From Micromonospora sp. AMSO31t (GTDB lineage: Bacteria; Actinomycetota; Actinomycetes; Mycobacteriales; Micromonosporaceae), in the NCBI RefSeq assembly GCF_008868175.1, contig NZ_WBKT01000011.1:1-64000 (forward strand): a stretch of 64,000 bases of DNA, in the 5' to 3' direction. Below the pieces are notes generated by a model. The model was not told the DNA's origin. It did not search any database and saw nothing but the letters and a program-made list of their open reading frames with translations. Of the stretch, positions 1-64,000 are shown one piece after another. Both the position numbers and the translations under genes were made by a program. The stretch's first letter is position 1, and each line of letters starts with the position of its first letter.

Positions 1-273
1 CCGACCACCGCGCCGTCGCGGAGCACCCCGCCGGCACCGCTCGCCGAGCGCCGCTGCGGCGCCCCACCGAATCCCTACGGGTACGACTTCTGCGGCGGCT
101 CCCGGATCCGCAAACCGGCCCGGGGCGTCTGCGACTGGTTCGACTGCGTGCCCGGCTTCTGGTCCGGCCGCGGCTGGCTGGTGCAGTGCCGCGACGGCAC
201 GGTCAGCCTCACCGGCGGCCGGCGCGACTCGTGCGCCGACAACCAGGGCTACCACCGGACCTTCTGGACCTGA
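1..273 (+). CDS. C-terminal part of a Cys-rich hypothetical protein (5' end outside window)
   Basis: The open frame runs from the first base to TGA at 271-273 and encodes the last 90 residues of a protein whose start lies outside the window. The visible part begins with a Pro/Ser/Thr-rich linker. It then has a compact region with six Cys residues, including CDWFDCVPGFW and VQCRDGTVSLTGGRRDSC. This Cys/Gly/Trp pattern resembles the small extracellular DUF3761-type modules often placed at the C-terminus of secreted or membrane-anchored actinobacterial proteins. That family link is made by eye and is weak. The Cys residues suggest disulfides or metal binding outside the cytoplasm. No function can be assigned. 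Confidence 0.6.
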   Translation, partial: PTTAPSRSTPPAPLAERRCGAPPNPYGYDFCGGSRIRKPARGVCDWFDCVPGFWSGRGWLVQCRDGTVSLTGGRRDSCADNQGYHRTFWT

Positions 274-295
274 CCGCCCGGGCCGACCCGCGCCC

Positions 296-877
296 CTAGC
301 CGGCGAGGCGCGGCGACCGGGGCGCCGCACGCAGCGGCAGCAGGCCGGCCAGGACCAGGGCCGCGCCCACCGGCAGCAGGTCCAGGTTCACGGCGATCGC
401 CACGAACCCGACAAGCACCAGCATCGGCGCCCACACCGGCAGCAGCCGCGCCGCGGCGGCCCGGTACAGCAGCACCAGCAGGCCCACCTCGAACAGCGCG
501 GGCCCGCCGAGCAGCACCAGGTCCGGCGTCTCCACGGCGTCGGCGAAGCGCGGGAACAGGTCGCCCAGGATCACCCAGACGAACGCCGCCGCGCCGACCA
601 GGCCGGCCAGCGCCGCGACGTCGTCCACCGCCCGGAGCCGGGTCGAGCGGGTACGCAGCACGCCGTGCAGACCGACGGCCAGCACGGCGAACCCGAGGAT
701 GCCGAACAGGAACAGGGTGTGCCCGGTGTTCCACGCCCACGCGCCCTTGTCGCTGTGCCCGTCCAGGCGGTCGATGAGGCGGAGCAGGCCGTAGGAGAGG
801 AGCAGCAGCGACGCGGTCACGCCCACGGGCCGCAACCAGGGGTACGCGGGACGCGTCCGGGAATCGGTGAGGGTCAT
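296..877 (-). CDS. Multi-pass membrane protein, unknown function
   Basis: A 193-residue protein with about six hydrophobic segments (around residues 18-35, 51-72, 85-107, 118-138, 143-160 and 163-182). Short loops and a basic C-terminal tail follow. The first segment, after PWLRPVGVTASLLLLSYG, looks like a membrane anchor rather than a cleaved signal because no signal-peptidase site follows. No catalytic motif or transporter signature is visible. It converges on the partial gene to its left and diverges from the phosphotransferase gene on its right. The ATG at 877 fits the start of the hydrophobic pattern. Function unknown. Confidence 0.75.
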   Translation of the reverse strand: MTLTDSRTRPAYPWLRPVGVTASLLLLSYGLLRLIDRLDGHSDKGAWAWNTGHTLFLFGILGFAVLAVGLHGVLRTRSTRLRAVDDVAALAGLVGAAAFVWVILGDLFPRFADAVETPDLVLLGGPALFEVGLLVLLYRAAAARLLPVWAPMLVLVGFVAIAVNLDLLPVGAALVLAGLLPLRAAPRSPRLAG

Positions 878-985
878 GGCCTCAGCCTCGTCCCGGGGCC
901 GGCCGGGGACATCGGGGCTGGACCCCCACCGGTCCCCGGATTAACCGTTCGCGCCCCGCAGGGGTGCCCCGCTACCGTCCGGCCC

Positions 986-2155
986 GTGTCCCGCACCGTG
1001 ACCCTGGTCCTGCTCGACGCCGACGGCCGGCCGCTCGGCGCCCTGCCCCCGTACGACGTCCCGGAACCGTGGTGGCAGCAGGTCGGCTCGATCGTCGACG
1101 GGGCCCGCCGCCGGTACGGCGTCGACGTGGCCGTGCTGCGGCTGCTCACCGGCGACCGCCCCGAACCGCCCGGCGGCCACGTCACCTACCTGGGCCAGGT
1201 CACCGAGCCGCCCGCCGTCTCCCTGACCCCGGTGCCGGTGGACCTGGCGCCGCACCCGCTGCGCGCCCCGTACGCCGAGCCCGCAGGCCCGGCCCGCAGC
1301 GTCGCCTGGGCCACCGGGGAGCTGCGCCGGCTCGGCCGGCCGGTGGCCGCCGTGGCGCAGCAGCGCACCTGGAACCTGTCGGCGATCTGGCGGCTCGACG
1401 GCCCGGCCGGCAGCGCCTGGCTCAAGCAGGTGCCCCAGTTCTTCCGGCACGAGGCGGCCGTGCTGCGCTGGCTGGCCACCGCCGCGCCCACGACCGCCCC
1501 CACCCTGCTCGCCGCCGACGACACCGGTCGGATGCTGCTCGACCACGTGCCCGGCGAGGACCGCTACGGCGCCGGCGAGGCCGAGCGGGCCGCCGTCGCC
1601 GCCGACCACCACAGCGTCCAGCTCCGCGCCGCCGGCGAGGCCGCCGCGCTGGTCGCCGCCGGCGTACCCGATCGGCGCGGGCCGGCGCTGGCCGGCTGGA
1701 TCCGCGACCGGCTGGCCCCGCACGACCCGACCGTGGCCGCCGACCTGCTCGCGGGCCTCGACGACCGGCTCGACCGGGTCCGCGACTGCGGCCTGCCCGA
1801 CACCCTCGTCCACGGCGACCTGCATCCCGGCAACGTGCGCGGCGACGACACCCGGCGGACCGTCATCGACTGGGGCGACGCGTTCGTCGGCCACCCCGCC
1901 TTCGACATCCTGCGCCTCACCGAGGCGCTCGACCCGCCCGTCGCGGGCCGGCTGCGCGACGCCTGGGCGGCGCGCTGGCGGGCCGACGTGCCGGGCAGCG
2001 ACCCGCAGCGCGCCGTCGAGCTGCTCCGCCCGGTCGCCGAGCTGCGGCTGGCCGCCGTGTACGCGATGTTCCTGGCCGGCATCGAACCGAGCGAGCACCC
2101 CTACCACCGCGGCGACGTGCCGGCCTGCCTGGCCCGGGCCGCCGCAACCGCCTGA
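986..2155 (+). CDS. Aminoglycoside phosphotransferase-family (APH) kinase-like protein
   Basis: A protein of about 389 residues from GTG 986. The open frame extends further upstream, but that part is antisense to the neighbouring membrane-protein gene and reads as low-complexity Gly/Pro/Arg, so 986 is preferred. Residues 1-110 form a small domain beginning TLVLLDADGRPLGALPPY. The rest is an APH/choline-kinase fold with the catalytic loop VHGDLHPGNVRGDD (His-x-Asp...Asn) and the magnesium-binding IDWGDAFVGHPAFDILR. Proteins of this type phosphorylate a hydroxyl of a small molecule. The substrate cannot be inferred, and resistance to an antibiotic is not implied by the family alone. It stands alone, with no coupled neighbour. 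Confidence 0.8.
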   Translation: MSRTVTLVLLDADGRPLGALPPYDVPEPWWQQVGSIVDGARRRYGVDVAVLRLLTGDRPEPPGGHVTYLGQVTEPPAVSLTPVPVDLAPHPLRAPYAEPAGPARSVAWATGELRRLGRPVAAVAQQRTWNLSAIWRLDGPAGSAWLKQVPQFFRHEAAVLRWLATAAPTTAPTLLAADDTGRMLLDHVPGEDRYGAGEAERAAVAADHHSVQLRAAGEAAALVAAGVPDRRGPALAGWIRDRLAPHDPTVAADLLAGLDDRLDRVRDCGLPDTLVHGDLHPGNVRGDDTRRTVIDWGDAFVGHPAFDILRLTEALDPPVAGRLRDAWAARWRADVPGSDPQRAVELLRPVAELRLAAVYAMFLAGIEPSEHPYHRGDVPACLARAAATA

Positions 2156-2224
2156 CACAGCTGGATCCACAGTTCGCTCCGGCGCGACACGCGACGTCGC
2201 TGGTCCAGGCGGAGACAGCCGAGC

Positions 2225-2244
2225 CCATAGCATCAACGCTATGG
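2225..2244. promoter_or_regulatory. Candidate operator of the toxin-antitoxin operon
   Basis: Perfect inverted repeat with 7-bp arms, CCATAGC and GCTATGG, around a 6-bp spacer. It ends 10 bp before the GTG start of the toxin gene. HigA-type antitoxins with an XRE helix-turn-helix commonly repress their own operon through such palindromes. Binding here is inferred from position and symmetry only. Confidence 0.5.
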
Positions 2245-2254
2245 CCTGGGTAGC

Positions 2255-2590
2255 GTGGAGCTGGAACCAGAAGTCCGTAGCTGGTTGGAGGAGTTGCCGA
2301 CCGCAGAGTTCGCACGAGCCGCCTTCTACATCGATCTTCTCGCCGATCGGGGCCCGCTGCTGAGTGAGCCGCACACGCGGCAACTCGACGGCAAGCTCCG
2401 GGAACTGCGCTTCTATCTGGAACGTGGGGCGATTCGGATCACGTACTGGATGGCCTCCGAGCGGAGGATCATCCTGCTGACGGTCTTCCGCAAGACGCGA
2501 ATGCGCGAGGACAGGGAGGTCGAGCGGGCGCGCCGGGCTCTGGAGCGGTGCGTGGCGGAGCGGCACACCGTGGTCGAGGGGGCGGAGTGA
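2255..2590 (+). CDS. RelE/HigB-like toxin (phage-derived Gp49-like family)
   Basis: A 111-residue protein from GTG 2255. The core pattern RELRFYLERGAIRITYWMAS followed by IILLTVFRKTRMREDREVERA is that of the RelE/ParE-superfamily Gp49-like HigB toxins. These toxins cleave mRNA at the ribosome in characterised cases. The basic residues in the last third (FRKTR, ERARRALER) fit the usual active-site and RNA-contact surface. The next gene starts inside its stop codon, giving the toxin-first order typical of HigBA modules. The start is supported by the operator-like palindrome just upstream. Identity as a RelE-superfamily toxin is fairly sure; ribonuclease activity is inferred. Confidence 0.8.
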   Translation: MELEPEVRSWLEELPTAEFARAAFYIDLLADRGPLLSEPHTRQLDGKLRELRFYLERGAIRITYWMASERRIILLTVFRKTRMREDREVERARRALERCVAERHTVVEGAE

Positions 2591-2889
2591 TGACGGATCG
2601 AGTGGACTGGACCGACCTGCGCCGACGGCGGATGGCCGAGCCGGGGGCGGAGGAGGCGTACGCGGCCGCCCGGCTGGCGTTCGAACTCGGGCAGACCGTT
2701 CGGGACCTGCGGGAACGCGCCGGCTGGAGCCAGACCCAGCTCGCACGCACGGCCGGCATGACGCAGTCGGCCGTGGCCCGCTTCGAGGCCGGCGGCACCG
2801 TACCCACGCTCGTCGTCCTTGAACGACTCGCCCGGGCGCTGGACATGCGGCTCGACGTCCGGTTCTCGCCGATCGCCCACGCCGCCTGA
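2590..2889 (+). CDS. XRE-family antitoxin (HigA-like)
   Basis: A 99-residue protein from ATG 2590, whose A is the last base of the toxin's TGA, so translation is coupled. GTG 2587 is an alternative start one codon earlier. Residues 40-90 are a canonical Cro/CI helix-turn-helix: LRERAGWSQTQLARTAGMTQ, then SAVARFEAGGTVPTLVVLER and LARAL. The N-terminal 35 residues are acidic and probably bind the toxin. HigA antitoxins neutralise HigB and repress the operon as dimers. The gene pair is small, complete and shows no sign of decay. Confidence 0.85.
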   Translation: MTDRVDWTDLRRRRMAEPGAEEAYAAARLAFELGQTVRDLRERAGWSQTQLARTAGMTQSAVARFEAGGTVPTLVVLERLARALDMRLDVRFSPIAHAA

Positions 2890-2943
2890 CCTCCGGCGCG
2901 CCTCGGGTCGCTGGCGCGGATGCCGCACCATGGCTCCGTGATC

Positions 2944-3306
2944 ATGCGGAAGCGACGCCACAGGAAGAAGGACCGGGACTGGTGCAACTGCGACCTGCCC
3001 GACTGTGACGGCCCCGGCTGCTGCGACCTCGGCCTCTTCTCGCTGCTGCTGACCCTCGGCTCGGTCGCCGCCGGCGTGGTGCGCCGTCCGGCCGTGGACC
3101 GCGCCGGCCGCGCCGCCATTCTCGGCTACCGGCGCTGGCTGTCGCACCGCTGGCCCGCCCAGTGCCGCTACACCCCCACGTGCAGCGCCTACGGACTGGC
3201 GGCGGTGGAGCGGTACGGCCTCGCGGTGGGCGGACGGCTGGCCGCCGACCGGGTGCGCCGCTGCCGGCCCGGCGTCCCGCGCGGCACCCACGACCCGCTG
3301 CGCTGA
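2944..3306 (+). CDS. yidD: YidD-like membrane protein insertion efficiency factor with Cys-rich N-terminus
   Basis: A protein of about 120 residues with the YidD signature (YRRWLSHRWPAQCRYTPTCS followed by AYGLAAVERYG) and a second conserved Cys in VRRCRPG. YidD is a small amphipathic inner-membrane-associated protein that assists YidC and Sec insertion. The usual chromosomal yidD lies beside rpmH/rnpA/yidC. This copy is isolated and carries an unusual N-terminal CNCDLPDCDGPGCCD stretch before a hydrophobic segment, so it is probably a second, divergent paralogue. The start is uncertain: ATG 2944 is chosen because the basic RKRRHRKK tail begins there, but GTG 2938 and ATG 2920 are also in frame. 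Confidence 0.7.
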   Translation: MRKRRHRKKDRDWCNCDLPDCDGPGCCDLGLFSLLLTLGSVAAGVVRRPAVDRAGRAAILGYRRWLSHRWPAQCRYTPTCSAYGLAAVERYGLAVGGRLAADRVRRCRPGVPRGTHDPLR

Positions 3307-3309
3307 CAC

Positions 3310-4044
3310 TCAACCCAGTGGCGCCGGCCCGCCGAACACGACGGGGATGCCGGGGGAGTGGAGCACGCTCACCGGTGGCCCGACCGGCGGCGGCAACCCG
3401 GCGGCGGTGACCAGCTCGTCGTCCAGGTGCAGCAGTTCGGCCCGGTGCAACGGCCACTGGGGATGCCAGTTCGGCAGGTGCAGGGTGCGCCCGTACGCCC
3501 GGGTGTGCAGGCCCCAGCGGGCCGTGAGGAAGTGCTCCAGCGGCGTCGGGTCGGCGATCGGATCACCGACCCGGACCTCCATCCGGCTCGACGCCCCGGC
3601 GGGGCCGGGCCAGCGCCGGCGGCAGCGGTAGGTGAGGCGGTCCCCGTCCCGCTCCAGCCGCATGGCCGACCACTTGTAGGGCAGCCGCAGGCTCACCTGC
3701 GCGACCAGCACCGGCACCAGCCGGGACGCGTCGAGCGAGCGGAACACCACGGCCCGCCGCCCGGTGCCGTCGACCGAGTACAGCCGGACGTTGGTCTCCC
3801 AGAACGTGCCGAAGTACGGCACGCCCGGTCCCCGGCCGAAACCGAGCCCGACCATCCGGAACCCGATCAGCCCGACATAGCTGAGCCCGTCGATGGTGTC
3901 CGGCCGGGTGCCGGCCGGCAGCAGCGGCGCGACCACCTCCGGCGCGACCGCCCAGTGCAGGAACGTGAGATCCCGCCAGCGCTGCCGCAGCCAGGCACGC
4001 GGGAACGCCCGCACGGGCGCGCAGTCGACCGGCTCGACGTCCAC
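3310..4044 (-). CDS. DUF2071 (YqjF-like) family protein
   Basis: A protein of about 244 residues from GTG 4044. Typical DUF2071 elements are visible: WRDLTFLHWAVAPEVVAPLL and PAGTRPDTIDGLSYVGLIGF near the N-terminus, ETNVRLYSVDG in the middle and FLTARWGLHTRAYGR near the C-terminus. The fold is related to acetoacetate decarboxylase. No enzyme activity is established for this group. An in-frame ATG exists 26 codons upstream, but that extension is Gly/Arg-rich filler, so GTG 4044 is preferred. It converges on the yidD-like gene with only 3 bp between the stops. Confidence 0.75.
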   Translation of the reverse strand: MDVEPVDCAPVRAFPRAWLRQRWRDLTFLHWAVAPEVVAPLLPAGTRPDTIDGLSYVGLIGFRMVGLGFGRGPGVPYFGTFWETNVRLYSVDGTGRRAVVFRSLDASRLVPVLVAQVSLRLPYKWSAMRLERDGDRLTYRCRRRWPGPAGASSRMEVRVGDPIADPTPLEHFLTARWGLHTRAYGRTLHLPNWHPQWPLHRAELLHLDDELVTAAGLPPPVGPPVSVLHSPGIPVVFGGPAPLG

Positions 4045-4134
4045 GCCCCCATCGTGCCCCGTCCGGCGGCCGGGCGAGGAATGCCGGAGGCCCCTCCGGC
4101 CCGCGTGGGCCCCCGGGTTCAACGAGCGGACGGC

Positions 4135-4503
4135 TCACTCGGGCCGGTGGCAGACCGCCTCGACGTTGTTGCCGTCCGGGTCACGGACGAACGCCCCGAA
4201 GTAGGTCGGGTGGTATTCCGGCCACACCCTCGGCGCGTGCAGCACCTCGGCGCCGGCCGCCACCGCGGCGTCGTGGAACGCCTGCACGGCGGCCCGGTCG
4301 GGGGCCGTGAAGGCGATGTGGGCCTCCAGCGGCGCGCCGCTGTCGGCGGGCGCGGGCACCAGCCAGAAGTCGGGACTGTCGACGCCGTAGCCGATCGGGC
4401 CCGGCTCCATGATCCGCCGGCCGCCCAGCGGGGCGAGCACCGCGTCGTAGAAGGCGGCGCTGGCCGGCAGGTCGCGCACCATGACGGAGAAGTGGTCGAG
4501 CAC
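4135..4503 (-). CDS. VOC-superfamily (glyoxalase/bleomycin-resistance-like) protein
   Basis: A 122-residue protein from GTG 4503 (VLDHFSVMVRDLPASAAFYD). It has the paired beta-alpha-beta-beta-beta units of the vicinal oxygen chelate fold and the closing signature VRDPDGNNVEAVCHRPE. His4 and the Glu near the C-terminus are the usual metal ligands. VOC proteins include dioxygenases, isomerases and resistance proteins; the substrate is unknown. The frame stays open much further upstream, but that part is antisense-like Arg/Ser/Thr-rich sequence overlapping the next gene, so the short start is chosen. Confidence 0.8.
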   Translation of the reverse strand: MLDHFSVMVRDLPASAAFYDAVLAPLGGRRIMEPGPIGYGVDSPDFWLVPAPADSGAPLEAHIAFTAPDRAAVQAFHDAAVAAGAEVLHAPRVWPEYHPTYFGAFVRDPDGNNVEAVCHRPE

Positions 4504-4549
4504 AACGCCTCCCTGCAATCGGCTATGACCGCGCCAGGTTAGGAGCCGC

Positions 4550-4954
4550 CTACGACACTTCCTCCGACTCGTAGTACTGCGCGTGCCAGCGGGACTGCTC
4601 CTCGACGTCGAACGCCGCCACGTCCGCCGGGTTGGTGTACGACAGGTACGCCACCACCTCCTCGGCCTCCGGCGTGCCGAGCGACCGCAGGTGGTCGAGG
4701 GTCCGCTCCCGGCCCGCGCCGCACAGCAGCTGCCATTCCACCGAGCAGGCGGCGTCGAAGCTGGAGTGCTTCGCCCGCCAGATCGGCAGCACGTCGGCCA
4801 GGTCACCGCGCAGGAACAACTGCACGCAGCAGAGGTGAATGAGCGCGCTGTCGTTGTGCACTCCCAGCGCGGTCTGTTCGTGGAGCAGGGCGCGCACCGG
4901 GCCGAGGTCGGCCGGGCGGAGACCGTGGCGGCTGTACCACTCGTCCTCGTCCAT
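4550..4954 (-). CDS. Conserved hypothetical protein (small, acidic)
   Basis: A 134-residue protein from ATG 4954 (MDEDEWYSRHGLRPADLGPV). It is rich in Trp, Cys and acidic residues, is predicted helical and soluble, and has no membrane segment or known motif. The segment LPIWRAKHSSFDAACSVEWQ and the C-terminal QSRWHAQYYESEEVS suggest a compact globular fold. It lies upstream of the VOC gene on the same strand with a 46-bp gap, so the two may be co-transcribed. It is the last gene before the insertion sequence. Function unrecognised. Confidence 0.6.
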   Translation of the reverse strand: MDEDEWYSRHGLRPADLGPVRALLHEQTALGVHNDSALIHLCCVQLFLRGDLADVLPIWRAKHSSFDAACSVEWQLLCGAGRERTLDHLRSLGTPEAEEVVAYLSYTNPADVAAFDVEEQSRWHAQYYESEEVS

Positions 4955-5108
4955 CCCGCCATCGTGCCTGCCCGCACAGTTGCTGGTGAACGTGGGACCG
5001 GGCTGCTGGGATCGAAGTGCGTAGCGCGAAGATCCCCGGCTTTAGCCGTGGGGTTAGCGTGTCATTTTTGGACGGGCAGTAGATAGCACGAGGCTGTATA
5101 TTGCACAG

Positions 5109-5507
5109 GTGTCTGTTGCCCTGCGGTCGAACAGCAACGTCGTGTTCCAGTGCGCTTTCCACGTCGTGTGGTGCCCGAAGTACCGACGCCGGGTGCTCGG
5201 CGGCCGGATCGAGGAGCGGTTGAAGCAGCTCATCGGTGAGGTGGTGGAGGAGAAAGGGGCGTGGTTGGTGGCGCTGGAAGTCATGCCTGATCAGGTGCAC
5301 TTGCTGGTCGAGGTGGACCCGCGGTTCGGCGTCCACAAGCTCGTCAAGGCGATCAAGGCACGGACGTCTCGGGTGCTGCGTGAGGATTTCCCGTCGCTAC
5401 GTTCCCGGCTGCCGACCTTGTGGACGAACTCGTACTTCGTGGCGACCACCGGCGGTGCCCCACTGGCCGCGGTACAGCGGTACGTTGAGCAGCAGAAGGG
5501 CCGCTGA
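5109..5507 (+). CDS. tnpA: IS200-type Y1 transposase TnpA (variant HUH motif)
   Basis: A 132-residue single-domain tyrosine (Y1) transposase. The N-terminal FHVVWCPKYRRRVLGG is the classic IS200 opening. The metal-binding HUH position reads PDQVHLLVEV (Gln62-Val-His64), so the first His of the motif is Gln. The nucleophile is Tyr125 in AVQRYVEQQ. TnpA excises and inserts the element as single-stranded DNA at the lagging strand using the end hairpins. Its stop codon is followed immediately by the tnpB ATG, so the two are translated as a unit. The protein looks full length; the Gln variant may still be active because it is seen in other tnpA lineages (from memory). Confidence 0.9.
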   Translation: MSVALRSNSNVVFQCAFHVVWCPKYRRRVLGGRIEERLKQLIGEVVEEKGAWLVALEVMPDQVHLLVEVDPRFGVHKLVKAIKARTSRVLREDFPSLRSRLPTLWTNSYFVATTGGAPLAAVQRYVEQQKGR

Positions 5508-6725
5508 ATGCTGACCGGCCGCCGCTATCTGCTCGCCTTCACCGACGAGCAGGCCGCCTACGCCGAACAGGTCGGCGCAATGTGTCGGGCGGTGTGGAAC
5601 ACGGCGTTGGAGCAGCGCCGTGAGTACCGCCGCCGCGGCGCGTTCATCGGCTACAACGAGCAGGCCGGGCAGATGGCCAAGGCGAAGAAAGACCCGGACT
5701 GCGCGTGGCTGGCCGACGCGCCGTCGCACACGTTGCAGCAAACCCTGCGGGACCTGGACCGGGCGTGCAAGACGCATGGCACGTGGAAGGTGCGCTGGCG
5801 GTCCAAGGCCCGCACGGCCCCGTCGTTCCGGTTTCCCGACCCCAAACACATCGCCATGCAGCGGCTGAACCGCAGGTGGGGTGAGGTGCGCCTGCCGAAG
5901 TTCGGGCCGGTCAGGTTTCGGTGGACCAGGCCGTTGGGTGGCGCCATCTGCAACGCCACGGTCTTGCGTGACGGCGGACGATGGTACATCTCGTTCTGCG
6001 TCGAGGACGGCGGGAGCGAGGTTGCCCCGAACGGTAAGCCGCCGGTCGGTGTGGACCGGGGTGTCACCGTGGCTGTGGCCACCTCTGACGGGGGGCTGGA
6101 CGAGCGGGAGTTCGTCACCGCGGGCGAGGCGGCCCGGCTCAAGCGGTTGCAGCAGCGCATGTCCCGGTCGCTGCGGGTCCATGGCCGCAACCGCGGATCG
6201 AAACGTCGCGACGCTACCCGCGCGCAACTCGGCCGGCTGAATGCCCGTATCCGGGCCCGCAGAGCTGACTTCGCCGCGCAGACCGCCGTGCGCCTGGTCC
6301 GCGAGCACGGCATGGTCGCTGTCGAGGACCTGCGGATCAAGAACATGACGGCCAGCGCGAAGGGCACCGTTGAGCAGCCCGGCCGTAACATCCGCCAGAA
6401 GGCTGGCCTGAACCGGGCCATCCTCGCCAAAGGGTGGGGCGGATTCCTGCTCAAGCTCGAACACGCCGCCCGCTACCACGGGGCAAAGATCGAGAAGGTC
6501 AACCCCGCGTACACGTCGCAGACCTGCAACGCCTGCAAGCATGTCGCCTCGGAGTCCCGCAAGAGCCAAGCGGTCTTCCGGTGCGTCGCCTGCGGGCATC
6601 AGGACCGCGCCGACGTGAACGCGGCCAAGAACATCCTCGCCGCCGGGCTGGCGGTAACAGGGCGTGGAGACCTAGCCGCAGGGCTGTCTGTGAAACGCCA
6701 ACCACCCGAACGGCTCGCGGCGTGA
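5508..6725 (+). CDS. tnpB: TnpB RNA-guided endonuclease of the IS605 element
   Basis: A 405-residue TnpB with all three RuvC carboxylates in place: Asp183 in GVDRGVTVAV, Glu273 in AVEDLRIKNM and Asp369 in DRADVNAAKN. The four-Cys zinc finger is intact (Cys340, Cys343, Cys359, Cys362). The N-terminal helical wedge region starts MLTGRRYLLAFTDEQ. TnpB proteins use an omega-RNA from the element's right end to cleave the empty donor site, which favours retention of the element (Cas12 ancestor). The full catalytic set suggests an active nuclease. It is one of the few genes here with clear transposon ancestry. Confidence 0.93.
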   Translation: MLTGRRYLLAFTDEQAAYAEQVGAMCRAVWNTALEQRREYRRRGAFIGYNEQAGQMAKAKKDPDCAWLADAPSHTLQQTLRDLDRACKTHGTWKVRWRSKARTAPSFRFPDPKHIAMQRLNRRWGEVRLPKFGPVRFRWTRPLGGAICNATVLRDGGRWYISFCVEDGGSEVAPNGKPPVGVDRGVTVAVATSDGGLDEREFVTAGEAARLKRLQQRMSRSLRVHGRNRGSKRRDATRAQLGRLNARIRARRADFAAQTAVRLVREHGMVAVEDLRIKNMTASAKGTVEQPGRNIRQKAGLNRAILAKGWGGFLLKLEHAARYHGAKIEKVNPAYTSQTCNACKHVASESRKSQAVFRCVACGHQDRADVNAAKNILAAGLAVTGRGDLAAGLSVKRQPPERLAA

Positions 6726-6778
6726 ACACGCCTCAGCCACGGGAATCCCCCGCCCTTGAGGCACGGGGAGGAAGTCAA
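6560..6778 (+). ncRNA. Predicted omega-RNA scaffold of TnpB
   Basis: In IS605 elements the guide RNA covers the 3' end of tnpB and the right end, and the guide itself is the flanking DNA beyond the boundary. Here the right-end hairpin and GGAGGAAGTCAA terminus are present. The predicted guide would be bases 6779 onward, the first codons of the sigma gene. The 5' limit is a guess based on typical sizes. No transcript evidence is available. Confidence 0.4.
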
Positions 6779-8032
6779 GTGCGCGTGGGGAAGTCCGACG
6801 CGCGGCGCACCGTCGAGGCGGTGTGGCGCATGGAGGCAGCCCGGGTCGTCGCCGGCATCGCGGCCCTGGTCCGCGACGTCGGCCTGGCCGAGGAACTCGC
6901 CCAGGACGCCCTCGTCGCCGCCCTCGAACAGTGGCCGCGCGACGGCGTCCCGGCCAACCCGGGAGCGTGGCTGACCACCGTCGGCAAGCGCCGGGCCGTC
7001 GACACGCTGCGCCGCCGGCAGACCCAGCAGCGTACGCTCGCCGAACTCGGCCGCGACCTCGACGAGCAGGTCACCCCCGACTTCGACGCCGCCCTCGACG
7101 AGCACATCGAGGACGACCTGCTGCGGCTGATCTTCGTGGCCTGCCACCCGGTCCTGTCGCCCATCGCCCGCGCCGCGCTCACCCTGCGGCTGGTCGGCGG
7201 CCTCACCACCGGCGAGATCGCCCGCGCCTTCCTCACCACCGAACCCACCGTCGGCCAGCGCATCACCCGGGCCAAGCAGACCCTCGCCGCCGCCCGGATC
7301 CCCTTCGAGGTGCCCGGCCCGGCCGAGCGCGCCGAACGCCTCGACTCGGTCCTGGAGGTCGTCTACCTCATCTTCAACGAGGGCTACTCGGCCACCGCCG
7401 GCGACGACTGGATGCGCCCCACCCTCGCCCAGGAGGCGCTGCGCCTGGTCCGGCTGCTCCAGGGGCTCATGCCCGACGAACCCGAGGTGCACGGCCTCGC
7501 CGCGCTGCTGGAGATCCAGGCGTCCCGCACCCGCGCCCGCACCGCCCCCGACGGCACGCCGATCCTCCTCAACGACCAGGACCGCGGCCGCTGGGACCAG
7601 TGGCTCATCCGGCGCGGCCTCGCCGCCCTCGACCGGGCCCGCACCGACCATCCCGGCCCGTACACCCTCCAGGCCGAGATCGCCGCCTGCCACGCGCGGG
7701 CGCGTACCCCCGAGGAGACCGACTGGGCGCGGATCGCGACCCTCTACGCGGAGCTGGCCCGGCTCGTGCCCTCGCCCGTGGTGGAGCTGAACCGGGCCGT
7801 CGCCGTCGCCCAGGCCGACGGGCCCGCCGCCGGCCTGGAACTGGCCCGGGAGCTGGAGTCCGAGCCGGCGCTGGCCGGCTACCACCTGCTGCCGAGCGTG
7901 ATCGGTGACCTGCTGTTCAAGCTCGGCCGGCTGCCCGAGGCCCGGGCGGAGTTCGAGCGGGCGGCAGCGCTGACCGGCAACGCCCGCGAGCGCGCGTTGC
8001 TGCTCGACCGCGCCGCCGCCTGCGGCTGGTAA
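6779..8032 (+). CDS. ECF42-type RNA polymerase sigma factor with C-terminal TPR-like domain
   Basis: About 417 residues from GTG 6779, the first base after the insertion sequence. Sigma region 2 is seen in VEAVWRMEAARVVAGIAALV and VGLAEELAQDALVAALEQW, followed by GAWLTTVGKRRAVDTLRR. Region 4 is GGLTTGEIARAFLTTEPTVG then QRITRAKQTLAAARIPFEVP. The last 230 residues are helical TPR-like (LIFNEGYSATAGDDWMRPTL, EIAACHARARTPEETDWARI), diagnostic of the ECF42 group. That group is encoded with DGPF/YCII proteins, and one lies downstream here. It normally directs RNA polymerase to its own gene cluster. The native leader is lost: GGAGGAAG of the insertion sequence now serves as ribosome binding site, 6-7 bases from the GTG. 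Confidence 0.9.
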   Translation: MRVGKSDARRTVEAVWRMEAARVVAGIAALVRDVGLAEELAQDALVAALEQWPRDGVPANPGAWLTTVGKRRAVDTLRRRQTQQRTLAELGRDLDEQVTPDFDAALDEHIEDDLLRLIFVACHPVLSPIARAALTLRLVGGLTTGEIARAFLTTEPTVGQRITRAKQTLAAARIPFEVPGPAERAERLDSVLEVVYLIFNEGYSATAGDDWMRPTLAQEALRLVRLLQGLMPDEPEVHGLAALLEIQASRTRARTAPDGTPILLNDQDRGRWDQWLIRRGLAALDRARTDHPGPYTLQAEIAACHARARTPEETDWARIATLYAELARLVPSPVVELNRAVAVAQADGPAAGLELARELESEPALAGYHLLPSVIGDLLFKLGRLPEARAEFERAAALTGNARERALLLDRAAACGW

Positions 8033-8109
8033 AAAATCTTGAGAAGTCATGTCGGATCCCGGTCGCCCCGTTCGACGCGTCAGCGAGAACCGATGACGAG
8101 GAGATCGAG

Positions 8110-8760
8110 ATGACCAGCACGACACTCACCCGGGCCGGCACCGCACGAGGGGTCTCGACCCGCACCCTGCTCGCGGCGGGCGCCGCCGCCGGGCCGCTGT
8201 TCCTCGGCCTGGGCCTCGCCCAGGCGTTCACCCGCGACGGCTTCGACCTGAGCCGGCAACCGCTCAGCCTGCTCGCCCTCGGTGAGCACGGCTGGATCCA
8301 GATCGCCAATTTCGTCGTCTCCGGCCTGCTGGCCCTCGCCGGGGCCGCCGGCTTCCGCCGGGCCCTGCGCGGTGGGCCGGCCGGGACGTGGGGGCCGGCG
8401 CTGGTCGCGGTGCTCGGCGTCGGCCTCGTCGTCGCCGGGGTGCTCCGCGCCGACCCGAGCATGGGCTGGCCGGCCGGCGCACCGGAGGGCAACCCGGAGT
8501 CGATGAGCTGGCACTCCTACGGCCACGGGGTCGGGGCGATGCTCTCCTTCGGCTCGCTCACCGTCGCCTGCCTCGTGTTCGCCCGCCGCTTCGGGCGGGT
8601 GGGCGCGCTGTCGTCGATCCTCGTCGCCGCGGCGACCGTCGTCGTCATGGCCTGGCCGGACCAGGACAGCGTCAGTGTCCGGATGGTCCTCGGCTCGGCC
8701 CTGGTCTTCGGTTGGCTCACCGCGGTTTCCCTGCACACGATCACCGAGAGGAAGCACTGA
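8110..8760 (+). CDS. DUF998 family membrane protein
   Basis: A 216-residue protein with about six transmembrane segments. It starts MTSTTLTRAGTARGVSTRTL and has the family-typical GHGVGAMLSFGSLTVACLVF near the C-terminal half, with RADPSMGWPAGAPEG as an extracytoplasmic loop. DUF998 proteins have no established activity. It lies 77 bp after the sigma gene and one base before the DGPF gene, so it belongs to the ECF42 transcription unit. A clear GAGGAGATCGAG ribosome-binding region precedes the ATG. Confidence 0.85.
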   Translation: MTSTTLTRAGTARGVSTRTLLAAGAAAGPLFLGLGLAQAFTRDGFDLSRQPLSLLALGEHGWIQIANFVVSGLLALAGAAGFRRALRGGPAGTWGPALVAVLGVGLVVAGVLRADPSMGWPAGAPEGNPESMSWHSYGHGVGAMLSFGSLTVACLVFARRFGRVGALSSILVAAATVVVMAWPDQDSVSVRMVLGSALVFGWLTAVSLHTITERKH

Positions 8761-8761
8761 G

Positions 8762-9133
8762 ATGCGTTACATGATGATGCACAAGCTGGACGAGGCCGTT
8801 CCCGGGAACTTCGAGCCGTCGCCGGAGTTCATGAAGCGGATGGGGGCCTACATGGAGGAGGTCGTCAAGGCCGGGATCCTGGTGGCTGCCGAGGGGCTGT
8901 GCAAGAGCAGCGAAGAGTCGGCGCGGATCACCGCCACTAAGGGCAAGAAGACCGTCACCGACGGGCCGTTCACCGAGACCAAGGAACTGATCGCCGGGTT
9001 CGGGCTGATCGAGGTCCGGTCGAAGGAGGAGGCCGTCGAGTGGGCCAAGCGGTTCGTCGACGTCTTCACCGAGAGCGGCATCGACGTCGAGGTGGACGTC
9101 CGGCGGGTGAGTGAGGGACCGCACGAGGGCTGA
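8762..9133 (+). CDS. DGPF/YCII-related protein (ECF42 partner)
   Basis: A 123-residue YCII/DGPF protein (MRYMMMHKLDEAVPGNFEPS) carrying the name-giving motif TDGPFTETKELIAGFGLIEV. ATG 8762 follows the DUF998 stop by one base, so translation is likely coupled. DGPF proteins are the usual regulon members of ECF42 sigma factors and are thought to be small oxidoreductase- or dehydratase-like ferredoxin folds; the reaction is unknown. It is the last gene of the unit; a strong hairpin follows 10 bp after the stop. Confidence 0.9.
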   Translation: MRYMMMHKLDEAVPGNFEPSPEFMKRMGAYMEEVVKAGILVAAEGLCKSSEESARITATKGKKTVTDGPFTETKELIAGFGLIEVRSKEEAVEWAKRFVDVFTESGIDVEVDVRRVSEGPHEG

Positions 9134-9142
9134 GGCCGATCT

Positions 9143-9177
9143 CCCGGCGCCCGGCGGTCACACCGCCGGGCGCCGGG
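9143..9177 (+). terminator. Strong hairpin terminator after the ECF42 unit
   Basis: Perfect 16-bp GC-rich stem (9143-9158 with 9162-9177) around a CAC loop, 10 bp after the DGPF stop. No T-run follows, as is common for actinobacterial terminators. Confidence 0.8.
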
Positions 9178-9190
9178 CCGTCCCACGGAC

Positions 9191-9964
9191 ATGAGAGCAC
9201 TGGTACGCGGAACGGCCGCCCTGCTCGGCGCGGCGTCACTGGTCGTCGGGGTCTGGGCGCTGACCCGGGCCGACTCGTTCAGCTCGGCGGTGAACTTCCC
9301 GCCGCACGAGCACTTCGTGCACGACGTCGGGGCGTTCCAGCTCGGCATCGGGGCGACCCTGCTGCTGGCGCTCATCTGGGCCGACGCCCTGGCGGTCGCG
9401 CTGGCCGGCTACGTGGTCGGCGCGGCGGCGCACACCCTGTCGCACGTGGTCGACGCCGACCTGGGCGGCAGCGCGGCCCAGACCTGGCTGGTCCTGCTGT
9501 CGGCCCTCCTCGCCGTGGCCGCGCTGGTCGCCCGGCTGCGGCAGCTCGGCTGGGTGGTCGGGTACGTCGATCCCGCGCCGGCGCCCGGCTGGGCGCCGCT
9601 GGTGCGGCAGAAGACCGTGGTGCTGACGACGTTCAAGCGGGACGGCACCGCCGTGCCGACGGCCGTGAGCGTCGCGGTCGCGGGGGAGCGGGCGTACGTG
9701 CGCAGCTTCGAGAAGGCGTGGAAGACCCGGCGGATCCGCAACAACCCGCGGGTGACAGTGGCGCCGTCGACGGCGCTCGGCAAGCCGACCGGGCAGGCGG
9801 TCGAGGCGGTGGCGCGGCGGCTGGACGGGGCCGAGTACCGGGCGGCGAGCCGGGCGCTGGTCGGGAAGCACCCGCTGCTGCACGGGGTGCTCGTGCCGCT
9901 GACGCACCGGCTCGGGCGGGCGAGGACCGGCCGCACCGTGCACTTCGAACTGACTGCACGCTGA
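9191..9964 (+). CDS. Fusion of a four-TM membrane domain with a PPOX-class F420-dependent oxidoreductase domain
   Basis: 257 residues. Residues 1-120 form a DoxX/DUF4345-like membrane module (four hydrophobic segments, with DAFQ-type polar loop HDVGAFQLGIGATLLLALIW). Residues 135-257 form a pyridoxamine-5'-phosphate-oxidase-like split barrel: VVLTTFKRDGTAVPTAVSVA, AYVRSFEKAWKTRRIRNNPR, VTVAPSTALGKPTG. This is the pattern of the actinobacterial F420-dependent reductase subgroup (LLM-unrelated, PPOX class). The enzyme domain should face the cytoplasm. The fusion is uninterrupted, so it is one gene. It precedes the PadR gene by 41 bp but is not obviously in the same operon. The substrate is unknown. 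Confidence 0.75.
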   Translation: MRALVRGTAALLGAASLVVGVWALTRADSFSSAVNFPPHEHFVHDVGAFQLGIGATLLLALIWADALAVALAGYVVGAAAHTLSHVVDADLGGSAAQTWLVLLSALLAVAALVARLRQLGWVVGYVDPAPAPGWAPLVRQKTVVLTTFKRDGTAVPTAVSVAVAGERAYVRSFEKAWKTRRIRNNPRVTVAPSTALGKPTGQAVEAVARRLDGAEYRAASRALVGKHPLLHGVLVPLTHRLGRARTGRTVHFELTAR

Positions 9965-9998
9965 AGGTATATACGCGAGGTATACGCTCAGGGTATGG
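9965..9998. promoter_or_regulatory. Candidate PadR operator / promoter
   Basis: Three spaced GGTAT units (AGGTATATACGCG at 9965, AGGTATACGC at 9978 and CAGGGTATGG at 9989), each with local dyad symmetry (GTATATAC, GTATAC). They lie directly before the padR-like gene in an otherwise GC-rich stretch. PadR proteins usually bind AT-rich palindromes at their own promoter. Confidence 0.5.
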
Positions 9999-10005
9999 TG
10001 ACGTC

Positions 10006-10530
10006 ATGAGCGTTCCCATGACCCTCCTCGGCCTGCTCGAACGCGAGCCCAGCCACGGCTACGACCTCAAGCGCGACTACGACGCCTTCTTCAGCCGAGG
10101 CAAGCCACTGCCGTTCGGGCAGGTCTACGCGACCCTGAGCCGGCTCGCCCGCGACGGCAAGATCGTGATCGGCGAGGTCGAGCCGGGCGTCGGCCCGGAG
10201 CGCAAGCGCTACGTCATCACCGACCGCGGCGCCACCGAGGTCGAGTCGTGGCTCACCGAACCCGTCCCGGCCGAGCCCAACCTGCAGACGGTCCTGTTCA
10301 CCAAGGTCGTGCTGGCGCTCATGCTCGGGCGCCCCGCCGAGGAGTACCTCGACCGCCAGCGCGCCGCCCACCTGGGCCGGATGAAGGAACTGACCGACAT
10401 CAAGCGCTCCGGCTCGCTTGTCGACGCCATGCTGGCCGACCACGGCCTGTTCCACCTGGAGGCCGACCTGCACTGGATCGACACCACGGCCGCCCGGCTG
10501 GACGCGCTCGCGAAGGAGGTGCGGGGATGA
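10006..10530 (+). CDS. PadR-family transcriptional regulator
   Basis: 174 residues from ATG 10006. The winged helix is clear: MTLLGLLEREPSHGYDLKRD, GQVYATLSRLARDGKIVIGE and GPERKRYVITDRGATEVESW. The C-terminal helices (TDIKRSGSLVDAMLADHGLF HLEAD region) mediate dimerisation. PadR repressors often control an adjacent ABC exporter and are released by the exported compound. The ABC ATPase gene starts inside this gene's stop, which supports that role. The ATG is preferred because it follows the GGTAT repeats; the frame stays open upstream but antisense-like. Confidence 0.9.
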   Translation: MSVPMTLLGLLEREPSHGYDLKRDYDAFFSRGKPLPFGQVYATLSRLARDGKIVIGEVEPGVGPERKRYVITDRGATEVESWLTEPVPAEPNLQTVLFTKVVLALMLGRPAEEYLDRQRAAHLGRMKELTDIKRSGSLVDAMLADHGLFHLEADLHWIDTTAARLDALAKEVRG

Positions 10531-11198
10531 CGGCGGTCGAGGCGCGCGACGTGGTGCTGTCCTTCGGCGAGACCCCGGCGCTGCGCGGCGCGAGCGTCGT
10601 GGTGGCACCGGGCGAGATCGTCGCGATCATGGGCCCGAGCGGCTCCGGGAAGTCCACCCTGCTGCACTGCCTGGCCGGGATCCTGGTGCCGGACGCCGGC
10701 GAGATCCACTTCGACGGCCGCCGGATCGACACCCTCGGCGAGAACCAGCGCAGCGTGCTGCGCCGGGACCGGTTCGGCTTCGTGTTCCAGTCCGGTCAGC
10801 TCGTGCCCGAGCTGACCGCCGAGGAGAACGTCGCGCTGCCGCTGCTGCTCAACGGCGTCAAGCGGGCCGCCGCGCTGAAGGAGGCGCGGCCCTGGTTCGA
10901 GCGGCTCGACCTGGCCGGCCTGGAGCGGCGCCGCTCCGGGGAGCTGTCCGGCGGGCAGGCGCAACGGGTCGCGCTGGCCCGTGGCCTCGTCGCCCGGCCC
11001 GGCGCGCTGTTCGCCGACGAGCCGACCGGCGCGCTCGACTCGCTGACCGGCGAGCAGGTCATGGACCTGCTGGTCTCCTCGGCCCGCGACGAGGGCACGA
11101 CCGTCGTCCTCGTCACCCACGACGCCCGCGTGGCCGCGTACGCCGACCGGCAGGTCATCGTGCGCGACGGCAGGGTGAAGGCGCTGGTGTCGGCATGA
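10527..11198 (+). CDS. ABC transporter ATP-binding protein (MacB/LolD-like)
   Basis: 223 residues. Walker A GPSGSGKS (36-43), Q-loop FVFQSGQL (86-93), signature LSGGQ (140-144), Walker B with catalytic Glu ALFADEPTGALDSL (160-173) and H-loop LVTHDAR are all present. The GALD after Walker B is typical of the LolD/MacB/FtsE group that powers mechanotransmission permeases. ATG 10527 overlaps the padR stop by four bases, and the last codons overlap the permease ATG, so three genes are translationally coupled. It energises the FtsX-type protein that follows. Confidence 0.95.
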   Translation: MTAVEARDVVLSFGETPALRGASVVVAPGEIVAIMGPSGSGKSTLLHCLAGILVPDAGEIHFDGRRIDTLGENQRSVLRRDRFGFVFQSGQLVPELTAEENVALPLLLNGVKRAAALKEARPWFERLDLAGLERRRSGELSGGQAQRVALARGLVARPGALFADEPTGALDSLTGEQVMDLLVSSARDEGTTVVLVTHDARVAAYADRQVIVRDGRVKALVSA

Positions 11199-13441
11199 TC
11201 CGGTTCGCGGTCCGGCTGTCCCTGGCCGGTGGGCGGGAGGCCGCCACCCGGCTCGTCGTCATCGCCGCCGCCGTGGCGCTCGGCGTCGGCATGCTCCTGA
11301 CCACGCTGGCCGGCATGAACGCGGTCGACGCGCAGAACCAGCGGTACGCCTGGCTCAACACCGCCGTCGCCCCGGCGTCGGCCGACCCGTCCGCGGAGCC
11401 GATGTGGTGGCTCATCCGGGAGGACTACTTCCACGGCCGCTCCATCGGCCGGGTCGAGGTCGCGGCGACCGGGCCGGACGCCCCCGTCCCGCCGGGCATC
11501 CCGAAGCTGCCCTCGCCGGGCCAGTTCTACGTCTCACCCGCCCTCGGCGAGCTGCTGCGCGCCACCCCGGCCGCGGAACTCGGTGACCGATTCCCCGGCC
11601 GGGACGTCGGCACCATCGGCCGGGAGGCGCTGCCCTCGCCCGACTCGCTGCTGATCGTCATCGGCCGTACCCCGGCCGACCTCGAACCGCTGGGCGCGCG
11701 CAAGGTCACCCAGATCATGACCACCTCGCCGGACAGCTGCTCCCGAGGCTGTTACGTCGGCATCAACCACGACGGCATGGCACTCGTGCTGTCCATCGTC
11801 GCCGCCGCGCTGCTCTTCCCGGTGCTCATCTTCATCGGCACCGCGACTCGGCTGGCCGCCACCCGGCGGGAACAGCGCTTCGCCGCCATGCGGCTCATCG
11901 GCGCCACCCCGCGGCAGATCTCCCTCATCTCGGCCGTGGAGTCGACCCTCGCCGCCGTGGCCGGCACGCTCGCCGGGTTCGCCCTGTTCCTCGCGGCCCG
12001 GCCCGGCATCGCCGCGATCCCGTTCACCGGCGAGGCGTTCTTCACCAGCGACCTGTCGCTCACCGCCGTCGACGTGCTGGCGGTCGCGCTCGGCATCCCG
12101 CTCGGCGCCGTCGTGGCCTCCTGGCTGGCGCTGCGCCGGGTGCAGATCTCCCCGCTGGGCGTCGCGCGCCGGGTCACCCCGAAACCGCCGCGCGCCTGGC
12201 GGCTGATCCCGCTGGTCGCCGGGCTCGTCGAGCTGGCGTACTTCGTCGGTCGGCGCCCGCCCACGACCAACGGGCAGCTCACGGCGTACCTCTCGGGGTT
12301 CCTTCTGATCCTGATCGGGCTGGTGCTGGCCGGTCCCTGGCTGACCATGGCCGGCGCGCGGCTGCTGGCCGGGCGGGCGAGCCGGCCGGCGGCGCTCATC
12401 GCCGGGCGGCGCCTCGCCGACAACCCCCGGGCCGGCTTCCGGTCCGTCAGCGGCCTGATCGTGGCGCTGTTCGTGACCAGCGTGGCCACCGGCATCATCA
12501 CCACCTACGTGGCCAACCGGGGCGAGCCGCGCACCGACTCGGTGGCCGCCACGTCCCTGTCCATGTGGTTCCAGCCAGAGGACGGCCCCGCGCCGAGCGC
12601 GGACCGGATCCCGGCCGGGCTCGCGACGATCCCCGGGGTACGCAGCGTGACCCTGGTCCGCGCCAATCCCGTCACCGAGCCACCGCCGATGGAGGTGAAC
12701 GGGACGGAATCACCCGCCTATCGATGGTGGTGGCCGGGCGTCATCACCTGCGCCGAGCTGGACCGGCTGGCGGTGTTCGGCAGCTGCCCCACCGGCGCGC
12801 GGGTCGCGGCCGTGGCCGACGACCTCATCGGGGAGCGCGCGTGGGACCTGACCAACGACAGCTACGTCTGGGCGGCTGCCGACATGGATCCGGCGCAGGT
12901 CGACCGGCAACCGATCCGGTCGGTGGTCGTCAACACCACCAGCCGCGCCGCGTTCGAGCAGGCCCGCACCATGCTGATCAACGCGTTCCCGACGGTGCGC
13001 TTCCCGTCCAGCGTCGCCGAGTGGGAGTCGAACTCCGCCCGGCTCATGGTGCAGTTCCAGCAGCTGGCCAACGTGATCATGCTGGCCAGCCTGCCGATCG
13101 CGGGGTGCAGCCTGGCGGTCAGCGTGGCCGGCGGGCTGAGCGACCGGAAGCGGCCGTTCAGCATGCTGCGCCTGACCGGGGTGCAGCTGCGCACGCTGCG
13201 GGGGGTGGTGGCGCTGGAAACCGTCGTGCCGCTGCTGCTCGTCGCCGTGGTGGCGATCGGGATGGGGTTCCTGGCGGCGCACCTGTTCCTGCGGGCGCAG
13301 CTCGGCTACACGCTGCTGGCGCCGGACGGGTCGTTCTACCTGATGGTCGCCGGCGGGCTGGCGGCGTCGCTGGCGATCGTCGCCTCGACGCTGCCGCTGC
13401 TGCGCCGGATCACCGGCCCGGAGACGGCGCGCAACGACTAG
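11195..13441 (+). CDS. FtsX-family ABC transporter permease
   Basis: 748 residues from ATG 11195. An N-terminal membrane helix (VVIAAAVALGVGMLLTTLAG) is followed by a first extracytoplasmic domain. A central set of helices carries an FtsX module (FAAMRLIGATPRQISLISAV), then a second periplasmic-type domain (residues 450-610). A C-terminal FtsX module follows (SLAVSVAGGLSDRKRPFSML, LRLTGVQLRTLRGVVALETV). Such two-FtsX-domain permeases with a separate ATPase act in export of peptides, lipids or antibiotics. The PadR gene in front suggests inducible export or self-protection. The substrate is unknown. Confidence 0.9.
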   Translation: MIRFAVRLSLAGGREAATRLVVIAAAVALGVGMLLTTLAGMNAVDAQNQRYAWLNTAVAPASADPSAEPMWWLIREDYFHGRSIGRVEVAATGPDAPVPPGIPKLPSPGQFYVSPALGELLRATPAAELGDRFPGRDVGTIGREALPSPDSLLIVIGRTPADLEPLGARKVTQIMTTSPDSCSRGCYVGINHDGMALVLSIVAAALLFPVLIFIGTATRLAATRREQRFAAMRLIGATPRQISLISAVESTLAAVAGTLAGFALFLAARPGIAAIPFTGEAFFTSDLSLTAVDVLAVALGIPLGAVVASWLALRRVQISPLGVARRVTPKPPRAWRLIPLVAGLVELAYFVGRRPPTTNGQLTAYLSGFLLILIGLVLAGPWLTMAGARLLAGRASRPAALIAGRRLADNPRAGFRSVSGLIVALFVTSVATGIITTYVANRGEPRTDSVAATSLSMWFQPEDGPAPSADRIPAGLATIPGVRSVTLVRANPVTEPPPMEVNGTESPAYRWWWPGVITCAELDRLAVFGSCPTGARVAAVADDLIGERAWDLTNDSYVWAAADMDPAQVDRQPIRSVVVNTTSRAAFEQARTMLINAFPTVRFPSSVAEWESNSARLMVQFQQLANVIMLASLPIAGCSLAVSVAGGLSDRKRPFSMLRLTGVQLRTLRGVVALETVVPLLLVAVVAIGMGFLAAHLFLRAQLGYTLLAPDGSFYLMVAGGLAASLAIVASTLPLLRRITGPETARND

Positions 13442-13446
13442 CTCCG

Positions 13447-13800
13447 CTATCCGAGCGGGACCTGGACCGCCACGTCGTGTTTGGGGTAGTAGCTCTCCAC
13501 CGTGTCCGCGCCGTACTTGGCCTTGAACAGCTCCACCACGTGGTTCACCCGGTCGGCCTCGGTGATCGGGGTGGCACTCGAACTCAGTGCCGTCCCGTTC
13601 GCCGACACCTCGATCATCGGGGTCTGCCGGACGTTCTTGTACCACTGGCTGTCCGAGCCGGTCACCGGGACGAGGAACACGCTGTCCTCGTCCAGCACGA
13701 ACCACACCGGGTGGGTGATCTGCCGGCCGGTCCTCCGGCCGGTCACGGTGATCTCGACCTCGCGGACCCCGTCCAGGGCGTCCCAGACCACGTTCGCCAC
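13447..13800 (-). CDS. Deazaflavin (F420)-dependent nitroreductase-family (Ddn-like) protein
   Basis: 117 residues with the PPOX-like split barrel of the Ddn group: VREVEITVTGRRTGRQITHP, VWFVLDEDSVFLVPVTGSDS and WYKNVRQTPMIEVSANG. The Arg/Lys-rich GRRTGR and WYKN are the parts that contact the deazaflavin in characterised relatives. Such proteins reduce quinones or nitro compounds with F420H2. It converges on the permease gene, 5 bp from its stop. The ATG at 13800 is preceded by purine-rich GGGGGAAATC on the coding strand. Confidence 0.8.
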   Translation of the reverse strand: MANVVWDALDGVREVEITVTGRRTGRQITHPVWFVLDEDSVFLVPVTGSDSQWYKNVRQTPMIEVSANGTALSSSATPITEADRVNHVVELFKAKYGADTVESYYPKHDVAVQVPLG

Positions 13801-13936
13801 GATTTCCCCCCTTTGCGCCTCTCCGCCAGGCTAGGCGCTCCCGCGCCCGGCCGTCGTGGAATCCGCGACCTTGTCGAGGCCCTGATCACGGGTCCACAGA
13901 GGAGACTTTGACGCTGTTAAGGTTGGCGGGCGGAGC

Positions 13937-15151
13937 ATGGGGACCGACCTCGCTCGGGGATGGCACAACATGGATCAGCCGGCCAGGGAACAGTTGAAGC
14001 TTCTGCGCAGACTCGAGAAGGTCATTTCGGAAACCGAGTTCTCCTGGTCGCTGTGCCTGGTCGGTGAGGACCAGTCCCGCAAGCTCAACGAGCTGGCCGC
14101 CGAGTTGCAGCGCCCCTTCTCGTCCACCGGTGACGAGAAGAGGATCGTGTCCGGCTACTCGTACTGGGGAATCGAACCGGCGGTCAACTGGCAGCGGGCC
14201 TGCACGGACCCCAACTATCCGGTCATGAGGGACGGGATCGAGACCTTCAGCCGGCGCTGGCGGAGCCTGCACTCCCGGCACAACGGCCGTCCCTACCACT
14301 ACGTCAGCCTCGGCCCCGGCACGGGGGAGAAGGACGCCGTGGTGCTGGCCGACCTCCAGCGGGCGAACCCGGAGATGTACTACGTGCCCGTGGACATGAG
14401 CGCGGAGATGCTGCGCCTGGGCTTGAAGCCGATAAAGGCCCTGCCCTTCTTCCGGCAGTTCCGCAATCAACTGCTGCCGGTGCAACTCGACTTCTCGGTC
14501 GAGGAGAACGTGACCGAGCTGAACGAACTGCGGGACCGGCTCATCGGGGACGAGCCGGTGCTGTTCTCCCTGCTCGGCAACACGATGGCCAACTTCGACG
14601 AGGACGTCGAGCTGGTCGAGCGGCTGAGCCGGCAACTCCTGCGCCCGCAGGACCGGCTGCTCGTGGAGGTTGCCACCGCGTCGCACCTCGACGAGCGGAT
14701 GGCGCAGCAGGCCGCCCGCGAGTACGAGACCAGCTGGGTGTTCCGCGAGTTCGTCATCAGCGCCCTGCGCCAGAACACCGACCTCTCGGTGAACATGAAC
14801 TACGTCCGCTTCGAGGGGGTCGTCGAGGAGGGGCGGTCCCTGGTCATCAAGGTGATCTACTGCAACCGGTCCGCCGAGGAACTCAAGATCGTGCTCCCGA
14901 ACCGCAGCGAGGTCAGCTTCCCGAGCGGCGACACCATCCGCCTCCTCATCACCCGGAAATACCAGCTCAAGGCCCTCGCGGCCGCGCTGGCCAAGGCCGG
15001 CCTGTTCGTGGAGAGCGAGGCGTTCACGCAGTTCCAGGCCTACGAGCGGGCCCGCCGGTTCGGCATGGACCTCATGCTCCTGTCGAGCAGCGACGGCGGC
15101 AACGGCCACGACACGGCCGCCCGGGACGTGTTCCGCCGCCCCGGCACATGA
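13937..15151 (+). CDS. EgtD-like histidine-type N-methyltransferase family protein
   Basis: 404 residues. The SAM-binding motif I is YVSLGPGTGEKD (122-133), and the EgtD/DUF2260 order follows: YYVPVDMSAEMLRLGLK, then LFSLLGNTMANFDEDVELVE, then LLVEVATASH. EgtD trimethylates histidine in ergothioneine synthesis, but no other egt gene is nearby, so the substrate may differ. The N-terminal 110 residues are longer than in EgtD and contain several Trp/Tyr (SGYSYWGIEPAVNWQRA). The start is uncertain: ATG 13937 sits too close to its GGAG, and ATG 13970 after CGGGGATGG is possible. Its stop overlaps the next start by four bases. Confidence 0.8.
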   Translation: MGTDLARGWHNMDQPAREQLKLLRRLEKVISETEFSWSLCLVGEDQSRKLNELAAELQRPFSSTGDEKRIVSGYSYWGIEPAVNWQRACTDPNYPVMRDGIETFSRRWRSLHSRHNGRPYHYVSLGPGTGEKDAVVLADLQRANPEMYYVPVDMSAEMLRLGLKPIKALPFFRQFRNQLLPVQLDFSVEENVTELNELRDRLIGDEPVLFSLLGNTMANFDEDVELVERLSRQLLRPQDRLLVEVATASHLDERMAQQAAREYETSWVFREFVISALRQNTDLSVNMNYVRFEGVVEEGRSLVIKVIYCNRSAEELKIVLPNRSEVSFPSGDTIRLLITRKYQLKALAAALAKAGLFVESEAFTQFQAYERARRFGMDLMLLSSSDGGNGHDTAARDVFRRPGT

Positions 15152-15780
15152 CGGGCGGACGACCGCGCCCGACGTCCGTGCCGTCGTGGCTGACGGCGCC
15201 CCGCACCTGGATCATGCTGGTCACCGCCGGCAGCCTGGCGGTGGCCTTCGTCGTCAGCGCCGTCTGGTGGAGCCGGTCGGCCGGCACGTCGCGCTTCGAG
15301 CCGGCGGTCCAGATCCTCGGCCTGCTCGGCGGCATCACCGGCATCGTCGCCGAACGGTGGGCGGCGGGCCGGGAGCGGCGCGCGGAGGCCCTCCAGGCCG
15401 TCGCCGAGGAGTTGCGGGACAACCAGAAGGTGCTGGCCTCCCCGCCCTTCGCGGTGGGAGCCGCGCAGCCGGCCCGCCGGCAGGTCTACCCCCGGATGAA
15501 CCTGTCGGCGGTGAACGCCGCGCTGTCGTCGGCCGTGCTGTCCCCCGGGCGCGACGAGGGGCTGTCCAGCATGCTCCATGACTGGCGGAACGAGGCGGAG
15601 ATCTTCAACCACCAGCTCTCCCTCGCCGAGATCCTGGCCTTCACCAACGGGTCCGACGAGGTGCTCCGCGACCTTCACCAGGGACTGCACAGCGCCGACG
15701 GTCCCCTGGAACGTATGCAGGAACACCTCGTCGCGCTGCTGGCCACGCCGCCCCTGACCGCACGGCGTGCCCCTCGATAA
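15148..15780 (+). CDS. Membrane-anchored protein coupled to the methyltransferase
   Basis: 210 residues from ATG 15148 (ATGA overlap with the previous stop). Two hydrophobic segments at about 21-41 and 51-67 (VQILGLLGGITGIVAERWAA) are followed by a cytoplasmic helical domain, beginning GRERRAEALQAVAEELRDNQ. A conserved-looking motif NLSAVNAALSSAVLSPGRDE occurs in the middle. The layout (two N-terminal helices, soluble C-terminus) is like small sensor or effector membrane proteins, but no family is recognised. Coupled translation with the EgtD-like enzyme implies a shared function or complex. Confidence 0.7.
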   Translation: MTGGRPRPTSVPSWLTAPRTWIMLVTAGSLAVAFVVSAVWWSRSAGTSRFEPAVQILGLLGGITGIVAERWAAGRERRAEALQAVAEELRDNQKVLASPPFAVGAAQPARRQVYPRMNLSAVNAALSSAVLSPGRDEGLSSMLHDWRNEAEIFNHQLSLAEILAFTNGSDEVLRDLHQGLHSADGPLERMQEHLVALLATPPLTARRAPR

Positions 15781-15933
15781 GGGCCCGCCGCGGCGGTGCG
15801 GCGTCCGAAAGGGATTGCACCCCGACGGTACGATGCACCGCGGGTAGCGAAGGCTGCCGCCATCGTGACGGGCGGGCCCACTGGTGCTCTGGGCTCCCGA
15901 CAACAGGTGAGCCGAACACATCCGGGGGAAACC

Positions 15934-18087
15934 ATGTTCGAGCGGCTGGGCAGATTCGTCGTAGGCAAGGCGTGGTGGGTCATCGCCGGCTGGGTGCTCG
16001 CGGCCGTCGCCATCATCGCCACCACGCCGTCGCTGAGCGACATCACCTCCGCCGACCAGGAGAGCTTCCTGCCCCACTCCTACGAATCGGTGCAGGCCAC
16101 CGAGCTCGGGCAGAAGGCGTTCCCGCAGCAGGCCACCGCCACGGCGACCATCGTGGTCAAGCGCACCGACGGGCAGAAACTCACCCCCGCCGACGAGGCG
16201 AAGGTGGGTCAGGTCGCCCAGTCGCTCAAGGCCCGCAACATCCCGAAGACCTCCGGCTACCTGACCGGCCCGCCGGCCGTGGCGCCGGACAAGTCGGTGC
16301 AGGTGGTCACCGTCGGGCTCGACGCCACCACCCCCGACGACCCGGCGCTGCTCGACGCCGTACGCGACCTGCGGGGTGCCCTCGGCCCCGAGCTGGCCGG
16401 CAGCGGGCTGACCGCCGGCGTGGCCGGCGACGTGGCGAGCTTCGTCGACAACGAGGACACCTTCAACAGCGCCTTCGCCGTGGTCGGCGTCGCGACGATC
16501 ATCCTGATCATCGGACTGATCTTGATCATCTTCCGCAGCCCCATCGCGGCGCTGCTGCCCGTCGTGGTCGTCAGCGCCGTGCTGACCATCACCACCGGGC
16601 TCGTCGCCGCGGCGGGCAAGGCGTTCGACCTGAACGTCAGCCAGGACCTGCAGACGATCCTGCTGATCGTGCTGTTCGGCATCGGCACCGACTACATCCT
16701 GTTCCTGCTCTTCCGCTACCGGGAACGGCTGCGCGCCGGTGACGACAAGCGCACCGCGATGATCGTCTCCGTTCAGCGGGTCGGCGAGGTCATCACCTCG
16801 GCCGCGGGAGCCGTCATCGTCGCGTTCCTCGTGCTGCTCCTCGCCTCGCTCGGCTTCTTCGGCTCGCTCGGCCCGGCGCTCGCCATCGCCGTCGCCGTCA
16901 TGCTCATCACCTCGCTCACCCTCATCCCGGCGGTCGTCTCCCTGCTCGGCCGGTACGTCTTCTGGCCGTCCAAGGCGTGGCAACGTACCCCCAAGGCCAC
17001 CCTGTCGCGGCGCCTCGGCACCACGGTCGGCCGCCGACCGGCGCTCGTCGCGGCGGCCTCCGGCGCCCTGCTGGTCGCGCTCGCCGCCGGGGTGCTCGGC
17101 TACAAGGCCGACTACGACTTCAGCGCCGGCTTCCCGCAGGACACCGAGTCGGCCAAGGCCGCCAAGGACCTGCAGCGCGGGTTCGCCGCCGGCGCCCTCG
17201 CGCCCACCGAGGTCTACCTGACCACCGGCAACGGGACGCCGCTGACCGAACAGCAGGTCACCGACTTCGCGGCGGCCGCCGCGAAGGCCCCGGGAGTGGG
17301 CCAGGCGCAGCCGCCGGAGCGCAGCAGCGACCCGAGCGTGGCGCGGGTCAACCTGCTGCTGAACGAGAACCCGGTCTCCAACGAGGCCATCACGCTCGTC
17401 CGCGACGACCTGCGGTCCGCCCTGCACGAGGCGGCCCCGCCCGGCACCAAGGCGCTGGTCGGCGGGACCACGGCGATCTTCGCGGACATCAACTCGGCGA
17501 ACAACCGGGACCTGTCGGTGATCCTGCCGGTGGCGGCGGCGCTGATCGCGCTCATCCTCGCGCTGCTGTTGCGCAGCCTCGTCGCGCCGATCTACCTGGT
17601 GATCGCGGTGCTGCTCAACTTCGCCGCGACCCTGGGCGCGACGGTGTACGTCTTCCAAGGGTTGCAGGGCAACCCCGGGGTCACCTTCCAGCTGCCGATC
17701 ATCCTGTATCTGTTCGTGGTGGCGATCGGGACGGACTACAACATCCTGATGATCGCGCGGCTGCGGGAGGAGGCCCGGGAGGGGAACGAGCCGCACGAGG
17801 CGGCGGCCATCGGGGTGGAGCATGCCGGGCCTACCGTTGCCGCGGCCGGGCTCATCCTGGCTGGGACCTTTGGCGTGTTGATGTTGGCGCCGATCTCGTT
17901 CCTGCAGCAGATGGGGTTCGCGGTGGCGATCGGGATCGTGCTGTCGGCGTTCGTCATGTCGATGTTCTTCGTGCCGGCGTTGACGGCGCTCATCGGGCAC
18001 AAGGCCTGGTGGCCGGGGCATGGGGACGAGCGGCCCGCCAAGGGGCGGCACGCCTCGCCGGAGCCGGCAGGAATCGCGGAGGCGTAG
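15934..18087 (+). CDS. MMPL-family RND-type transporter
   Basis: 717 residues from ATG 15934, two tandem MMPL units of six membrane segments each. The first helix is FVVGKAWWVIAGWVLAAVAI. The paired functional motifs GIGTDYILFLLFRYRERLR and AIGTDYNILMIARLREEARE are both present, with the Asp-Tyr pairs expected for proton relay. The large extracytoplasmic loops lie after helices 1 and 7. Actinobacterial MMPLs export lipids, siderophores or polyketides using the proton gradient. A basic C-terminal tail (HGDERPAKGRH) is cytoplasmic. No regulator or biosynthetic gene adjoins it. Confidence 0.92.
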   Translation: MFERLGRFVVGKAWWVIAGWVLAAVAIIATTPSLSDITSADQESFLPHSYESVQATELGQKAFPQQATATATIVVKRTDGQKLTPADEAKVGQVAQSLKARNIPKTSGYLTGPPAVAPDKSVQVVTVGLDATTPDDPALLDAVRDLRGALGPELAGSGLTAGVAGDVASFVDNEDTFNSAFAVVGVATIILIIGLILIIFRSPIAALLPVVVVSAVLTITTGLVAAAGKAFDLNVSQDLQTILLIVLFGIGTDYILFLLFRYRERLRAGDDKRTAMIVSVQRVGEVITSAAGAVIVAFLVLLLASLGFFGSLGPALAIAVAVMLITSLTLIPAVVSLLGRYVFWPSKAWQRTPKATLSRRLGTTVGRRPALVAAASGALLVALAAGVLGYKADYDFSAGFPQDTESAKAAKDLQRGFAAGALAPTEVYLTTGNGTPLTEQQVTDFAAAAAKAPGVGQAQPPERSSDPSVARVNLLLNENPVSNEAITLVRDDLRSALHEAAPPGTKALVGGTTAIFADINSANNRDLSVILPVAAALIALILALLLRSLVAPIYLVIAVLLNFAATLGATVYVFQGLQGNPGVTFQLPIILYLFVVAIGTDYNILMIARLREEAREGNEPHEAAAIGVEHAGPTVAAAGLILAGTFGVLMLAPISFLQQMGFAVAIGIVLSAFVMSMFFVPALTALIGHKAWWPGHGDERPAKGRHASPEPAGIAEA

Positions 18088-18207
18088 CGGTCGGCTCGGG
18101 CGGCGCAGGACCGGCCGTACGGGTTCCCATCGAGCTGACGCCGGTACGCCGGTGAGGCGCAACCCGGACCGGCGTGCGGGCGTCTCAAGGAAGTGGAGAC
18201 AGCGAGC

Positions 18208-19098
18208 ATGCATCGGCCCTGGGTACTGCCGTGGATCACCGTCACGGCCCTGCTCGGCGGCTGTGGGTCCGCCGGGAACAGCTCAGCCGTCGACCCGCTC
18301 GACGGGCTGCGCCAGCAGGCAGGCGGCGCCCTGACCCGGTACGACCAGGCGGTTCGCGCTGCGGGAGGTGCGCCCTTCGTTCCAGTGGGAGAGCTGACCC
18401 GCCAACTCGGCGACTGGGAGCCGGCGAACGGGTCCTACAAGGAGACCCTGTCGGCCGGCCGCGTCGAGGCCGCCACGACGCTGCCCGTGGCGACGGAGCG
18501 GGCCGGCACCATCGTCTGGGCCAGCGGCACCCGTCAGGACGTGCCGTTGATCTCGGCGGACGGGGCGTTGGCGCAGCTGCGCGCCTCGGGAACGGGCGAC
18601 TGTTCCGGCTGCGCGCCGCTCAGGCTCACGGGGGCTCGCCTGACCACGATGACGGTCCCGACCACCCGCGGCCCGGCGACCGCCCCGGCGTGGGAGTACA
18701 CCCTCGCGGGAACGGCCGTGCGGTTGGCACGGGTGGCGGTGGATCCCTCGGCCATCGTCCGGGTGACCCCACCACCCTGGGACGCCGATCACCCACACGA
18801 GGGGCTAACGATCGACTCAGCGACCACCACGACCGCGAGCAGCGAACTGACCGTCACCTTCACCGGCGCGCCCGGCCCCCGCAGCAAGACGTGCGGGGCT
18901 GACTACAGCGCCGAAGCGGTCGAGTCGGACCTGGCGGTCGTCGTGATCGTCATCGAGTACCGGCACGCCAAGGACGAGGCATGCCCTGCCATCGGAGCGC
19001 AGCGCAGCGCCACCCTCGAGCTGTCGCGACCACTGGGGGAGCGGGCAGTCCTGGAGGTGACGCAGGGCCTGCCGGTGGAGTTGACCATCACTGGCTGA
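18208..19098 (+). CDS. Secreted lipoprotein, unknown function
   Basis: About 296 residues. The signal WVLPWITVTALLGGCGS contains a lipobox (LLGGC), so Cys is predicted to be lipidated and the protein anchored on the outer face of the membrane. The mature part is beta-rich with further Cys residues (GDCSGCAPLRL, SKTCGADYSA, DEACPAIG) likely to form disulfides. ATG 18208 is preferred over GTG 18193 because AAGGAAG abuts the GTG, whereas GGAG is about 10 bases from the ATG. No enzymatic motif is visible. Confidence 0.8.
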   Translation: MHRPWVLPWITVTALLGGCGSAGNSSAVDPLDGLRQQAGGALTRYDQAVRAAGGAPFVPVGELTRQLGDWEPANGSYKETLSAGRVEAATTLPVATERAGTIVWASGTRQDVPLISADGALAQLRASGTGDCSGCAPLRLTGARLTTMTVPTTRGPATAPAWEYTLAGTAVRLARVAVDPSAIVRVTPPPWDADHPHEGLTIDSATTTTASSELTVTFTGAPGPRSKTCGADYSAEAVESDLAVVVIVIEYRHAKDEACPAIGAQRSATLELSRPLGERAVLEVTQGLPVELTITG

Positions 19099-19341
19099 CC
19101 TTCAAGCTGTCCCGGCTCGTCGCCGGAACGCCCCCGCCCAGCGGCGACCTCGTTCACGGGCTGGCCGCCGGCGGGTGCAGCTACCGCCCCGGGTGGTCGA
19201 AATCCGGGCGGGCGCGGCCGCCATAGATCTTGACTGATGGTGAGGCGGCGACGACGCTGTGTGTAGCTGCGGCAGCCTGGGGTGACCTACCCCGACGCCT
19301 CGACTGCGCGGCCTTCTGGATCGCTTGCCGGAAGGACTCTC

Positions 19342-21783
19342 ATGAGGAGTACTGGAAGATCCAACCGTCCGCGCCGATTCCTGGCCCTGCTCGCCCTACC
19401 GCTGGCGCTTGCCGTCAGCGCACCCGGCCTCGCCAGCCCGACGACGGACGGCGCGGTCGCCCCCGACCGGTCATCGACCGGCCAACAAAACGGCGTCGGC
19501 CTCATGCGCATCGTCGTCGCCGACAAGTCGGGCATCGACCGCCTCCACCAACTCGGCGTCGACCTCGCCGAGTACGTCAAGCCCGTCGGCAACGGCATCG
19601 AGGTGCACGCCATCCTCAGCCCCGAGGAGAGCCAGGCGCTGCGCGACAAGGGCTTCGACGTCCAGGACGCCATCTCCGACCAGAGCGACTACGCGCAGAA
19701 CATGGCCGAACGCTCCGCCGCCATCCGCGCCGCGACGGCGGCGACCGCCACCACCGACACCCTGACCGTGCTGCGGGCCGAATGGTTCACCAGCCTCGAC
19801 AACCAGCTCTTCCTCAACATCGAGGTGAAGTCGAGCGCCGGCACCGACTCGACGACGGTGCTGACGGCGAGCTGGGACAGCGGGCGCGGCACGGCGATCG
19901 GCTCCGGCGGCACCGCCACCATGTCCCGGTTCACCGACGCCGGCCAGTACATGTACCACCGGTTCAGCAACCCGGTCCCCATCAGCGCCAAGCCGGCTAG
20001 GGCCACCATCACCAGCAACAAGGGCGGCTCGGCCACCGTCGAAGTCGCGAAGTGGCTGGGCAACCCGCGCAAGAACCCCGGCAAGCACCCGTACATGTCG
20101 GACTTCGTCGACCACTACATGGACCCGACCGAGGTCACCGCGCGGTTCACCGGCCTGGCCGCGGAGTTCCCGAGGCTGACCGAGCTGATCGACCTGCCGT
20201 ACAAGACGAACGGCTACCGGCGCAAGGCGCAGGCCCAGTTCGGCACCGCGGCGGCCAGCACCCTCTACGTCACCTCGACGGCGTACGGGCAGGAGGGCGG
20301 CAACGACATCACCATGGCGCTCGTCAACCCGGGCACGGCGAACGCCCCGCCGACGGTGAGCGTGTCCGGCAAGGCCGTCACGGTGCGCCTGGCCACCGAT
20401 GGCTCCGGCGCGATCACCAGCACGGCGGCGCAGGTCGTCGCCGCGGTCAACGGCAATGCCGACGCGGCCAGACTGCTCACCGCCAGCACGTACCGGGGCA
20501 ACGCCGGCACGGGCGTGGTGGCCGCCGCTCCGGTGACCCAGCTGACCGATAACCTCAAGGCGCCGGCGAGCGTGTCCCGCGAGCCGTTTCAGATGAAGGT
20601 GCTGCGCATCGGCAAGCACCGCGACGGCTCGAAGGTCGGCGTCTTCCTCTACTGCCAGGAACACGCCCGCGAATGGGTGACCCCGCTGGTCTGCGTCGAG
20701 TCGGCCGAACGGCTGCTGCGCAACTACGCGAAGGACCCGAACACGCGCAAGATCGTCGACGGCCTGGACATCTTCATCCTGCCGGTCGTCAACCCCGACG
20801 GCGCGCACTACAGCATGTACGACTACAACATGCAGCGGCGGAACATGACCAACTACTGCCCGGCGTCCAACGCCGACCCGGGCCGCCGCAACGCCTGGGG
20901 CGTCGACGTCAACCGGAACTTCTCGGTCGGCTCCGTCTTCGACGGCTACGTCGGCGCGTCGGCGACCAACTGCGCCAGCGACACGTTCGCCGGGCCGAAC
21001 GAGCTGTCCGAGCCGGAAGCGCGCAACGAGGTCTGGCTGGTCGACCACTTCCCGAACATCAAGCTGTCGATGAACACTCACTCCTACGGCGGGTACTTCA
21101 TGTGGCCGCCGGGGGCGTACAAGGCCGAGGGGCGCGAGGTGCTGCCGCGGGTGGACCAAGGCACCGAGGCGTACTTCTGGACCTCCTCGGACTACATCCT
21201 CTCCCGGGTCCAGGAATACCGCGGCACGGCGATCTGGCCGGGCCGCACCGGGCCGGTGACCGACGTGCTCTACTCGGCGGCCGGCAACAGCGCCGACGAG
21301 CACTGGTACAACCGGGGGATCATCGGCTGGGACTTCGAGGTCGGCGCCGACATCTACGACCCGGCGACCGGGCGGTTCAGCGCGGTCGGCTTCCAGCCGC
21401 CGTTCGCCGAGGGGCACGAGGAGGCGATGGAGTTCGCCAACGGCAACATCGCGATCCTCGAGGTGGCCCGGGCGTACGCGACGGACAAGAGCCAGCCTCG
21501 GACATCGCTGGAGGTCGTCAAGCGGGAGCCGGGGGCTACGGCGTTCACGTTCAGCACCAGTGAGCCGGCGAACGTGTACTACACGCTCGACGGGAGCCGG
21601 CCGACGTACAACTCGCCCAAGCTGGCCCTGGCCGGCATGCGCGAGGGCGTCCAGAACATCACGGTGAACAGCGACACCACGGTGAACTGGTTCTCGATCG
21701 ACATCGCGGGCAACGTTGAGGGCAACTACAAGCCGGAGGGTCCAGGTAAGAACTACAACAAGCAGCGGGTGGCCGTTCAGTAG
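19342..21783 (+). CDS. Secreted zinc carboxypeptidase (M14 family) with C-terminal accessory domain
   Basis: 813 residues from ATG 19342 (GAAGGA at 19331). A signal peptide (RRFLALLALPLALAVSAPGL, cleavage near ASP) leads into a propeptide-like N-terminal region. The M14 domain has the zinc ligands His441 and Glu444 in QEHAREW and His580 in NTHSYGGY, the substrate-binding DVNRNFSVG, and the catalytic Glu666 in WDFEVGAD. Residues 270-410 contain a large insert. The last 90 residues (FTFSTSEPANVYYTLDGSRP) form a chitobiase/hexosaminidase C-terminal-like module. It should remove C-terminal residues from extracellular peptides. Confidence 0.92.
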   Translation: MRSTGRSNRPRRFLALLALPLALAVSAPGLASPTTDGAVAPDRSSTGQQNGVGLMRIVVADKSGIDRLHQLGVDLAEYVKPVGNGIEVHAILSPEESQALRDKGFDVQDAISDQSDYAQNMAERSAAIRAATAATATTDTLTVLRAEWFTSLDNQLFLNIEVKSSAGTDSTTVLTASWDSGRGTAIGSGGTATMSRFTDAGQYMYHRFSNPVPISAKPARATITSNKGGSATVEVAKWLGNPRKNPGKHPYMSDFVDHYMDPTEVTARFTGLAAEFPRLTELIDLPYKTNGYRRKAQAQFGTAAASTLYVTSTAYGQEGGNDITMALVNPGTANAPPTVSVSGKAVTVRLATDGSGAITSTAAQVVAAVNGNADAARLLTASTYRGNAGTGVVAAAPVTQLTDNLKAPASVSREPFQMKVLRIGKHRDGSKVGVFLYCQEHAREWVTPLVCVESAERLLRNYAKDPNTRKIVDGLDIFILPVVNPDGAHYSMYDYNMQRRNMTNYCPASNADPGRRNAWGVDVNRNFSVGSVFDGYVGASATNCASDTFAGPNELSEPEARNEVWLVDHFPNIKLSMNTHSYGGYFMWPPGAYKAEGREVLPRVDQGTEAYFWTSSDYILSRVQEYRGTAIWPGRTGPVTDVLYSAAGNSADEHWYNRGIIGWDFEVGADIYDPATGRFSAVGFQPPFAEGHEEAMEFANGNIAILEVARAYATDKSQPRTSLEVVKREPGATAFTFSTSEPANVYYTLDGSRPTYNSPKLALAGMREGVQNITVNSDTTVNWFSIDIAGNVEGNYKPEGPGKNYNKQRVAVQ

Positions 21784-21804
21784 GCCAGTTCGCCGCTTGA
21801 ACGT

Positions 21805-21837
21805 TGGTGGCCGCCGACTGCACGTCGGCGGCCACCA
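21805..21837 (+). terminator. Hairpin terminator after the carboxypeptidase
   Basis: Perfect 14-bp stem (21805-21818 with 21824-21837) around a TGCAC loop, 21 bp after the stop. The remaining 177 bp to the HNH gene show nothing else recognisable and mark the left edge of the low-GC island. Confidence 0.75.
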
Positions 21838-22014
21838 GTCTGTGGAAGCCGGCCCCGTATTGAGTGGGCTGACGTCGCGCGTACTGCGGCGCCGGTCGCT
21901 GCGGTACGGCCGGCGCCCTCACGGTGCTCGCGTATCTGAGCGGCTGAGGCCGCTACCGGCCTCGCCCTCGGCCAGACGGCTTGGTGCCGGAGTGCACGAA
22001 GGGTGCAATACATT

Positions 22015-23013
22015 TCATACCTGCGATCCCTTCGACGACCAGAGGTCCAGCGCCCAGGCCAAGTGGGCCTCTAGGTAGTCCGGACGGGGGCGGACCTGAG
22101 GTGGAATGGCTAAGACCCTGCCGTCGAGAAGCGCAAGCTCCGGAAAAGACAACAGCGGGGGCGCTACGTGTACGGTCCAGCTGGACGGGTCGACAGCCAG
22201 CAGGAACTGATCGAAGAGCGAGTGCAGGTCCCGGCGAAGCAGAATGCCGCCCTGTACATCGTGCTCACCGGCATTGCAGTAGCGGTAAAGGTGGGCGGCT
22301 TCGATGGCAGCAGCGGGCTGCGGACCCGTGATAAGGCAGCGGTCACCGAACCGTTGGCGGAGCACCTGCCTGAACTTCGCCTGACCGATTCGGTAGCGGC
22401 CGAGCATGTTGCGGTGTCCGCCGGCGATCTGCGGATCGGTGGCAGCTATCCACCACTGCAGGCCTGGGTCGGCAGATTCGGAGAAACGGTGCATCACCAA
22501 GTCGGGGTCAAGCTCCCGAATTGAGTGCTGCTGGGAGCGGGAAAGGTAGGTGGGTGCCAGCTCGGTGACGCGGAGATCGGTGGTCGGCCGCCAGGTACGG
22601 GTGTAGTCACCGATATAAACCGTCACGTCGATGCTCTCCTCAATCGGCAGATCGAACGTCGCCTGGCAGGGTGAACATTTGTAGCGCGGTGTTGCCTCCT
22701 TACGCGGTTTGAACGAGGTGTTCCGGCACTCGGGGCAACGACGCCTCACCTTGGTCTGCGTCTCGGTGTGGACTTCGTCGATCCAGCCCACCCCGAGGAC
22801 GAAGTTGCGGTCACGTAGCACGGCGAGGTCTTCCGGCCGGACGGAGGCATGATGCGGAACGGTGTTGTCCCACGCATAGCGGCTGCCCAGAATGTCCCGA
22901 TAGCCAGAGTTGCCCCCGAACTGGCGGTCGTCATCGTCGATCGTCAGAAAGCTCCATGCTCGACCCATGGCAGTGCTTTCTACCGCAATACTTTCCTTCG
23001 CAACATTGATCAT
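22015..23013 (-). CDS. HNH endonuclease with N-terminal PUA/EVE-like reader region and zinc ribbon
   Basis: 332 residues. The C-terminal third is an HNH_2-type nuclease: FRQVLRQRFGDRCLITG, AAHLYRYCNAGEHDVQGGIL and LRRDLHSLFDQFLLAVDP give the His-Asn-His triad. A four-Cys zinc ribbon occurs at CPECRNTSFKPRKEATPRYK and CSPCQATF. The N-terminal AWSFLTIDDDDRQFGGN, WDNTVPHHASVRPEDLAVLR and FVLGVGWIDEV pattern resembles PUA/EVE-type domains that read modified bases (by eye, weak). A modification-dependent (type IV-like) restriction role is inferred. ATG 22968 is an alternative start matching the usual beginning of such proteins. It diverges from the helicase gene. Confidence 0.75.
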   Translation of the reverse strand: MINVAKESIAVESTAMGRAWSFLTIDDDDRQFGGNSGYRDILGSRYAWDNTVPHHASVRPEDLAVLRDRNFVLGVGWIDEVHTETQTKVRRRCPECRNTSFKPRKEATPRYKCSPCQATFDLPIEESIDVTVYIGDYTRTWRPTTDLRVTELAPTYLSRSQQHSIRELDPDLVMHRFSESADPGLQWWIAATDPQIAGGHRNMLGRYRIGQAKFRQVLRQRFGDRCLITGPQPAAAIEAAHLYRYCNAGEHDVQGGILLRRDLHSLFDQFLLAVDPSSWTVHVAPPLLSFPELALLDGRVLAIPPQVRPRPDYLEAHLAWALDLWSSKGSQV

Positions 23014-23329
23014 TCAGTCCGCCCTGTGGCCTGCAACTGGTAGCGAACCGGTGGCCGGTCGGGGGGCCCGTTGGCAGGACCCTTGGCTGTAGGGTCGGCA
23101 GAACCGCCATGGGGAGGTGGGTCCGTGCATGCTGGGCTGGTGACTGAGCCCAGACGGGAGACGGGGGTCTCTCTTGCAAGGTCGGTGGGCTCGGCCCACC
23201 GCAGACGCATCTGCCGGCTGAACGCTGCAGTGCCTCGCTCGGGTTCACGTTTCCCGACACACGTTCCCCTGAGACTCACCGGTCGTCGGGCTGGCTGCGC
23301 AGCCCGCTGACCTGATCCGAAGGTGCTAC
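23014..23329. promoter_or_regulatory. Divergent intergenic region between HNH and helicase genes
   Basis: No gene is supported here. An inverted repeat with 8-bp arms (CGGTGGGC at 23183-23190, GCCCACCG at 23194-23201, spacer TCG) is a candidate operator or hairpin. Promoters for both divergent genes must lie here; no clear -10/-35 pair was identified. GAAGG precedes the helicase ATG at good spacing. Confidence 0.45.
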
Positions 23330-26300
23330 ATGTTCAGCCGCTCCACGCCCACGTCGGAATCGCCGTCGCTGATCCTCGACCGCGCCACGTCCTTGGTCGA
23401 GTACCTGATGGCCGTTCGCGCCCAGATGGAGAAACCGGCCCGGACGGTGTCGCAGGCCGACGCCTTCTGGCAGCACGAACTACCCGCTCACGCAGACTGC
23501 CAGGTGGGCGTCTCGCCCGACGGCAGCGCCTGGCTGCGGGTCGGTCTCCCGACCGCGCCGAAGCAGCTCCGGGCACCCGCGGAATTCAGCCCGTATGTTG
23601 CCGGGCCGCTGTCGTACGAGACCGAACCGCGGCTGGCTGGCGACGAGGAGACGGTCGAGCGCCTGCGTGAGCGGTTCGAGCAATGGCGGGAGCGAGACTG
23701 GCGTCCGTGGGCCGAGCAGGCTCGGCGTACGGAGGCAGTACGTCGGCTGCACCGGAGCCTGTTCGACCTCAAGCACCGCGTCGACATGAACGCGGCCACC
23801 CACGAGCTGGTGTGGGGGCATGGCGTCCTGCGCACGGACGTGGGCGCAAACCGCGTGCAGTACCCGCTGATCGTGACCCCGGTGGCCATCGAGTTCGACG
23901 CCGACCGATCGATGATCACGGTGGTGCCGCAGGGTGCCGGCCGCCTCCAGACCGATCCGCTGACCGGTCTCGACGAGCGGTACCTCAGCCAGCTGCTCGC
24001 GCTGGCCGGTCCCGGCGGTCAGCTCGACCTTGACGTCTGGGAAGACTTCTCCCGCCAGGAGTTCCTCGGACGGGCGCTGCGTCGGCTCGGGCTCGACCCG
24101 ACCCTTCGCGCCGCCGACGCTCCCGCCCCCGCCGGCTCGTACGTCCACGACACCGGAGTGCTCTTCGTCCGGCCTCGGCAGCGGATGCTGCGCCGGTTCC
24201 TCGAGGAACTGCGCGCTCGCCTGCTCAGTGGTGACACCGCGAGTATCGGTGCGCTCGCCGCCATTCTCGCGCACGAGCCGAGCCGCCTGGAGATGCCGCA
24301 CGACCAGCCGGACCGGTGGACGCCGCTGGGAGAGCGGCTGCTCATGCCACTGCCCACCAACGAGGCGCAGGAGTCCATCGCCCGCCGCCTCGCCCAGCAC
24401 CGCAACGTGGCCGTCCAGGGCCCGCCCGGCACCGGTAAGACCCACACCATCCGCAACCTGATCTGCCACCTGATGGCCCACGGTAAGCGGGTGCTCGTGG
24501 TCGCCCAGAAGGAGGACCCGTTGCGTGTCCTGCGCGACGGGCTGCCTCAGGAAATCCAGTCGCTCTGCCTGGCGGTACTCGGCCGCTCCACCGACCAGCT
24601 CGTCCAGCTTCAGCTCGCCGCACGGGAACTCTCCGACCGAGGCGCAACCCTGGACCGGCGCAGCGAGCAGCAGCGGGTGGACCGGCTGCGCCGGCAGCTC
24701 GAGGATGCCGAACGGGACCTCGGCCAAGCGCTCGGCGCGCTGCGCACCCTCGCCGAGAACGAATCGGCACACTACGAGATCGACGGCATCCGGCTGTCGC
24801 CGAGCGACGTCGGCAGCTGGCTACGTGACCGCGCCGCCCGGTACGGCGACATTCCCGACGAGATCCCACCGCACCTCGACGCCCCGCTCTCCGTCGAGGA
24901 GTTCACCGACCTGCTCGACATCGCCCGCCGTACCGTCCGCCAGGACCGCACGCAGTCGCTGCGGCACCTGCCGACGGCAGCCGCGCTGCCGACCGCCTCG
25001 GCGCTCCTCGCCGCGCGGCGGGAACTCGCAGCCACCCGCGCCGAGCTCGACCGGCTCATCGTGGACGGGGTGATGCTCGCGGAGGTACGGGCGTTCGGCC
25101 GGCCCGCGCTCGATGAACTGGTCCGACACCTGCGCGAGGCGCTCGCCCTCCTGACCGCCCGCGAGGGCGCCTGGACGGACATGCTCGCCAGGCTGCTGCA
25201 GGCAGACCCCAACTGGCGGGCCATGTGGGAGGACCACGTCGCGGCCTGCCAGCGCGCGCTCGCCGAGCTCGCTGCCGCGACCCGGGTCGTTGCCGGGCAC
25301 CGGGTGATCGTCCCCGATGCGCACCTCGCCGAACCGCGCCGGCTGCTGGCTCAGCTCGGCGAACTGCGTCAGCGCTTCGCCGCCGGCAAGGGCGTCAGCA
25401 AACTTTTCCAAGGGGCTCTCGCCAAGCTCGCGGCCGACTGCCGCATCGACGGTGAGATCCTGCGCGCCACCGATGATGTCGACGTCGTCCTCGCGTACGT
25501 CAACCGCCTGCGGCTCCGGCAGGAACTGGCCACCCGGTGGACCGAGTGGCGCACCCGGCTCAACCTGCCGCAGGAAACCGGCGAGCCCGAACTCTGGGCC
25601 GGCCGGCTGCTCACCGACGCGGCGACCGCCCTGGACTGGGACCGCCGGCGCTGGCCCACCCTGCACGCGACGATCCTCCGCCTGGTGCCCCGGGTCGAGC
25701 CGGCGGTCGACGTACGCCGGCTGACCGCGCTCACCGACACGGTCGCCCGGTGCGCCGCTGTCTTCGAGTACGACCGGCTCGTCACCGACGAGCAGAACCT
25801 CGGTGCGCTGCTGCAGCACGGCATGTCGAACACCGAGGCGAGCGAGCTGTGGCGGCTGCTGGACCAGACCCGCCAGCGGGCGGATGTCGAAGGCTGGGAC
25901 GGCCTCCTGGACGAGGTGCGGCGCCTGGCCGGTCTGCGCCCGGACGCGCAGCGGTTCGTAGAGCTCGCCGAACGGCTCCGTCCGGCGGCCCCCGCGTGGA
26001 CCGCCGAGATCGACGGTGGCGAGGCGTCCGCCCTCGCCGGCACCGGCGGTGACTGCATGCACCGGTGGCATTGGCGCCGTGCCCAGACCTGGTTCGACGC
26101 CGTCGTGGGCAGCGTCGACCCGGTCGCGCTCGGGCGGCGGGTCGAGCAGACGCGGGACCGCATCCGGCGACTCACCCAGGAACTCGTCGTCGCCTCCTCC
26201 TGGCTCGAGGTCTCCCTGGCGCTCGACGACCGTCGGCGGGCCGCGCTCGCCGACTGGACCACCGCCCTCCGCAAGATCGGCAAGGGTACGGGAAAGAACG

Positions 26301-28993
26301 CCGCCCAGTGGCAGGCGCACGCCCAGCGGGCCATGAGCGCCGCCGTCGACGCCGTGCCGGTCTGGGTCATGTCCGTCGACCGGGCCATCGAGCAGTTCGC
26401 CGGCGGCGCGCACTTCGACGTCGTAATCGTCGACGAGGCGTCGCAGGCCGACATGTTCTCCCTGCCCGTCCTCAGCCTCGCCGAACGGGCCGTCGTCGTC
26501 GGCGATGACCAGCAGATCGGCCCGCAGCTGTCGTTCGTCGGCACGGTCACCGGCCTGATCAACTCGCACCTGGTCGACGTGCCCTCCGCGGAGCATTTCG
26601 ACCCCGAGAGCAGCCTCTACGACCACGCCGTCCGACGCTCCCCTGAGCGGATCCTGCTCACCGAGCACTTCCGCTCCGTGCCGGCGATCATCGGCTTCTC
26701 CAGCGAGACGTACTACGGCGGGGAGATCGAACCGCTGCGCACAGACCGGCCCGCCGGCATCGGCGACCCGGTCATCGCCGTGCACGTGCCGGAGGGCATC
26801 CGCCAGAACGTCGCCAGCTACGGCGACGTCAACGTCCCCGAGGCCGAAGCCCTCGTCGCGCGGGTCGCGACGATCGTCGCCGATCCGGCCTACGAGGGAC
26901 GCAGCATCGGGGTGGTGAGCCTGCTCAGCACCAGCGGCCAGGCCCTCTACCTGCTCACGCGGCTCCGTGAGGAGATCGGCGAGGAGGAGATGGAACGACG
27001 TCGGCTGCGCGTCGGTGACTCGTACACCTTCCAGGGCGACGAGCGGGACATCGTCCTCGTGTCGATGGTCGTGGAGCCGCACCACGGCCCGGTCTCCGCC
27101 TTCACCAAGCGTGACCACCACCGGCGGGTCAATGTCGCGGCCTCCCGGGCCAGGGACCAGATGTGGGTGTTTCACTCGGTGCAGCCAGCCGACCTGCGCC
27201 AGGACGACGCCCGCGGGCTGCTGCTCACCTACTGCCAGAACGTTGCCGCTGTCGACGAGGGGTACGACGACCTGGAGAAGCGCTGCGACAGCGACTTCGA
27301 ACGCGAGGTGCTCCGCCGCATCCTGCGCCGCGGGTACCGGCCGATGCCACAGTTCCGCATCGGTGGATACCGGATCGACTTCGTCCTCCCCGCACGAGAC
27401 GGGCGGCGGCTCGCCATCGAATGTGACGGTGACGCGTACCACGGGCCGGACCAGTGGGAGAGCGACATGCGCCGGCAGGCGGTGCTGGAGCGCGTCGGCA
27501 ACTGCGTCTTCGTACGGATCCGGGGGAGCGTGTTCAGCCGGGATCCGGAGGCGGCGCTGGAGCCGCTGTGGCAGCGCATCGACGAACTCGGCGTCGTTGT
27601 TCCCGAGCCGACTGGGGAGCCTTCCCGAGACCTGCCAGTTACTGCGGCACCTGCCGGCGGGAACGAGTCGGCCGAGGTCCGGACCGATCTGCGGGTGCCG
27701 GATCAGCGTTCGCGAATCGATGAGAGCGAGAGCCTCATTGGCGGGGCCGCTGGACGTGCGGCGAAACCGGCGAACAGTGGTGTTCCGACTGCGACCGAGG
27801 CGTCAGTCGAGCCCGCCGAGGACGCTTCCGCGACAAGTGGCGAGCAGGGCTTACCAGAAGCTGCCGAGGATGAGGACAAGGCATCTGTGCAGATCGGCGT
27901 CACCGAACCCACAGGCCATGGGACGCCAAGCCTCAGGCCTGAAGCCGTCGATGTTCCTGAAGCTCACTTGGCCGTCGCTGCACCCGTCGTTCCGACGGTG
28001 GTCGTGGCTCCCGTACAGACGATGCCTGATCCGGCCACGTCACCGGTCCGCAAGCGTCAGGACGAGAGCGGTCTGGATGAGTGGGTGCCTCCCGGCTACC
28101 GCAGCATCGCCTGGCTTCGTCCGTACGAGGCGATGGCTGCCCTCGAGAGCTACCGACACGGCCGTGACACTCCCATCCGTCATGGCGGCAAGGTTCTGGG
28201 CTGGGCCCGGCATCAGGGTGGCACCTCAACCGAAGCTCGTCCCCACCGAGCAGATGTCCGCATCGAGCGAGCCGACGCCGGGGGGGCGCGCTTCGTCTGC
28301 TGGGTACGCCAGAACGAGGCGGAGGCCGTCGTCCGCACGGCGAGCACAAGGAAGGACAGCCCTTGCGACACCGACGACGGTCGGAGGGAGGGGCTGGTTC
28401 AATACTTTGCCCCGACCAGCCCGGCTGCTATCCGGAACCGGAGCGTCACCCGTCTGCTGCGCTCTTCCTGGGAGGAAGCTGCACCACACAGCGAAAAGGC
28501 GCCCGTCGGCGAGGTGCAGGTTCCAGCCGGTGTGAATCCTGAGGGAGCAAACAATTCGGAGCCCCGGGCTGCCCTGCTGCAGAAGACGGGTGAGGATGAA
28601 CTCGCTACGTTCCCAGCGATGCCGGGCGAGAGCAATGGACGACAAGGCGGAACTTCCGGCCCGTCGGTGGCTCCCGGAATCGGCGCCGTTGACCGGGGGA
28701 GCCTTGAGGCAAACTTCCACCGGGAGATGGTCCGCATCTGTCAGCGGGCGAGGGACGAGGTCAGCTATCACCCGAGCCTGTTGCTGCGCCTGGTGACTGA
28801 GAAGGGCGGACTGGCCAGCGCGCGACAACTGCTGCACAACCCCGCGATCTCAGATGGCTTCACCGCACTGTGGGAACGGGGACGAGTGGATCTCACGGCA
28901 GAGGCGCTCGCACTGCGTCCGGAGTTCCACGCCCTGTTCACTGAGCAGGAACTAGAAGTCGCCCGGAGCCGTGTGAAAGCAGCATCGTCGTGA
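23330..28993 (+). CDS. Giant SF1 helicase fused to a Vsr-like (MTES_1575-type) nuclease and two C-terminal modules
   Basis: 1887 residues. Helicase motifs are Walker A GPPGTGKT (364-371), Walker B FDVVIVDEASQADMFS (about 1030), VGDDQQIGPQ, LTEHFRSVPAIIGFS, SYTFQGDERDIVLVS (about 1230) and RRVNVAASRARDQ. This is the DUF4011/UPF1-like SF1 arrangement with a 650-residue coiled insertion between motifs I and II. Residues about 1324-1425 are an endonuclease domain (GGYRIDFVLPARDGRRLAIE then CDGDAYHG). After an acidic linker, residues 1585-1717 form a domain shared with the neighbouring sigma-like protein. Residues 1790-1887 are a helical module found at the ends of other restriction-type proteins. 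Predicted role: ATP-driven DNA translocation and cleavage. Confidence 0.9.
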   Translation: MFSRSTPTSESPSLILDRATSLVEYLMAVRAQMEKPARTVSQADAFWQHELPAHADCQVGVSPDGSAWLRVGLPTAPKQLRAPAEFSPYVAGPLSYETEPRLAGDEETVERLRERFEQWRERDWRPWAEQARRTEAVRRLHRSLFDLKHRVDMNAATHELVWGHGVLRTDVGANRVQYPLIVTPVAIEFDADRSMITVVPQGAGRLQTDPLTGLDERYLSQLLALAGPGGQLDLDVWEDFSRQEFLGRALRRLGLDPTLRAADAPAPAGSYVHDTGVLFVRPRQRMLRRFLEELRARLLSGDTASIGALAAILAHEPSRLEMPHDQPDRWTPLGERLLMPLPTNEAQESIARRLAQHRNVAVQGPPGTGKTHTIRNLICHLMAHGKRVLVVAQKEDPLRVLRDGLPQEIQSLCLAVLGRSTDQLVQLQLAARELSDRGATLDRRSEQQRVDRLRRQLEDAERDLGQALGALRTLAENESAHYEIDGIRLSPSDVGSWLRDRAARYGDIPDEIPPHLDAPLSVEEFTDLLDIARRTVRQDRTQSLRHLPTAAALPTASALLAARRELAATRAELDRLIVDGVMLAEVRAFGRPALDELVRHLREALALLTAREGAWTDMLARLLQADPNWRAMWEDHVAACQRALAELAAATRVVAGHRVIVPDAHLAEPRRLLAQLGELRQRFAAGKGVSKLFQGALAKLAADCRIDGEILRATDDVDVVLAYVNRLRLRQELATRWTEWRTRLNLPQETGEPELWAGRLLTDAATALDWDRRRWPTLHATILRLVPRVEPAVDVRRLTALTDTVARCAAVFEYDRLVTDEQNLGALLQHGMSNTEASELWRLLDQTRQRADVEGWDGLLDEVRRLAGLRPDAQRFVELAERLRPAAPAWTAEIDGGEASALAGTGGDCMHRWHWRRAQTWFDAVVGSVDPVALGRRVEQTRDRIRRLTQELVVASSWLEVSLALDDRRRAALADWTTALRKIGKGTGKNAAQWQAHAQRAMSAAVDAVPVWVMSVDRAIEQFAGGAHFDVVIVDEASQADMFSLPVLSLAERAVVVGDDQQIGPQLSFVGTVTGLINSHLVDVPSAEHFDPESSLYDHAVRRSPERILLTEHFRSVPAIIGFSSETYYGGEIEPLRTDRPAGIGDPVIAVHVPEGIRQNVASYGDVNVPEAEALVARVATIVADPAYEGRSIGVVSLLSTSGQALYLLTRLREEIGEEEMERRRLRVGDSYTFQGDERDIVLVSMVVEPHHGPVSAFTKRDHHRRVNVAASRARDQMWVFHSVQPADLRQDDARGLLLTYCQNVAAVDEGYDDLEKRCDSDFEREVLRRILRRGYRPMPQFRIGGYRIDFVLPARDGRRLAIECDGDAYHGPDQWESDMRRQAVLERVGNCVFVRIRGSVFSRDPEAALEPLWQRIDELGVVVPEPTGEPSRDLPVTAAPAGGNESAEVRTDLRVPDQRSRIDESESLIGGAAGRAAKPANSGVPTATEASVEPAEDASATSGEQGLPEAAEDEDKASVQIGVTEPTGHGTPSLRPEAVDVPEAHLAVAAPVVPTVVVAPVQTMPDPATSPVRKRQDESGLDEWVPPGYRSIAWLRPYEAMAALESYRHGRDTPIRHGGKVLGWARHQGGTSTEARPHRADVRIERADAGGARFVCWVRQNEAEAVVRTASTRKDSPCDTDDGRREGLVQYFAPTSPAAIRNRSVTRLLRSSWEEAAPHSEKAPVGEVQVPAGVNPEGANNSEPRAALLQKTGEDELATFPAMPGESNGRQGGTSGPSVAPGIGAVDRGSLEANFHREMVRICQRARDEVSYHPSLLLRLVTEKGGLASARQLLHNPAISDGFTALWERGRVDLTAEALALRPEFHALFTEQELEVARSRVKAASS

Positions 28994-29016
28994 AGCGTTG
29001 AAGTGACGCTGAGATG

Positions 29017-29048
29017 GCTGCCGTCCCTGCCCATAACAGGACGGCAGC
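29017..29048. terminator. Bidirectional hairpin between convergent genes
   Basis: Perfect 10-bp stem GCTGCCGTCC / GGACGGCAGC with a 12-base loop, in the 61 bp between the helicase stop and the stop of the convergent sigma-like gene. It can serve both transcripts. Confidence 0.65.
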
Positions 29049-29054
29049 TCTCCC

Positions 29055-31838
29055 TCAGCCCGGCGGGCGGCCCCGGAGCAGCCTCGTCGAACTCAGAAAG
29101 CGCGTGGCCTCCTCGCTGCCTGGTTGGTAATACTCCACCAGTCCGGCCGCCTCGCCGTCTGGCCCGGTCACCGCAACGGAACGCCTTTCAGCCGAAGCCT
29201 GGGTGACGCTGAACGCCTCATGCTCTCTGATCCAGCAGGCGATCCGCTCACTCTGGCCACGGGTTCTCACCAGCTTGACGTTGGCGTTGAGATCGAGAGC
29301 CCTCGTCGAGGCCTCGTCCACGTAACGAGCCCAGCCGGTGATCTCATCACCGTCATGCACGGGTACATCGGCGTGCAACTGGTACGCCAGGACGGCAGCT
29401 TCCGCCTCGTGGGGACGAACCCAACCGACGCTGCGATACCCCGCAGGCACCGGCACCCAAGCGGCCGACGAATCCTCGTCCAGTCCTCCGTCGCCGCGAA
29501 CAGCGTCTTCCGTGTTCACAGAATTGACGTGCAGATCGTCGGCGTGCGGTGCGGCGTCACGTTCCAGGTCCACTGACGTCGGCAGGTCGGCTTCGACCAT
29601 GGAGAGCTTGAACGCCTCCGACCGGCTCTCGGCGGTGGTCTGCTGGCCAGTCCAGTTGTCCCGCTGGCGTGTCCACACCTGCTCGAGGAGCGCCGCGATG
29701 TCGTCGTCGCCGCGCTGCCGGTAGGCCGCCAGGATGCGTCGAGGCTTTGCGTCTTCAGGAAGGTCGACTGCAGTGGCCAGGGCGGCCTTGGCGGCCTCCA
29801 CATCGCGGGTGTCGGCGGCACCGACCAGTTCAAGAGCCTGGGTCAACGGATCCGTGCCGGGTGCAACCGGCTCACGGACTGTAAGGCTGAAGCGGCCGTA
29901 CGGCTTGAACTCGAGAAAGGCGTTCTGCCCTTCCCTAGCCTGCGACTGGTCCAGGAACCTCTTGATGGTGCCGCTGGCAGGCTGGAGCCCCGTCCAGCGG
30001 ATGCTCTGGGTGCCGAGATCCGAATCGAGCTCAACCACCTCGCCCTGCACACATCCGACGAGGCTCGCGACACCTGACGGCACAGGGAAGCCGGATCCAC
30101 GGAGGTGATCACGGGTGATGGCAATGCGGAGCTTCCACACATCGCCATGTCGGAACAGCCTACGGGTCGCGCTGGGGGCTTTCCGAGGCGCTGCTGGAGA
30201 TTCCCGGCGCCGTACGACGCGGCCGATGATCTCGTATTCGCCGTTGCCCGCGTAAGCCTGGACACTGCTCGGCGACACGTCGAACCGGTTCGTGATCGAC
30301 TCCACCAACCGGCTGAGTTCGATCTGCCCACCGGCTGCAGCGAGTTCGAGCCCGATCTGCTGGCGGATCGACGTGTACTCCTCAACCTCCCAGCTCGCCA
30401 GTCCCCACGTCGCCCTGTCGGTCCTGACGAACCGATCGTCGCTGCCGAGCACGTTGGTCAGGCTCCGGATGGTGGTGTCCCGGCCCATCTCCTGGTGCAA
30501 CTCGTCGGTCTGCAGCGGTTCACCCGTCGCTGCCAGCAGGCTCGCCGCGTGATCGTTGAGGGATCGCGTACGGGTCAGGATCTGGTCGTTGTAAACGACA
30601 TAGCCGCACCAGGTCAGCCATGCGAGCAGCTCCGCCTTCGGCATCGCGGTGGCGGAGGTGGCCGCAGCGAGATCGACAAGACCGTGTTCGGTCGCGAAGT
30701 CCTCGAGCAGGATCCGGGTCTGCTCCCGCGCGGCTCCCACATCGGGAGCTGCGGCCCACCCGTCACTGACCTCGAAGTAATCGTCCAAGCGGTCGAGCAC
30801 CAGCCACAGGGGCACCTCAACACCCGGAACATCACGGGCGAGATCGGGGTGCAGGGTGATTAACCGGTCAAGCGCAGCGATCGGTTGGATCTCGGCCCGA
30901 AGACTGGCCAGCAGGTTTCCGATGCTGGTGCCGAAGTGGAAGGTACGTGCCAGTAGTTCCTTGAGCCGGACTTCGATCTGGCGCACCCGTTCGCGGGAAA
31001 TGTCGAAATCAACCGCCAGTTCAGCCAACTTTCTCGGTGGTCTGCCGAGGAACCGGTCACGGAGAATCTGCAACTGCCGCTCATCGAGCTCGGACAGGAA
31101 GGCGGTGAACTCCAGGACCGGGTCAGGACTGGCGCCGTTGGACACCATGTCGGCTGCCGTCAGGGAGTTGAGCCGCAGCGCCACTTCCTGAATCTGCTCG
31201 GGTGCGCCGTCCTCGATGACGACCTTCAGCAGAGACTGACCGCTGCGTCGCCGAAGATGGTGCCATGCGGCAAGCTGAGCCAGATCCTCGAGTAGCTGAG
31301 CCTGTGCCGGTGGCAGGCTCACTGTTGATGAACTCGTGGATGGAGTGTCTTCTGCCCTGACGTCGATCTCGGGCAGATCGCCGGACCGGATGATGGCAGC
31401 GGACACCAGCGCTGCGACAACCTCCTCCACAGTGCCCTGGCCCGTGCCGCGGACGTCATAGAGATCCTTCACCGACAGTGGCTCAAGCTCGGCGACCGTC
31501 TGCACCTGAAGTCTCTGGAAGGCCGTCCGCGCCCTGGCTCCCGTGGTGAGAGTGGCAAGCGGCATCCGTCCGGGCACCGTCGGGAAGCTCTCTCCGAAGG
31601 TCGCGTCCAGATGCCGGGCCAGGAAGAACCGAGCCAGGTGACGGCAGAGCACTTCGTGTTCGGCCATCATTGTCGTCACAGCAGGTGATTCGGTGAGCCA
31701 CCAGTCGGGAGACGGGGTGAGATCGGTCAGCTCCCGCGCTGTGGCGGGCGTGTGATGGGCAAGCCAGGGCAGCACCCGGGTCCAGAGCGCGTCGTGATAC
31801 GCCTCGGGAGGGAGATCCCCGAACGGTGCGCTGGTCAC
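29055..31838 (-). CDS. Composite alphaCTD / sigma region 4 / HARE-HTH-like DNA-binding protein of the defence operon
   Basis: 927 residues from GTG 31838. Residues 93-147 (FQRLQVQTVAELEPLSVKDL, YDVRGTGQGTVEEVVAAL) resemble the RNA polymerase alpha C-terminal domain. Residues 250-297 are a sigma-70 region 4 helix-turn-helix (LAELAVDFDISRERVRQIEV). Residues 428-488 (HAASLLAATGEPLQTDELHQ, VRTDRATWGLASW) look like a HARE-type winged helix. Residues 794-925 repeat the C-terminal domain of the helicase gene. It lacks sigma region 2, so it should not initiate transcription by itself. More likely it recognises DNA, perhaps modified DNA, for the system. It is the last gene of the operon, 38 bp after aipr. 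Confidence 0.8.
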   Translation of the reverse strand: MTSAPFGDLPPEAYHDALWTRVLPWLAHHTPATARELTDLTPSPDWWLTESPAVTTMMAEHEVLCRHLARFFLARHLDATFGESFPTVPGRMPLATLTTGARARTAFQRLQVQTVAELEPLSVKDLYDVRGTGQGTVEEVVAALVSAAIIRSGDLPEIDVRAEDTPSTSSSTVSLPPAQAQLLEDLAQLAAWHHLRRRSGQSLLKVVIEDGAPEQIQEVALRLNSLTAADMVSNGASPDPVLEFTAFLSELDERQLQILRDRFLGRPPRKLAELAVDFDISRERVRQIEVRLKELLARTFHFGTSIGNLLASLRAEIQPIAALDRLITLHPDLARDVPGVEVPLWLVLDRLDDYFEVSDGWAAAPDVGAAREQTRILLEDFATEHGLVDLAAATSATAMPKAELLAWLTWCGYVVYNDQILTRTRSLNDHAASLLAATGEPLQTDELHQEMGRDTTIRSLTNVLGSDDRFVRTDRATWGLASWEVEEYTSIRQQIGLELAAAGGQIELSRLVESITNRFDVSPSSVQAYAGNGEYEIIGRVVRRRESPAAPRKAPSATRRLFRHGDVWKLRIAITRDHLRGSGFPVPSGVASLVGCVQGEVVELDSDLGTQSIRWTGLQPASGTIKRFLDQSQAREGQNAFLEFKPYGRFSLTVREPVAPGTDPLTQALELVGAADTRDVEAAKAALATAVDLPEDAKPRRILAAYRQRGDDDIAALLEQVWTRQRDNWTGQQTTAESRSEAFKLSMVEADLPTSVDLERDAAPHADDLHVNSVNTEDAVRGDGGLDEDSSAAWVPVPAGYRSVGWVRPHEAEAAVLAYQLHADVPVHDGDEITGWARYVDEASTRALDLNANVKLVRTRGQSERIACWIREHEAFSVTQASAERRSVAVTGPDGEAAGLVEYYQPGSEEATRFLSSTRLLRGRPPG

Positions 31839-31876
31839 GCAGTGGTCCTCTCATGCTCGTACGGTGAGCGACGATG

Positions 31877-33886
31877 TCAGGGCGTGCTTCTGAACCCGAG
31901 TCGCTGTGCCTCGGCCATCACCCGCATTGCCTGCGCTGCCTGCCTGTCACTGATTGTCCAGCTGTTGTTGACGTAGCGGCCCACGTTGTCAGCCAACTGC
32001 CGCTGCCACGGCTGGAGGTTGCTCGTCTCCTTGGCCCATCGGGCCAGGGCGAACCATTCAGGGGCGGGAATCGCCAGCACCAAGGTCACATCACCGCTGG
32101 TGCTGTCACCCGTGTCTGTCGGTGCGCTGTCATCGAGTGGCTGATCGGTCAGCTCCGCCGCGAGGTCGTCGGGGACCGTCCACGGGATGGCGAGCACGGC
32201 CTCCCAACAGTCCGGGCGCTTCGCCCACTCGCCGATGTTGGCGCCTCCCCTGAGAGGGTTGACGATCACCTCGCGGACGGGCGCGCACAGGCCATCAAGC
32301 GCGGCGGCGAGCGCAGGCGACAGGCGCTGCTCCCGCCAGATGCGGTCCAGGTCGACCCGTCGATTGGTGGCCTCCGCCAGCCGGGCGATGGAGTACGAAG
32401 TGATGTTGATCTTGTAGCCGCCGAAGTCCCTCGACGCGACGATCTTGTCGGTGGCCTTGAACAGGATCGCCTTGGCAAGCAGACGCTGCGCGTAGCTGAT
32501 GTTGACGTCCGGGACGTTCTCACCCATTCGCACCATGAGCTCGCGGAAGTTTTTCTCGGCCCCTCGGCTCACCAGGTAAGGAAGACCGGCCCAGGAGTGC
32601 ATGAACTTGGCCGCGTCAGCCTTGGTGAACTTCTGGCCGGTCGGATGCAGGCCCTTGAACTTGCGCTGGTTCGCGGGGGTGCGTTCGCGGGCCAGAGCGT
32701 CGGTGTACTGCCCTCGGGCACGCTCGTAGAACCACTTCGTCTCCTGCCCGCTTCCGTCCGCTGCCGGCGCCCAGAGCGATCGCGTCACCTGCTCGATCGC
32801 CACATGGAACGGATGGTTGGAGCTGAAGTCGACGACCGTGACCTTGTTTTGGGTGTTCGAGTACTTGGATATCTCAGGAACGATCTCCTGCAGGCGGTCG
32901 GGAGAGACGCGGGTCAGCTTCATCTGCACGTGCACCCGGCTGAGATCCGCCTTGTCACGCGTGTGCGCGTAGTGGATCGAGGCCGTGGTCTGACCGCCGT
33001 TGACGATCTGCAGATCGTGGATCTTGGTGATGGCCTGACCGCCCTCGGGCAGTTCAGTGAACTCAACGGTCGAAGCAGTGGCGGTGATGCCGTTGTTGTA
33101 GGCCAGGAAGCGGTCGGGGTTCTGCAGAAGCGTCTCCCGAATGCCCTTGTTGACCCCACCCTTGGTCTGCAGAAACGACCGGACGTTCAGCTCCAGCAGC
33201 CGTGTACCGTGCCGGCCGTAGAGGTCAGCGAGGTCCTGTCCCGGGATGATCGCCAGGAAGACGGAATAGTTGCGGTCGATCTCGGGCGTGGCGAGGCAGG
33301 GGAGCGGTGGATCGAACTCCACCGCGATCGGCTCGCTGAGTGTGCCCGAGGAGGCCAAACGGTGAAGCCGGGTGAGGTCCCAGACCTCATGAGTGACGGT
33401 GAGACCGTCCAGCTCGCCGGGCGGCAGCGTCGAGACTCCGCTGACGGTGTCCGTCAGGAGGAACAGTCGGATCCGCGGAGCGTCGGGCAGAGCCTTCTGG
33501 ACCGAGACGCACATGTCATGCACGTCAGACGATTCATCGATGTCTTTGGCCAAGCCGTCACGGCACTTGCGGACGAAGGTCAGCAGCCGCTTGAAGTGCC
33601 CCTCGGCCTGGCTTCGGGTCAGACGACCTTCCTCCGGCTGGAGGCTGAACTGGGTGATGAACAGATCCAGGGTCCCGAGGGATTCGTTCATCCCGTAGCC
33701 GTTGACCTCAAGACCGAGCGCCTTGTGGTATGCGGTGAAGGTGTTCTCCACCTCACCGGCCTGCTCCAACTCATCCAGCACCCGGCGGGTGAAGGTGTCC
33801 GGAGCGGTGGCGTTCTCCGCCTCCGCTGTTGCGAGCACGTCGGCAACGAGCTCCTGCGCGTAGGCCGACAGGCTGGTCTGGCTCAT
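31877..33886 (-). CDS. AIPR (abortive infection phage resistance) family protein
   Basis: 669 residues. The AIPR core is unmistakable: ELNVRSFLQTKGGVNKGIRE (232-251), NPDRFLAYNNGITATAS (256-272) and DLQIVNGGQTTASIHYAHTR (291-310), then SKYSNTQNKVTVVDFSSNHP. AIPR proteins occur in many phage-defence islands and carry a predicted nuclease-like N-terminal half; the biochemical activity is not settled. The N-terminal segment GYGMNESLGTLDLFITQFSL could be part of a degenerate PD-(D/E)XK fold. Its ATG overlaps the stop of the DUF4420 gene by four bases, so it is translated with it. Confidence 0.92.
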   Translation of the reverse strand: MSQTSLSAYAQELVADVLATAEAENATAPDTFTRRVLDELEQAGEVENTFTAYHKALGLEVNGYGMNESLGTLDLFITQFSLQPEEGRLTRSQAEGHFKRLLTFVRKCRDGLAKDIDESSDVHDMCVSVQKALPDAPRIRLFLLTDTVSGVSTLPPGELDGLTVTHEVWDLTRLHRLASSGTLSEPIAVEFDPPLPCLATPEIDRNYSVFLAIIPGQDLADLYGRHGTRLLELNVRSFLQTKGGVNKGIRETLLQNPDRFLAYNNGITATASTVEFTELPEGGQAITKIHDLQIVNGGQTTASIHYAHTRDKADLSRVHVQMKLTRVSPDRLQEIVPEISKYSNTQNKVTVVDFSSNHPFHVAIEQVTRSLWAPAADGSGQETKWFYERARGQYTDALARERTPANQRKFKGLHPTGQKFTKADAAKFMHSWAGLPYLVSRGAEKNFRELMVRMGENVPDVNISYAQRLLAKAILFKATDKIVASRDFGGYKINITSYSIARLAEATNRRVDLDRIWREQRLSPALAAALDGLCAPVREVIVNPLRGGANIGEWAKRPDCWEAVLAIPWTVPDDLAAELTDQPLDDSAPTDTGDSTSGDVTLVLAIPAPEWFALARWAKETSNLQPWQRQLADNVGRYVNNSWTISDRQAAQAMRVMAEAQRLGFRSTP

Positions 33887-34887
33887 GCCTCCCCCTTGAC
33901 AATGCTGGCGACCTGCTCGGCGGAGACACCGTACTGGTCCAGTCCGACAGTGCTGATTCGGTAGCGGCAGCCTCCGACCCCTGGCCGTAGGTCAGCCTCC
34001 GTGATGCGCGGGAAGTCGCCGGTGACGTGCCAGAAGTCCGCTCCCCGGACGGTGTAGCGGAGCTCGTTGTACAGATGCCGGTGTTCGGAGAGGTAGCCGG
34101 CGCTGATGAGCAGATCATCCAGTTCTGCTCGCACCGCCGAGGGTGACCTCTCCCGCAGCGAGCCGACGATGGCGTTGAGCGACTCGCCCGACCCGCCCCG
34201 TCGCTCGTCCAGCGAGAGGTGGGCCAGCAGCAGATGATCCGTCCCGGTGTCATCGAGCTGACGCTCGCTCGCAATGACGATGCTCCGAGGGCTTCTTCCC
34301 GTCCCGGTCTTGACCTCGATGGCACAGGTTGCCAGTTCGAAGTCCTGATTCGCCCCCGTCGGCCCGCGCCAAGCCGACACCGCCTCCTGAGGCGGCAGGA
34401 CCGGACAAAGGTGGTCGCGTAGGACGACCAGTTCTCCAAACAAACCTCGTCGTGCCTCGTCACTGAGCCCCGTGTCACGTATGGACTGGAGGAGATGACG
34501 CCAGTGTTCGAAGCGCTCGATGGCCGCAGTCAGAGCCTCGACGGGGCCCTCCGCTGCGTCTGCGGTCGCGGCCACGTCGGCGATCAGCGGATTGAAGACC
34601 TCCCGCCGCTCGTCGGCGGTAAGGACGACCCGAAGCTCGGTGCGTCCGTCAGGAGCCGTCGCGAACTCGATCGCAAGACCTCGGGTGCTGGGCAATGATG
34701 GATACCGCTCGGCCACCGACCGACCGGCAGACGCCGGTACCCGTAGAAGGAGCACCCGCCTCCCCGTTGGCTGCTGAACCGCCAGGAAGATGTCGTGCCG
34801 CGATCGTGGAAACAGGCGCCGGGCGACGATGCCATATGGGTGATGCTCAGCCTCGAGAGGCGCCCAGTCCTCTTCTCGGATCCTCAC
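33883..34887 (-). CDS. DUF4420 PD-(D/E)XK-motif protein
   Basis: 334 residues. The predicted nuclease triad is visible in order: FGELVVLRDHL with Glu152, ANQDFELATCAIEVKTGTGR with Asp182, Glu191 and Lys193. The flanking sequence (ISAWRGPTGANQD-like) matches the 'PD-(D/E)XK motif protein' family that travels with Z1 helicases and AIPR proteins. It likely cuts DNA or RNA, with motor power from the Z1 protein. Both ends overlap neighbours by four bases (ATGA type), so it is made in step with them. The family is firm; the target is unknown. Confidence 0.88.
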   Translation of the reverse strand: MRIREEDWAPLEAEHHPYGIVARRLFPRSRHDIFLAVQQPTGRRVLLLRVPASAGRSVAERYPSLPSTRGLAIEFATAPDGRTELRVVLTADERREVFNPLIADVAATADAAEGPVEALTAAIERFEHWRHLLQSIRDTGLSDEARRGLFGELVVLRDHLCPVLPPQEAVSAWRGPTGANQDFELATCAIEVKTGTGRSPRSIVIASERQLDDTGTDHLLLAHLSLDERRGGSGESLNAIVGSLRERSPSAVRAELDDLLISAGYLSEHRHLYNELRYTVRGADFWHVTGDFPRITEADLRPGVGGCRYRISTVGLDQYGVSAEQVASIVKGEA

Positions 34888-37682
34888 TCGTCCGGATCCT
34901 CGTCATCGAAGAGATCGATCTCGAGTTGCCTCCAGACGTCATTGACCACGTACTCGGTCTCAGTCGGATGCTCCGAGAACGGGAAGCTGATCGCGAAGCC
35001 GACCAGTGGAGGAAGGCTGGCGTCGGTTTCCCGCTCGGGGTGTTCGATCGGATATATCAGGAGCAAGGGCTGTTGCACGGGTCGGAACCTTCGGAGCGGC
35101 TGGCCGGTGGGGATGCTCGGCTCTTTGAACTTCTTCCCCTTGCGCGCCATTTCGAGCCGGCGAGCGGCGCTCGTCGCCTCCAGAGCGCGTGCTCGGAGTT
35201 CATCGGAGAGGTCCCTGCTCTCGTCCGTTGGGCTGAGGACCCGCTTGATGGTGTGCCGCCCCTCTTCCGGCTCCATGCCTTCGGGACGGGAGCGGGTCAC
35301 GAGACGAACTGGGTGCTTACCAATCTCACGCCACGTTCCGGTGGGCGTGCCCACCAGCCGCACCGTCCAGTGGGACAGCTCGCCCACCGCGACGCAGCCG
35401 CGGATGTACTGGGCGATGAGCGCCGGACGCACGCGGTAGGAGCCGCGGTCGGAGATGTACCCGTCGAGGAAGCCGTCGATGATCTCGGTTGGCGGAACGC
35501 CTCGCCAGACCAGGCTGGTCCCGTCGTGCTCAGGACCGCCCTGCTGTTCCAAGCCGGTGATGAAGCGTTCGAGGATGTCGAAGTTCCGCCGGACAGCCTC
35601 AGGGTGCAAACTGAAGACCGTCGTCTCGGGGAGCTCGCCGGAGTAGCTGAGCCGCACCTTGACGCCGCGTCGCATCTTGTTGGCGGCGGTGACCGCCAGC
35701 CCGGCGGGAGAGGCGCGGACCCGCAATCCGAAGCTCTCCGGCGTCTGACCGAGGCGGGCCATCTCCTCGAAGTCCCGACGGAGCTCGTTGTCCGCAGCAG
35801 TGATCTCCCCGTACGACTTGAAGAGCTCGGACGTCGTGTACAGCCGGCACAGGTCCTCGTAGCCGGGTCGGTAGCCGAACCAGCGCCCCATCTGCAGGAG
35901 CGTGTCGTACATGGACGACGCTCGCAGGTAATAGCTCACGCTGAGACCCTCCAGCGTGAGTCCGCGGGAGAGCTTTTCCGCCCCCACGGCGATCACGGAC
36001 AGCCCGGCCTTGCGCTTCTCGTAGTATTCGAGCGCGTCGCGGGAGGTGCCATTGACGGCCCGCACATCGATTTTCCGGAGAGCCGGTCGCAGCTCCTTCT
36101 CGACGTCAATCCAACCTGTCGGCGAGGCCTCCTCGGCCGGGAACGTCGCACTGGTGACGGCGAAGTCCCGCTCCCACAGGTCCCGAAGCTGGGCAAGCAA
36201 CTGGGCGGCCTCCCCGCCCATCCCGTCGCGGAGCCGGTCACGCATCAGCTCAACGTATTCTTCGATCTGGTCGCGGATCCGATTCTGCACGCTGACGAAC
36301 CGTGTGACGTGCACGAGCATCGAGTTGTGCTGACTGCCCTGTCCCCGCACCCGACGGGCAGCGCACGTCAGAACGAAGGCATCGATCGCCTCGCGGAGTG
36401 ACACGGGAAGTTCCTCCGACGGCACCCATTCCTTCTTGTGCCGGCGAGGCATCCATTTCTCGTGATCATGAACGGGGCGGAAGATCGGGAGCGGCTTGAT
36501 CCCGTCGTCCTCCGGGTCCGTCGCGCTCAGTCCGAACACCCGTTCCGGTCCCAGGTAGTTCGAAGGCGCGGGCAGGCTCTCGATGAAGCTTTCGGGGAAC
36601 AGGTCGAGCCCGAACGTGTCGTGGTCCGCCTTCGGCTTGATGTAGATGTTGGCAAAGGGCGTCGCGGTGTATCCGACGTACGCCGCCTTGTCGAAGCTGT
36701 TGAGCAGATGCCTGATCGACCGGTTGATCGTCGAGGGGTCGGTGTCATCGTCCTTGGTCGTGTCGACGGATGCGTGATCCGCCTCATCGTCGATGACGAG
36801 GAGCGGAATGTCCCGCACGACCTTGGACTTACCGTCCCCGGCGGGCACACCCTCAACCTCGACGATCCACTTGCGGACGTTCTCGAGGATGCTCTTGTGC
36901 TTCTTGATCACGAGTACGACTGGGTAGTCACCGATCGGCAGGTTGAGGTTCCTGGCTATCTGCTGCTTGAAATCTCCACCCTCCGAGCTGTTCGTGAGTG
37001 ACGCGATCTTCAGCCGCTTCACGCCTGGCATAACTCCGACACCAATGCGTGCCGTCTTCGTCGTCTCGTCGTAGCGCTGCTGGTACTGCGTGTCGAAGCC
37101 GAGCAGGCCTTCGTCGACCCGGAGCTGAGTCTGGCTCCGGAGGCTGTTGTGGATACCGGCAAGTATGACGATGAGTTTGTACCCGGCGTCGGCCGCCTTA
37201 CAGGCGAAGCCGATGTAGTTGCCAGTCTTGCCTGACTGCACCTGGCCGACCACCAAGCCGGTACGACGCCAAGCGCCCGGACGCCGTGGGTCCTCGATCT
37301 GGCGCAGGATGCGATCCGTGCTCTGGTCCAGCCGGCGGACAACCCTCGGCGGCATAAGGCGCACGTCCTCGAGATACCGGCGGTAGCGGTCCCAAAAGTC
37401 CCAGCTGCGCTCCAGTTGAGCTTCGGTGAGCCACTCGATGTGGTTGCGATCGTCCTTCAAGCCGACCGAGTCGTCCTGCCACACCGCAACCCGCGACTCG
37501 ATCTCCTTGAACAGGACGTCCCGGTCAAGCAGCTGCCCACGGGATTGCTGCATCACCCAGATCGGGTCGACGTTTTCTGCGATCTCCTCCTGCGTCGCCT
37601 GCCGGTCCTGAGGCAACAGTGCGAGCACGAGCCGGATCGCCTGCTGCATCGCGTCATTGCTGTCCTGCGTATGCGCGGTCAT
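34884..37682 (-). CDS. Z1-domain SF2 helicase-like ATPase
   Basis: 932 residues. Walker A is GQVQSGKT (146-153), Walker B is VIDDEADHAS (296-305), motif III-like is YTATPFANI, and the C-terminal helicase lobe carries LSRGLTLEGLSVSYYL and QMGRWFGYR (597-605). This combination defines the Z1 domain proteins, predicted SF2 motors of unusual restriction systems that also contain GHKL ATPases. The lysine and both acidic residues are intact, so ATPase activity is expected. It lies between the GHKL and DUF4420 genes in the operon. The last 200 residues carry no recognised domain and may bind partners. Confidence 0.92.
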   Translation of the reverse strand: MTAHTQDSNDAMQQAIRLVLALLPQDRQATQEEIAENVDPIWVMQQSRGQLLDRDVLFKEIESRVAVWQDDSVGLKDDRNHIEWLTEAQLERSWDFWDRYRRYLEDVRLMPPRVVRRLDQSTDRILRQIEDPRRPGAWRRTGLVVGQVQSGKTGNYIGFACKAADAGYKLIVILAGIHNSLRSQTQLRVDEGLLGFDTQYQQRYDETTKTARIGVGVMPGVKRLKIASLTNSSEGGDFKQQIARNLNLPIGDYPVVLVIKKHKSILENVRKWIVEVEGVPAGDGKSKVVRDIPLLVIDDEADHASVDTTKDDDTDPSTINRSIRHLLNSFDKAAYVGYTATPFANIYIKPKADHDTFGLDLFPESFIESLPAPSNYLGPERVFGLSATDPEDDGIKPLPIFRPVHDHEKWMPRRHKKEWVPSEELPVSLREAIDAFVLTCAARRVRGQGSQHNSMLVHVTRFVSVQNRIRDQIEEYVELMRDRLRDGMGGEAAQLLAQLRDLWERDFAVTSATFPAEEASPTGWIDVEKELRPALRKIDVRAVNGTSRDALEYYEKRKAGLSVIAVGAEKLSRGLTLEGLSVSYYLRASSMYDTLLQMGRWFGYRPGYEDLCRLYTTSELFKSYGEITAADNELRRDFEEMARLGQTPESFGLRVRASPAGLAVTAANKMRRGVKVRLSYSGELPETTVFSLHPEAVRRNFDILERFITGLEQQGGPEHDGTSLVWRGVPPTEIIDGFLDGYISDRGSYRVRPALIAQYIRGCVAVGELSHWTVRLVGTPTGTWREIGKHPVRLVTRSRPEGMEPEEGRHTIKRVLSPTDESRDLSDELRARALEATSAARRLEMARKGKKFKEPSIPTGQPLRRFRPVQQPLLLIYPIEHPERETDASLPPLVGFAISFPFSEHPTETEYVVNDVWRQLEIDLFDDEDPDE

Positions 37683-37729
37683 GTGGCCCTCCCCGTTGAT
37701 CTGATGTGCGGTCGGCGGCGGTAGGGCCG

Positions 37730-39232
37730 TCAGCGTTGTTGCCAGAAACCGTCGAACTGGTCGAAGGGCGGCATGAGCGCAAGTCGCTCCTTCGCCTCGC
37801 GGGGAGTGCGGCCCTGGGCGACGAAGGCGGCATAGATGCGGTTCGCCACGTCGCCCACCTCCTTGGGCGCGGCTCCGAGGAACGGCTCGGGGTCGTCGGC
37901 CACGTCACCGTCGTGCATGATCCGTAGTGCGGCCACCGGGACGGTCTCTTCCAGGAGCCTGATCAGCGCCTTCGCGTCGACAGCGGCGTCGGGACCGCCC
38001 TGCATCACCTCCCGGACCAGGGGGTGATCGCGGTTGATGCGGCACCGGATGTTGCCGTCGCGCTTGTCCACCCGCCATGCGTAGATGAACTCGGCGCCGT
38101 GTTCCCGGGCAGCGATCCGACCACGATGGCTGAGCACCTCGGCGGCCCTGCTGCGAGTAGCCGTGCCGATGCGTTGGAGGTGGCGCCGCACACCGACCGG
38201 AGGGACCGCCGTCGACTTCCGCACATCGATGGCCCATTCGGCGTCCGCCTCGGCGGGGACGTCCACGACGATCCGCGCGAGGTTGTACCGCTCGTCACGT
38301 CGGAACCCGCGGATGCCGAGCCAGTCGCCGGCGAGAATGAGTCGGTCCCGTCGGTACACGTAGAAGCCCTGCTGGTCGAGCCAGCCAGCGGGTCCGGCAG
38401 CCTGTTCCTGCTGCCGTGAGTCGAGCTTCTTGGGGTGCGGCAGGATGAATGGTTCGATCCGGACGGTGTGCGAACCAGCCGGCAGGTCCTCGGTAGGAAG
38501 TCGCTGGACCGAAGGGTGCCCGCTGAGAAACGGGTCCCACGCCTCCACCGGAGTGCCGTTAACCGTCATCGCGATTCGGTTTCGGCCCGTCAGGAAGCGG
38601 GCGAACACCATGCCGAGGTGTTCCTCGACGCGGGTCGCCTCCGTGTAGAACTGCTTCTGCGCTCGGGTGTCCTCCACCGTCAGGCCGTCGACATTGAACC
38701 GGTGCAGGCTCCGCCAGATCACCGTCGTGCCGGCACCACTGCGCCGTCGCAGCTGGGTGAGTGTTGCGCTGGTCTCTTCATCCGTGCCGTGCAGCAGGCG
38801 CCACTCACTGGTTGCGGAGACGACGCCCAGATCCCAGGTGCGAACGGCCTCGGCGGTGCCGGCGCCGGGCCTCGTTGCGACAGTCAACCGCGAGGCCTGG
38901 GAGAACGAGGCAGACTTCAGACCCATGCCGAAACGGCCGAGGTCTTCGGATGCGCGAGCCTTGAAGGAGCCGCGAGCCGCAACGGTCATCGCACTGACCA
39001 GGTCCTCGGTCGTCATGCCTCTGCCGTCGTCGGCGACCGCGACCCACGAGGCTGGACCCGCCCAGGTGAAGTAGACGTCGATGTGCCGGGCGCCCGCCGA
39101 GACGCTGTTGTCAACCAGGTCCGCGACGGCGGCCTCGACGCTGTACCCGAAGGACCGCAGCGAGGTGATGGTTCCGGCGGGATCCGGGTTGGCGATGTCG
39201 TAACTCAAAGCAGGTCGGCTCCAGTCGGGCAC
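37730..39232 (-). CDS. GHKL (MutL/MORC-like) ATPase 1, first gene of the defence operon
   Basis: 500 residues from GTG 39232. The Bergerat fold is complete: N-box AAVADLVDNSVSAGA (34-48), G1 ADDGRGM (67-73) and G2 LGRFGMGLKSAS (98-109). At the position of the usual catalytic Glu of the N-box there is Asp (ADLVDNS). A MutL-type S5-like transducer region follows (residues 220-340), then a C-terminal 120 residues without a known motif. GHKL proteins of this kind (paraMORC group) occur in restriction-modification neighbourhoods with SF2 helicases and nucleases. They are thought to clamp and remodel DNA. It leads the operon and diverges from the methyltransferase gene. Confidence 0.88.
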   Translation of the reverse strand: MPDWSRPALSYDIANPDPAGTITSLRSFGYSVEAAVADLVDNSVSAGARHIDVYFTWAGPASWVAVADDGRGMTTEDLVSAMTVAARGSFKARASEDLGRFGMGLKSASFSQASRLTVATRPGAGTAEAVRTWDLGVVSATSEWRLLHGTDEETSATLTQLRRRSGAGTTVIWRSLHRFNVDGLTVEDTRAQKQFYTEATRVEEHLGMVFARFLTGRNRIAMTVNGTPVEAWDPFLSGHPSVQRLPTEDLPAGSHTVRIEPFILPHPKKLDSRQQEQAAGPAGWLDQQGFYVYRRDRLILAGDWLGIRGFRRDERYNLARIVVDVPAEADAEWAIDVRKSTAVPPVGVRRHLQRIGTATRSRAAEVLSHRGRIAAREHGAEFIYAWRVDKRDGNIRCRINRDHPLVREVMQGGPDAAVDAKALIRLLEETVPVAALRIMHDGDVADDPEPFLGAAPKEVGDVANRIYAAFVAQGRTPREAKERLALMPPFDQFDGFWQQR

Positions 39233-39416
39233 GGAGCTTGGGGCGCCGCACAGTTGCGTTCGTTGCTGTCCGACCGGGTCAGCGCCCCGAAGTGGGGTGC
39301 AGCGTTGGAGCTGAATCGGACAGCGCGAGTATAGGGAGGTGACGCTCCTCTCACGAGGTACGTCAAGATCGCTTATTGCGCTTCCGAGCGTTATGTATCT
39401 TTTGTCCGCGATGCTT

Positions 39417-39432
39417 CCACCCGTACGGGTGG
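39417..39432. promoter_or_regulatory. Perfect palindrome in the divergent promoter region of the modification system
   Basis: CCACCCGTACGGGTGG, a 16-bp perfect palindrome, lies in the 254-bp region between the GHKL operon and the methyltransferase gene. The surrounding bases 39370-39415 are the most AT-rich of the region (GTTATGTATCTTTTG). A TTGACA at 39458-39463 could be a -35 element for the methyltransferase, without a convincing -10. The palindrome is a good candidate operator for controlling both directions. Confidence 0.5.
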
Positions 39433-39486
39433 TTGGTTGCTCAGGCCAACGGTCGGGTTGACAGCAGCACGCAATGAGTCGGCGGT

Positions 39487-41493
39487 GTGTCGGGATGGGC
39501 GATCGTCGAGACAGGCGACCTGGCGGTAACCTGCCTGATCGTGACCAGTGAAGACCAACCCGCCGCCGCCCCTGTTCGTCGCCGCGGGTACGGGGTCAAG
39601 CTGGTGCGCGGTCCTTTCGTTCGGCTTGCTCCTCACCCTGACGCCTGCTCCGAGCCCGAGGAGCTCGCTTCCTTGGCGTCGAGGCTGAGGGCAAATGGTG
39701 GCAGGTTGGCCGCCGACCTCTTCAGCGGTGCTGGTGGCCTCAGCTTGGGGCTGGAAGCTGCCGGTTACCAGGTGGTGATCGCGGTGGATCACGACGAGGA
39801 AGCAATAGAAACGCATCGACACCACCACGGCGGGATGAGCGTTGACTGGGACCTCGGGGACCCGGAGCGGGTTCGACAGGTGGCCGAACTGATCAAGACG
39901 GCGGGAGTGGAACTTCTGGCTGGCGGCCCTCCCTGTCAGCCGTTCTCCAAGGCTGGGCGTTCCAAGATCAGGCATCGGGTCCGTCACGGGCTGCGCGACC
40001 CGTACGACGAGCGCCGGGACCTGTGGCGCTCCTTCCTTGAGATCGCTCGCACCGCCCGCCCTCAGGCCGTGCTCATGGAGAACGTGCCGGACATGGCCCT
40101 GGACAAGGAGATGTTCATTCTCCGGACCATGGTGCATGAGCTGGAGTCGATCGGTTACTCGGTCGAGGAGCGCTCGGTCGAGACCTTCCGCTACGGCGTT
40201 CCGCAGTTCCGCCAGCGGCTCATTCTGGTGGCGCTTCGGGGCGGCGCAGCTTTTGCCTGGCCGCAGGAGCAGCGCGAGCGGGTGACGGTCTGGAACGCAA
40301 TCGGTGATCTTCCGGAAGTGGAAGGTGGATGGCGGCCGGAGGGCGGGGCGGAGGGCTGGAGCGACTACGACCGACCGCAGAGCGAGTTTCAGCGGCGCAT
40401 GCGAAAGTCGGTGCCTGCGGACGACGCGAACAAGATCTTCGACCACATCACGCGCCCCGTCCGCGAAGATGACGCTCGCGCCTTCGAAGCGATGGACGCC
40501 ACCACGCGGTACCGGGATCTCCCGGATGAGGTCAAGCGATACCGCGAGGACATCTTCGACGACAAGTACAAGCGGCTCGACGAGAACAACCTGTCGCGCA
40601 CGATCACCGCGCACATCGCAAAGGACGGCTACTGGTACATCCATCCGCGGCAGAACCGCACCATCACGGTTCGCGAGGCGGCACGACTTCAAACGTTCCC
40701 GGACTGGTTCCGCTTTGCCGGGCCGCCGTCTGCGGCGTTCCGCCAGATCGGCAACGCCGTTCCCCCGCTGCTGGGAGAGCACCTCGCCGGTGCTGTCCGC
40801 GCGGCTCTGGACGATCCCCGACCGGTGCCCGCGACGACGCAGGACATTGCTGCGCTTCTCGCCGCGTGGTTCGACAGCGCTGTGGTCCGCGGCCTTCCGT
40901 GGCTGAGGGCGGAAACCCGCTGGCAGGTGATTCAGGCCGAAATGCTTCTGGACCGCGCGCCGGCCGAGGTGGTGCGCTTCATCTGGCCACTTCTGGCCCG
41001 CTGGCGTGAGCCGCAGGAAACCGTCCTCGCGGAGGCTGAGTTGCTGGAGATCAGCAAGTGGGCAGGGCGGCCGGGTCGGGCGGGGGCGATTCTGGAACTG
41101 GCCGGCCGACTCGCCGACAACCCGAAGCTGCTCCGGGACGACGACCAGCTCCGCCAGGTCCCGGGGCTGACTGAAGCGGTGGCCGATCTCGCGATTCTCG
41201 TGGTGCCCGCACACACTGAAGAGGAGTCCGAGGAGCCGGTTCTCGTGACGAAGGGTGTACTCCGTGTCGCCGCCCGCTTCAGCGGTGATCCTGTCGATCG
41301 TCGGAACCGACTCACGGACGGCCGCTTGGAGATCGCCCGGATGATCGGCGCCGACTCGGACGCCCGGCGAGCCCATCTGGGGCTGGTCGAGCTGGCCAAC
41401 AGCCTGTGCCGTCCGGTGGAACCGGAGTGCAACGCCTGCCCGCTCCAGAAGCTCTGCTCGGAGTCGCGCGCGGACCCGCTACGGCTCTTCTGA
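39487..41493 (+). CDS. DNA cytosine-C5 methyltransferase fused to an HhH-GPD (EndoIII/MutY-like) Fe-S domain
   Basis: 668 residues from GTG 39487 (GTG 39541 is a possible later start). All C5-methyltransferase motifs are present: I DLFSGAGGLSLG (78-89), IV GGPPCQPFS with Cys150, VI ENVPDMA (199-205), VIII QFRQRL and X QIGNAVPPLLGEHLA. From 455 on, RGLPWLRAETRWQVIQAEML, GRPGRAGAILELAGRLADNP and QVPGLTEAVADLAILV follow the HhH-GPD glycosylase plan. It ends in the EndoIII-type cluster loop C-X6-C-X2-C-X5-C (641, 648, 651, 657). The usual catalytic Asp position (VDTHV in family members) reads VTKGVLRV, so glycosylase activity is doubtful. It probably modifies host DNA, with the extra domain reading mismatches or 5mC. 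Confidence 0.9.
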   Translation: MSGWAIVETGDLAVTCLIVTSEDQPAAAPVRRRGYGVKLVRGPFVRLAPHPDACSEPEELASLASRLRANGGRLAADLFSGAGGLSLGLEAAGYQVVIAVDHDEEAIETHRHHHGGMSVDWDLGDPERVRQVAELIKTAGVELLAGGPPCQPFSKAGRSKIRHRVRHGLRDPYDERRDLWRSFLEIARTARPQAVLMENVPDMALDKEMFILRTMVHELESIGYSVEERSVETFRYGVPQFRQRLILVALRGGAAFAWPQEQRERVTVWNAIGDLPEVEGGWRPEGGAEGWSDYDRPQSEFQRRMRKSVPADDANKIFDHITRPVREDDARAFEAMDATTRYRDLPDEVKRYREDIFDDKYKRLDENNLSRTITAHIAKDGYWYIHPRQNRTITVREAARLQTFPDWFRFAGPPSAAFRQIGNAVPPLLGEHLAGAVRAALDDPRPVPATTQDIAALLAAWFDSAVVRGLPWLRAETRWQVIQAEMLLDRAPAEVVRFIWPLLARWREPQETVLAEAELLEISKWAGRPGRAGAILELAGRLADNPKLLRDDDQLRQVPGLTEAVADLAILVVPAHTEEESEEPVLVTKGVLRVAARFSGDPVDRRNRLTDGRLEIARMIGADSDARRAHLGLVELANSLCRPVEPECNACPLQKLCSESRADPLRLF

Positions 41494-41511
41494 GCCGGGT
41501 CCGTCAGCGGC

Positions 41512-42816
41512 TCATGGCTCCAGACCCAGCGACTGGGCGATCTCGGGGGCGTCCTTGCGCAGGGTCGCCGCGATCCGTTGCCAGGCGGCCCACTCGCCGG
41601 ACTGCATCGCCGCCGCTCTCAGGGCGAGCCCGGTGGTCGTCGCCGCCTGCGTGGCGGACCGGACGTCCGAGGACATGTTCAGGTCCTGTGGCAACGGCTT
41701 TGCCTTCACCCGGGCGCTCTTGCGGTAGGCGTCGTTGGCGTAGAGGCACAGCTCGTTGACCGGTGCCTCCAGCATCTGACGCAGCTGGGCTGGCAGTGAG
41801 ACCCGCATCTTCGCGACGTTGATGTTGAAGGCGGAGTCGAGGTCCGTGCTGAAGTCGAGCGAAGCCCGGGCCATTTTGGTGTGTTCGTCGATGCCGCGGA
41901 TGGCATTCCAGCCACCCCACTGCACCAGCCGGTCGGCGCGGTAGACGTAGAGCCCCTGTTGTCGGTTCCAGTTCAGTGGCCCGGACAGTCGCTCGAATTC
42001 GCTCGGGCTGGAGAACCTGTCACGGGACGGCAGGATGAAACGGCGTAGGTCAACGTGCCCGGACACGTTGCCGACGGCGACCTCGAAGCGCTGTGCGGGC
42101 AGCTCAGAACGACCGTCCTCGTCAGGGGCGAACGGGTTCCACGGTCGTACCTTCTGACCGTTGACAGTGATGACGATCGGGGCGTGTCCGCCCACCCCTT
42201 CCAGGAATCGATGGAAAACGATCCCGAGGTGTTCCGCTGTCTTCGTCGCCAGCGCTTCCAGTCGCCGGCGCGCCCAACCTCCCTCGGGGCGGTTCTCAGG
42301 AAGCACGCGGTCGAGGTTGCGCCAGAGGACGACGGTTCCCGTCCCTTCGGCCAGCCACTGGCGAGCTCTGGCAACATCCGGATCCGCGCCAGGGTCGACC
42401 ACTACCCACTGGTCCCACTCCTCGACGATGTCAAGGTCGAGGACTCGGGCTGAGGTCCGCACGACGTCGGGGTTGCTCCGGGAAATCACGGCCACCGAGC
42501 GGCACTGCGACAGGGATGCCGTCTTCAGCCCCAGCCCGTAGCGGCCGAGTTCACCAGCCTTATACGTCCGGCGTGTGCCCAGCCGGAGTCCCTCGAGCAG
42601 CGCTCCGGGAGACATGCCGCGTCCGTCGTCAGCGATGTAAACCCGCGTCTTCGACCCAGCGAACTCGATCATCACCTCCACCCGCGACGCGCCGGCGGCG
42701 ACGCTGTTGTCAACGATGTCCGCCACTGCGGTCGGGAAGTCGTAACCGATGTCGCGCAGCGAGTTCGTCAGGCGTGCAGCCGAGGGTGCGACGTCGAACC
42801 ACGTCTTGCCGGGCAT
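41512..42816 (-). CDS. GHKL (MutL/MORC-like) ATPase 2
   Basis: 434 residues from ATG 42816, with GGAGGTGG in front at good spacing. Bergerat fold: N-box TAVADIVDNSVAAGA (29-43), G1 ADDGRGM (62-68), G2 LGRYGLGLKTAS (90-101). As in the other GHKL protein, Asp replaces the usual N-box Glu. The C-terminal half shares the layout of GHKL 1 (GLYVYRADRLVQWGGWNAIR against the corresponding region of GHKL 1), so the two are paralogues. Its stop faces the methyltransferase stop with 18 bp between. It lies 42 bp downstream of vsr and is probably co-transcribed with it. Two such ATPases may form a heterodimer like MutL pairs. Confidence 0.88.
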   Translation of the reverse strand: MPGKTWFDVAPSAARLTNSLRDIGYDFPTAVADIVDNSVAAGASRVEVMIEFAGSKTRVYIADDGRGMSPGALLEGLRLGTRRTYKAGELGRYGLGLKTASLSQCRSVAVISRSNPDVVRTSARVLDLDIVEEWDQWVVVDPGADPDVARARQWLAEGTGTVVLWRNLDRVLPENRPEGGWARRRLEALATKTAEHLGIVFHRFLEGVGGHAPIVITVNGQKVRPWNPFAPDEDGRSELPAQRFEVAVGNVSGHVDLRRFILPSRDRFSSPSEFERLSGPLNWNRQQGLYVYRADRLVQWGGWNAIRGIDEHTKMARASLDFSTDLDSAFNINVAKMRVSLPAQLRQMLEAPVNELCLYANDAYRKSARVKAKPLPQDLNMSSDVRSATQAATTTGLALRAAAMQSGEWAAWQRIAATLRKDAPEIAQSLGLEP

Positions 42817-42858
42817 CCGCCCACCTCCGTCAAGTCGTCCCTGGTGACGACCAGGATG

Positions 42859-43335
42859 TCACAACCTACGTCGTGATCTTGAAACAGGAGCCGGCGGTGT
42901 CCGCAGATGCCGCCATGTCTGCTCCAACTCCTCCGCCACGGCCGCAGGGTCCTCGTGTTCCCAAAAGTGCCGAACCTGCCAGCCCAGCGCCGTCAGTGCC
43001 GCGTCCTTCTCCCGGTCCCGTTCGACGTTTCGACGCAGCTTCGCCTGCCACCACTCACGGTTGTTTTTCGGCATCACCCCGTGCTTTGGACATTGGTGCC
43101 AGAAGCACCCATCAACGAAGACGGCCAGACGTGCTCTGGTGAAGGCGATGTCAGGTCGTCCCGGCAGCGCAGGATGGTTGATCCGGAACCTCAGACCGCG
43201 GCGGTGTAGTTCTCGGCGGACGAGTAGCTCGGGCTTGGTGGAGGCCCGGCGCATCCGCCTCATCTGGTTGGAGACGGCTTCGCTCAACGGTGCTGGCTGC
43301 CGACCGCCAGGCAAACCTCCGGATCCGCTAGTCAT
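42859..43335 (-). CDS. vsr: Very short patch repair (Vsr) endonuclease
   Basis: 158 residues from ATG 43335. The Vsr signature is complete: MRRMRRASTKPELLVRRELH, LPGRPDIAFTRARLAVFVDG with catalytic Asp62, and CFWHQCPKHGVMPKNNREWW with the zinc/active-site His and Cys. Vsr nicks 5' of T in T:G mismatches made by deamination of 5-methylcytosine, so it accompanies C5-methyltransferases. That fits the methyltransferase of this island. The frame is open 70 codons further upstream, but that part is low-complexity; ATG 43335 begins a typical Vsr N-terminus. It starts the vsr-GHKL 2 unit and marks the right edge of the island. Confidence 0.93.
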   Translation of the reverse strand: MTSGSGGLPGGRQPAPLSEAVSNQMRRMRRASTKPELLVRRELHRRGLRFRINHPALPGRPDIAFTRARLAVFVDGCFWHQCPKHGVMPKNNREWWQAKLRRNVERDREKDAALTALGWQVRHFWEHEDPAAVAEELEQTWRHLRTPPAPVSRSRRRL

Positions 43336-44046
43336 CGCCACGACTCCGCACGCTGCTGTGGTGGCGCCCCTAAGCTCCTGCACGCCGTCTTCCCTATCAC
43401 TCGTGTCGGACAACCCTAGCCGTGTCAGATCCCGGACACTTGCCGCTTCCATCGATGAAACGGCTGATGGTGGAGCGGGCAAGCAAGCTTTCGGGTGGAA
43501 AGCCGTCGCGGTCACGTCCGCGCTGGTGGTGTAATCGCGCATCACTCTCCTTCGTTGGATTTAGCCGTCTCGAAGGATCGCGCGGTGGCCGCCTCCTATC
43601 TACGCAACACGCCCATCACGGGCAAGTCGTACACCACTTCCGTGGACGCAACCGTTGACCGCCTGCCAGTCCGCCGCCCCGGCGAGCGGAGCCAGCGCCC
43701 GACGACCGACCTGGTGCGAGCAGAAGGCCTCGTCCAACTGGTAAGGCAGCTCGTCGCCCTTCGGCGGCAGCGGGCACAGCAGGAGCGGGCAGTCGTCGAT
43801 GCCGGTGGCGCCCGATTGGACGTGGTGGGCTTGGCGGCGGCTCAGGGTGACCGCATGGCGCTGCGGTCGATGGTGAGGCATGGGGGCAGCACGGCCCGGC
43901 TGGCCCGGCTGAGCCGACGCGCCCGCTAGGAGTTGTCCTGTCCGCGGTCAGCGAGGTTGAGCAGCAGCATCACGTCGGCCAGCAACCGTTGGGCCCGCGG
44001 TTGCAGGACAGCCCAGCCGTGCGACGGCGGCAACCCGGAGTCCTAG
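43336..44046. other. Intergenic/degraded stretch right of the defence island
   Basis: No convincing gene in about 710 bp. A minus-strand frame at 43600-43881 (RRQAHHVQSGATGIDDCPLL) reads less random than its surroundings and may be a remnant, but it has no ribosome binding site and no recognised family. Base composition rises back to the chromosomal level here. Confidence 0.4.
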
Positions 44047-44750
44047 AGCCGGCGGACGCCGGGCTTAGGGCTGACCACCCCACCCGCCCGACGATCTCCC
44101 GCCCGTCCACCCAGCAGTGCCGCTCCGGGTGGCGGTCGGTGAGCGCCTCGACCCACAGGTCGGCGACCTCGAGGACGAGCGGGTGTGCCGCACCGCTGCC
44201 GGGCAGCGGGGGCGCGATGCCGCCGCCGGCGAAAGAGGTCCAGTAGGTGACCAGGCTGTGAGTCCGAACCGTGTCCCCGCTCGCGCAGCGTCTTGCTGGG
44301 ATCCCGGGGGAGGGCCAGCAGGGTGAGCGCTTGGAGGAGCACCAGGTGCGAGTACCAGAAGTGGGAGTGCCGCAGCGCCTTCTCCGCATCCTCGATGAGG
44401 ATGCTGCGGTGCGCCGGGTTGCCCTCCGGGTCGCGCAGGTAGCCGAGCGCACACCCCACCCAGGCCGGTCGGCGGCCGCGGCCACCACCACGTCGGCCGG
44501 AAGGGCGGCGATGGTGGCGACAACGTCGGGCACGAGGACCACCACGAGTACCCCGCCGTCACCCCGGCCCACCGGCAGCACCGCCTCCGCCGCGCGGCCG
44601 CCGACCATCGCGAGGACGGTCTCGGCGCCTTGGTCGAAGCTGGCGTACTCGAAGTCCGGGACAACCGTCTCCGGCTTGCCGAGCAGGCCGGTGTAGAGGC
44701 GCAGCGACCGGAGGAGATCCTTCTTGGATGAGTGCGGATGGGGCGTCGCA
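44047..44750 (-). pseudogene. Frameshifted VOC-domain remnant fused to a second protein fragment
   Basis: Protein-like sequence continues across at least two minus-strand frames. LYTGLLGKPETVVPDFEYAS, FDQGAETVLAMVGGRAAEAV and VVVAAAADRPGWG form most of a VOC domain. After a frameshift near 44460 the closing strand reads GYLRDPEGNPAHRSILIEDA, then helical EKALRHSHFWYSHLVLLQAL. A further shift near 44275 leads into DTVRTHSLVTYWTSF and HPLVLEVADLWVEALTDRHP. No start codon or ribosome site is left at the 5' end. It is read as a decayed gene, possibly a fusion of two genes by deletion. Confidence 0.6.
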
Positions 44751-44818
44751 CCGACACTCCGGAAAGCTGACGTTGATTGCCTGGCAGGGGGTAGGCGGCA
44801 GCCGCGTCCGTCCGATGA

Positions 44819-45382
44819 TCATTCGGCGCCGGTTGATGGGCGCTGATCTCGCTTTCTCGTCAGGACCATGAAGGTAGGCGCATCTTCCCAGGCCGGCCGG
44901 AGGCTGGCGACAGACTGCCAACCCCACGCGCGGTACGCATTCCGAGCAGCCGTGTTGGCCGGACGTACGAGGAGGGTGGCACGTTCCTCAGTCCGACTGC
45001 TCATCAACTCGTCGTGCAGAGCCCGGGCGATGCCTCGGCGCTGCCATCTGCGGCGGACCAACAGCTCACTGATCGCGAAGGTCCGCTGGCCGTCTTCATG
45101 CGTGAAGCCGACCGGGATGGGTTCCTGGATCCCGTCCCACCACCGCGTGTCCGGTGCCAGCGGAAACCCGTAGATGTAGCCGACCAGCTCCCTGTCGACC
45201 CTCGCCGCCACCAGCTCCCAGCCGGCCCTTGGCATGTGCAACGTGAGCTGCCGCTGGTACCGCTGCGCGTTGTAGAGCGGCCCGTCCTCGGAATGCGCGT
45301 CCAGGTATACGTCCATGAGCTGATCGACCAGCTCCTGAGCTCGCTCTGCGCCATAGTGCCGCAGCCGCAGGTTCTCCAACAT
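44819..45382 (-). CDS. GNAT-family N-acetyltransferase
   Basis: 187 residues. The acetyl-CoA site is clear: AISELLVRRRWQRRGIARAL (motif A with R/Q-x-x-G-x-G/A) and HDELMSS, then VRPANTAARNAYRAWGWQSV (motif B). The N-terminal half (MLENLRLRHYGAERAQELVD) is typical of the Micromonospora/Streptomyces group that adjoins XRE-TPR regulators. Its ATG overlaps the regulator's stop codon, so both are one unit. The substrate is unknown; acylation of an amine, peptide or aminoglycoside is possible. Confidence 0.88.
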   Translation of the reverse strand: MLENLRLRHYGAERAQELVDQLMDVYLDAHSEDGPLYNAQRYQRQLTLHMPRAGWELVAARVDRELVGYIYGFPLAPDTRWWDGIQEPIPVGFTHEDGQRTFAISELLVRRRWQRRGIARALHDELMSSRTEERATLLVRPANTAARNAYRAWGWQSVASLRPAWEDAPTFMVLTRKRDQRPSTGAE

Positions 45383-46827
45383 CAGACCAACGCTCTGTCG
45401 TAGGCCTCGACGAACTCGCGAACCTGCGGCACCGAGCGGCCAGCCACGGCCATATCGGACCGCACCTCGGCGAGCAACCGGGTCACGCGGCCTGATCGCA
45501 CCCGGTTCACCTTCGGCAACGCCCTCATGCCCACCCGTGCTGCCTCGCCGACATCACCCTGCCGGCTCGCCGCCAGGGCGAGCTGGACGGTGTAGTAGAC
45601 CTGGTTGCGCCGGTGAGCGGCGGAGGGGGAGCCTGTCACGGAACGGAAGCATTCGGCCGCTCGATCGGGCCGGTCAAGCACAAGGTATGACAGGCCCTGA
45701 ATGCCGGTGACCTCCTGTGCCGTCACGAACGAGATGAACGGCAGATCGTCCTCGTGGGTGCCGCCATCGAAGGCCCGGCGAGCCCTGGTCATCTCTTGCT
45801 CGAAGCCGAGCATGTCCCGGAGTGTGGCGTAGGCGTAGGCCGCCCGCAGGTGCAAGAGCGTGCTCAACCTCGGCGTGGCCCACCCGGCCGAAGCACGCAG
45901 AGCTGCTTCGGCGCAGTGAACCGCCTCGCCAGGCTGTTCCTCACGCAGCAGCAACGACATGCAGGCAAAGGCCCGCACCTCGACCCGTGAGTCGTCCGCA
46001 ATCCGTGCCCGGGTGATCGCCTCGTTCAGAAAGGGGCGTGCCTCCGTTCGGCGATCCGCGTCGATGGCGAGCCAGGCCGCCTGGATCGCCAGATCCGCCA
46101 GAGCGCTCTGCAGCGCGTCACCCACCGATCGGCTGTAGGCCGCCATCGCTGCCCAGGCCGAGAGCCGCTTGTGTACCTGCATTGCGATGTCGCAGAGCGC
46201 GTTGGCGCCTACCGCCGCGTCCGCCCGGCGGAACTCATCCACGAGCGAGCCGGCGTACCGCACCTGCTCCATCCCAACGGTCGGCGGGAGATCGGCCGGC
46301 GGCGGCAGCAGGTCATAGCAGCCGCTCGCCTGAATCCCAGTGAGAGCGGCTACGGCGTGGAACTGTCGGCGGTTCGTGGCGCCACCTTCTTCGGGAGTGA
46401 TCGTTGACAGGTCCGCGACGACGGGGAGCTTGCGGGGAAGCGCGAACCAGAGGCGGGATGCCGGGATCCCAAGCAGGCTTGCCCAGTGCGCGAGCCGGTC
46501 CAAGTGCACGAGCGGTAACCCGTTCTCCACTCGGCTCAACTGTGCCTGCGTAATCCCCAGCCACCCCGCGACCACGGTCTGGGGCAACGGGTTCCGCCCG
46601 TGGTACGGGTGGTACCGGCACGCCCGGATCGCTCGCCCGAGGTGCCGCTCTGCGAGCGCGTGGCGTACCGGCTCGTGCTCCCAGAAGCTTGCCGGCACCA
46701 CGGGCGGGCTGCTCAGCCGATCGCGCTCGGCGGCCTGGCAGGGGCCGCAGCGTCCGCTGTCGTTGTCGCGGGCCAGGCGTCCCCCGCAGCGGGGGCAGTT
46801 CGAACGTGTCACCGACAACCTCGCCAT
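45382..46827 (-). CDS. XRE-family regulator with N-terminal zinc ribbon and TPR-type C-terminus
   Basis: 481 residues. Residues 11-33 form a Cys4 ribbon (CPRCGGRLARDNDSGRCGPC). Residues 75-125 carry a helix-turn-helix (LPQTVVAGWLGITQAQLSRV, ENGLPLVHLDRLAHWASLLG). The remaining 330 residues are helical TPR-like repeats (FRRADAAVGANALCDIAMQV, AEAALRASAGWATPRLSTLL). This is the common actinobacterial design of a peptide- or metabolite-responsive regulator. Its first codon overlaps nothing, and its last codon overlaps the acetyltransferase ATG, so the regulator is translated first. The pair may be a small stress or self-immunity module. Confidence 0.85.
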   Translation of the reverse strand: MARLSVTRSNCPRCGGRLARDNDSGRCGPCQAAERDRLSSPPVVPASFWEHEPVRHALAERHLGRAIRACRYHPYHGRNPLPQTVVAGWLGITQAQLSRVENGLPLVHLDRLAHWASLLGIPASRLWFALPRKLPVVADLSTITPEEGGATNRRQFHAVAALTGIQASGCYDLLPPPADLPPTVGMEQVRYAGSLVDEFRRADAAVGANALCDIAMQVHKRLSAWAAMAAYSRSVGDALQSALADLAIQAAWLAIDADRRTEARPFLNEAITRARIADDSRVEVRAFACMSLLLREEQPGEAVHCAEAALRASAGWATPRLSTLLHLRAAYAYATLRDMLGFEQEMTRARRAFDGGTHEDDLPFISFVTAQEVTGIQGLSYLVLDRPDRAAECFRSVTGSPSAAHRRNQVYYTVQLALAASRQGDVGEAARVGMRALPKVNRVRSGRVTRLLAEVRSDMAVAGRSVPQVREFVEAYDRALV

Positions 46828-47234
46828 TCGGGGTGGCTATCTCGATGGTGCTCAGTCGAGCCCATCCATTCAAGCGGTTCTTCGGGCCTGCGGTATACGC
46901 GCGGCGCATATCGACGATTCTCGCAGCGCTGGGCCGGCTGCGGCGGACCACGCCCGGACCCATCGCTGGCCGCTCACCCACGCCGCCCGCGAAGACGTGG
47001 CGCACCGCAGACCCAGCAGCCCGTTCCAGCCTTATCAGCGTGACCAGCCGTATGCACAGCGTGCATGGGGCGCACGATCATCGCGGCATACCGGCACCCC
47101 TGAACTGACTGGACAGTGATCGCATGGCCCGGGGCGGGTGCTGGGCTCCGGCCGCGTCGTTCCCCGTGCGGCGTCGGCCGTCCTCGCCCGCCCCGGCGCC
47201 ACTCCACGCACCCCACCGCCGGAGGCGCCCACCC
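46828..47234. other. Divergent intergenic region (407 bp)
   Basis: No gene is supported. It must contain the divergent promoters for the regulator and the globin cassette. A short inverted repeat ATGCAC-AGC-GTGCAT lies at about 47052-47066. No clear promoter hexamers were found. Confidence 0.4.
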
Positions 47235-47456
47235 ATGTCCGCCGTACTCGCCGAGAGTCCCGTGCTCACCCCGGTCACCGACGAGGACCTGACGCTCGCC
47301 GTCCACACGGTCCGCGTCCACGCCCCCGAGCTCTCGCCGCAGGGCCAGGCGTGCCGCAGCGAACGCGTCCCGTACCCGTGCGGCCCGGCCCGCTGGGCCC
47401 ACGCCACCATCCACGCCGCCAGCCTCACCGAGGAGCATCTCGGGGAGCCGGCGTGA
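47235..47456 (+). CDS. Small hypothetical protein, first gene of the globin cassette
   Basis: 73 residues from ATG 47235 (MSAVLAESPVLTPVTDEDLT). It is soluble, with the polar segment QACRSERVPYPCGPARWAHA in the middle that holds two Cys. No known motif. Its last base pair overlaps the next GTG (ATGA-type junction, GTGA), so it is coupled to the globin-reductase gene. The position suggests a small accessory protein, perhaps a metal or haem chaperone, but that is inference. Confidence 0.65.
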   Translation: MSAVLAESPVLTPVTDEDLTLAVHTVRVHAPELSPQGQACRSERVPYPCGPARWAHATIHAASLTEEHLGEPA

Positions 47457-48607
47457 CGGAACAGGAGACGCCGCCCGAGGCGGTCGCCCGCTGGCTCAGC
47501 CTCGTCGCGGCGGACGCGGAACTGTCCCCGTACCTGATCGGCGTGGACCGGGACCGCCTGACGCAGCAGGTGGCAAGAGCGTTGACCACCAACACCGAGC
47601 TGCCGTACCTCGGTTGGTCGGAGGCCGAGCACCGCCGCGCGGAGAGCTACCTGCGGCGGCCCTCGTTCTGGGAGGAGGTCGAGGACCGCTGCCCGGGTCT
47701 GCTGCCCGAGCGGTACGCCCCGCTGATCGAGGCCGCCCTGCGCCGGCTCACCGGCCGCCCGGACCGCCCCGAGAAGGTGGCGCTGCTGAGCGTCCTGGGC
47801 CGCGCGTACCACCGCTTCGGCCTGCGACCAGAGCATCAGGCGGTCATCGACGACGCGCTACGGACCACCGTGCCGTGGCAAGAAGTCGAGCGGGCAGCCA
47901 CAAGAGCAGGGGACGGCCCGGCCTGGTGGCCGGTGGAGGTGCTCGACCATGATCTGGCCTGCGACGGGGTCGGGGTCATCACGGTGCGGCCGTGGCGGCG
48001 GCTGCTCTACCGGCCCGGCCAGGCGGTGCCGGTCTGCACGCCGCGCCGGCCCGGTCGGTGGCGCTGGCTGTGCCCGGCGAACGCGCCGCGTCCGGACGGC
48101 ACTGTCGAGCTGCACGTCCGCGCAGTCCGCGGCGGCGCCGTCTCCACCAGCCTGGTCCATCAGGTCCGCCCCGGCGAGCTGCTCCACCTCGGCCCGCCGG
48201 CGGACACCGGGCTGAGCCTGCACGACGGGGACCTGTTGCTGATCGCCGGCGGCACCGGGCTGGCGCCGCTGCGCGCGATCGTCGAGCAGGCCGCCGCCGC
48301 CCCGGACGGCCGGCGCGTGACGCTGATCGCGGGAAGCCGTGACGTGGCGAGCCTGTACGACGCGATCACCCTCGACAAGCTTCAGCAGGCCCACGATTGG
48401 CTGACCGTCGTGCCGGCGTTCTCCCACGATTCGCTCGCTGAGCCGGGGGAGCGGGGCGACGCGCTGACCGTCGCCCTCGACCACCTGCGCGGTGAGCAGC
48501 AGGTCTACGTCTGCGGTCCGCCGCTGATGCTGGCCGGCGCGCGGTTGCGGCTGCTCGCCGCCGGGGTGCCGGGCGAGCGGATCCACCTGTCGGAACGGAT
48601 CCCGTGA
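47453..48607 (+). CDS. Globin-FNR fusion (flavohaemoglobin-like) protein
   Basis: 384 residues from GTG 47453. Residues 1-145 are globin-like; proximal His120 is present in LGRAYHRFGLRPEHQAVIDD, the region that in flavohaemoglobins reads KH...PEHY. Residues 160-384 are a ferredoxin-NADP reductase-like unit with LYRPGQAVPVCTPR, LIAGGTGLAPLRAIVEQ and VYVCGPPLMLAGARLRL. The usual FAD motif RxYS is not evident (WRWLCPAN there), so flavin binding is uncertain. It may reduce or scavenge NO or oxygen species. It overlaps the small gene before and the DivIVA-type gene after by four bases. Confidence 0.8.
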   Translation: MTEQETPPEAVARWLSLVAADAELSPYLIGVDRDRLTQQVARALTTNTELPYLGWSEAEHRRAESYLRRPSFWEEVEDRCPGLLPERYAPLIEAALRRLTGRPDRPEKVALLSVLGRAYHRFGLRPEHQAVIDDALRTTVPWQEVERAATRAGDGPAWWPVEVLDHDLACDGVGVITVRPWRRLLYRPGQAVPVCTPRRPGRWRWLCPANAPRPDGTVELHVRAVRGGAVSTSLVHQVRPGELLHLGPPADTGLSLHDGDLLLIAGGTGLAPLRAIVEQAAAAPDGRRVTLIAGSRDVASLYDAITLDKLQQAHDWLTVVPAFSHDSLAEPGERGDALTVALDHLRGEQQVYVCGPPLMLAGARLRLLAAGVPGERIHLSERIP

Positions 48608-48864
48608 CGGTGACCGTCTACCGCAGCCGGCACGCCCTGCGCGGCCCGCTCACCCCGGATCGGATCGCCGCGGCGCCGTTGCCGTTGACCCGACGAGGGC
48701 GGCGCGGCTACCAGGTCGACGAAGTCGATGCCCTGCTGCATCGCCTTGCCTTCGAGCTGCAGCGGTGTACCCGCGAGCGGGACGACGTGCGGGCGGAGAA
48801 CCAGCGGATCAAGGGCGCGCTACGGGCATGGCAGTCGGAGCAGCGGACATACCAAGCTCCCTGA
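48604..48864 (+). CDS. DivIVA-domain small protein
   Basis: 86 residues from GTG 48604, which overlaps the globin gene stop. The N-terminal half GYQVDEVDALLHRLAFELQR is the DivIVA/Wag31 opening motif, followed by a coiled coil to ENQRIKGALRAWQ. It is much shorter than true Wag31 and resembles the DivIVA domain proteins found in actinobacterial accessory cassettes. Likely a polymerising or membrane-curvature-sensing partner of the cassette; no experimental basis. Confidence 0.8.
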   Translation: MTVTVYRSRHALRGPLTPDRIAAAPLPLTRRGRRGYQVDEVDALLHRLAFELQRCTRERDDVRAENQRIKGALRAWQSEQRTYQAP

Positions 48865-48936
48865 TCTCACGGCTGGCTTGCCGCTTGCTCGCAGGAGCCC
48901 GCCCGGCTTCCGGTCCTCCCGCACCCGCCGGCACGG

Positions 48937-48982
48937 AAAAGACGGTGTGAGCAGCCCGGTCAACCGAGCTGCTCACACCGTC
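48937..48982 (-). terminator. Intrinsic terminator of the replication-relaxation operon
   Basis: On the minus strand a perfect 15-bp stem (48968-48982 with 48941-48955, 12-base loop) starts 8 bp after the stop and is followed by TTTTCC. This is a textbook rho-independent terminator, uncommon in this GC background. Confidence 0.85.
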
Positions 48983-48989
48983 AAGGCCA

Positions 48990-49928
48990 TCAGGATGCTC
49001 GCCCGTGCGGGTCGGGCGCGGTGCGGGTGGGGAACTCCTGGTCGTGGCGGGCGTCGATGTAGGGCAGGTCGATGAGGCGGCGATGGCCGGCGGCGCCACC
49101 GACCAGGTGCCACACCTGCTCAGCGGGGCTCGCGGCGGTGGCGGCGCGTAGGTCGGCGGTGGTGGTGGCGACGACCGCTCGTGGCGTGGTGCCGGTGAGG
49201 CGGTGGTGCAGGTTCGCCTCCCGTCGCGCCGACGGTAGGTGGAACAGGACCGGCCATGCCCAGGTGCTCATCGCGTACAAGCGTTGATACTTGGCGATCT
49301 TCTCGGTGAGGATGTCGAGGCGTTCACGGCCGGTGTCGTATTCGAGGAAGAACGGCACCGACCGGTCCTGCTCGGTCCACACCCCGGCGCCGTCCGGGCG
49401 GGGCAAGCCGCTCGGACCGTGGACCATGATCTGCGGGTCCCCGCCTTCGCGGTAGAACACGCCCGGTTCGTGGAAGGCGGAGGCGGGCTGCCAGCGGTCC
49501 AGACAACTGTTGGGGTGGGTGCGGGCGTGGCAGCCGAGGTCGATGAAGACCTGATTACTGCCGAGCAGGTGGGGTAGGTCTGGGCGCGACGTAAGGGATT
49601 GCTTGCGGCGGCGGGCCTGGTCCCGGCGTGGTGGTCCCAGGCCGCGTTGGGCACGGACGTGGCTGTAGCCGAGCTGGTCCAGGACGTAGTGGTACGGGTA
49701 GGAGCCACCGTCGGGTTTGTTGGGCCGGAACCGGTCCACCGCGCGAAGGACGGTCAGGCGGCGCAGCCGGCGTTGAGCGAAATCCAGGGACGGGAACAGG
49801 GCCACGGCGATCTGGTCGGTGGTCAGCAGTCCGTGGTCGTAGAGCCAGCCAAGGAGCAGGTCGTCGCGGGCGGTGATGCTGGCCTGCAGACGCAGCAGCG
49901 GATCCGCGGCTGGCAGCGGTTTACGCAT
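48990..49928 (-). CDS. Replication-relaxation family protein (integrative-element gene)
   Basis: 312 residues from ATG 49928. The replication-relaxation pattern is clear: LQASITARDDLLLGWLYDHG and LLTTDQIAVALFPSLDFAQR then RLRRLTVLRAVDRFRP; YPYHYVLDQLGYSHVRAQRG; VPFFLEYDTGRERLDILTEK and IAKYQRLYAM. The N-terminal winged helix binds DNA. These proteins belong to plasmid and AICE-type integrative elements of actinobacteria, where they help initiate replication. The gene overlaps the small gene before it by eight bases. It looks complete, while its partner genes here are damaged. Confidence 0.85.
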   Translation of the reverse strand: MRKPLPAADPLLRLQASITARDDLLLGWLYDHGLLTTDQIAVALFPSLDFAQRRLRRLTVLRAVDRFRPNKPDGGSYPYHYVLDQLGYSHVRAQRGLGPPRRDQARRRKQSLTSRPDLPHLLGSNQVFIDLGCHARTHPNSCLDRWQPASAFHEPGVFYREGGDPQIMVHGPSGLPRPDGAGVWTEQDRSVPFFLEYDTGRERLDILTEKIAKYQRLYAMSTWAWPVLFHLPSARREANLHHRLTGTTPRAVVATTTADLRAATAASPAEQVWHLVGGAAGHRRLIDLPYIDARHDQEFPTRTAPDPHGRAS

Positions 49929-50190
49929 GGGCGGCCCCTGGGGGGACACCCCACACATGAGGGTGTGTCTGGAACCGATCGGCGCCGCTGACAGTGGGCC
50001 TGACCTGGGCTGTCAGCGAGGAAGCGGGGTCGGCTTGGGGGTCAACATCAAGGCGGCCGGTGAGATGGAGATCGACACCGACACCGGCACTGCCGGGCAC
50101 ACCGCCTGGACCCAGGGGTGCGAGGGCGGGTGATGCGGATTGGGGGCAGCGCTGGTGGCGCGGGTGGGGGTCGTTGACCTGGTTCAACAT
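49921..50190 (-). CDS. Small hypothetical protein of the integrative element
   Basis: 89 residues from ATG 50190 with a very good ribosome site (AAGGAG, 8 bases away). It is Pro/His/Gly-rich (MLNQVNDPHPRHQRCPQSAS) without membrane segments. It overlaps the replication-relaxation start by eight bases, so both are likely translated in one unit. No family is recognised; it may be the small transfer or control protein usually coded at this place in AICEs. Confidence 0.55.
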   Translation of the reverse strand: MLNQVNDPHPRHQRCPQSASPALAPLGPGGVPGSAGVGVDLHLTGRLDVDPQADPASSLTAQVRPTVSGADRFQTHPHVWGVPPGAAHA

Positions 50191-50280
50191 GCTCGTTGCT
50201 CCTTGTGCGGGTCGGGATCCGGCTGAAGGGGCAGCGGGTGCACTGGCTGCTGCGCCGCGGCGGGCGCGACGGTGTTCGCT

Positions 50281-50386
50281 CTGACAGGTCCGGTCAGGTT
50301 CTGTCAGGTAGCCGGCTTCCTGACAGGTGCTGGTCTGACCGGGGCGGCTCGGTCTGACAGGAGTCACGGGGTGTCGGTCTGTCACG
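50281..50386. repeat. Cluster of CTGACAGG-type repeats (candidate iterons or operators)
   Basis: Within 106 bp there are six to seven variants of CTGACAGG / CTGTCAGG / GGTCTGACC: 50281-50288, 50293-50298 (partial), 50301-50308, 50320-50327, 50332-50340, 50351-50361, 50376-50386, in both orientations. They sit between the DUF2637 gene and the small gene of the mobile element, upstream of the replication-relaxation gene. The place suits a replication origin or a KorA/Pra-type operator array. Not an ordinary GC-rich simple repeat because a fixed octamer recurs. Confidence 0.6.
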
Positions 50387-51266
50387 CGGCCTCCGGGTGG
50401 GACAGGTTCGGCGAGGCCGAGGCCGGTGGAGTGGCCTCCGCGCGCAGGACGCGCACGAGTGCGGAGGCGGTGGCGTTGGACAGGTGGTGCCCGTCCGCGC
50501 GGAGTTGCCGGGCGAGTTCCTTGCGGGACAGCGGGATCCCGTGGGTGGCGAGCGTGTGGGCGGCGGTCCGGGCGGCCGGGACCAGCAAGCCGATGTCCGG
50601 GCTCCGGCCCCGGACCGGCGGGCCGCTGCGGCGGCGGTCCCGGACCGCCCGGTCCTAGTCCGCTGCAGCCGGGACCGTGGCGGTGCGGTCCCGGACCGTG
50701 GCAGTGCTCGTGGGGACCGGCGGCGGTCCCGGGACCGGGTTGCGGGTGTCCGGGACTACCACGTCCACGAGATGCGACGGTCCTGGCTCGCCTCGGGTGG
50801 GTCGGGCGGTGCGGTCGGGTGGGGCCGGGTCGGCGCGGCCGAGGGCGATCTTCACCATCGTCAGGAAGCCGAGCGCCGGCAGCGCGGCGGCGACCCAGCC
50901 GATCACCGACGCTTCGGCCTCCACGACCTGGGCCGCCAGGGACAGGAACACCGCCACGGTCAGCACGGTCGCCGGGAAGGCGATGCTCTTGCCCCAGCGC
51001 CGGTTGCGGCGCAGTTCCAGGCCGGCGGAGATGGAGGCCAGTTCCAGGACGACAGCGTCGGCCCAGGCGAGCCAGCCCGGCTGGCCGTGCGCCGCGGCGA
51101 CGTCATGGACGTGACGGAACGAGGCTGCGCCGGCCGCGCCGCCGATCAACAGCATGATCAGCACCTGGATCCGGTTCTCCAGCCGCTCCCGCCCCGACCG
51201 CACCTCGGCGGGCAGGTCCGGCGGCCGCTGCTTACGTGGTGCCAACGGCCCACCACCTGTCGACAC
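50382..51266 (-). pseudogene. DUF2637 membrane protein gene split by an in-frame TAG
   Basis: The 5' part (GTG 51266) encodes 203 residues with four membrane segments (VLIMLLIGGAAGAASFRHVH, AVVLELASISAGLELRRNRR, ATVLTVAVFLSLAAQVVEAE, VAAALPALGFLTMVKIALG), the DUF2637/SpdB-like design of actinobacterial conjugative elements. An amber codon at 50655-50657 ends it. The same frame then continues 90 codons to 50382 with the winged-helix tail usual for the family (ARTAAHTLATHGIPLSRKEL, SNATASALVRVLRAE). The tail is therefore cut off by one nonsense change unless read through. Part of the decaying integrative element. Confidence 0.7.
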
Positions 51267-52119
51267 GTCGTCCGGGTGGAGCCTCGAATGGCGTCACCCT
51301 GGTCCGGCGGACCGGCAAGGCAGTCGCCAGCCCGTTCGGATTGACGGGGGTTGAGATCATGTTCGTGCTCCAGCTTCACTTGTAGGGATTCACCAGCGAT
51401 GAAACAGCGCCGTCGGGTGCGCCTACGCGAATCTGGTCTGTTCTCGCGCGGCGGCCCCTTGCCGGGGTATGCCCGGCAAGGCGGAACCCTTTGTGCGTGC
51501 GGAAGTCGCCCAACACTTCTTTGTGATCGAGCCGGCAAACAACCCGGGGGCACGGCACCCGGGCGGGTGGGTGCCGCTACGACGCGTACTGCAGGTCAAG
51601 GTCAACGGGCAGCGTAGGAGGGCAGAGGGCCAGGACGCGCCACAAGGGTCACGACTCTCGTCACCGGCAGCGCTGGACGAGCGCCACAGTGGTGTGACTC
51701 AACTCGCCGATGAGTGATCCTTCATGTGGGACCTCCCATCTCTCCATGTCCTCCGCAACACCTGCGCGAACGACGGCAGGCACCCCGTGCTGAGGGCGCC
51801 CGCGCTCGTCTTCTGTCCGACCGCGCCAGCCGGCCGTGCGGGAACGCATATCGAGTACGCCCCGGGAACGGCCGCCGAGTCAACCCCCGATTTCCGTGCT
51901 GCTCATCACCGAACTGTGACGCCAGTCCAGTGCAGCGCAATCCGCCAGGGCACGTTCCGCCAGACCGGCGACAGGCACCTTGGTCCTGGCCCTCAAGCCA
52001 CGGTTGAGCCGGCGGCTGCCGAAGCCTCGCCGTCCCACCGGGGCGGCAGGATAGGGACGTCCGCGCACGGTGGAAGGGCTTGCCCTGGTCAGCGATCATG
52101 CCGGTGGAAGGAGGACTCC
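51267..52119. other. Long intergenic region (853 bp) with hairpins
   Basis: No gene is supported. A perfect 10-bp hairpin CCTTGCCGGG-GTATG-CCCGGCAAGG lies at 51457-51481 and a CCCGGG...CCCGGG repeat follows near 51546-51568; either may terminate transcription. No tRNA or attachment site could be seen. GGAAGGAGG at the right end (52107-52115) is the ribosome site of the next gene. Confidence 0.4.
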
Positions 52120-53355
52120 GTGATCGAAGCGGGTGTCGGGTTCAGCGGCGCGCTGGCGGACGCCTACCGACGGGCGGTCCGGCACGGCCTGCCGTTCGTG
52201 GGCACCGACCTGGTGCTCTGGTTCACCCTCGTCCGGGTCCGCACGCTCGGGGGCCTGTGGCCGGATCTCCGCCACCCGGCCGTGCGGGCGGTGCGGCGGG
52301 GGCGCAGCGAGCTGACCGATCCGGAGCCGCCGCAACGGAGCAGGCTCGCCCCCGGCTTCGACGACGACATCACCCGGCTGGCCGAGGCGGAGCTACGCGA
52401 GGCCGCCTACAACGGTGCGGACCGCGCCCGCGCCCTGCACCGCGGGTGACGACCGCCGCTGCCTGCATTCACCCCGGCCGTCCGGCACGCGGTCTACGAG
52501 GCACTGCACGAGGGCGGCCGGGCGGGCCTGCGCCACGTCGGCACCGCTCACCTCACCTTGGGGCTCAGCGTGCCCGACGCCGCTGCCGTCCGGGTCCTGA
52601 CCCTGGCCGCGGGCAGCCCAGCCGGGCCGGGCAGCGATCTCCACGAGGAGGTGCGGCGCGTGGCCCGCCGGCTGCCGGTCACCCCTCGCAGCAGTGCGGC
52701 CGATGACCTGACCCTCCCGCGGATCGTGGAGCCCCACCGTGCGCCCGGGGCCACCGAACCGTTGCGACTGGCCCTCGTCCGGCTGGTCACCGGGGCGTTC
52801 CTGGGCCGTCCGTACCGCCGGCACGGCGCCCGGTACGGCCATCCGATGCTCCTGCTCGTCGAGCAACGAGCGAGACAGCTGGCGGTACGGGCGGGCGCCG
52901 ACGTGGTGACCAGCGCACACGTACTGATGGCGGTGCTGGCCATGCACGACGAGCTGCTGCGCGACGGGCGCCCGGTTCGGCCGGACGTCCACCGGTGGAA
53001 TCAGGCCGGCGAGATCCTCGTCAGCCACGGCGCCACGGCCGGAGCCGCCGTACACGCCCTGCCCGGCCTGCCGTCGGTCGATGATGAGCGGCGGCTCGAC
53101 GGCCTGCCCGACAAGGGCTGGCACGAGCCCAAGGCGCCGTTCGCCGCGCCCGCCCACGGCCGCAGCGAGCTGAGCGCGCTGCGCGGCGCCAGCCTCGCCG
53201 CCTTCCGGCGCGGCGACCCGTACGCCGGCACCACCCACCTGCTCGTCGAGCTGCTGGCCGACCCCGCCGGTCCGGCAGCTCGGCTGCTGCGTCTCCTCGA
53301 CGTCGACCCGGCGAGCGTGCGTGCCGACGCCCAGCGCCACCTGCCCGAGCAGTAA
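52120..53355 (+). pseudogene. Clp-N-like repeat protein gene interrupted by in-frame TGA
   Basis: From GTG 52120 (GGAAGGAGG at good spacing) the frame encodes FSGALADAYRRAVRHGLPFV GTDLVL-type helical sequence to a TGA at 52447-52449. The same frame continues without a break as PAFTPAVRHAVYEALHEGGR, VGTAHLTLG and on to 53355. The end YAGTTHLLVELLADPAGPAA RLLRLLDVD is a Clp N-terminal (Clp_N) repeat, as is the part before the TGA. The intact gene would encode about 411 residues. Either a nonsense mutation, a sequencing error or two separately started halves (TTG 52558) explains it. The chaperone-substrate role of Clp_N proteins is the only functional hint. Confidence 0.6.
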
Positions 53356-53482
53356 AGCCTCGAGCGCCGGCACGGCCATGGACGGGATGAGGGTAATCGG
53401 CGACGATCAACGCGTGACCTGAGCAACTTTCACAGCTAGCGTCGGTCGGATCTGGACAGTCACTACCCGGGGAGGACGTCCA

Positions 53483-53518
53483 ATGTTCCGTCCACACCAC
53501 CACCAGAGCGCCCGATGA
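53483..53518 (+). CDS. Eleven-codon leader ORF (MFRPHHHQSAR) before the acylase gene
   Basis: ATG 53483 follows a strong GGGGAGG by about 9 bases and reads MFRPHHHQSAR, with three consecutive His CAC codons. Its TGA overlaps the acylase ATG (ATGA). The best ribosome site of the transcript belongs to this mini-ORF, so the acylase is probably translated by reinitiation, and ribosome stalling at the His codons could tune it. Too short for family evidence. Confidence 0.5.
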   Translation: MFRPHHHQSAR

Positions 53519-55866
53519 GGACGCGTCCACTCGTAGCGGCGGCGACCGCCATCGGGCTGGTCGCCGCCGGCCTCACCATCAACGCCGGCACCGCCGCCGC
53601 CCACGGCCGCGGCTACTCCGCCCTGATCCAGCGCGCCTCGTACGGCGTACCGCACATCACCGCCCACGACTTCGCCAGCCTCGGCTACGGCGTCGGCCAC
53701 GTCCAGGCCGAGGACAACATCTGCCTGATCGCCGAGCAGATGGTCACCGTCAACGCCCAGCGATCCCGCTGGTTCGGCGCGACCACCAGCAACGTCACCA
53801 GCGACCTGTTCCACCAGAAGGCCATCGACGCCCGCGCCGCCGAACGCTGGCTGACCGGCCCGCGCGACGGCCTCCACGCACCCTCCAATGAGGTACGCGA
53901 CCAGATCCGCGGCTTCGTCGCCGGCTACAACGCCTACCTCCGCGGCGCCAAGAACAAGATCACCGACCCGGCCTGCAAGGGGAAGGACTGGGTACGCCCG
54001 ATCACCGAGCTGGACATGTGGCGGGCGAACTGGACGCGGATGATCCGGGCCAGCTCCGGCGCTCTCGCCGACGGGATCGTGGCCGCCGCACCGCCCGCCG
54101 GGACCAGCGCGCCGCCCACCACGAACAAGAGCAGCGCCCCGCAGGCCGAAGCCGTCGTCACCGCCCGGGACGGCGCGCCGGCCGGGGTGGGCAGCAACGC
54201 GTACGGCCTGGGCCGTGACGCCACCGCCAGCGGCGCGGGCATGCTGCTCGCGAACCCGCACTTCCCGTGGGACGGCGGCGAGCGCTTCTACCGGATGCAC
54301 CTCAAGGTGCCCGGCCGCTACGACGTCGAGGGCGCGGCCTTGGTCGGCGACCCGATCGTCGAGATCGGCCACAACGGCCGGATCGCCTGGTCGCACACCG
54401 TCTCCACCGCCCGCCGCTTCGTCTGGCACCGGCTCACCCTGGTGCCCGGCGACCCGACCAGCTACCTCTACGACGGTCAGCCCCGGAAGATGACCTCCCG
54501 CACCGTCACCGTCCAGACGCCGGGCGGGCCGGTCACCCGTACCTTCTACGACACCCACTTCGGCCCGGTCGTCGTGGTGCCGGGCACCTTCGACTGGACG
54601 GCGCAGGCCGCGTACGCGATCACCGACGTCAACGCCGCCAACAACCGCGCGCTCGACGGCTGGCTCGCCATGGGACGGGCGAAGTCGGTGGGTGAGCTGC
54701 GGGCGGTGCTGGACCGGCGGCAGTTCCTGCCCTGGGTCAACGTCATCGCCGCCGACCGCGACGGCCGCGCCCTCTACGCCGACCACTCCGTCGTGCCCCG
54801 GGTCACCGGCTCCCTCGCGGCCGCGTGCATCCCGGCGCCCTTCCAGCCCCTGTACGCCAGCAGCGGCCAGGCCGTCCTCGACGGCTCCCGCTCCGCCTGT
54901 GAGCTGGGCCGGGACCCGGATGCCGCGGTGCCCGGCATCCTCGGCCCGGGCAACCTGCCCGCGCTGGTCCGCGGCGACTACGTGACCAACTCCAACGACA
55001 GCTACTGGTTGGCCAACCCGGCCCGCCCGCTGGAGGGCTACCCGCGCATCATCGGCGACGAGCGGACGCCGCGCAGCCTGCGGACCCGGCTCGGCGTGCA
55101 CCAGGTGCAGCAGCGGATCGCGGGCACCGACGGGCTCCCCGGCAAGGGCTTCACCACCGGCAAGCTGTGGGACGTGACGTTCCGCGACCGGGCGTACGGG
55201 GGTGAGCTGGTCCGCGACGACCTGGTCCGGGCCTGCGAGGCGCAGCCGACCGCCACCGCCTCCGACGGCACCACCGTCGACCTGACCGCCGCCTGCGCCG
55301 CCCTGCGCGGCTGGGACCTGAAGGTCAACCTCGACAGCCGGGGCGCGCACCTGTTCACCGAGTTCGCCCTGGCCGGCGGCCTGCGCTTCGCCGACCCATT
55401 CGACCCGGCCGCTCCCCTCACCACGCCGAGCCGGCTCGCCGTCGACGACCCGAGGGTACGCACCGCTCTCGCCAACGCGGTCCGCAAGCTGGACGGCATC
55501 CCGCTCGACGCCCGGCTCGGCGACATCCAGACCGAGCCGCGCGGCGGCGAACGCATCCCGATCCACGGCGGCCGCGCGGAAGCCGGCGTCTTCAACATGA
55601 TCATCGGGGTGCTGCAGCCCGGCGTCGGCTACACGAAGGTCCAGCACGGCTCGTCGTTCGTGATGGCCGTCGAGCTGGGCCGAAACGGGCCGTCGGGCCG
55701 GCAGATCCTCACCTACTCCCAGTCGGCCAACCCGAACTCACCCTGGTACGCCGACCAGACCCGCCTGTACTCGGGCAAGGGCTGGGACACCATCAAGTAC
55801 ACCGAGAAGCAGCTGCGGGCCGACCCCAACCTGGTCACCTACCGGGTGGGGGAGCGGCGTCACTGA
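53515..55866 (+). CDS. Secreted penicillin-acylase-family Ntn hydrolase (aculeacin/cyclic lipopeptide acylase-like)
   Basis: 783 residues. Signal peptide MRTRPLVAAATAIGLVAAGL...AAA, alpha chain about 30-190, spacer about 191-226 and beta chain from Ser227 in GVGSNAYGLGRDATASGAGM, the N-terminal nucleophile exposed by self-cleavage. Further conserved parts are MLLANPHFPW, GRIAWSHTVS, NDSYWLANP and the late beta-chain Asn/Arg residues (GRQILTYSQSANPNSPWY). The arrangement matches the actinomycete acylases that remove fatty acyl chains from aculeacin A, echinocandins or AHL signals. It is exported and processed extracellularly. No BGC is nearby. A terminator hairpin follows. Confidence 0.9.
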   Translation: MRTRPLVAAATAIGLVAAGLTINAGTAAAHGRGYSALIQRASYGVPHITAHDFASLGYGVGHVQAEDNICLIAEQMVTVNAQRSRWFGATTSNVTSDLFHQKAIDARAAERWLTGPRDGLHAPSNEVRDQIRGFVAGYNAYLRGAKNKITDPACKGKDWVRPITELDMWRANWTRMIRASSGALADGIVAAAPPAGTSAPPTTNKSSAPQAEAVVTARDGAPAGVGSNAYGLGRDATASGAGMLLANPHFPWDGGERFYRMHLKVPGRYDVEGAALVGDPIVEIGHNGRIAWSHTVSTARRFVWHRLTLVPGDPTSYLYDGQPRKMTSRTVTVQTPGGPVTRTFYDTHFGPVVVVPGTFDWTAQAAYAITDVNAANNRALDGWLAMGRAKSVGELRAVLDRRQFLPWVNVIAADRDGRALYADHSVVPRVTGSLAAACIPAPFQPLYASSGQAVLDGSRSACELGRDPDAAVPGILGPGNLPALVRGDYVTNSNDSYWLANPARPLEGYPRIIGDERTPRSLRTRLGVHQVQQRIAGTDGLPGKGFTTGKLWDVTFRDRAYGGELVRDDLVRACEAQPTATASDGTTVDLTAACAALRGWDLKVNLDSRGAHLFTEFALAGGLRFADPFDPAAPLTTPSRLAVDDPRVRTALANAVRKLDGIPLDARLGDIQTEPRGGERIPIHGGRAEAGVFNMIIGVLQPGVGYTKVQHGSSFVMAVELGRNGPSGRQILTYSQSANPNSPWYADQTRLYSGKGWDTIKYTEKQLRADPNLVTYRVGERRH

Positions 55867-55888
55867 CCGCCCCGGCGAGACTCCGAGC

Positions 55889-55920
55889 CCCGGCGGCCGG
55901 CCAACCGGCCGGCCGCCGGG
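55889..55920 (+). terminator. Hairpin terminator after the acylase, followed by empty spacer
   Basis: Perfect 14-bp stem with an AACC loop, 22 bp after the acylase stop. The rest of the 355-bp spacer to 56221 holds no supported gene. Confidence 0.75.
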
Positions 55921-56221
55921 CCGATTCCGAACCCGCTGTGCAGGGCGAGGATCGGAGCCGTGGACAGGAGGTTGTCGCTCAGCGGCTGGCCTTCGCCGTC
56001 AGTGGCGGCGCTGTTCCTCGGCGACCGTCTCAGCTCGACCGGGCTGGTCGACGCCGGGCTGATCACCGTCGCCATCGTGCTTGACACCCACGGCACGCAC
56101 CAATGACAACCGGGCGCCCGGGCAGGACCACAAGGTCCTGCCCGGACCCTTCCTCGCGACTCTCGCCCGCTGGACCGCGGCGTTCCGCCGTGCTCGGCCG
56201 CACCGGCGTAGGGTCGGCAGC

Positions 56222-56785
56222 GTGGTAGGGGCGGAGCGTCGATACCGCTACGTCGGCCCGGCGGACGTGCAGGCGTCCGTCGCCGGCGCGCCCGAGGGCA
56301 GGCCCGTCCGATCGCCGGGCGATCTCGACACCTACCTGGTGGCCGCGGATCCCCGCGACCGTGACGAGCCGTTCACTTACGTCGTCGACACCGGCGGTAC
56401 GTTACGGCTCGCGCCGAGACGCAGCGAGCACGTCGCCTGCGCCGGCGGCGGGGAGGTCCTCGGCGCCGGGGAGATCGGCTTCGCCGGTGAGCGGGGCGGC
56501 TGGGTCGTCACCGAGGTGAGCAACCACTCCACCGGGTACTGCCCCGATCCCACTTCATGGACCGCAGTGGCGGGTGCCCTCGACCGCGCGGGCATCGACC
56601 GCCCGGACGACTTCACCGTGGCCGTCGTCTTCCGGCGCTGCCTCGACTGCGGCGAGCGCAACCTGATCCGGGACGACGACTACGTCTGCGCGCTCTGCGG
56701 TGCCGAGCTGCCGGAGGATGTGGAGCCCCGGCTGGCGGCGCAGCCGTCGACCGACCAGCGTCCCGCTGACGACCGAACTGGCTGA
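56222..56785 (+). CDS. Hypothetical protein with C-terminal zinc ribbon
   Basis: 187 residues from GTG 56222. The body (RYVGPADVQASVAGAPEGRP, DLDTYLVAADPRDRDEPFTY, VVDTGGTLRLAPRRSEHVAC) is a soluble alpha/beta domain. Near residue 140 a ribbon of Cys pairs occurs (FRRCLDCGERNLI, DDYVCALCGAEL). The pattern appears widely in actinomycetes as an uncharacterised protein. The longer frame to 56081 adds only Pro/Arg-rich sequence, so the later GTG is preferred. No operon partner. Function unknown. Confidence 0.7.
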   Translation: MVGAERRYRYVGPADVQASVAGAPEGRPVRSPGDLDTYLVAADPRDRDEPFTYVVDTGGTLRLAPRRSEHVACAGGGEVLGAGEIGFAGERGGWVVTEVSNHSTGYCPDPTSWTAVAGALDRAGIDRPDDFTVAVVFRRCLDCGERNLIRDDDYVCALCGAELPEDVEPRLAAQPSTDQRPADDRTG

Positions 56786-56915
56786 TCGTCACCTCCGCCA
56801 GGCCGGTGCCATGCGCTCGGTCAGCGGCTTTTGATCCACAGCCCCGGGTGATGGGGCGGCGGGCGAACGATCGTGGCGCGTACGGTGTGGGCGGGCCGAC
56901 TCGAAGGAGATTCGG

Positions 56916-57476
56916 ATGGCCGTCCGACCGCGGCGCAAGCCCAACAAGGTGCGCTTCTTCGCCATGTTCGCCGGGCTGATCGTCGTCGGCCTCGGCCTGG
57001 TATACGGGCTTCATTTTGCGGCGAACCCGTGGGCCCTGGCGCTGCCGGGCCGGCCGGCGCTGACCGGTTACTGGCAGGGCGTGGTGGCGTACGGCCCCGG
57101 CGACGACCGGCGGGTCGTGCTGCACCTGACCGACGACGAGCCCAGCGCGACCGACCGGTGCGGCGACTGCCCCGATCTCCAGGGCGGCATCAAGGTCTGC
57201 CAGGCGGGGCGGGCCGAGACCTACGAGATCTGGGGGGACCCGATCAACTATCGGGGCACCCGCTTCTCGCTGCACACCCGCTCCAAGGACGAGGGGCCGG
57301 GCCAGCGCCTGAACGAACTCGACGGCGACTGGGACGGCGACCTGCTCCGGGTCCGGACGTCGTTCACCACGCTGGCCGCCGATGGCACGGTCGCCGCCGG
57401 ATCCGGTTCACCGACGGCTTCGTTCGACATGACCCGGGCCGACGAGGCCGACTTCGACGACCCTTCGTGCCGGTGA
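56916..57476 (+). CDS. Membrane-anchored hypothetical protein
   Basis: 186 residues from ATG 56916 with GAAGGAG at ideal spacing. Basic N-terminus (MAVRPRRKPNKVRFFAMFAG) and one membrane helix (FAGLIVVGLGLVYGLHFAAN) make a type II anchor. The outside domain is beta-rich (GYWQGVVAYGPGDDRRVVLH, DGDWDGDLLRVRTSFTTLAA), with two Cys in CGDCPDLQGG. It resembles small cell-surface beta-sandwich proteins. No catalytic motif is visible. Confidence 0.75.
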   Translation: MAVRPRRKPNKVRFFAMFAGLIVVGLGLVYGLHFAANPWALALPGRPALTGYWQGVVAYGPGDDRRVVLHLTDDEPSATDRCGDCPDLQGGIKVCQAGRAETYEIWGDPINYRGTRFSLHTRSKDEGPGQRLNELDGDWDGDLLRVRTSFTTLAADGTVAAGSGSPTASFDMTRADEADFDDPSCR

Positions 57477-57594
57477 CGGCGAGTCCACAGCGCCGCTTGC
57501 TCTGGTGAGCTGTGTCGGTCCGCAAACCGGAACGCAGCGCATGGCGGGGCGCCGGCACGCGCCTGGAGCGGCGTTGGCGGGAGGAAGGACACCT

Positions 57595-57765
57595 ATGGGT
57601 ATGCGCCGCAGCTACGACGCGGTGGCCGAGCGCCACGCCGCTGAAATCGGCGATGAGTTGCGCCGGGAGGCGGCGATGTCGTCCCCGCCACCCGGATCGA
57701 TCATGATCTTGCGGGCGGCGGCTGCCAACGGTCCGCGCGCGACGGGGCGTTCCCGGCCGGCGTGA
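57595..57765 (+). pseudogene. Truncated N-terminus of a SAM-dependent methyltransferase
   Basis: From ATG 57595 (GGGAGGAAGGA in front) the frame encodes MGMRRSYDAVAERHAAEIGD and ELRREAAMSS, the first 30 residues of a class I methyltransferase whose usual continuation (SAM-binding Gly motif) is missing. After residue 30 the frame is low-complexity until TGA 57763-57765. It is read as a remnant left by a deletion. The good ribosome site shows that the original gene was active. Confidence 0.6.
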
Positions 57766-57827
57766 GGGTTTGCTGGCTCCGTCTGCGGGAACCTCGCGGA
57801 TTTGCGACAACGGTGAGAGGAAGCCGC

Positions 57828-58688
57828 ATGACGTCGACCAGCCTGCCCGGTGGCACGTTCCGCATGGGGGATCTGACGGTCACCCGGATGGGGTACGGCG
57901 CGATGCAGCTGGCCGGCCCGCACGTCTTCGGTCCACCGGCCGACCGTGACGCAGCCATCGCCGTGCTGCGCGAGGTCGTCGAGCTAGGCATCAACCACAT
58001 CGACACGTCCGACTACTACGGCCCGTACGTCACCAACGAGATCATCCGGGAGGCCCTGCACCCGTACCCCGATGATCTGCACATCGTCACCAAGGTCGGG
58101 GCGCTGCGCGACGCCGAGGGCAACTGGCCGCAGGCCCTGGCACCCGAGCAGCTCCGCCAGGCCGTACGCGACAACCTGCGCCGCCTCGGCCTCGACGTGA
58201 TCGACGTGGTCAACCTGCGCGTCGGCGGGTTCGATCGGCCCACGCCCGGCTCGATCGAGGAGCCGTTCACGGTCCTCGCGGAGATGCAGCAGCAGGGCAT
58301 GATCAAGCACCTGGGGCTCAGCACCGTCAACGCCGACCAGGTCGCCGAGGCGCAGGCCATCGCGCCGGTGGTGTGCGTGCAGAACTTCTACAACATCGCC
58401 AACCGCGACGACGACCTCGTCGACTCCCTCGCGGGGCAGGGCATCGCCTACGTGCCCTACTTCCCGCTCGGCGGGTTCTCCCCGCTGCAGTCCGAGGAGC
58501 TGAACGCGGTCGCCGCCCGCCTGGAGGCAACCCCGCTGGCGGTCGCGCTGGCGTGGCTGCTGCACCGGTCCCCGAACATCCTGCTCATCCCCGGCACCTC
58601 GTCGGTCGCGCACCTGCGCGAGAACGTCGCCGCCGCCGCGCTCGCCCTCCCGGATGACGCCCTGAGCGAGCTGGACAGCATCGACTGA
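57828..58688 (+). CDS. Aldo/keto reductase
   Basis: 286 residues from ATG 57828 (GAGAGGAAG in front). The TIM-barrel signatures are visible: MGYGAMQLAGPHVFG, INHIDTSDYYGPYVTNEIIR with the catalytic Asp and Tyr, LHIVTKVGA with Lys, and the NADPH-binding LHRSPNILLIPGTSSVAHLR. Family members reduce aldehydes and ketones with NADPH. The Asp and Tyr of the tetrad are in place; the exact substrate is unknown. It converges on the epimerase gene with a 44-bp gap. Confidence 0.92.
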   Translation: MTSTSLPGGTFRMGDLTVTRMGYGAMQLAGPHVFGPPADRDAAIAVLREVVELGINHIDTSDYYGPYVTNEIIREALHPYPDDLHIVTKVGALRDAEGNWPQALAPEQLRQAVRDNLRRLGLDVIDVVNLRVGGFDRPTPGSIEEPFTVLAEMQQQGMIKHLGLSTVNADQVAEAQAIAPVVCVQNFYNIANRDDDLVDSLAGQGIAYVPYFPLGGFSPLQSEELNAVAARLEATPLAVALAWLLHRSPNILLIPGTSSVAHLRENVAAAALALPDDALSELDSID

Positions 58689-58732
58689 CGGGCAACGCCG
58701 AGCGCGCCACCGGGAACACTGGCGGCCGGCAC

Positions 58733-59659
58733 TCAGCCGGTCGCCCTCGCGATCAGCGGAATGCCCTCCCGGTACGTCGGCACCGCCGGGGCCCAGTCCA
58801 GCTCCCGCTTGGCCTTGCCGTTTGAGACGCGCATCGAGGTGGTCATCATGGCGTGCGCGTACGGGATGGGTCGCAGCATCCAACTCGGCACCCGCCACGG
58901 CCGGCGCGCCCCGAACGCGGCAGCGAGGGTGTCCAGGTAGTCGCCCCAGCGCACCGGCTCGTCGTCGACGATGTTGTACGCCTGCCCGGCCCGCCCCTTC
59001 TCCAGCGCGGCCACGGTCGCCGCGGCGGCGTCCTCCAGGTAGATGAAGTTGGCGCAGCCGCCCCCGGAGGGCACCGGCAGCCGGCGCTTGCGCACCAGGT
59101 TGACGATCATGTTGGTCATGCGGTCCTGCCCGTAGAAGAACCCGTAGCGCAGCGCGACGCCCTCGATCCCGTCGGCCGCGAACGCCTGCTCCTCGGTGGC
59201 GCGGATCGCCGCCACCGCCTCGCCGAGCTTGCCGCCCACCGGCTCGCCGAACGGGTCGTCCTCGCTGATCACGCGCGGGCCGTGGTCGCGGTATCCGTAG
59301 CCGAGCACGATCGACTGGGTGACGAAGCGGTGGGCGCCGACCGCCCGCGCCGCCGCGAGCAGGTTGGCCGTTCCGGTGGTACGCAGGGCGTTCGTACCCT
59401 GGAGCGCCTCGCCCATCTTCGTGGTGCCCAGCGCCGTCAACTCGTGGACGACCGCGTCGGCCCGCACGTCCCGTACGGCGGCGAGCAGGTTCTCCCGATC
59501 CATCACGTCGGCCACCACGGCCTCGGCGCCGGCGTTGCGCAGCCGCTCGGCGTTGCCAGGGCTGCGGCTGATCCCGACCACCTGATGGCCGGCGGCGATG
59601 AGCTGGCGGGTGAGGGGCCGACCGACGGCGCCGGAGGCGCCCGCGAGCAGAACTCTCAT
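58733..59659 (-). CDS. NAD-dependent epimerase/dehydratase-family oxidoreductase
   Basis: 308 residues. Rossmann motif MRVLLAGASGAVGRPLTRQL (GxxGxxG), then DAVVHELTALGTTKMGEAL, VTQSIVLGYGYRDHGP and ALRYGFFYGQDRMTNMIVNL with the catalytic Tyr region. The extended SDR fold acts on a sugar nucleotide, NmrA-like ligand or a steroid; this cannot be told apart here. Tail LDWAPAVPTYREGIPLIARA is typical. The ATG at 59659 is preceded by GGGAACCC of its coding strand. Confidence 0.88.
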   Translation of the reverse strand: MRVLLAGASGAVGRPLTRQLIAAGHQVVGISRSPGNAERLRNAGAEAVVADVMDRENLLAAVRDVRADAVVHELTALGTTKMGEALQGTNALRTTGTANLLAAARAVGAHRFVTQSIVLGYGYRDHGPRVISEDDPFGEPVGGKLGEAVAAIRATEEQAFAADGIEGVALRYGFFYGQDRMTNMIVNLVRKRRLPVPSGGGCANFIYLEDAAAATVAALEKGRAGQAYNIVDDEPVRWGDYLDTLAAAFGARRPWRVPSWMLRPIPYAHAMMTTSMRVSNGKAKRELDWAPAVPTYREGIPLIARATG

Positions 59660-59797
59660 GGCGGGGGTTCCCTTCTGCAGGTGTCACCCAGGTAGACGAG
59701 CGACCGGCCGGAGATGTGATGCCGTCGGGCTTCGTCCGCACAGCCAGACCGGGGCAACCTCTTGCCGAGCCACCGGGGAGAAGGGGCTACCCGCGCA

Positions 59798-60520
59798 TCA
59801 AGCCGGTGAAGGGAGGCACCGGTCGGGAAGCGTCACCTGCCCCGGCTGGTGCCAGAACGTTTTCATCGTGAACCACTCGTCCAGCGCCGGATCGTAGAGG
59901 TTCTGGATGCCGAAATGCAGCACCTGCCACCACCGGCTCGGATCCCTCTGGTCGACGTAGATGTCACCGAGCGCGAGCGGAATCCGGGGAAACTCTCCCG
60001 GCTGGCTGGAGCCCACAACGGCACCGACCCGCCAGTGGTCGACGTGCCGAGCGTTGTTCCCCTGCAGGATCTCCGGTCCGACGAATCGCGCGGTCTTCAG
60101 CAGGTCGTTGAACATCTGCCGGTTGAAGAACCCCGCCTGATGGCAGGGCTGCGGCGGGTCCTGCGGGAGGCCCGGCCACTTGTAGGTGAGCGTGTAGAGG
60201 GTGTTGTCGTAGATCAGGTTGGTGAACCAGATCGGGTACTCCGGCCCTCCGGCGATCATCTGGCTGTTGCCGTTCCGTCCCTGCCAGGTGAAGGGAACAT
60301 CGATGCCGAGGTCGCGGACGATGTACCGGCCCGTGCCCTGGAAATCCGCCGGAAGTAGCGGGGGCCGCGGCTCTTCCGGTGGTGCCGGTGTGAAACCGCC
60401 CGCCACGGCCGCGTCGATAGGCGAAGAGGCCGTGGCCATGGCCGGCGCGGTCACGGCGAGGGCGATCAAGCCGCCGACGACCGCCGACGTCACAGTCCGA
60501 AGTGTACGGCTCGATGCCAT
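59798..60520 (-). CDS. Secreted hypothetical protein
   Basis: 240 residues from ATG 60520 (GCGGAGGGGGAC in front). A signal peptide (TLRTVTSAVVGGLIALAVTA, cleavage near MATA) leads to a mature part of about 200 residues that is rich in Pro, Trp and Tyr. It contains the blocks MIAGGPEYPIWFTNLIYDNT and HFGIQNLYDPALDEWFTMKT. No family is recognised; the two Cys (QPCHQAG, PDRCLPS) may pair. The longer open frame reaching 60805 adds antisense-like residues, so the signal-peptide start is chosen. Confidence 0.75.
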   Translation of the reverse strand: MASSRTLRTVTSAVVGGLIALAVTAPAMATASSPIDAAVAGGFTPAPPEEPRPPLLPADFQGTGRYIVRDLGIDVPFTWQGRNGNSQMIAGGPEYPIWFTNLIYDNTLYTLTYKWPGLPQDPPQPCHQAGFFNRQMFNDLLKTARFVGPEILQGNNARHVDHWRVGAVVGSSQPGEFPRIPLALGDIYVDQRDPSRWWQVLHFGIQNLYDPALDEWFTMKTFWHQPGQVTLPDRCLPSPA

Positions 60521-60780
60521 GTCCCCCTCCGCAGCTTTACCAGGCCGGCGCGCGACAGCGCTCAGCGCTCCGGTGATCGTATGGCGGCGAATCTGCGCGA
60601 CGGCCAAATCGGAAAAGAAGTCACCTTCCGGGTGCGCGGGTGGCTGGTCGCCAGACAGAGCTTGCCGGGAGCGCAGAACCACGGCGCGACGTGATACCGC
60701 CACCTGCCGGGTCGGGGGCAGTCTCAGCCCTGGCACCGCCCATAGCGTCGGGGCATCCCCATCACAGCGAGGAGGACGCC

Positions 60781-61422
60781 GTGAGCCAGCCGCCCAGCCC
60801 CGCACTGCCCGGCGAGGTGAAGCCCGTCACCATTCACCCGGACAGGTGGCGCGAGGCGCTTCCGCCGGACGCGTGGCCCGACGGGTTCCCCGATGTCGGC
60901 AAGGTGTGGCGGCGCGATGTCTTCGCCGTCACCGACGCCTGGCGTGCCGGCGCGGCGACTCCACGGCAGCTGCTGAGCGCGGTGTTGATGTGGGGCTACG
61001 GTCCGATCGGCTACGGCCCGTGGCGCACGTTGCGGTCGCTGGAGAGCGATCCGGACGGCAAGCGGCTGGCACACGCGCTCGACGGCCTGCGCGCGCCCGC
61101 GCCGGACGAGGACGCCCTGCGCACCGCCTACCAGCGCCTGCGTGACCCGAAGGGGTCCAGGCTGCCCAGGCTCGGCCCCGGATTGTTCACCAAGCTGCTC
61201 TACTTCGCCGGCTACCGGCGCGGCGCAGGAGGTCGGCAGCCCCTCATCCTCGACAGCGTTGTTCGGAGCCGGCTGCCCGTCGAGGCCGGCGTGCGACGCG
61301 AGTCCGGCTGGGTGTCGGAGGAGTGGCTGGCCTACCTGGGCTGGGCGGCCGATCAGGCGCACCGCCGGGGCATCGAGCCCGACGAGGTGGAGATGGCACT
61401 GTTCCACGACCAGTGGGCTTGA
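60781..61422 (+). CDS. 8-oxoguanine DNA glycosylase OGG-fold protein
   Basis: 213 residues from GTG 60781 with GAGGAGGA at good spacing. The pattern GPGLFTKLLYFAGY, PLILDSVVRSRL and YLGWAADQAHRRGIEPDEVE is the OGG-fold group related to the HhH-GPD glycosylases without the Fe-S loop. Some members sit in defence islands. The catalytic Lys is probably the one in LFTKLLYFAG; a catalytic Asp follows in ILDSVV. The gene stands 160 bp before an SF1 helicase gene on the same strand. Excision of damaged or modified bases is inferred. Confidence 0.8.
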   Translation: MSQPPSPALPGEVKPVTIHPDRWREALPPDAWPDGFPDVGKVWRRDVFAVTDAWRAGAATPRQLLSAVLMWGYGPIGYGPWRTLRSLESDPDGKRLAHALDGLRAPAPDEDALRTAYQRLRDPKGSRLPRLGPGLFTKLLYFAGYRRGAGGRQPLILDSVVRSRLPVEAGVRRESGWVSEEWLAYLGWAADQAHRRGIEPDEVEMALFHDQWA

Positions 61423-61582
61423 CGCCCGGCGGCTGGGTGGCAGAAACGCCGCCGCCCGGCTGCCGGCTGGAACAACAACGAGCCCGGCTTGACGGCCGGT
61501 CGCCGGGTGGGGGAGCGCCGCCGCTGACGGACCCGGCTCGTATGGTGGCGGGGCGCGGCAGTCGGCTCGGGGAGGGTGGTCC

Positions 61583-62911
61583 ATGCTCGCGGAACTGGCA
61601 GCTCCACCGGCCGTCGAGGCCGAGCGGGTCATCACCGCCGTGCTGGCCGACCTGCGCTCGGGCGACCACCGCGGCGTGGTGGTCGACTCCCCGCCCGGCG
61701 CCGGAAAGTCCACCCTCGTGGTCCGCGCCGCCGTCGAGCTGGCCGCCGCCGGCGAGCCGCTGATCGTCGTGGCACAGACCAACGAGCAGGTCGACGACCT
61801 CATCGACCGGCTCGCCCGCAAAGCCCCCGAGCTGCCCATCGGCCGGCTCTCCGCCACCGACTACCAGCCCACCGACCGGGTGAAGGGCCACGAGACGGTC
61901 CGGGTCGCCGCCAAGGTCGCCGACCTCGGTGGCGCGGCCGTCATCATCGGTACGGCGGCCAAGTGGGCCACCGTCGCCGAGGGTGTCTGGCCGTGGGCGA
62001 TCGTCGACGAGGCGTACCAGATGCGGTCGGACGCGCTGCTGCGCGTGGCCGGGAGGTTCGAGCGGGCGCTGTTCGTGGGCGACCCGGGGCAGCTCGACCC
62101 GTTCTCCACCGTCGAGACCGCGCGCTGGACCGGGTTGACCTGGGATCCGATGCAGTCGGCGGTGGCCACCCTGCTGCGGCACAACCCGGAGCTGCCGGTG
62201 CACCGGCTGCCGGTGTCCTGGCGGCTGCCCGCCACGGCCGCGCCGGTGGTGGCCGCCGCGTTCTACCCGTTCACCGGCTTCCGTGCCGGCACCGGGCGGG
62301 CCGACCGGGCGCTGGCCCTCACCGAGCCGGGGCCGGGATCGGGCGACCCCTACGACGCGACGGTCGAGGTGGCCGCCGCGGCCGGCTGGGCGCTGCACGA
62401 GCTGCCCGCCCGGCACACGCCGCGTACCGATTCCGATGCCGCGGCCGCCTGCGCCGCCCTCGCCCTGCGGTTCCTGGACCGGAAACCGGTCGGGTTCGAC
62501 GAGCAGGCGCCCGGCGGCGTGCCGGTGACCGCGGACCGGATCGCCGTCGGCGCCGCGCACCGCGACCAGGTGGCGGCCATCCGGCAGCACCTGGGCGCGG
62601 CCGGCGCGGGCATCACCGTCGACACGGCCAACCGGCTGCAGGGCCGGGAGTACGACGTGACGATCGTGCTGCACCCGCTCTCCGGCCGGCGGGACGCGAC
62701 CGCGTTCCACCTGGAGTCGGGGCGGCTCTGCGTGCTGGCGTCCCGGCACCGGCACGCGTGTGTGGTGGTGGCGCGGGCGGGAATCACCGAGCTGCTGGAC
62801 GCGCACCCGTCGACCGAGCGGGTGCACCTGGACGTGCCGGTGAAGTTCCCGGACGGCTGGGAGGCCAACCACACGATGCTCGCCCACCTGGCCGCGCACC
62901 GCGCCCGCTGA
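61583..62911 (+). CDS. SF1-type helicase / AAA domain protein
   Basis: 442 residues. Walker A VDSPPGAGKSTLVVRAA, Walker B WPWAIVDEAYQMRSDALLRV, then FVGDPGQLDPFSTVETARW, and late motifs TVDTANRLQGREYDVTIVLH and LCVLASRHRHACVVVARAG. This is a compact UPF1-like SF1 helicase lacking extra domains, so partners are expected. It follows the OGG-fold gene, and the two may act together on modified or damaged DNA. The start at ATG 61583 has GGGAGGGTGG in front. The C-terminal 40 residues carry no recognised motif. Confidence 0.85.
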   Translation: MLAELAAPPAVEAERVITAVLADLRSGDHRGVVVDSPPGAGKSTLVVRAAVELAAAGEPLIVVAQTNEQVDDLIDRLARKAPELPIGRLSATDYQPTDRVKGHETVRVAAKVADLGGAAVIIGTAAKWATVAEGVWPWAIVDEAYQMRSDALLRVAGRFERALFVGDPGQLDPFSTVETARWTGLTWDPMQSAVATLLRHNPELPVHRLPVSWRLPATAAPVVAAAFYPFTGFRAGTGRADRALALTEPGPGSGDPYDATVEVAAAAGWALHELPARHTPRTDSDAAAACAALALRFLDRKPVGFDEQAPGGVPVTADRIAVGAAHRDQVAAIRQHLGAAGAGITVDTANRLQGREYDVTIVLHPLSGRRDATAFHLESGRLCVLASRHRHACVVVARAGITELLDAHPSTERVHLDVPVKFPDGWEANHTMLAHLAAHRAR

Positions 62912-62984
62912 GGCGCACGAGCCAGCGGGCTACTGATGGTCGGCCGCCGCCGTCGAATCGCGCTCTTCGATGGCTGATCGGGGA

Positions 62985-63140
62985 GCAGACACGGACGGGT
63001 GGCCGAGTTGACGCTCGCGGAGCGTGTCCGTAGCCTCTACTCATAGGGGAGATGGTGGCTGGCGATGATGAGCTGAAATGTAGTCATCGTTCGATCCGTC
63101 TCAATACCCGGCCCCAGCCTCCGTGCTGGGGCTTTCACTT
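62985..63140 (+). other. Structured intergenic region ending in a terminator; possible small RNA
   Basis: An outer stem (ACGGAC near 62991 with GTCCGT near 63025) encloses a hairpin ACGCTC-GCG-GAGCGT. A second hairpin GATGA...TCATC lies near 63064-63090. It ends with a GCCCCAGC-CTCCGT-GCTGGGGC hairpin (63111-63132) followed by TTTCACTTTT. No ORF is supported. Terminator of the helicase gene or a small RNA; not settled. Confidence 0.35.
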
Positions 63141-63179
63141 TTCCGGGTTCCGCGACGCAGGGTTCCGCCACAACCGCGG

Positions 63180-63965
63180 TCAGAGCGTCCCCGGCTCGTG
63201 TCCCTGCACGTAGTGCCAGGCGCCGATCCCGCGCGGGTCGAACAGCGCCACCGTCCGGCGCGGGTTCGCGAACACGTCCTCATAGTCGAGATCCAGCCAG
63301 TAGGCGACGCCGTCGTGCGCGGAAGCCGAGTGGAACTCCTCCGGCAGCGGCCGCCCGTCGGCGCGGATCACCGCCGCCATCACGCCGGTCCGGCCCGCGC
63401 CCAGGGCCGGCACGCCGTCGACCGGGCCGCTGCGCCCGTCCGAGCACCACAACGTCCCTCGGATGCGCAGCGCCGGCCCCTCGCCGACGTTCTCCACCGG
63501 GACGAGGAACCGGTCCTTGGCGACCGCGAGGAACGCGTACGCCGGGGCGGGCGCGGAGGTCAGCGCGAAGCGCTCCTCGGCGGGTGGGTGCTGGGCCAGC
63601 ATGCCGCCGGAGTCCGGGAACGCCACGGACTGGTGGATCGGCAGCAGGAGCGGGTACCGGCTCAGCACCAGTGACCGGCGCGTTTCGGTGAGCTGCCGGT
63701 CGGTGCGGGACAGCGCCTGACGGGAGAGGTAGATCGCGGCCAGCACACCGATGGTGGACGCGATGGCGGCGAACGAGCCGGCGACCGCGGTCGCCCGCTG
63801 GGCCCGCCAGGTGAAGGCCACCACGAGGGCCGTGCCGGCGGCGCAGACCGCCAGCGCCCCGGCGACCACCAGCCCGTATCTACCGGCGAGCACCAGCCCG
63901 CGTCTGCCGGTGCCGCGCAGCCAGGGCCAGGTACGGCGCAGCCGGGTCCAGGTACGGCGCAGCAC
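63180..63965 (-). CDS. Membrane protein with two N-terminal helices and cytoplasmic domain
   Basis: 261 residues. Basic N-terminus made of a near-repeat (RRTWTRLRRTWPWLR), encoded by two CCAGGTACGGCGCAGC direct repeats. Two membrane helices follow at about 30-50 and 62-82 (FAAIASTIGVLAAIYLSRQA). Then a soluble domain contains YPLLLPIHQSVAFPDSGG and FLVPVENVGEGPALRIRGTL. The layout suggests a sensor or anchor; no family is recognised. It reads toward the terminator of the helicase gene. Confidence 0.7.
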   Translation of the reverse strand: MLRRTWTRLRRTWPWLRGTGRRGLVLAGRYGLVVAGALAVCAAGTALVVAFTWRAQRATAVAGSFAAIASTIGVLAAIYLSRQALSRTDRQLTETRRSLVLSRYPLLLPIHQSVAFPDSGGMLAQHPPAEERFALTSAPAPAYAFLAVAKDRFLVPVENVGEGPALRIRGTLWCSDGRSGPVDGVPALGAGRTGVMAAVIRADGRPLPEEFHSASAHDGVAYWLDLDYEDVFANPRRTVALFDPRGIGAWHYVQGHEPGTL

Positions 63966-64000
63966 GCGCGTTCCTAGGCGAACGACGAGCCGGCGTCGCC

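What the first reader, a model, noticed from the sequence alone, without database searches (positions are those of the whole stretch)
22015..43335. Ten-gene modification/restriction island of unusual composition
One lower-GC block joins a C5-methyltransferase, two GHKL ATPases, a Z1 SF2 motor, a DUF4420 PD-(D/E)XK protein, an AIPR protein, a sigma4/alphaCTD composite, a giant SF1 helicase-nuclease, an HNH nuclease and Vsr. GHKL-Z1-methyltransferase-Vsr neighbourhoods were predicted as restriction-modification systems by comparative genomics of MORC/MutL-like proteins (paraMORCs). The full set, with the helicase tied in by a shared domain, looks like a larger, undescribed version.
Basis: partly seen in the sequence, partly recalled or inferred. 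Interest (0 to 1): 0.9.

Follow-up and report, generated by a model that had tools for sequence, protein, structure and literature searches.

The report
Phage-defence island with a chimeric helicase
This stretch of a Micromonospora genome carries a relative of a known anti-phage system (Mza) plus a large helicase-nuclease whose tail seems to have arrived with the system and resembles the tail of one of its proteins, which suggests, but does not prove, that the two work together.

Summary
All ten genes are present. The core is not undescribed: GHKL, Z1, DUF4420 and AIPR are distant relatives of MzaB-E (PADLOC E 2e-23 to 5e-198; all below NCBI equivalog cut-offs). A C5-methyltransferase, and often Vsr, accompany Mza-like loci in other Actinomycetes, Alphaproteobacteria and Bacteroidota. 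HNH is loosely linked (2 of 7 islands).

Two parts look new. (1) MzaA, a sigma factor, is replaced by a 927-aa protein (sigma region 4; weak alphaCTD and HARE-HTH) at the operon's end. (2) This protein and the convergent 1887-aa SF1 helicase-nuclease share a C-terminal, unnamed, internally duplicated domain (40% identity) without a clear structural match. In 250 family genomes both occur in 7, always adjacent; helicases also occur alone. The helicase looks chimeric: its body is host-like in GC and does not follow Mza linkage in its tree; its tail mostly has island-like GC and does.

Best reading: a methylation-linked Mza-like defence locus whose shared domain may recruit a resident helicase-nuclease. 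Hitchhiking of the tail is a serious rival. The methyltransferase also carries a conserved, apparently inactive MutY/MIG-like domain.

The parts
22015..23013 (-). HNH_2 endonuclease; loosely associated neighbour
   Evidence: Pfam PF13391 E 4e-11; homologue in 2 of 7 islands, the window included
23330..27619 (+). SF1 helicase-nuclease, body (residues 1-1430): AAA_11/AAA_12 helicase and MTES_1575 nuclease
   Evidence: GC 0.713; tree of residues 1-1400 does not follow Mza linkage
27296..27580 (+). MTES_1575 restriction-endonuclease-like domain of SF1 (residues 1323-1417)
   Evidence: Pfam PF18741 E 4e-26; acidic motif present
27620..28993 (+). SF1 tail (residues 1431-1887): linker, shared domain, linker, conserved end
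   Evidence: GC 0.661; tails (1401-1887) of the 7 island SF1s form one clade 99/97
28082..28462 (+). shared duplicated domain in SF1
29055..31838 (-). SIG: sigma region 4 composite protein (weak alphaCTD, sigma4, weak HARE-HTH, shared domain)
   Evidence: PF04545 E 1e-9; PF03118 0.0015 and PF05066 0.005 on fragments, both below cut-off; last gene of the mzaBCDE-like operon, 38-bp gap
29073..29453 (-). shared duplicated domain in SIG (residues 796-922)
   Evidence: AF2 model of 29058-29492 mean pLDDT 87.5
31877..33886 (-). AIPR protein, MzaE-like
   Evidence: PF10592 2e-97; PADLOC MzaE 6e-90; NCBIfam MzaE 395.8 bits, cut-off 1050
33883..34887 (-). DUF4420 PD-(D/E)XK protein, MzaD-like
   Evidence: PF14390 7e-81; PADLOC MzaD 2e-23; NCBIfam 128.7 bits, cut-off 420
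34884..37682 (-). Z1 SF2-type motor, MzaC-like
   Evidence: PF10593 1.5e-83; PADLOC MzaC 5e-198; NCBIfam 761.6 bits, cut-off 1500
37730..39232 (-). GHKL1 ATPase, MzaB-like
   Evidence: PADLOC MzaB 2.7e-113; NCBIfam 451 bits, cut-off 850
39487..41493 (+). C5-cytosine methyltransferase
   Evidence: PF00145 3e-56; PCQ, ENV and QxRxR motifs
40855..41469 (+). C-terminal MutY/MIG-like extension of the methyltransferase (residues 457-661)
   Evidence: TIGR01084 mutY E 1e-9, below cut-off; PDB 1kea E 7e-7; Pfam gives only EndIII_4Fe-2S at E 4.8; alignments
41512..42816 (-). GHKL2, second paraMORC-like ATPase
   Evidence: PF13589 6e-26; 36% identical to GHKL1
42859..43545 (-). Vsr mismatch endonuclease (start uncertain)
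   Evidence: PF03852 1.5e-20; TIGR00632 130.6 bits, cut-off 97.85

Best explanation
A methylation-linked, Mza-like anti-phage locus. The C5-methyltransferase marks the host's own DNA, and Vsr repairs T:G mismatches that arise from it (inferred from the families). A complex of the MzaB-like GHKL ATPase, the Z1 motor, the DUF4420 nuclease and the AIPR effector attacks unmarked DNA by ATP-driven movement and cutting (inferred; for CglI, which has a Z1-containing motor, ATP-driven translocation is proposed from experiments). SIG, in the same operon by its spacing, takes the place of the sigma factor MzaA as DNA-binding, recognition or regulatory subunit (inferred). The SF1 helicase-nuclease is a defence gene in its own right that can live without Mza (its occurrence without Z1 is shown; its function is inferred). 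When the island enters, its own SF1 tail is joined by recombination to a resident SF1 body (supported by trees and GC). The tail carries the same duplicated domain as SIG, and I propose that the domains let SIG recruit the helicase-nuclease to degrade the target (not shown). The confidence given is for the whole without this last step; the docking step alone I put at 0.3 (see the section on the most novel reading).
For: MzaB-E similarity. Methyltransferase and Vsr near MzaC-type loci of other families: 9 of 9 and 7 of 9; also annotated in three of five plasmid loci read, with methyltransferase alone in a fourth. SIG and SF1 adjacent in 7 of 7 family genomes that hold both; co-occurrence of SF1-with-domain and MzaC-type Z1, Fisher p 5e-8, not corrected for kinship. 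Discordance within SF1: for the body the 7 island-linked proteins held together as a clade are rejected (AU p 2e-7); their tails are a clade, 99/97. Tail GC lies between host body and island, nearer to the island, in 6 of 7 islands. Co-variation with SIG peaks at the SF1 domain. The domain is under purifying selection in both proteins, dN/dS 0.07-0.19 in three within-island pairs, linkers 0.36-0.97. CglI: PMC4267653 passages, PMC5737866 abstract.
Against: No activity, complex or methylation was tested. All Mza matches lie below NCBI equivalog cut-offs. SIG shares only sigma region 4 with MzaA (19.1 of 800 bits; no PADLOC match at E<=10). SIG with the domain occurs without SF1 in 2 genomes; SF1 with the domain occurs without Z1 in 7. 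SIG of G021 has no such domain. In G001 the SF1 body and tail do not differ in GC. The SF1 tail lies next to SIG, and for W-G241 synonymous divergence is raised in both tails (0.94-1.09 in SF1, 1.03 in SIG) over the SIG body (0.51) and SF1 body (0.33), as one recombined segment across both would give. The co-variation test rests on 7 loci and 21 dependent distances, with overlapping intervals.
Confidence: 0.5

Rival explanations
1. Hitchhiking: SF1 is merely a common resident gene of a chromosomal hotspot. Incoming Mza cassettes recombine through its body, so the 3' tail comes along because it is next to SIG. The helicase is a separate defence gene with no functional tie.
For: Homologous flanking genes bracket Mza+SF1 (window, G221), a divergent Mza without SF1 (G211) and SF1 + PLD/DUF3427 type IV-like enzyme (G141). 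G187 and G141 share 93% DNA over the SF1 body; the match ends near codon 1457, with only a 204-bp stretch at 76% further on. SF1 with the domain exists without Z1 in 7 genomes. Raised synonymous divergence spans both tails for W-G241.
Against: It does not explain why two otherwise different proteins carry the same domain, nor why the SF1 segment nearest to SIG (residues 1800-1887) co-varies less with SIG body (rho 0.29) than the domain does (0.95). That contrast is weak: bootstrap 5-95% ranges -0.01-0.62 and 0.54-0.90.
Confidence: 0.35
2. The shared domain is a DNA- or modification-binding module used independently by two proteins that act on the same DNA, without direct contact between them.
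For: It is fused to nucleic-acid enzymes, and SF1s without Mza keep it although no second domain protein was found in those genomes.
Against: No clear structural match to a DNA-binding fold, which excludes little; binding was not tested.
Confidence: 0.1
3. About SIG only (compatible with the others): it is not a subunit of the attacking complex but a transcription regulator of the operon, or a phage-sensing factor acting on RNA polymerase.
For: Sigma4 and weak alphaCTD and HARE-HTH matches; MzaA is described as a sigma factor (PMC9523054).
Against: No other sigma-factor region was matched by Pfam; the shared domain stays unexplained.
Confidence: 0.2

Closest known systems
Mza (MzaABCDE), Gao 2020 (paper not held; known here through PADLOC and NCBIfam names and PMC9523054)
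   Same: GHKL-Z1-DUF4420-AIPR in the same order in one operon as in the Thalassospira locus that hits all five PADLOC Mza models; the four window proteins hit MzaB-E
   Different: All below NCBI equivalog cut-offs; no MzaA; SIG at the other end of the operon; GHKL2 and SF1 added
Type II putative system of Miller 2022 (PMC9523054, section 11 read)
   Different: That section names no SF1 helicase; its proteins were not compared here
paraMORC restriction-modification neighbourhoods, Iyer 2008 (PMC2292703, passages)
   Same: GHKL ATPases with SF2 helicase, methylase, Vsr; AIPR and HNH are mentioned
   Different: The word sigma does not occur in its main text; the passages seen name no SF1 helicase with a shared tail
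Corynebacterium diphtheriae BH8 island (PMC5379612, passages)
   Same: Z1, DUF4420 and C5-methylase genes in one island
   Different: EcoRII-like endonuclease there; no GHKL, AIPR or SF1 named in the passage
CglI/NgoAVII (PMC4267653 passages; PMC5737866 abstract)
   Same: C5-methyltransferase with a Z1-containing motor; nuclease coupled to ATP hydrolysis
   Different: Nuclease is PLD-B3 there; no PLD domain found in the ten proteins here
Hhe, ProA, PDC-S37 and Mko (Mokosh, name recalled) helicase proteins
   Same: SF1 helicase core aligns, with the nuclease region too for Hhe, ProA and PDC-S37
   Different: Hhe 147 of 2000 bits, ProA 199.1 of 1500; the SF1 tail alone matches no PADLOC model at E<=10

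Membership tests
Mza | MzaB, C, D, E homologues in one operon | tested here: met
   PADLOC E 2.7e-113, 5e-198, 2e-23, 6e-90; consecutive, same strand, gaps -4 to 47 bp
Mza | NCBI equivalog cut-offs for MzaB-E | tested here: not met
   451/850, 761.6/1500, 128.7/420, 395.8/1050 bits
Mza | MzaA sigma-70 factor | tested here: not met
   SIG: 19.1 of 800 bits, sigma4 only, no PADLOC match at E<=10. Control: the PADLOC MzaA model hits the Thalassospira sigma factor at 1.2e-72, but it also hits ordinary sigma factors
Mza | anti-phage activity | not testable with these tools
   needs plaque assays
paraMORC restriction-modification neighbourhood | GHKL ATPase + helicase-type motor + DNA methylase + Vsr | tested here: met
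Miller 2022 type II | Z1 + PD-(D/E)XK + C5 methyltransferase + AIPR | tested here: met
   met by domain content; sequence comparison with their proteins not done
Hhe or ProA helicase-nuclease (SF1) | NCBI equivalog cut-off | tested here: not met
   147/2000 and 199.1/1500 bits
CglI type restriction enzyme | PLD-family nuclease subunit | tested here: not met
   no PLD domain among the ten proteins at E<=0.001

The most novel reading that the evidence does not exclude
The shared duplicated domain is a portable docking module. An incoming Mza-like island carries, at its edge, a replacement tail for a helicase-nuclease gene that the new host already has; recombination makes a chimera, and the tail enlists the resident effector into the incoming system through SIG.
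Probability: 0.3. Interest if true: 0.8.

Novelty: new variant of a known kind. Interest (0 to 1): 0.5.

Why it matters
If the tail is a docking module, a defence island would gain a subunit by re-tailing a gene of its new host, a concrete and testable route by which composite defence systems are assembled. If it is hitchhiking, the locus still suggests how a common defence gene can serve as a recombination arm for exchanging whole systems at a hotspot. The methyltransferase fused to a conserved, apparently inactive glycosylase-like domain, beside Vsr, is a second testable oddity.

Tried and rejected
A single undescribed ten-gene system: rejected, because the core resembles named systems, HNH is in 2 of 7 islands, and helicase and SIG were found in 0 of 9 stretches outside the family. 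SIG as MzaA: rejected on sequence. A one-piece low-GC block: rejected. Domain copied from one neighbour to the other after they became linked: not favoured, since the SIG and SF1 domains form two groups (100/99) and both occur unlinked.

Led nowhere: Foldseek on the domain model against PDB (best E 0.21) and viral structures (best E 0.095), VIA-align 2 (best Z 4.0); PDB profile search with the domain (0 matches) and with the SF1 end (best E 0.58); the SIG domain on plasmids (no match); the whole-SIG model (mean pLDDT 41, not used). The single-unit search added, beyond the known proteins, only hits at E 0.001-0.008, which I did not follow. The divergent intergenic region was aligned but not analysed for operators. 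PADLOC's MzaA model hits 149 of 149 genomes, at the sigma-factor part, so it gave no Mza contexts. Paper searches for Mza, Z1, DUF4420, MTES_1575, HARE-HTH, the glycosylase fusion and the helicase names listed no paper that by title or start of abstract describes SIG, the shared domain or the fusion; most listed papers were not opened (among them PMC3710099 and PMC7159879, which hold search terms), so this is not proof of absence. PMC12137116 and PMC10740426 were seen in passages only and added nothing on mechanism.
Full report
WHAT IS THERE. The window most likely belongs to Micromonospora: three named Micromonospora loci encode the Z1 protein at 78-92% identity, and one of them, L003, agrees in contig length (129952) and Z1 position with G241, which is listed as the window's own genus. 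Ten genes lie between 22015 and 43545. GHKL1, Z1, DUF4420, AIPR and SIG run in one direction with gaps of 47, -4, -4 and 38 bp, an operon by spacing. SF1 converges on SIG (61 bp), the methyltransferase diverges from GHKL1 (254 bp) and converges on GHKL2 (18 bp).

THE CORE IS MZA-LIKE. PADLOC models MzaB, C, D and E match at 2.7e-113, 5e-198, 2e-23 and 6e-90. NCBIfam gives the same names, but each score is below the equivalog cut-off: 451/850, 761.6/1500, 128.7/420, 395.8/1050 bits. MzaA, described as a sigma factor (PMC9523054, section 11), is not found in the island: SIG shares only sigma region 4 with it. Miller 2022 describes a putative type II system of Z1, PD-(D/E)XK, cytosine methyltransferase and AIPR, associated with a MORC protein and a putative regulator, and Iyer 2008 predicted GHKL-helicase-methylase-Vsr restriction systems (passages). 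So the core is a variant of known kinds.

DISTRIBUTION. Of 250 family genomes 50 hold a Z1 domain. I took the 13 places with E<=1e-80, one per genome, as MzaC-type; the second Z1 of G231 (1.2e-77) also lies in a Mza-like cluster and was not counted. In these 13 loci (the window's own genes): GHKL1, Z1, methyltransferase and Vsr 13 of 13; GHKL2 11 of 13 (split between frames in G001); DUF4420 and AIPR 12 of 12, SIG 10 of 12 and SF1 7 of 12 that can be judged (the G055 contig ends in DUF4420). HNH is in 2 of the 7 SF1 islands; beyond the SF1 5' end the stretches reach 3.8 kb or more, except in G231, where HNH lies within 1.5 kb. Among 394 class genomes 10 have MzaC at E<1e-180, the own genome included. 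In the stretches around the other 9, all from other families (one contig, G369, ends 4 kb after Z1): GHKL1, Z1, DUF4420, AIPR and methyltransferase 9 of 9; Vsr 7 of 9; GHKL2 2 of 9; HNH 1 of 9; SIG and SF1 0 of 9. Of 30 plasmid records with a Z1 match five were read: three have ATPase, Z1, PD-(D/E)XK and AIPR with methyltransferase and Vsr; one (Thalassospira) has them with methyltransferase but no annotated Vsr in the stretch; one (Streptomyces) shows Z1 with an AAA ATPase and mostly unnamed genes. Two of the five (Thalassospira, Neorhizobium) have an annotated sigma-70 gene before the ATPase.

THE SHARED DOMAIN. SF1 1579-1711 and SIG 783-922 are 40% identical (E 4e-25). A profile finds it in 13 of 250 family genomes: 9 copies in frames of 926-1010 aa (SIG) and 11 in frames of 1787-2062 aa (SF1). 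Both occur in 7 genomes, adjacent in all; SIG alone in 2; SF1 alone in 4. In the class set of 394 it is in the own genome and 3 others, there in SF1-like frames and with a gap inside. Of the 7 genomes with SF1 alone (4 + 3) none has a Z1 match. SIG of G021 lacks the domain, and no SF1 was found beside it. The domain is a tandem duplication: half 1 against half 2 gives probability 98.2, E 4e-14, 26% identity; five column-shuffled controls give at most 2.2. The model is good (mean pLDDT 87.5, pTM 0.82); no clear structural match was found, which does not show the fold to be new.

SF1 LOOKS CHIMERIC. In a tree of 20 domain copies SIG and SF1 separate (100/99). For the SF1 body (1-1400, 11 proteins) the 7 island-linked ones are not a clade (AU p 1.7e-7): G187 pairs with PLD-linked G141 (100/100), and PLD-linked G147 falls with W, G241 and G001 (100/100). 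For the tail (1401-1887) the 7 form one side of a branch (99/97) and the two PLD-linked ones group (96/90). G187 and G141 are 93.2% identical in DNA over 4643495-4648090, and that match ends near codon 1457; a further 204 bp near the gene's end match at 76%. G187 and G221 are 89.2% identical over 25.7 kb. In six of seven islands the body has GC 0.710-0.735 and the tail 0.652-0.688, next to a Mza block at 0.646-0.660; in the seventh, G001 (another genus), body and tail are alike (0.688, 0.689). The two PLD-linked SF1s have tails of 0.726-0.727; the two other lone SF1s also have like bodies and tails (0.672/0.669, 0.698/0.699). Most simply, the tail came with the island and was joined to resident bodies. 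The window, G221, G211 and G141 share flanking gene families (in the window an APH-family gene at 665 and an FAD/NAD oxidoreductase at 47138, a 45-kb interval that also holds unrelated genes), i.e. one hotspot with exchanged content.

DOCKING OR HITCHHIKING. Rank correlation of 21 pairwise distances among 7 islands: SF1 domain with SIG body 0.95 and SIG tail 0.85; SF1 body with them 0.07 and 0.34; SF1 end (1800-1887), nearer to SIG, 0.29 and 0.36; SF1 domain with single core genes 0.32-0.64. In sliding windows up to residue 1825 the two that cover the domain give 0.68-0.82 with SIG; the others reach at most 0.58. Column bootstraps against SIG body give 5-95% ranges 0.54-0.90 (domain) and -0.01-0.62 (end), which overlap slightly. 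dN/dS of the domain is 0.08, 0.12, 0.19 in SF1 and 0.07, 0.14, 0.07 in SIG for three within-island pairs, against 0.36-0.97 in linkers; the SF1 end is as low (0.08, 0.14, 0.08) and the SF1 body 0.17-0.18, so low values are not special to the domain. Against docking, for W-G241 dS is 0.33 in the SF1 body, 0.94-1.09 in the SF1 tail, 1.03 in the SIG tail and 0.51 in the SIG body, as a single recombined segment over both tails would give. This favours a kept role for the domain in both proteins; it does not prove contact, and adjacency remains a confounder. The Fisher p of 5e-8 for co-occurrence ignores kinship.

METHYLTRANSFERASE EXTENSION. Residues 457-661 match mutY (TIGR01084, E 1e-9, 38.4 bits, cut-off 286.5) and best PDB chain 1kea, a G-T mismatch repair enzyme (E 7e-7); Pfam gives only EndIII_4Fe-2S at E 4.8. 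23 proteins, the window's included, carry the extension: 15 of 18 (three short ones lack it) and 8 more (G290 was not called as an ORF and is left out). All 23 keep four cysteines (one with spacing x7), and none has Asp where 1kea has it in VDANFVRV; that this Asp is catalytic is recalled. I read the extension as a DNA- or mismatch-binding relic (inference).

MECHANISM. Shown: gene content, order, most motifs, co-occurrence, discordant histories within SF1. Inferred: self-marking by 5mC, attack on unmarked DNA by the GHKL-Z1-DUF4420-AIPR set, SIG as recognition or regulatory subunit, and recruitment of SF1. For a Z1-containing motor, CglI work supports ATP-driven translocation (PMC4267653 passages; PMC5737866 abstract).

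MENDED ON CHECKING. The 0.5 of the best explanation is now stated to exclude the docking step, which stays at 0.3.

Noticed in passing
window 40855-41469: C5-methyltransferase carries a MutY/MIG-like extension with four conserved cysteines but no Asp at the recalled catalytic position; 23 of 23 aligned proteins with the extension agree.
   Followed up: partly
G229 5998717-6000945, G231 1608840-1611476, G021 30024-32198, L005 1263-3434, G349 219995-222172: A second, divergent Z1 gene (32-37% identity) lies within about 10 kb of the main Mza-like locus.
   Followed up: no
G165 167394-171182 and G217 294633-298457: Vsr-GHKL2-methyltransferase (70-75% identity) sit beside a different Z1-DUF4420 pair (about 27-31% identity), so these three genes look like a separable modification module.
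   Followed up: partly
G147 30708-33782, G141 471928-474990, G241 40935-42126: A PLD/DUF3427 type IV-like helicase sits tail-to-tail with SF1 in two genomes; fragments of a relative lie at the 5' side of SF1 in G241.
   Followed up: partly
G103 309939-316823: The place next to SIG that SF1 takes elsewhere holds a HerA-like ATPase, a PDC-M02B protein and an HNH_2 gene.
   Followed up: no
G001 2702466-2703763: GHKL2 is split between two frames; frameshift or sequencing error.
   Followed up: no
window 28475-28990: SF1 ends in a further conserved region of about 90 residues without Pfam or clear PDB match.
   Followed up: no
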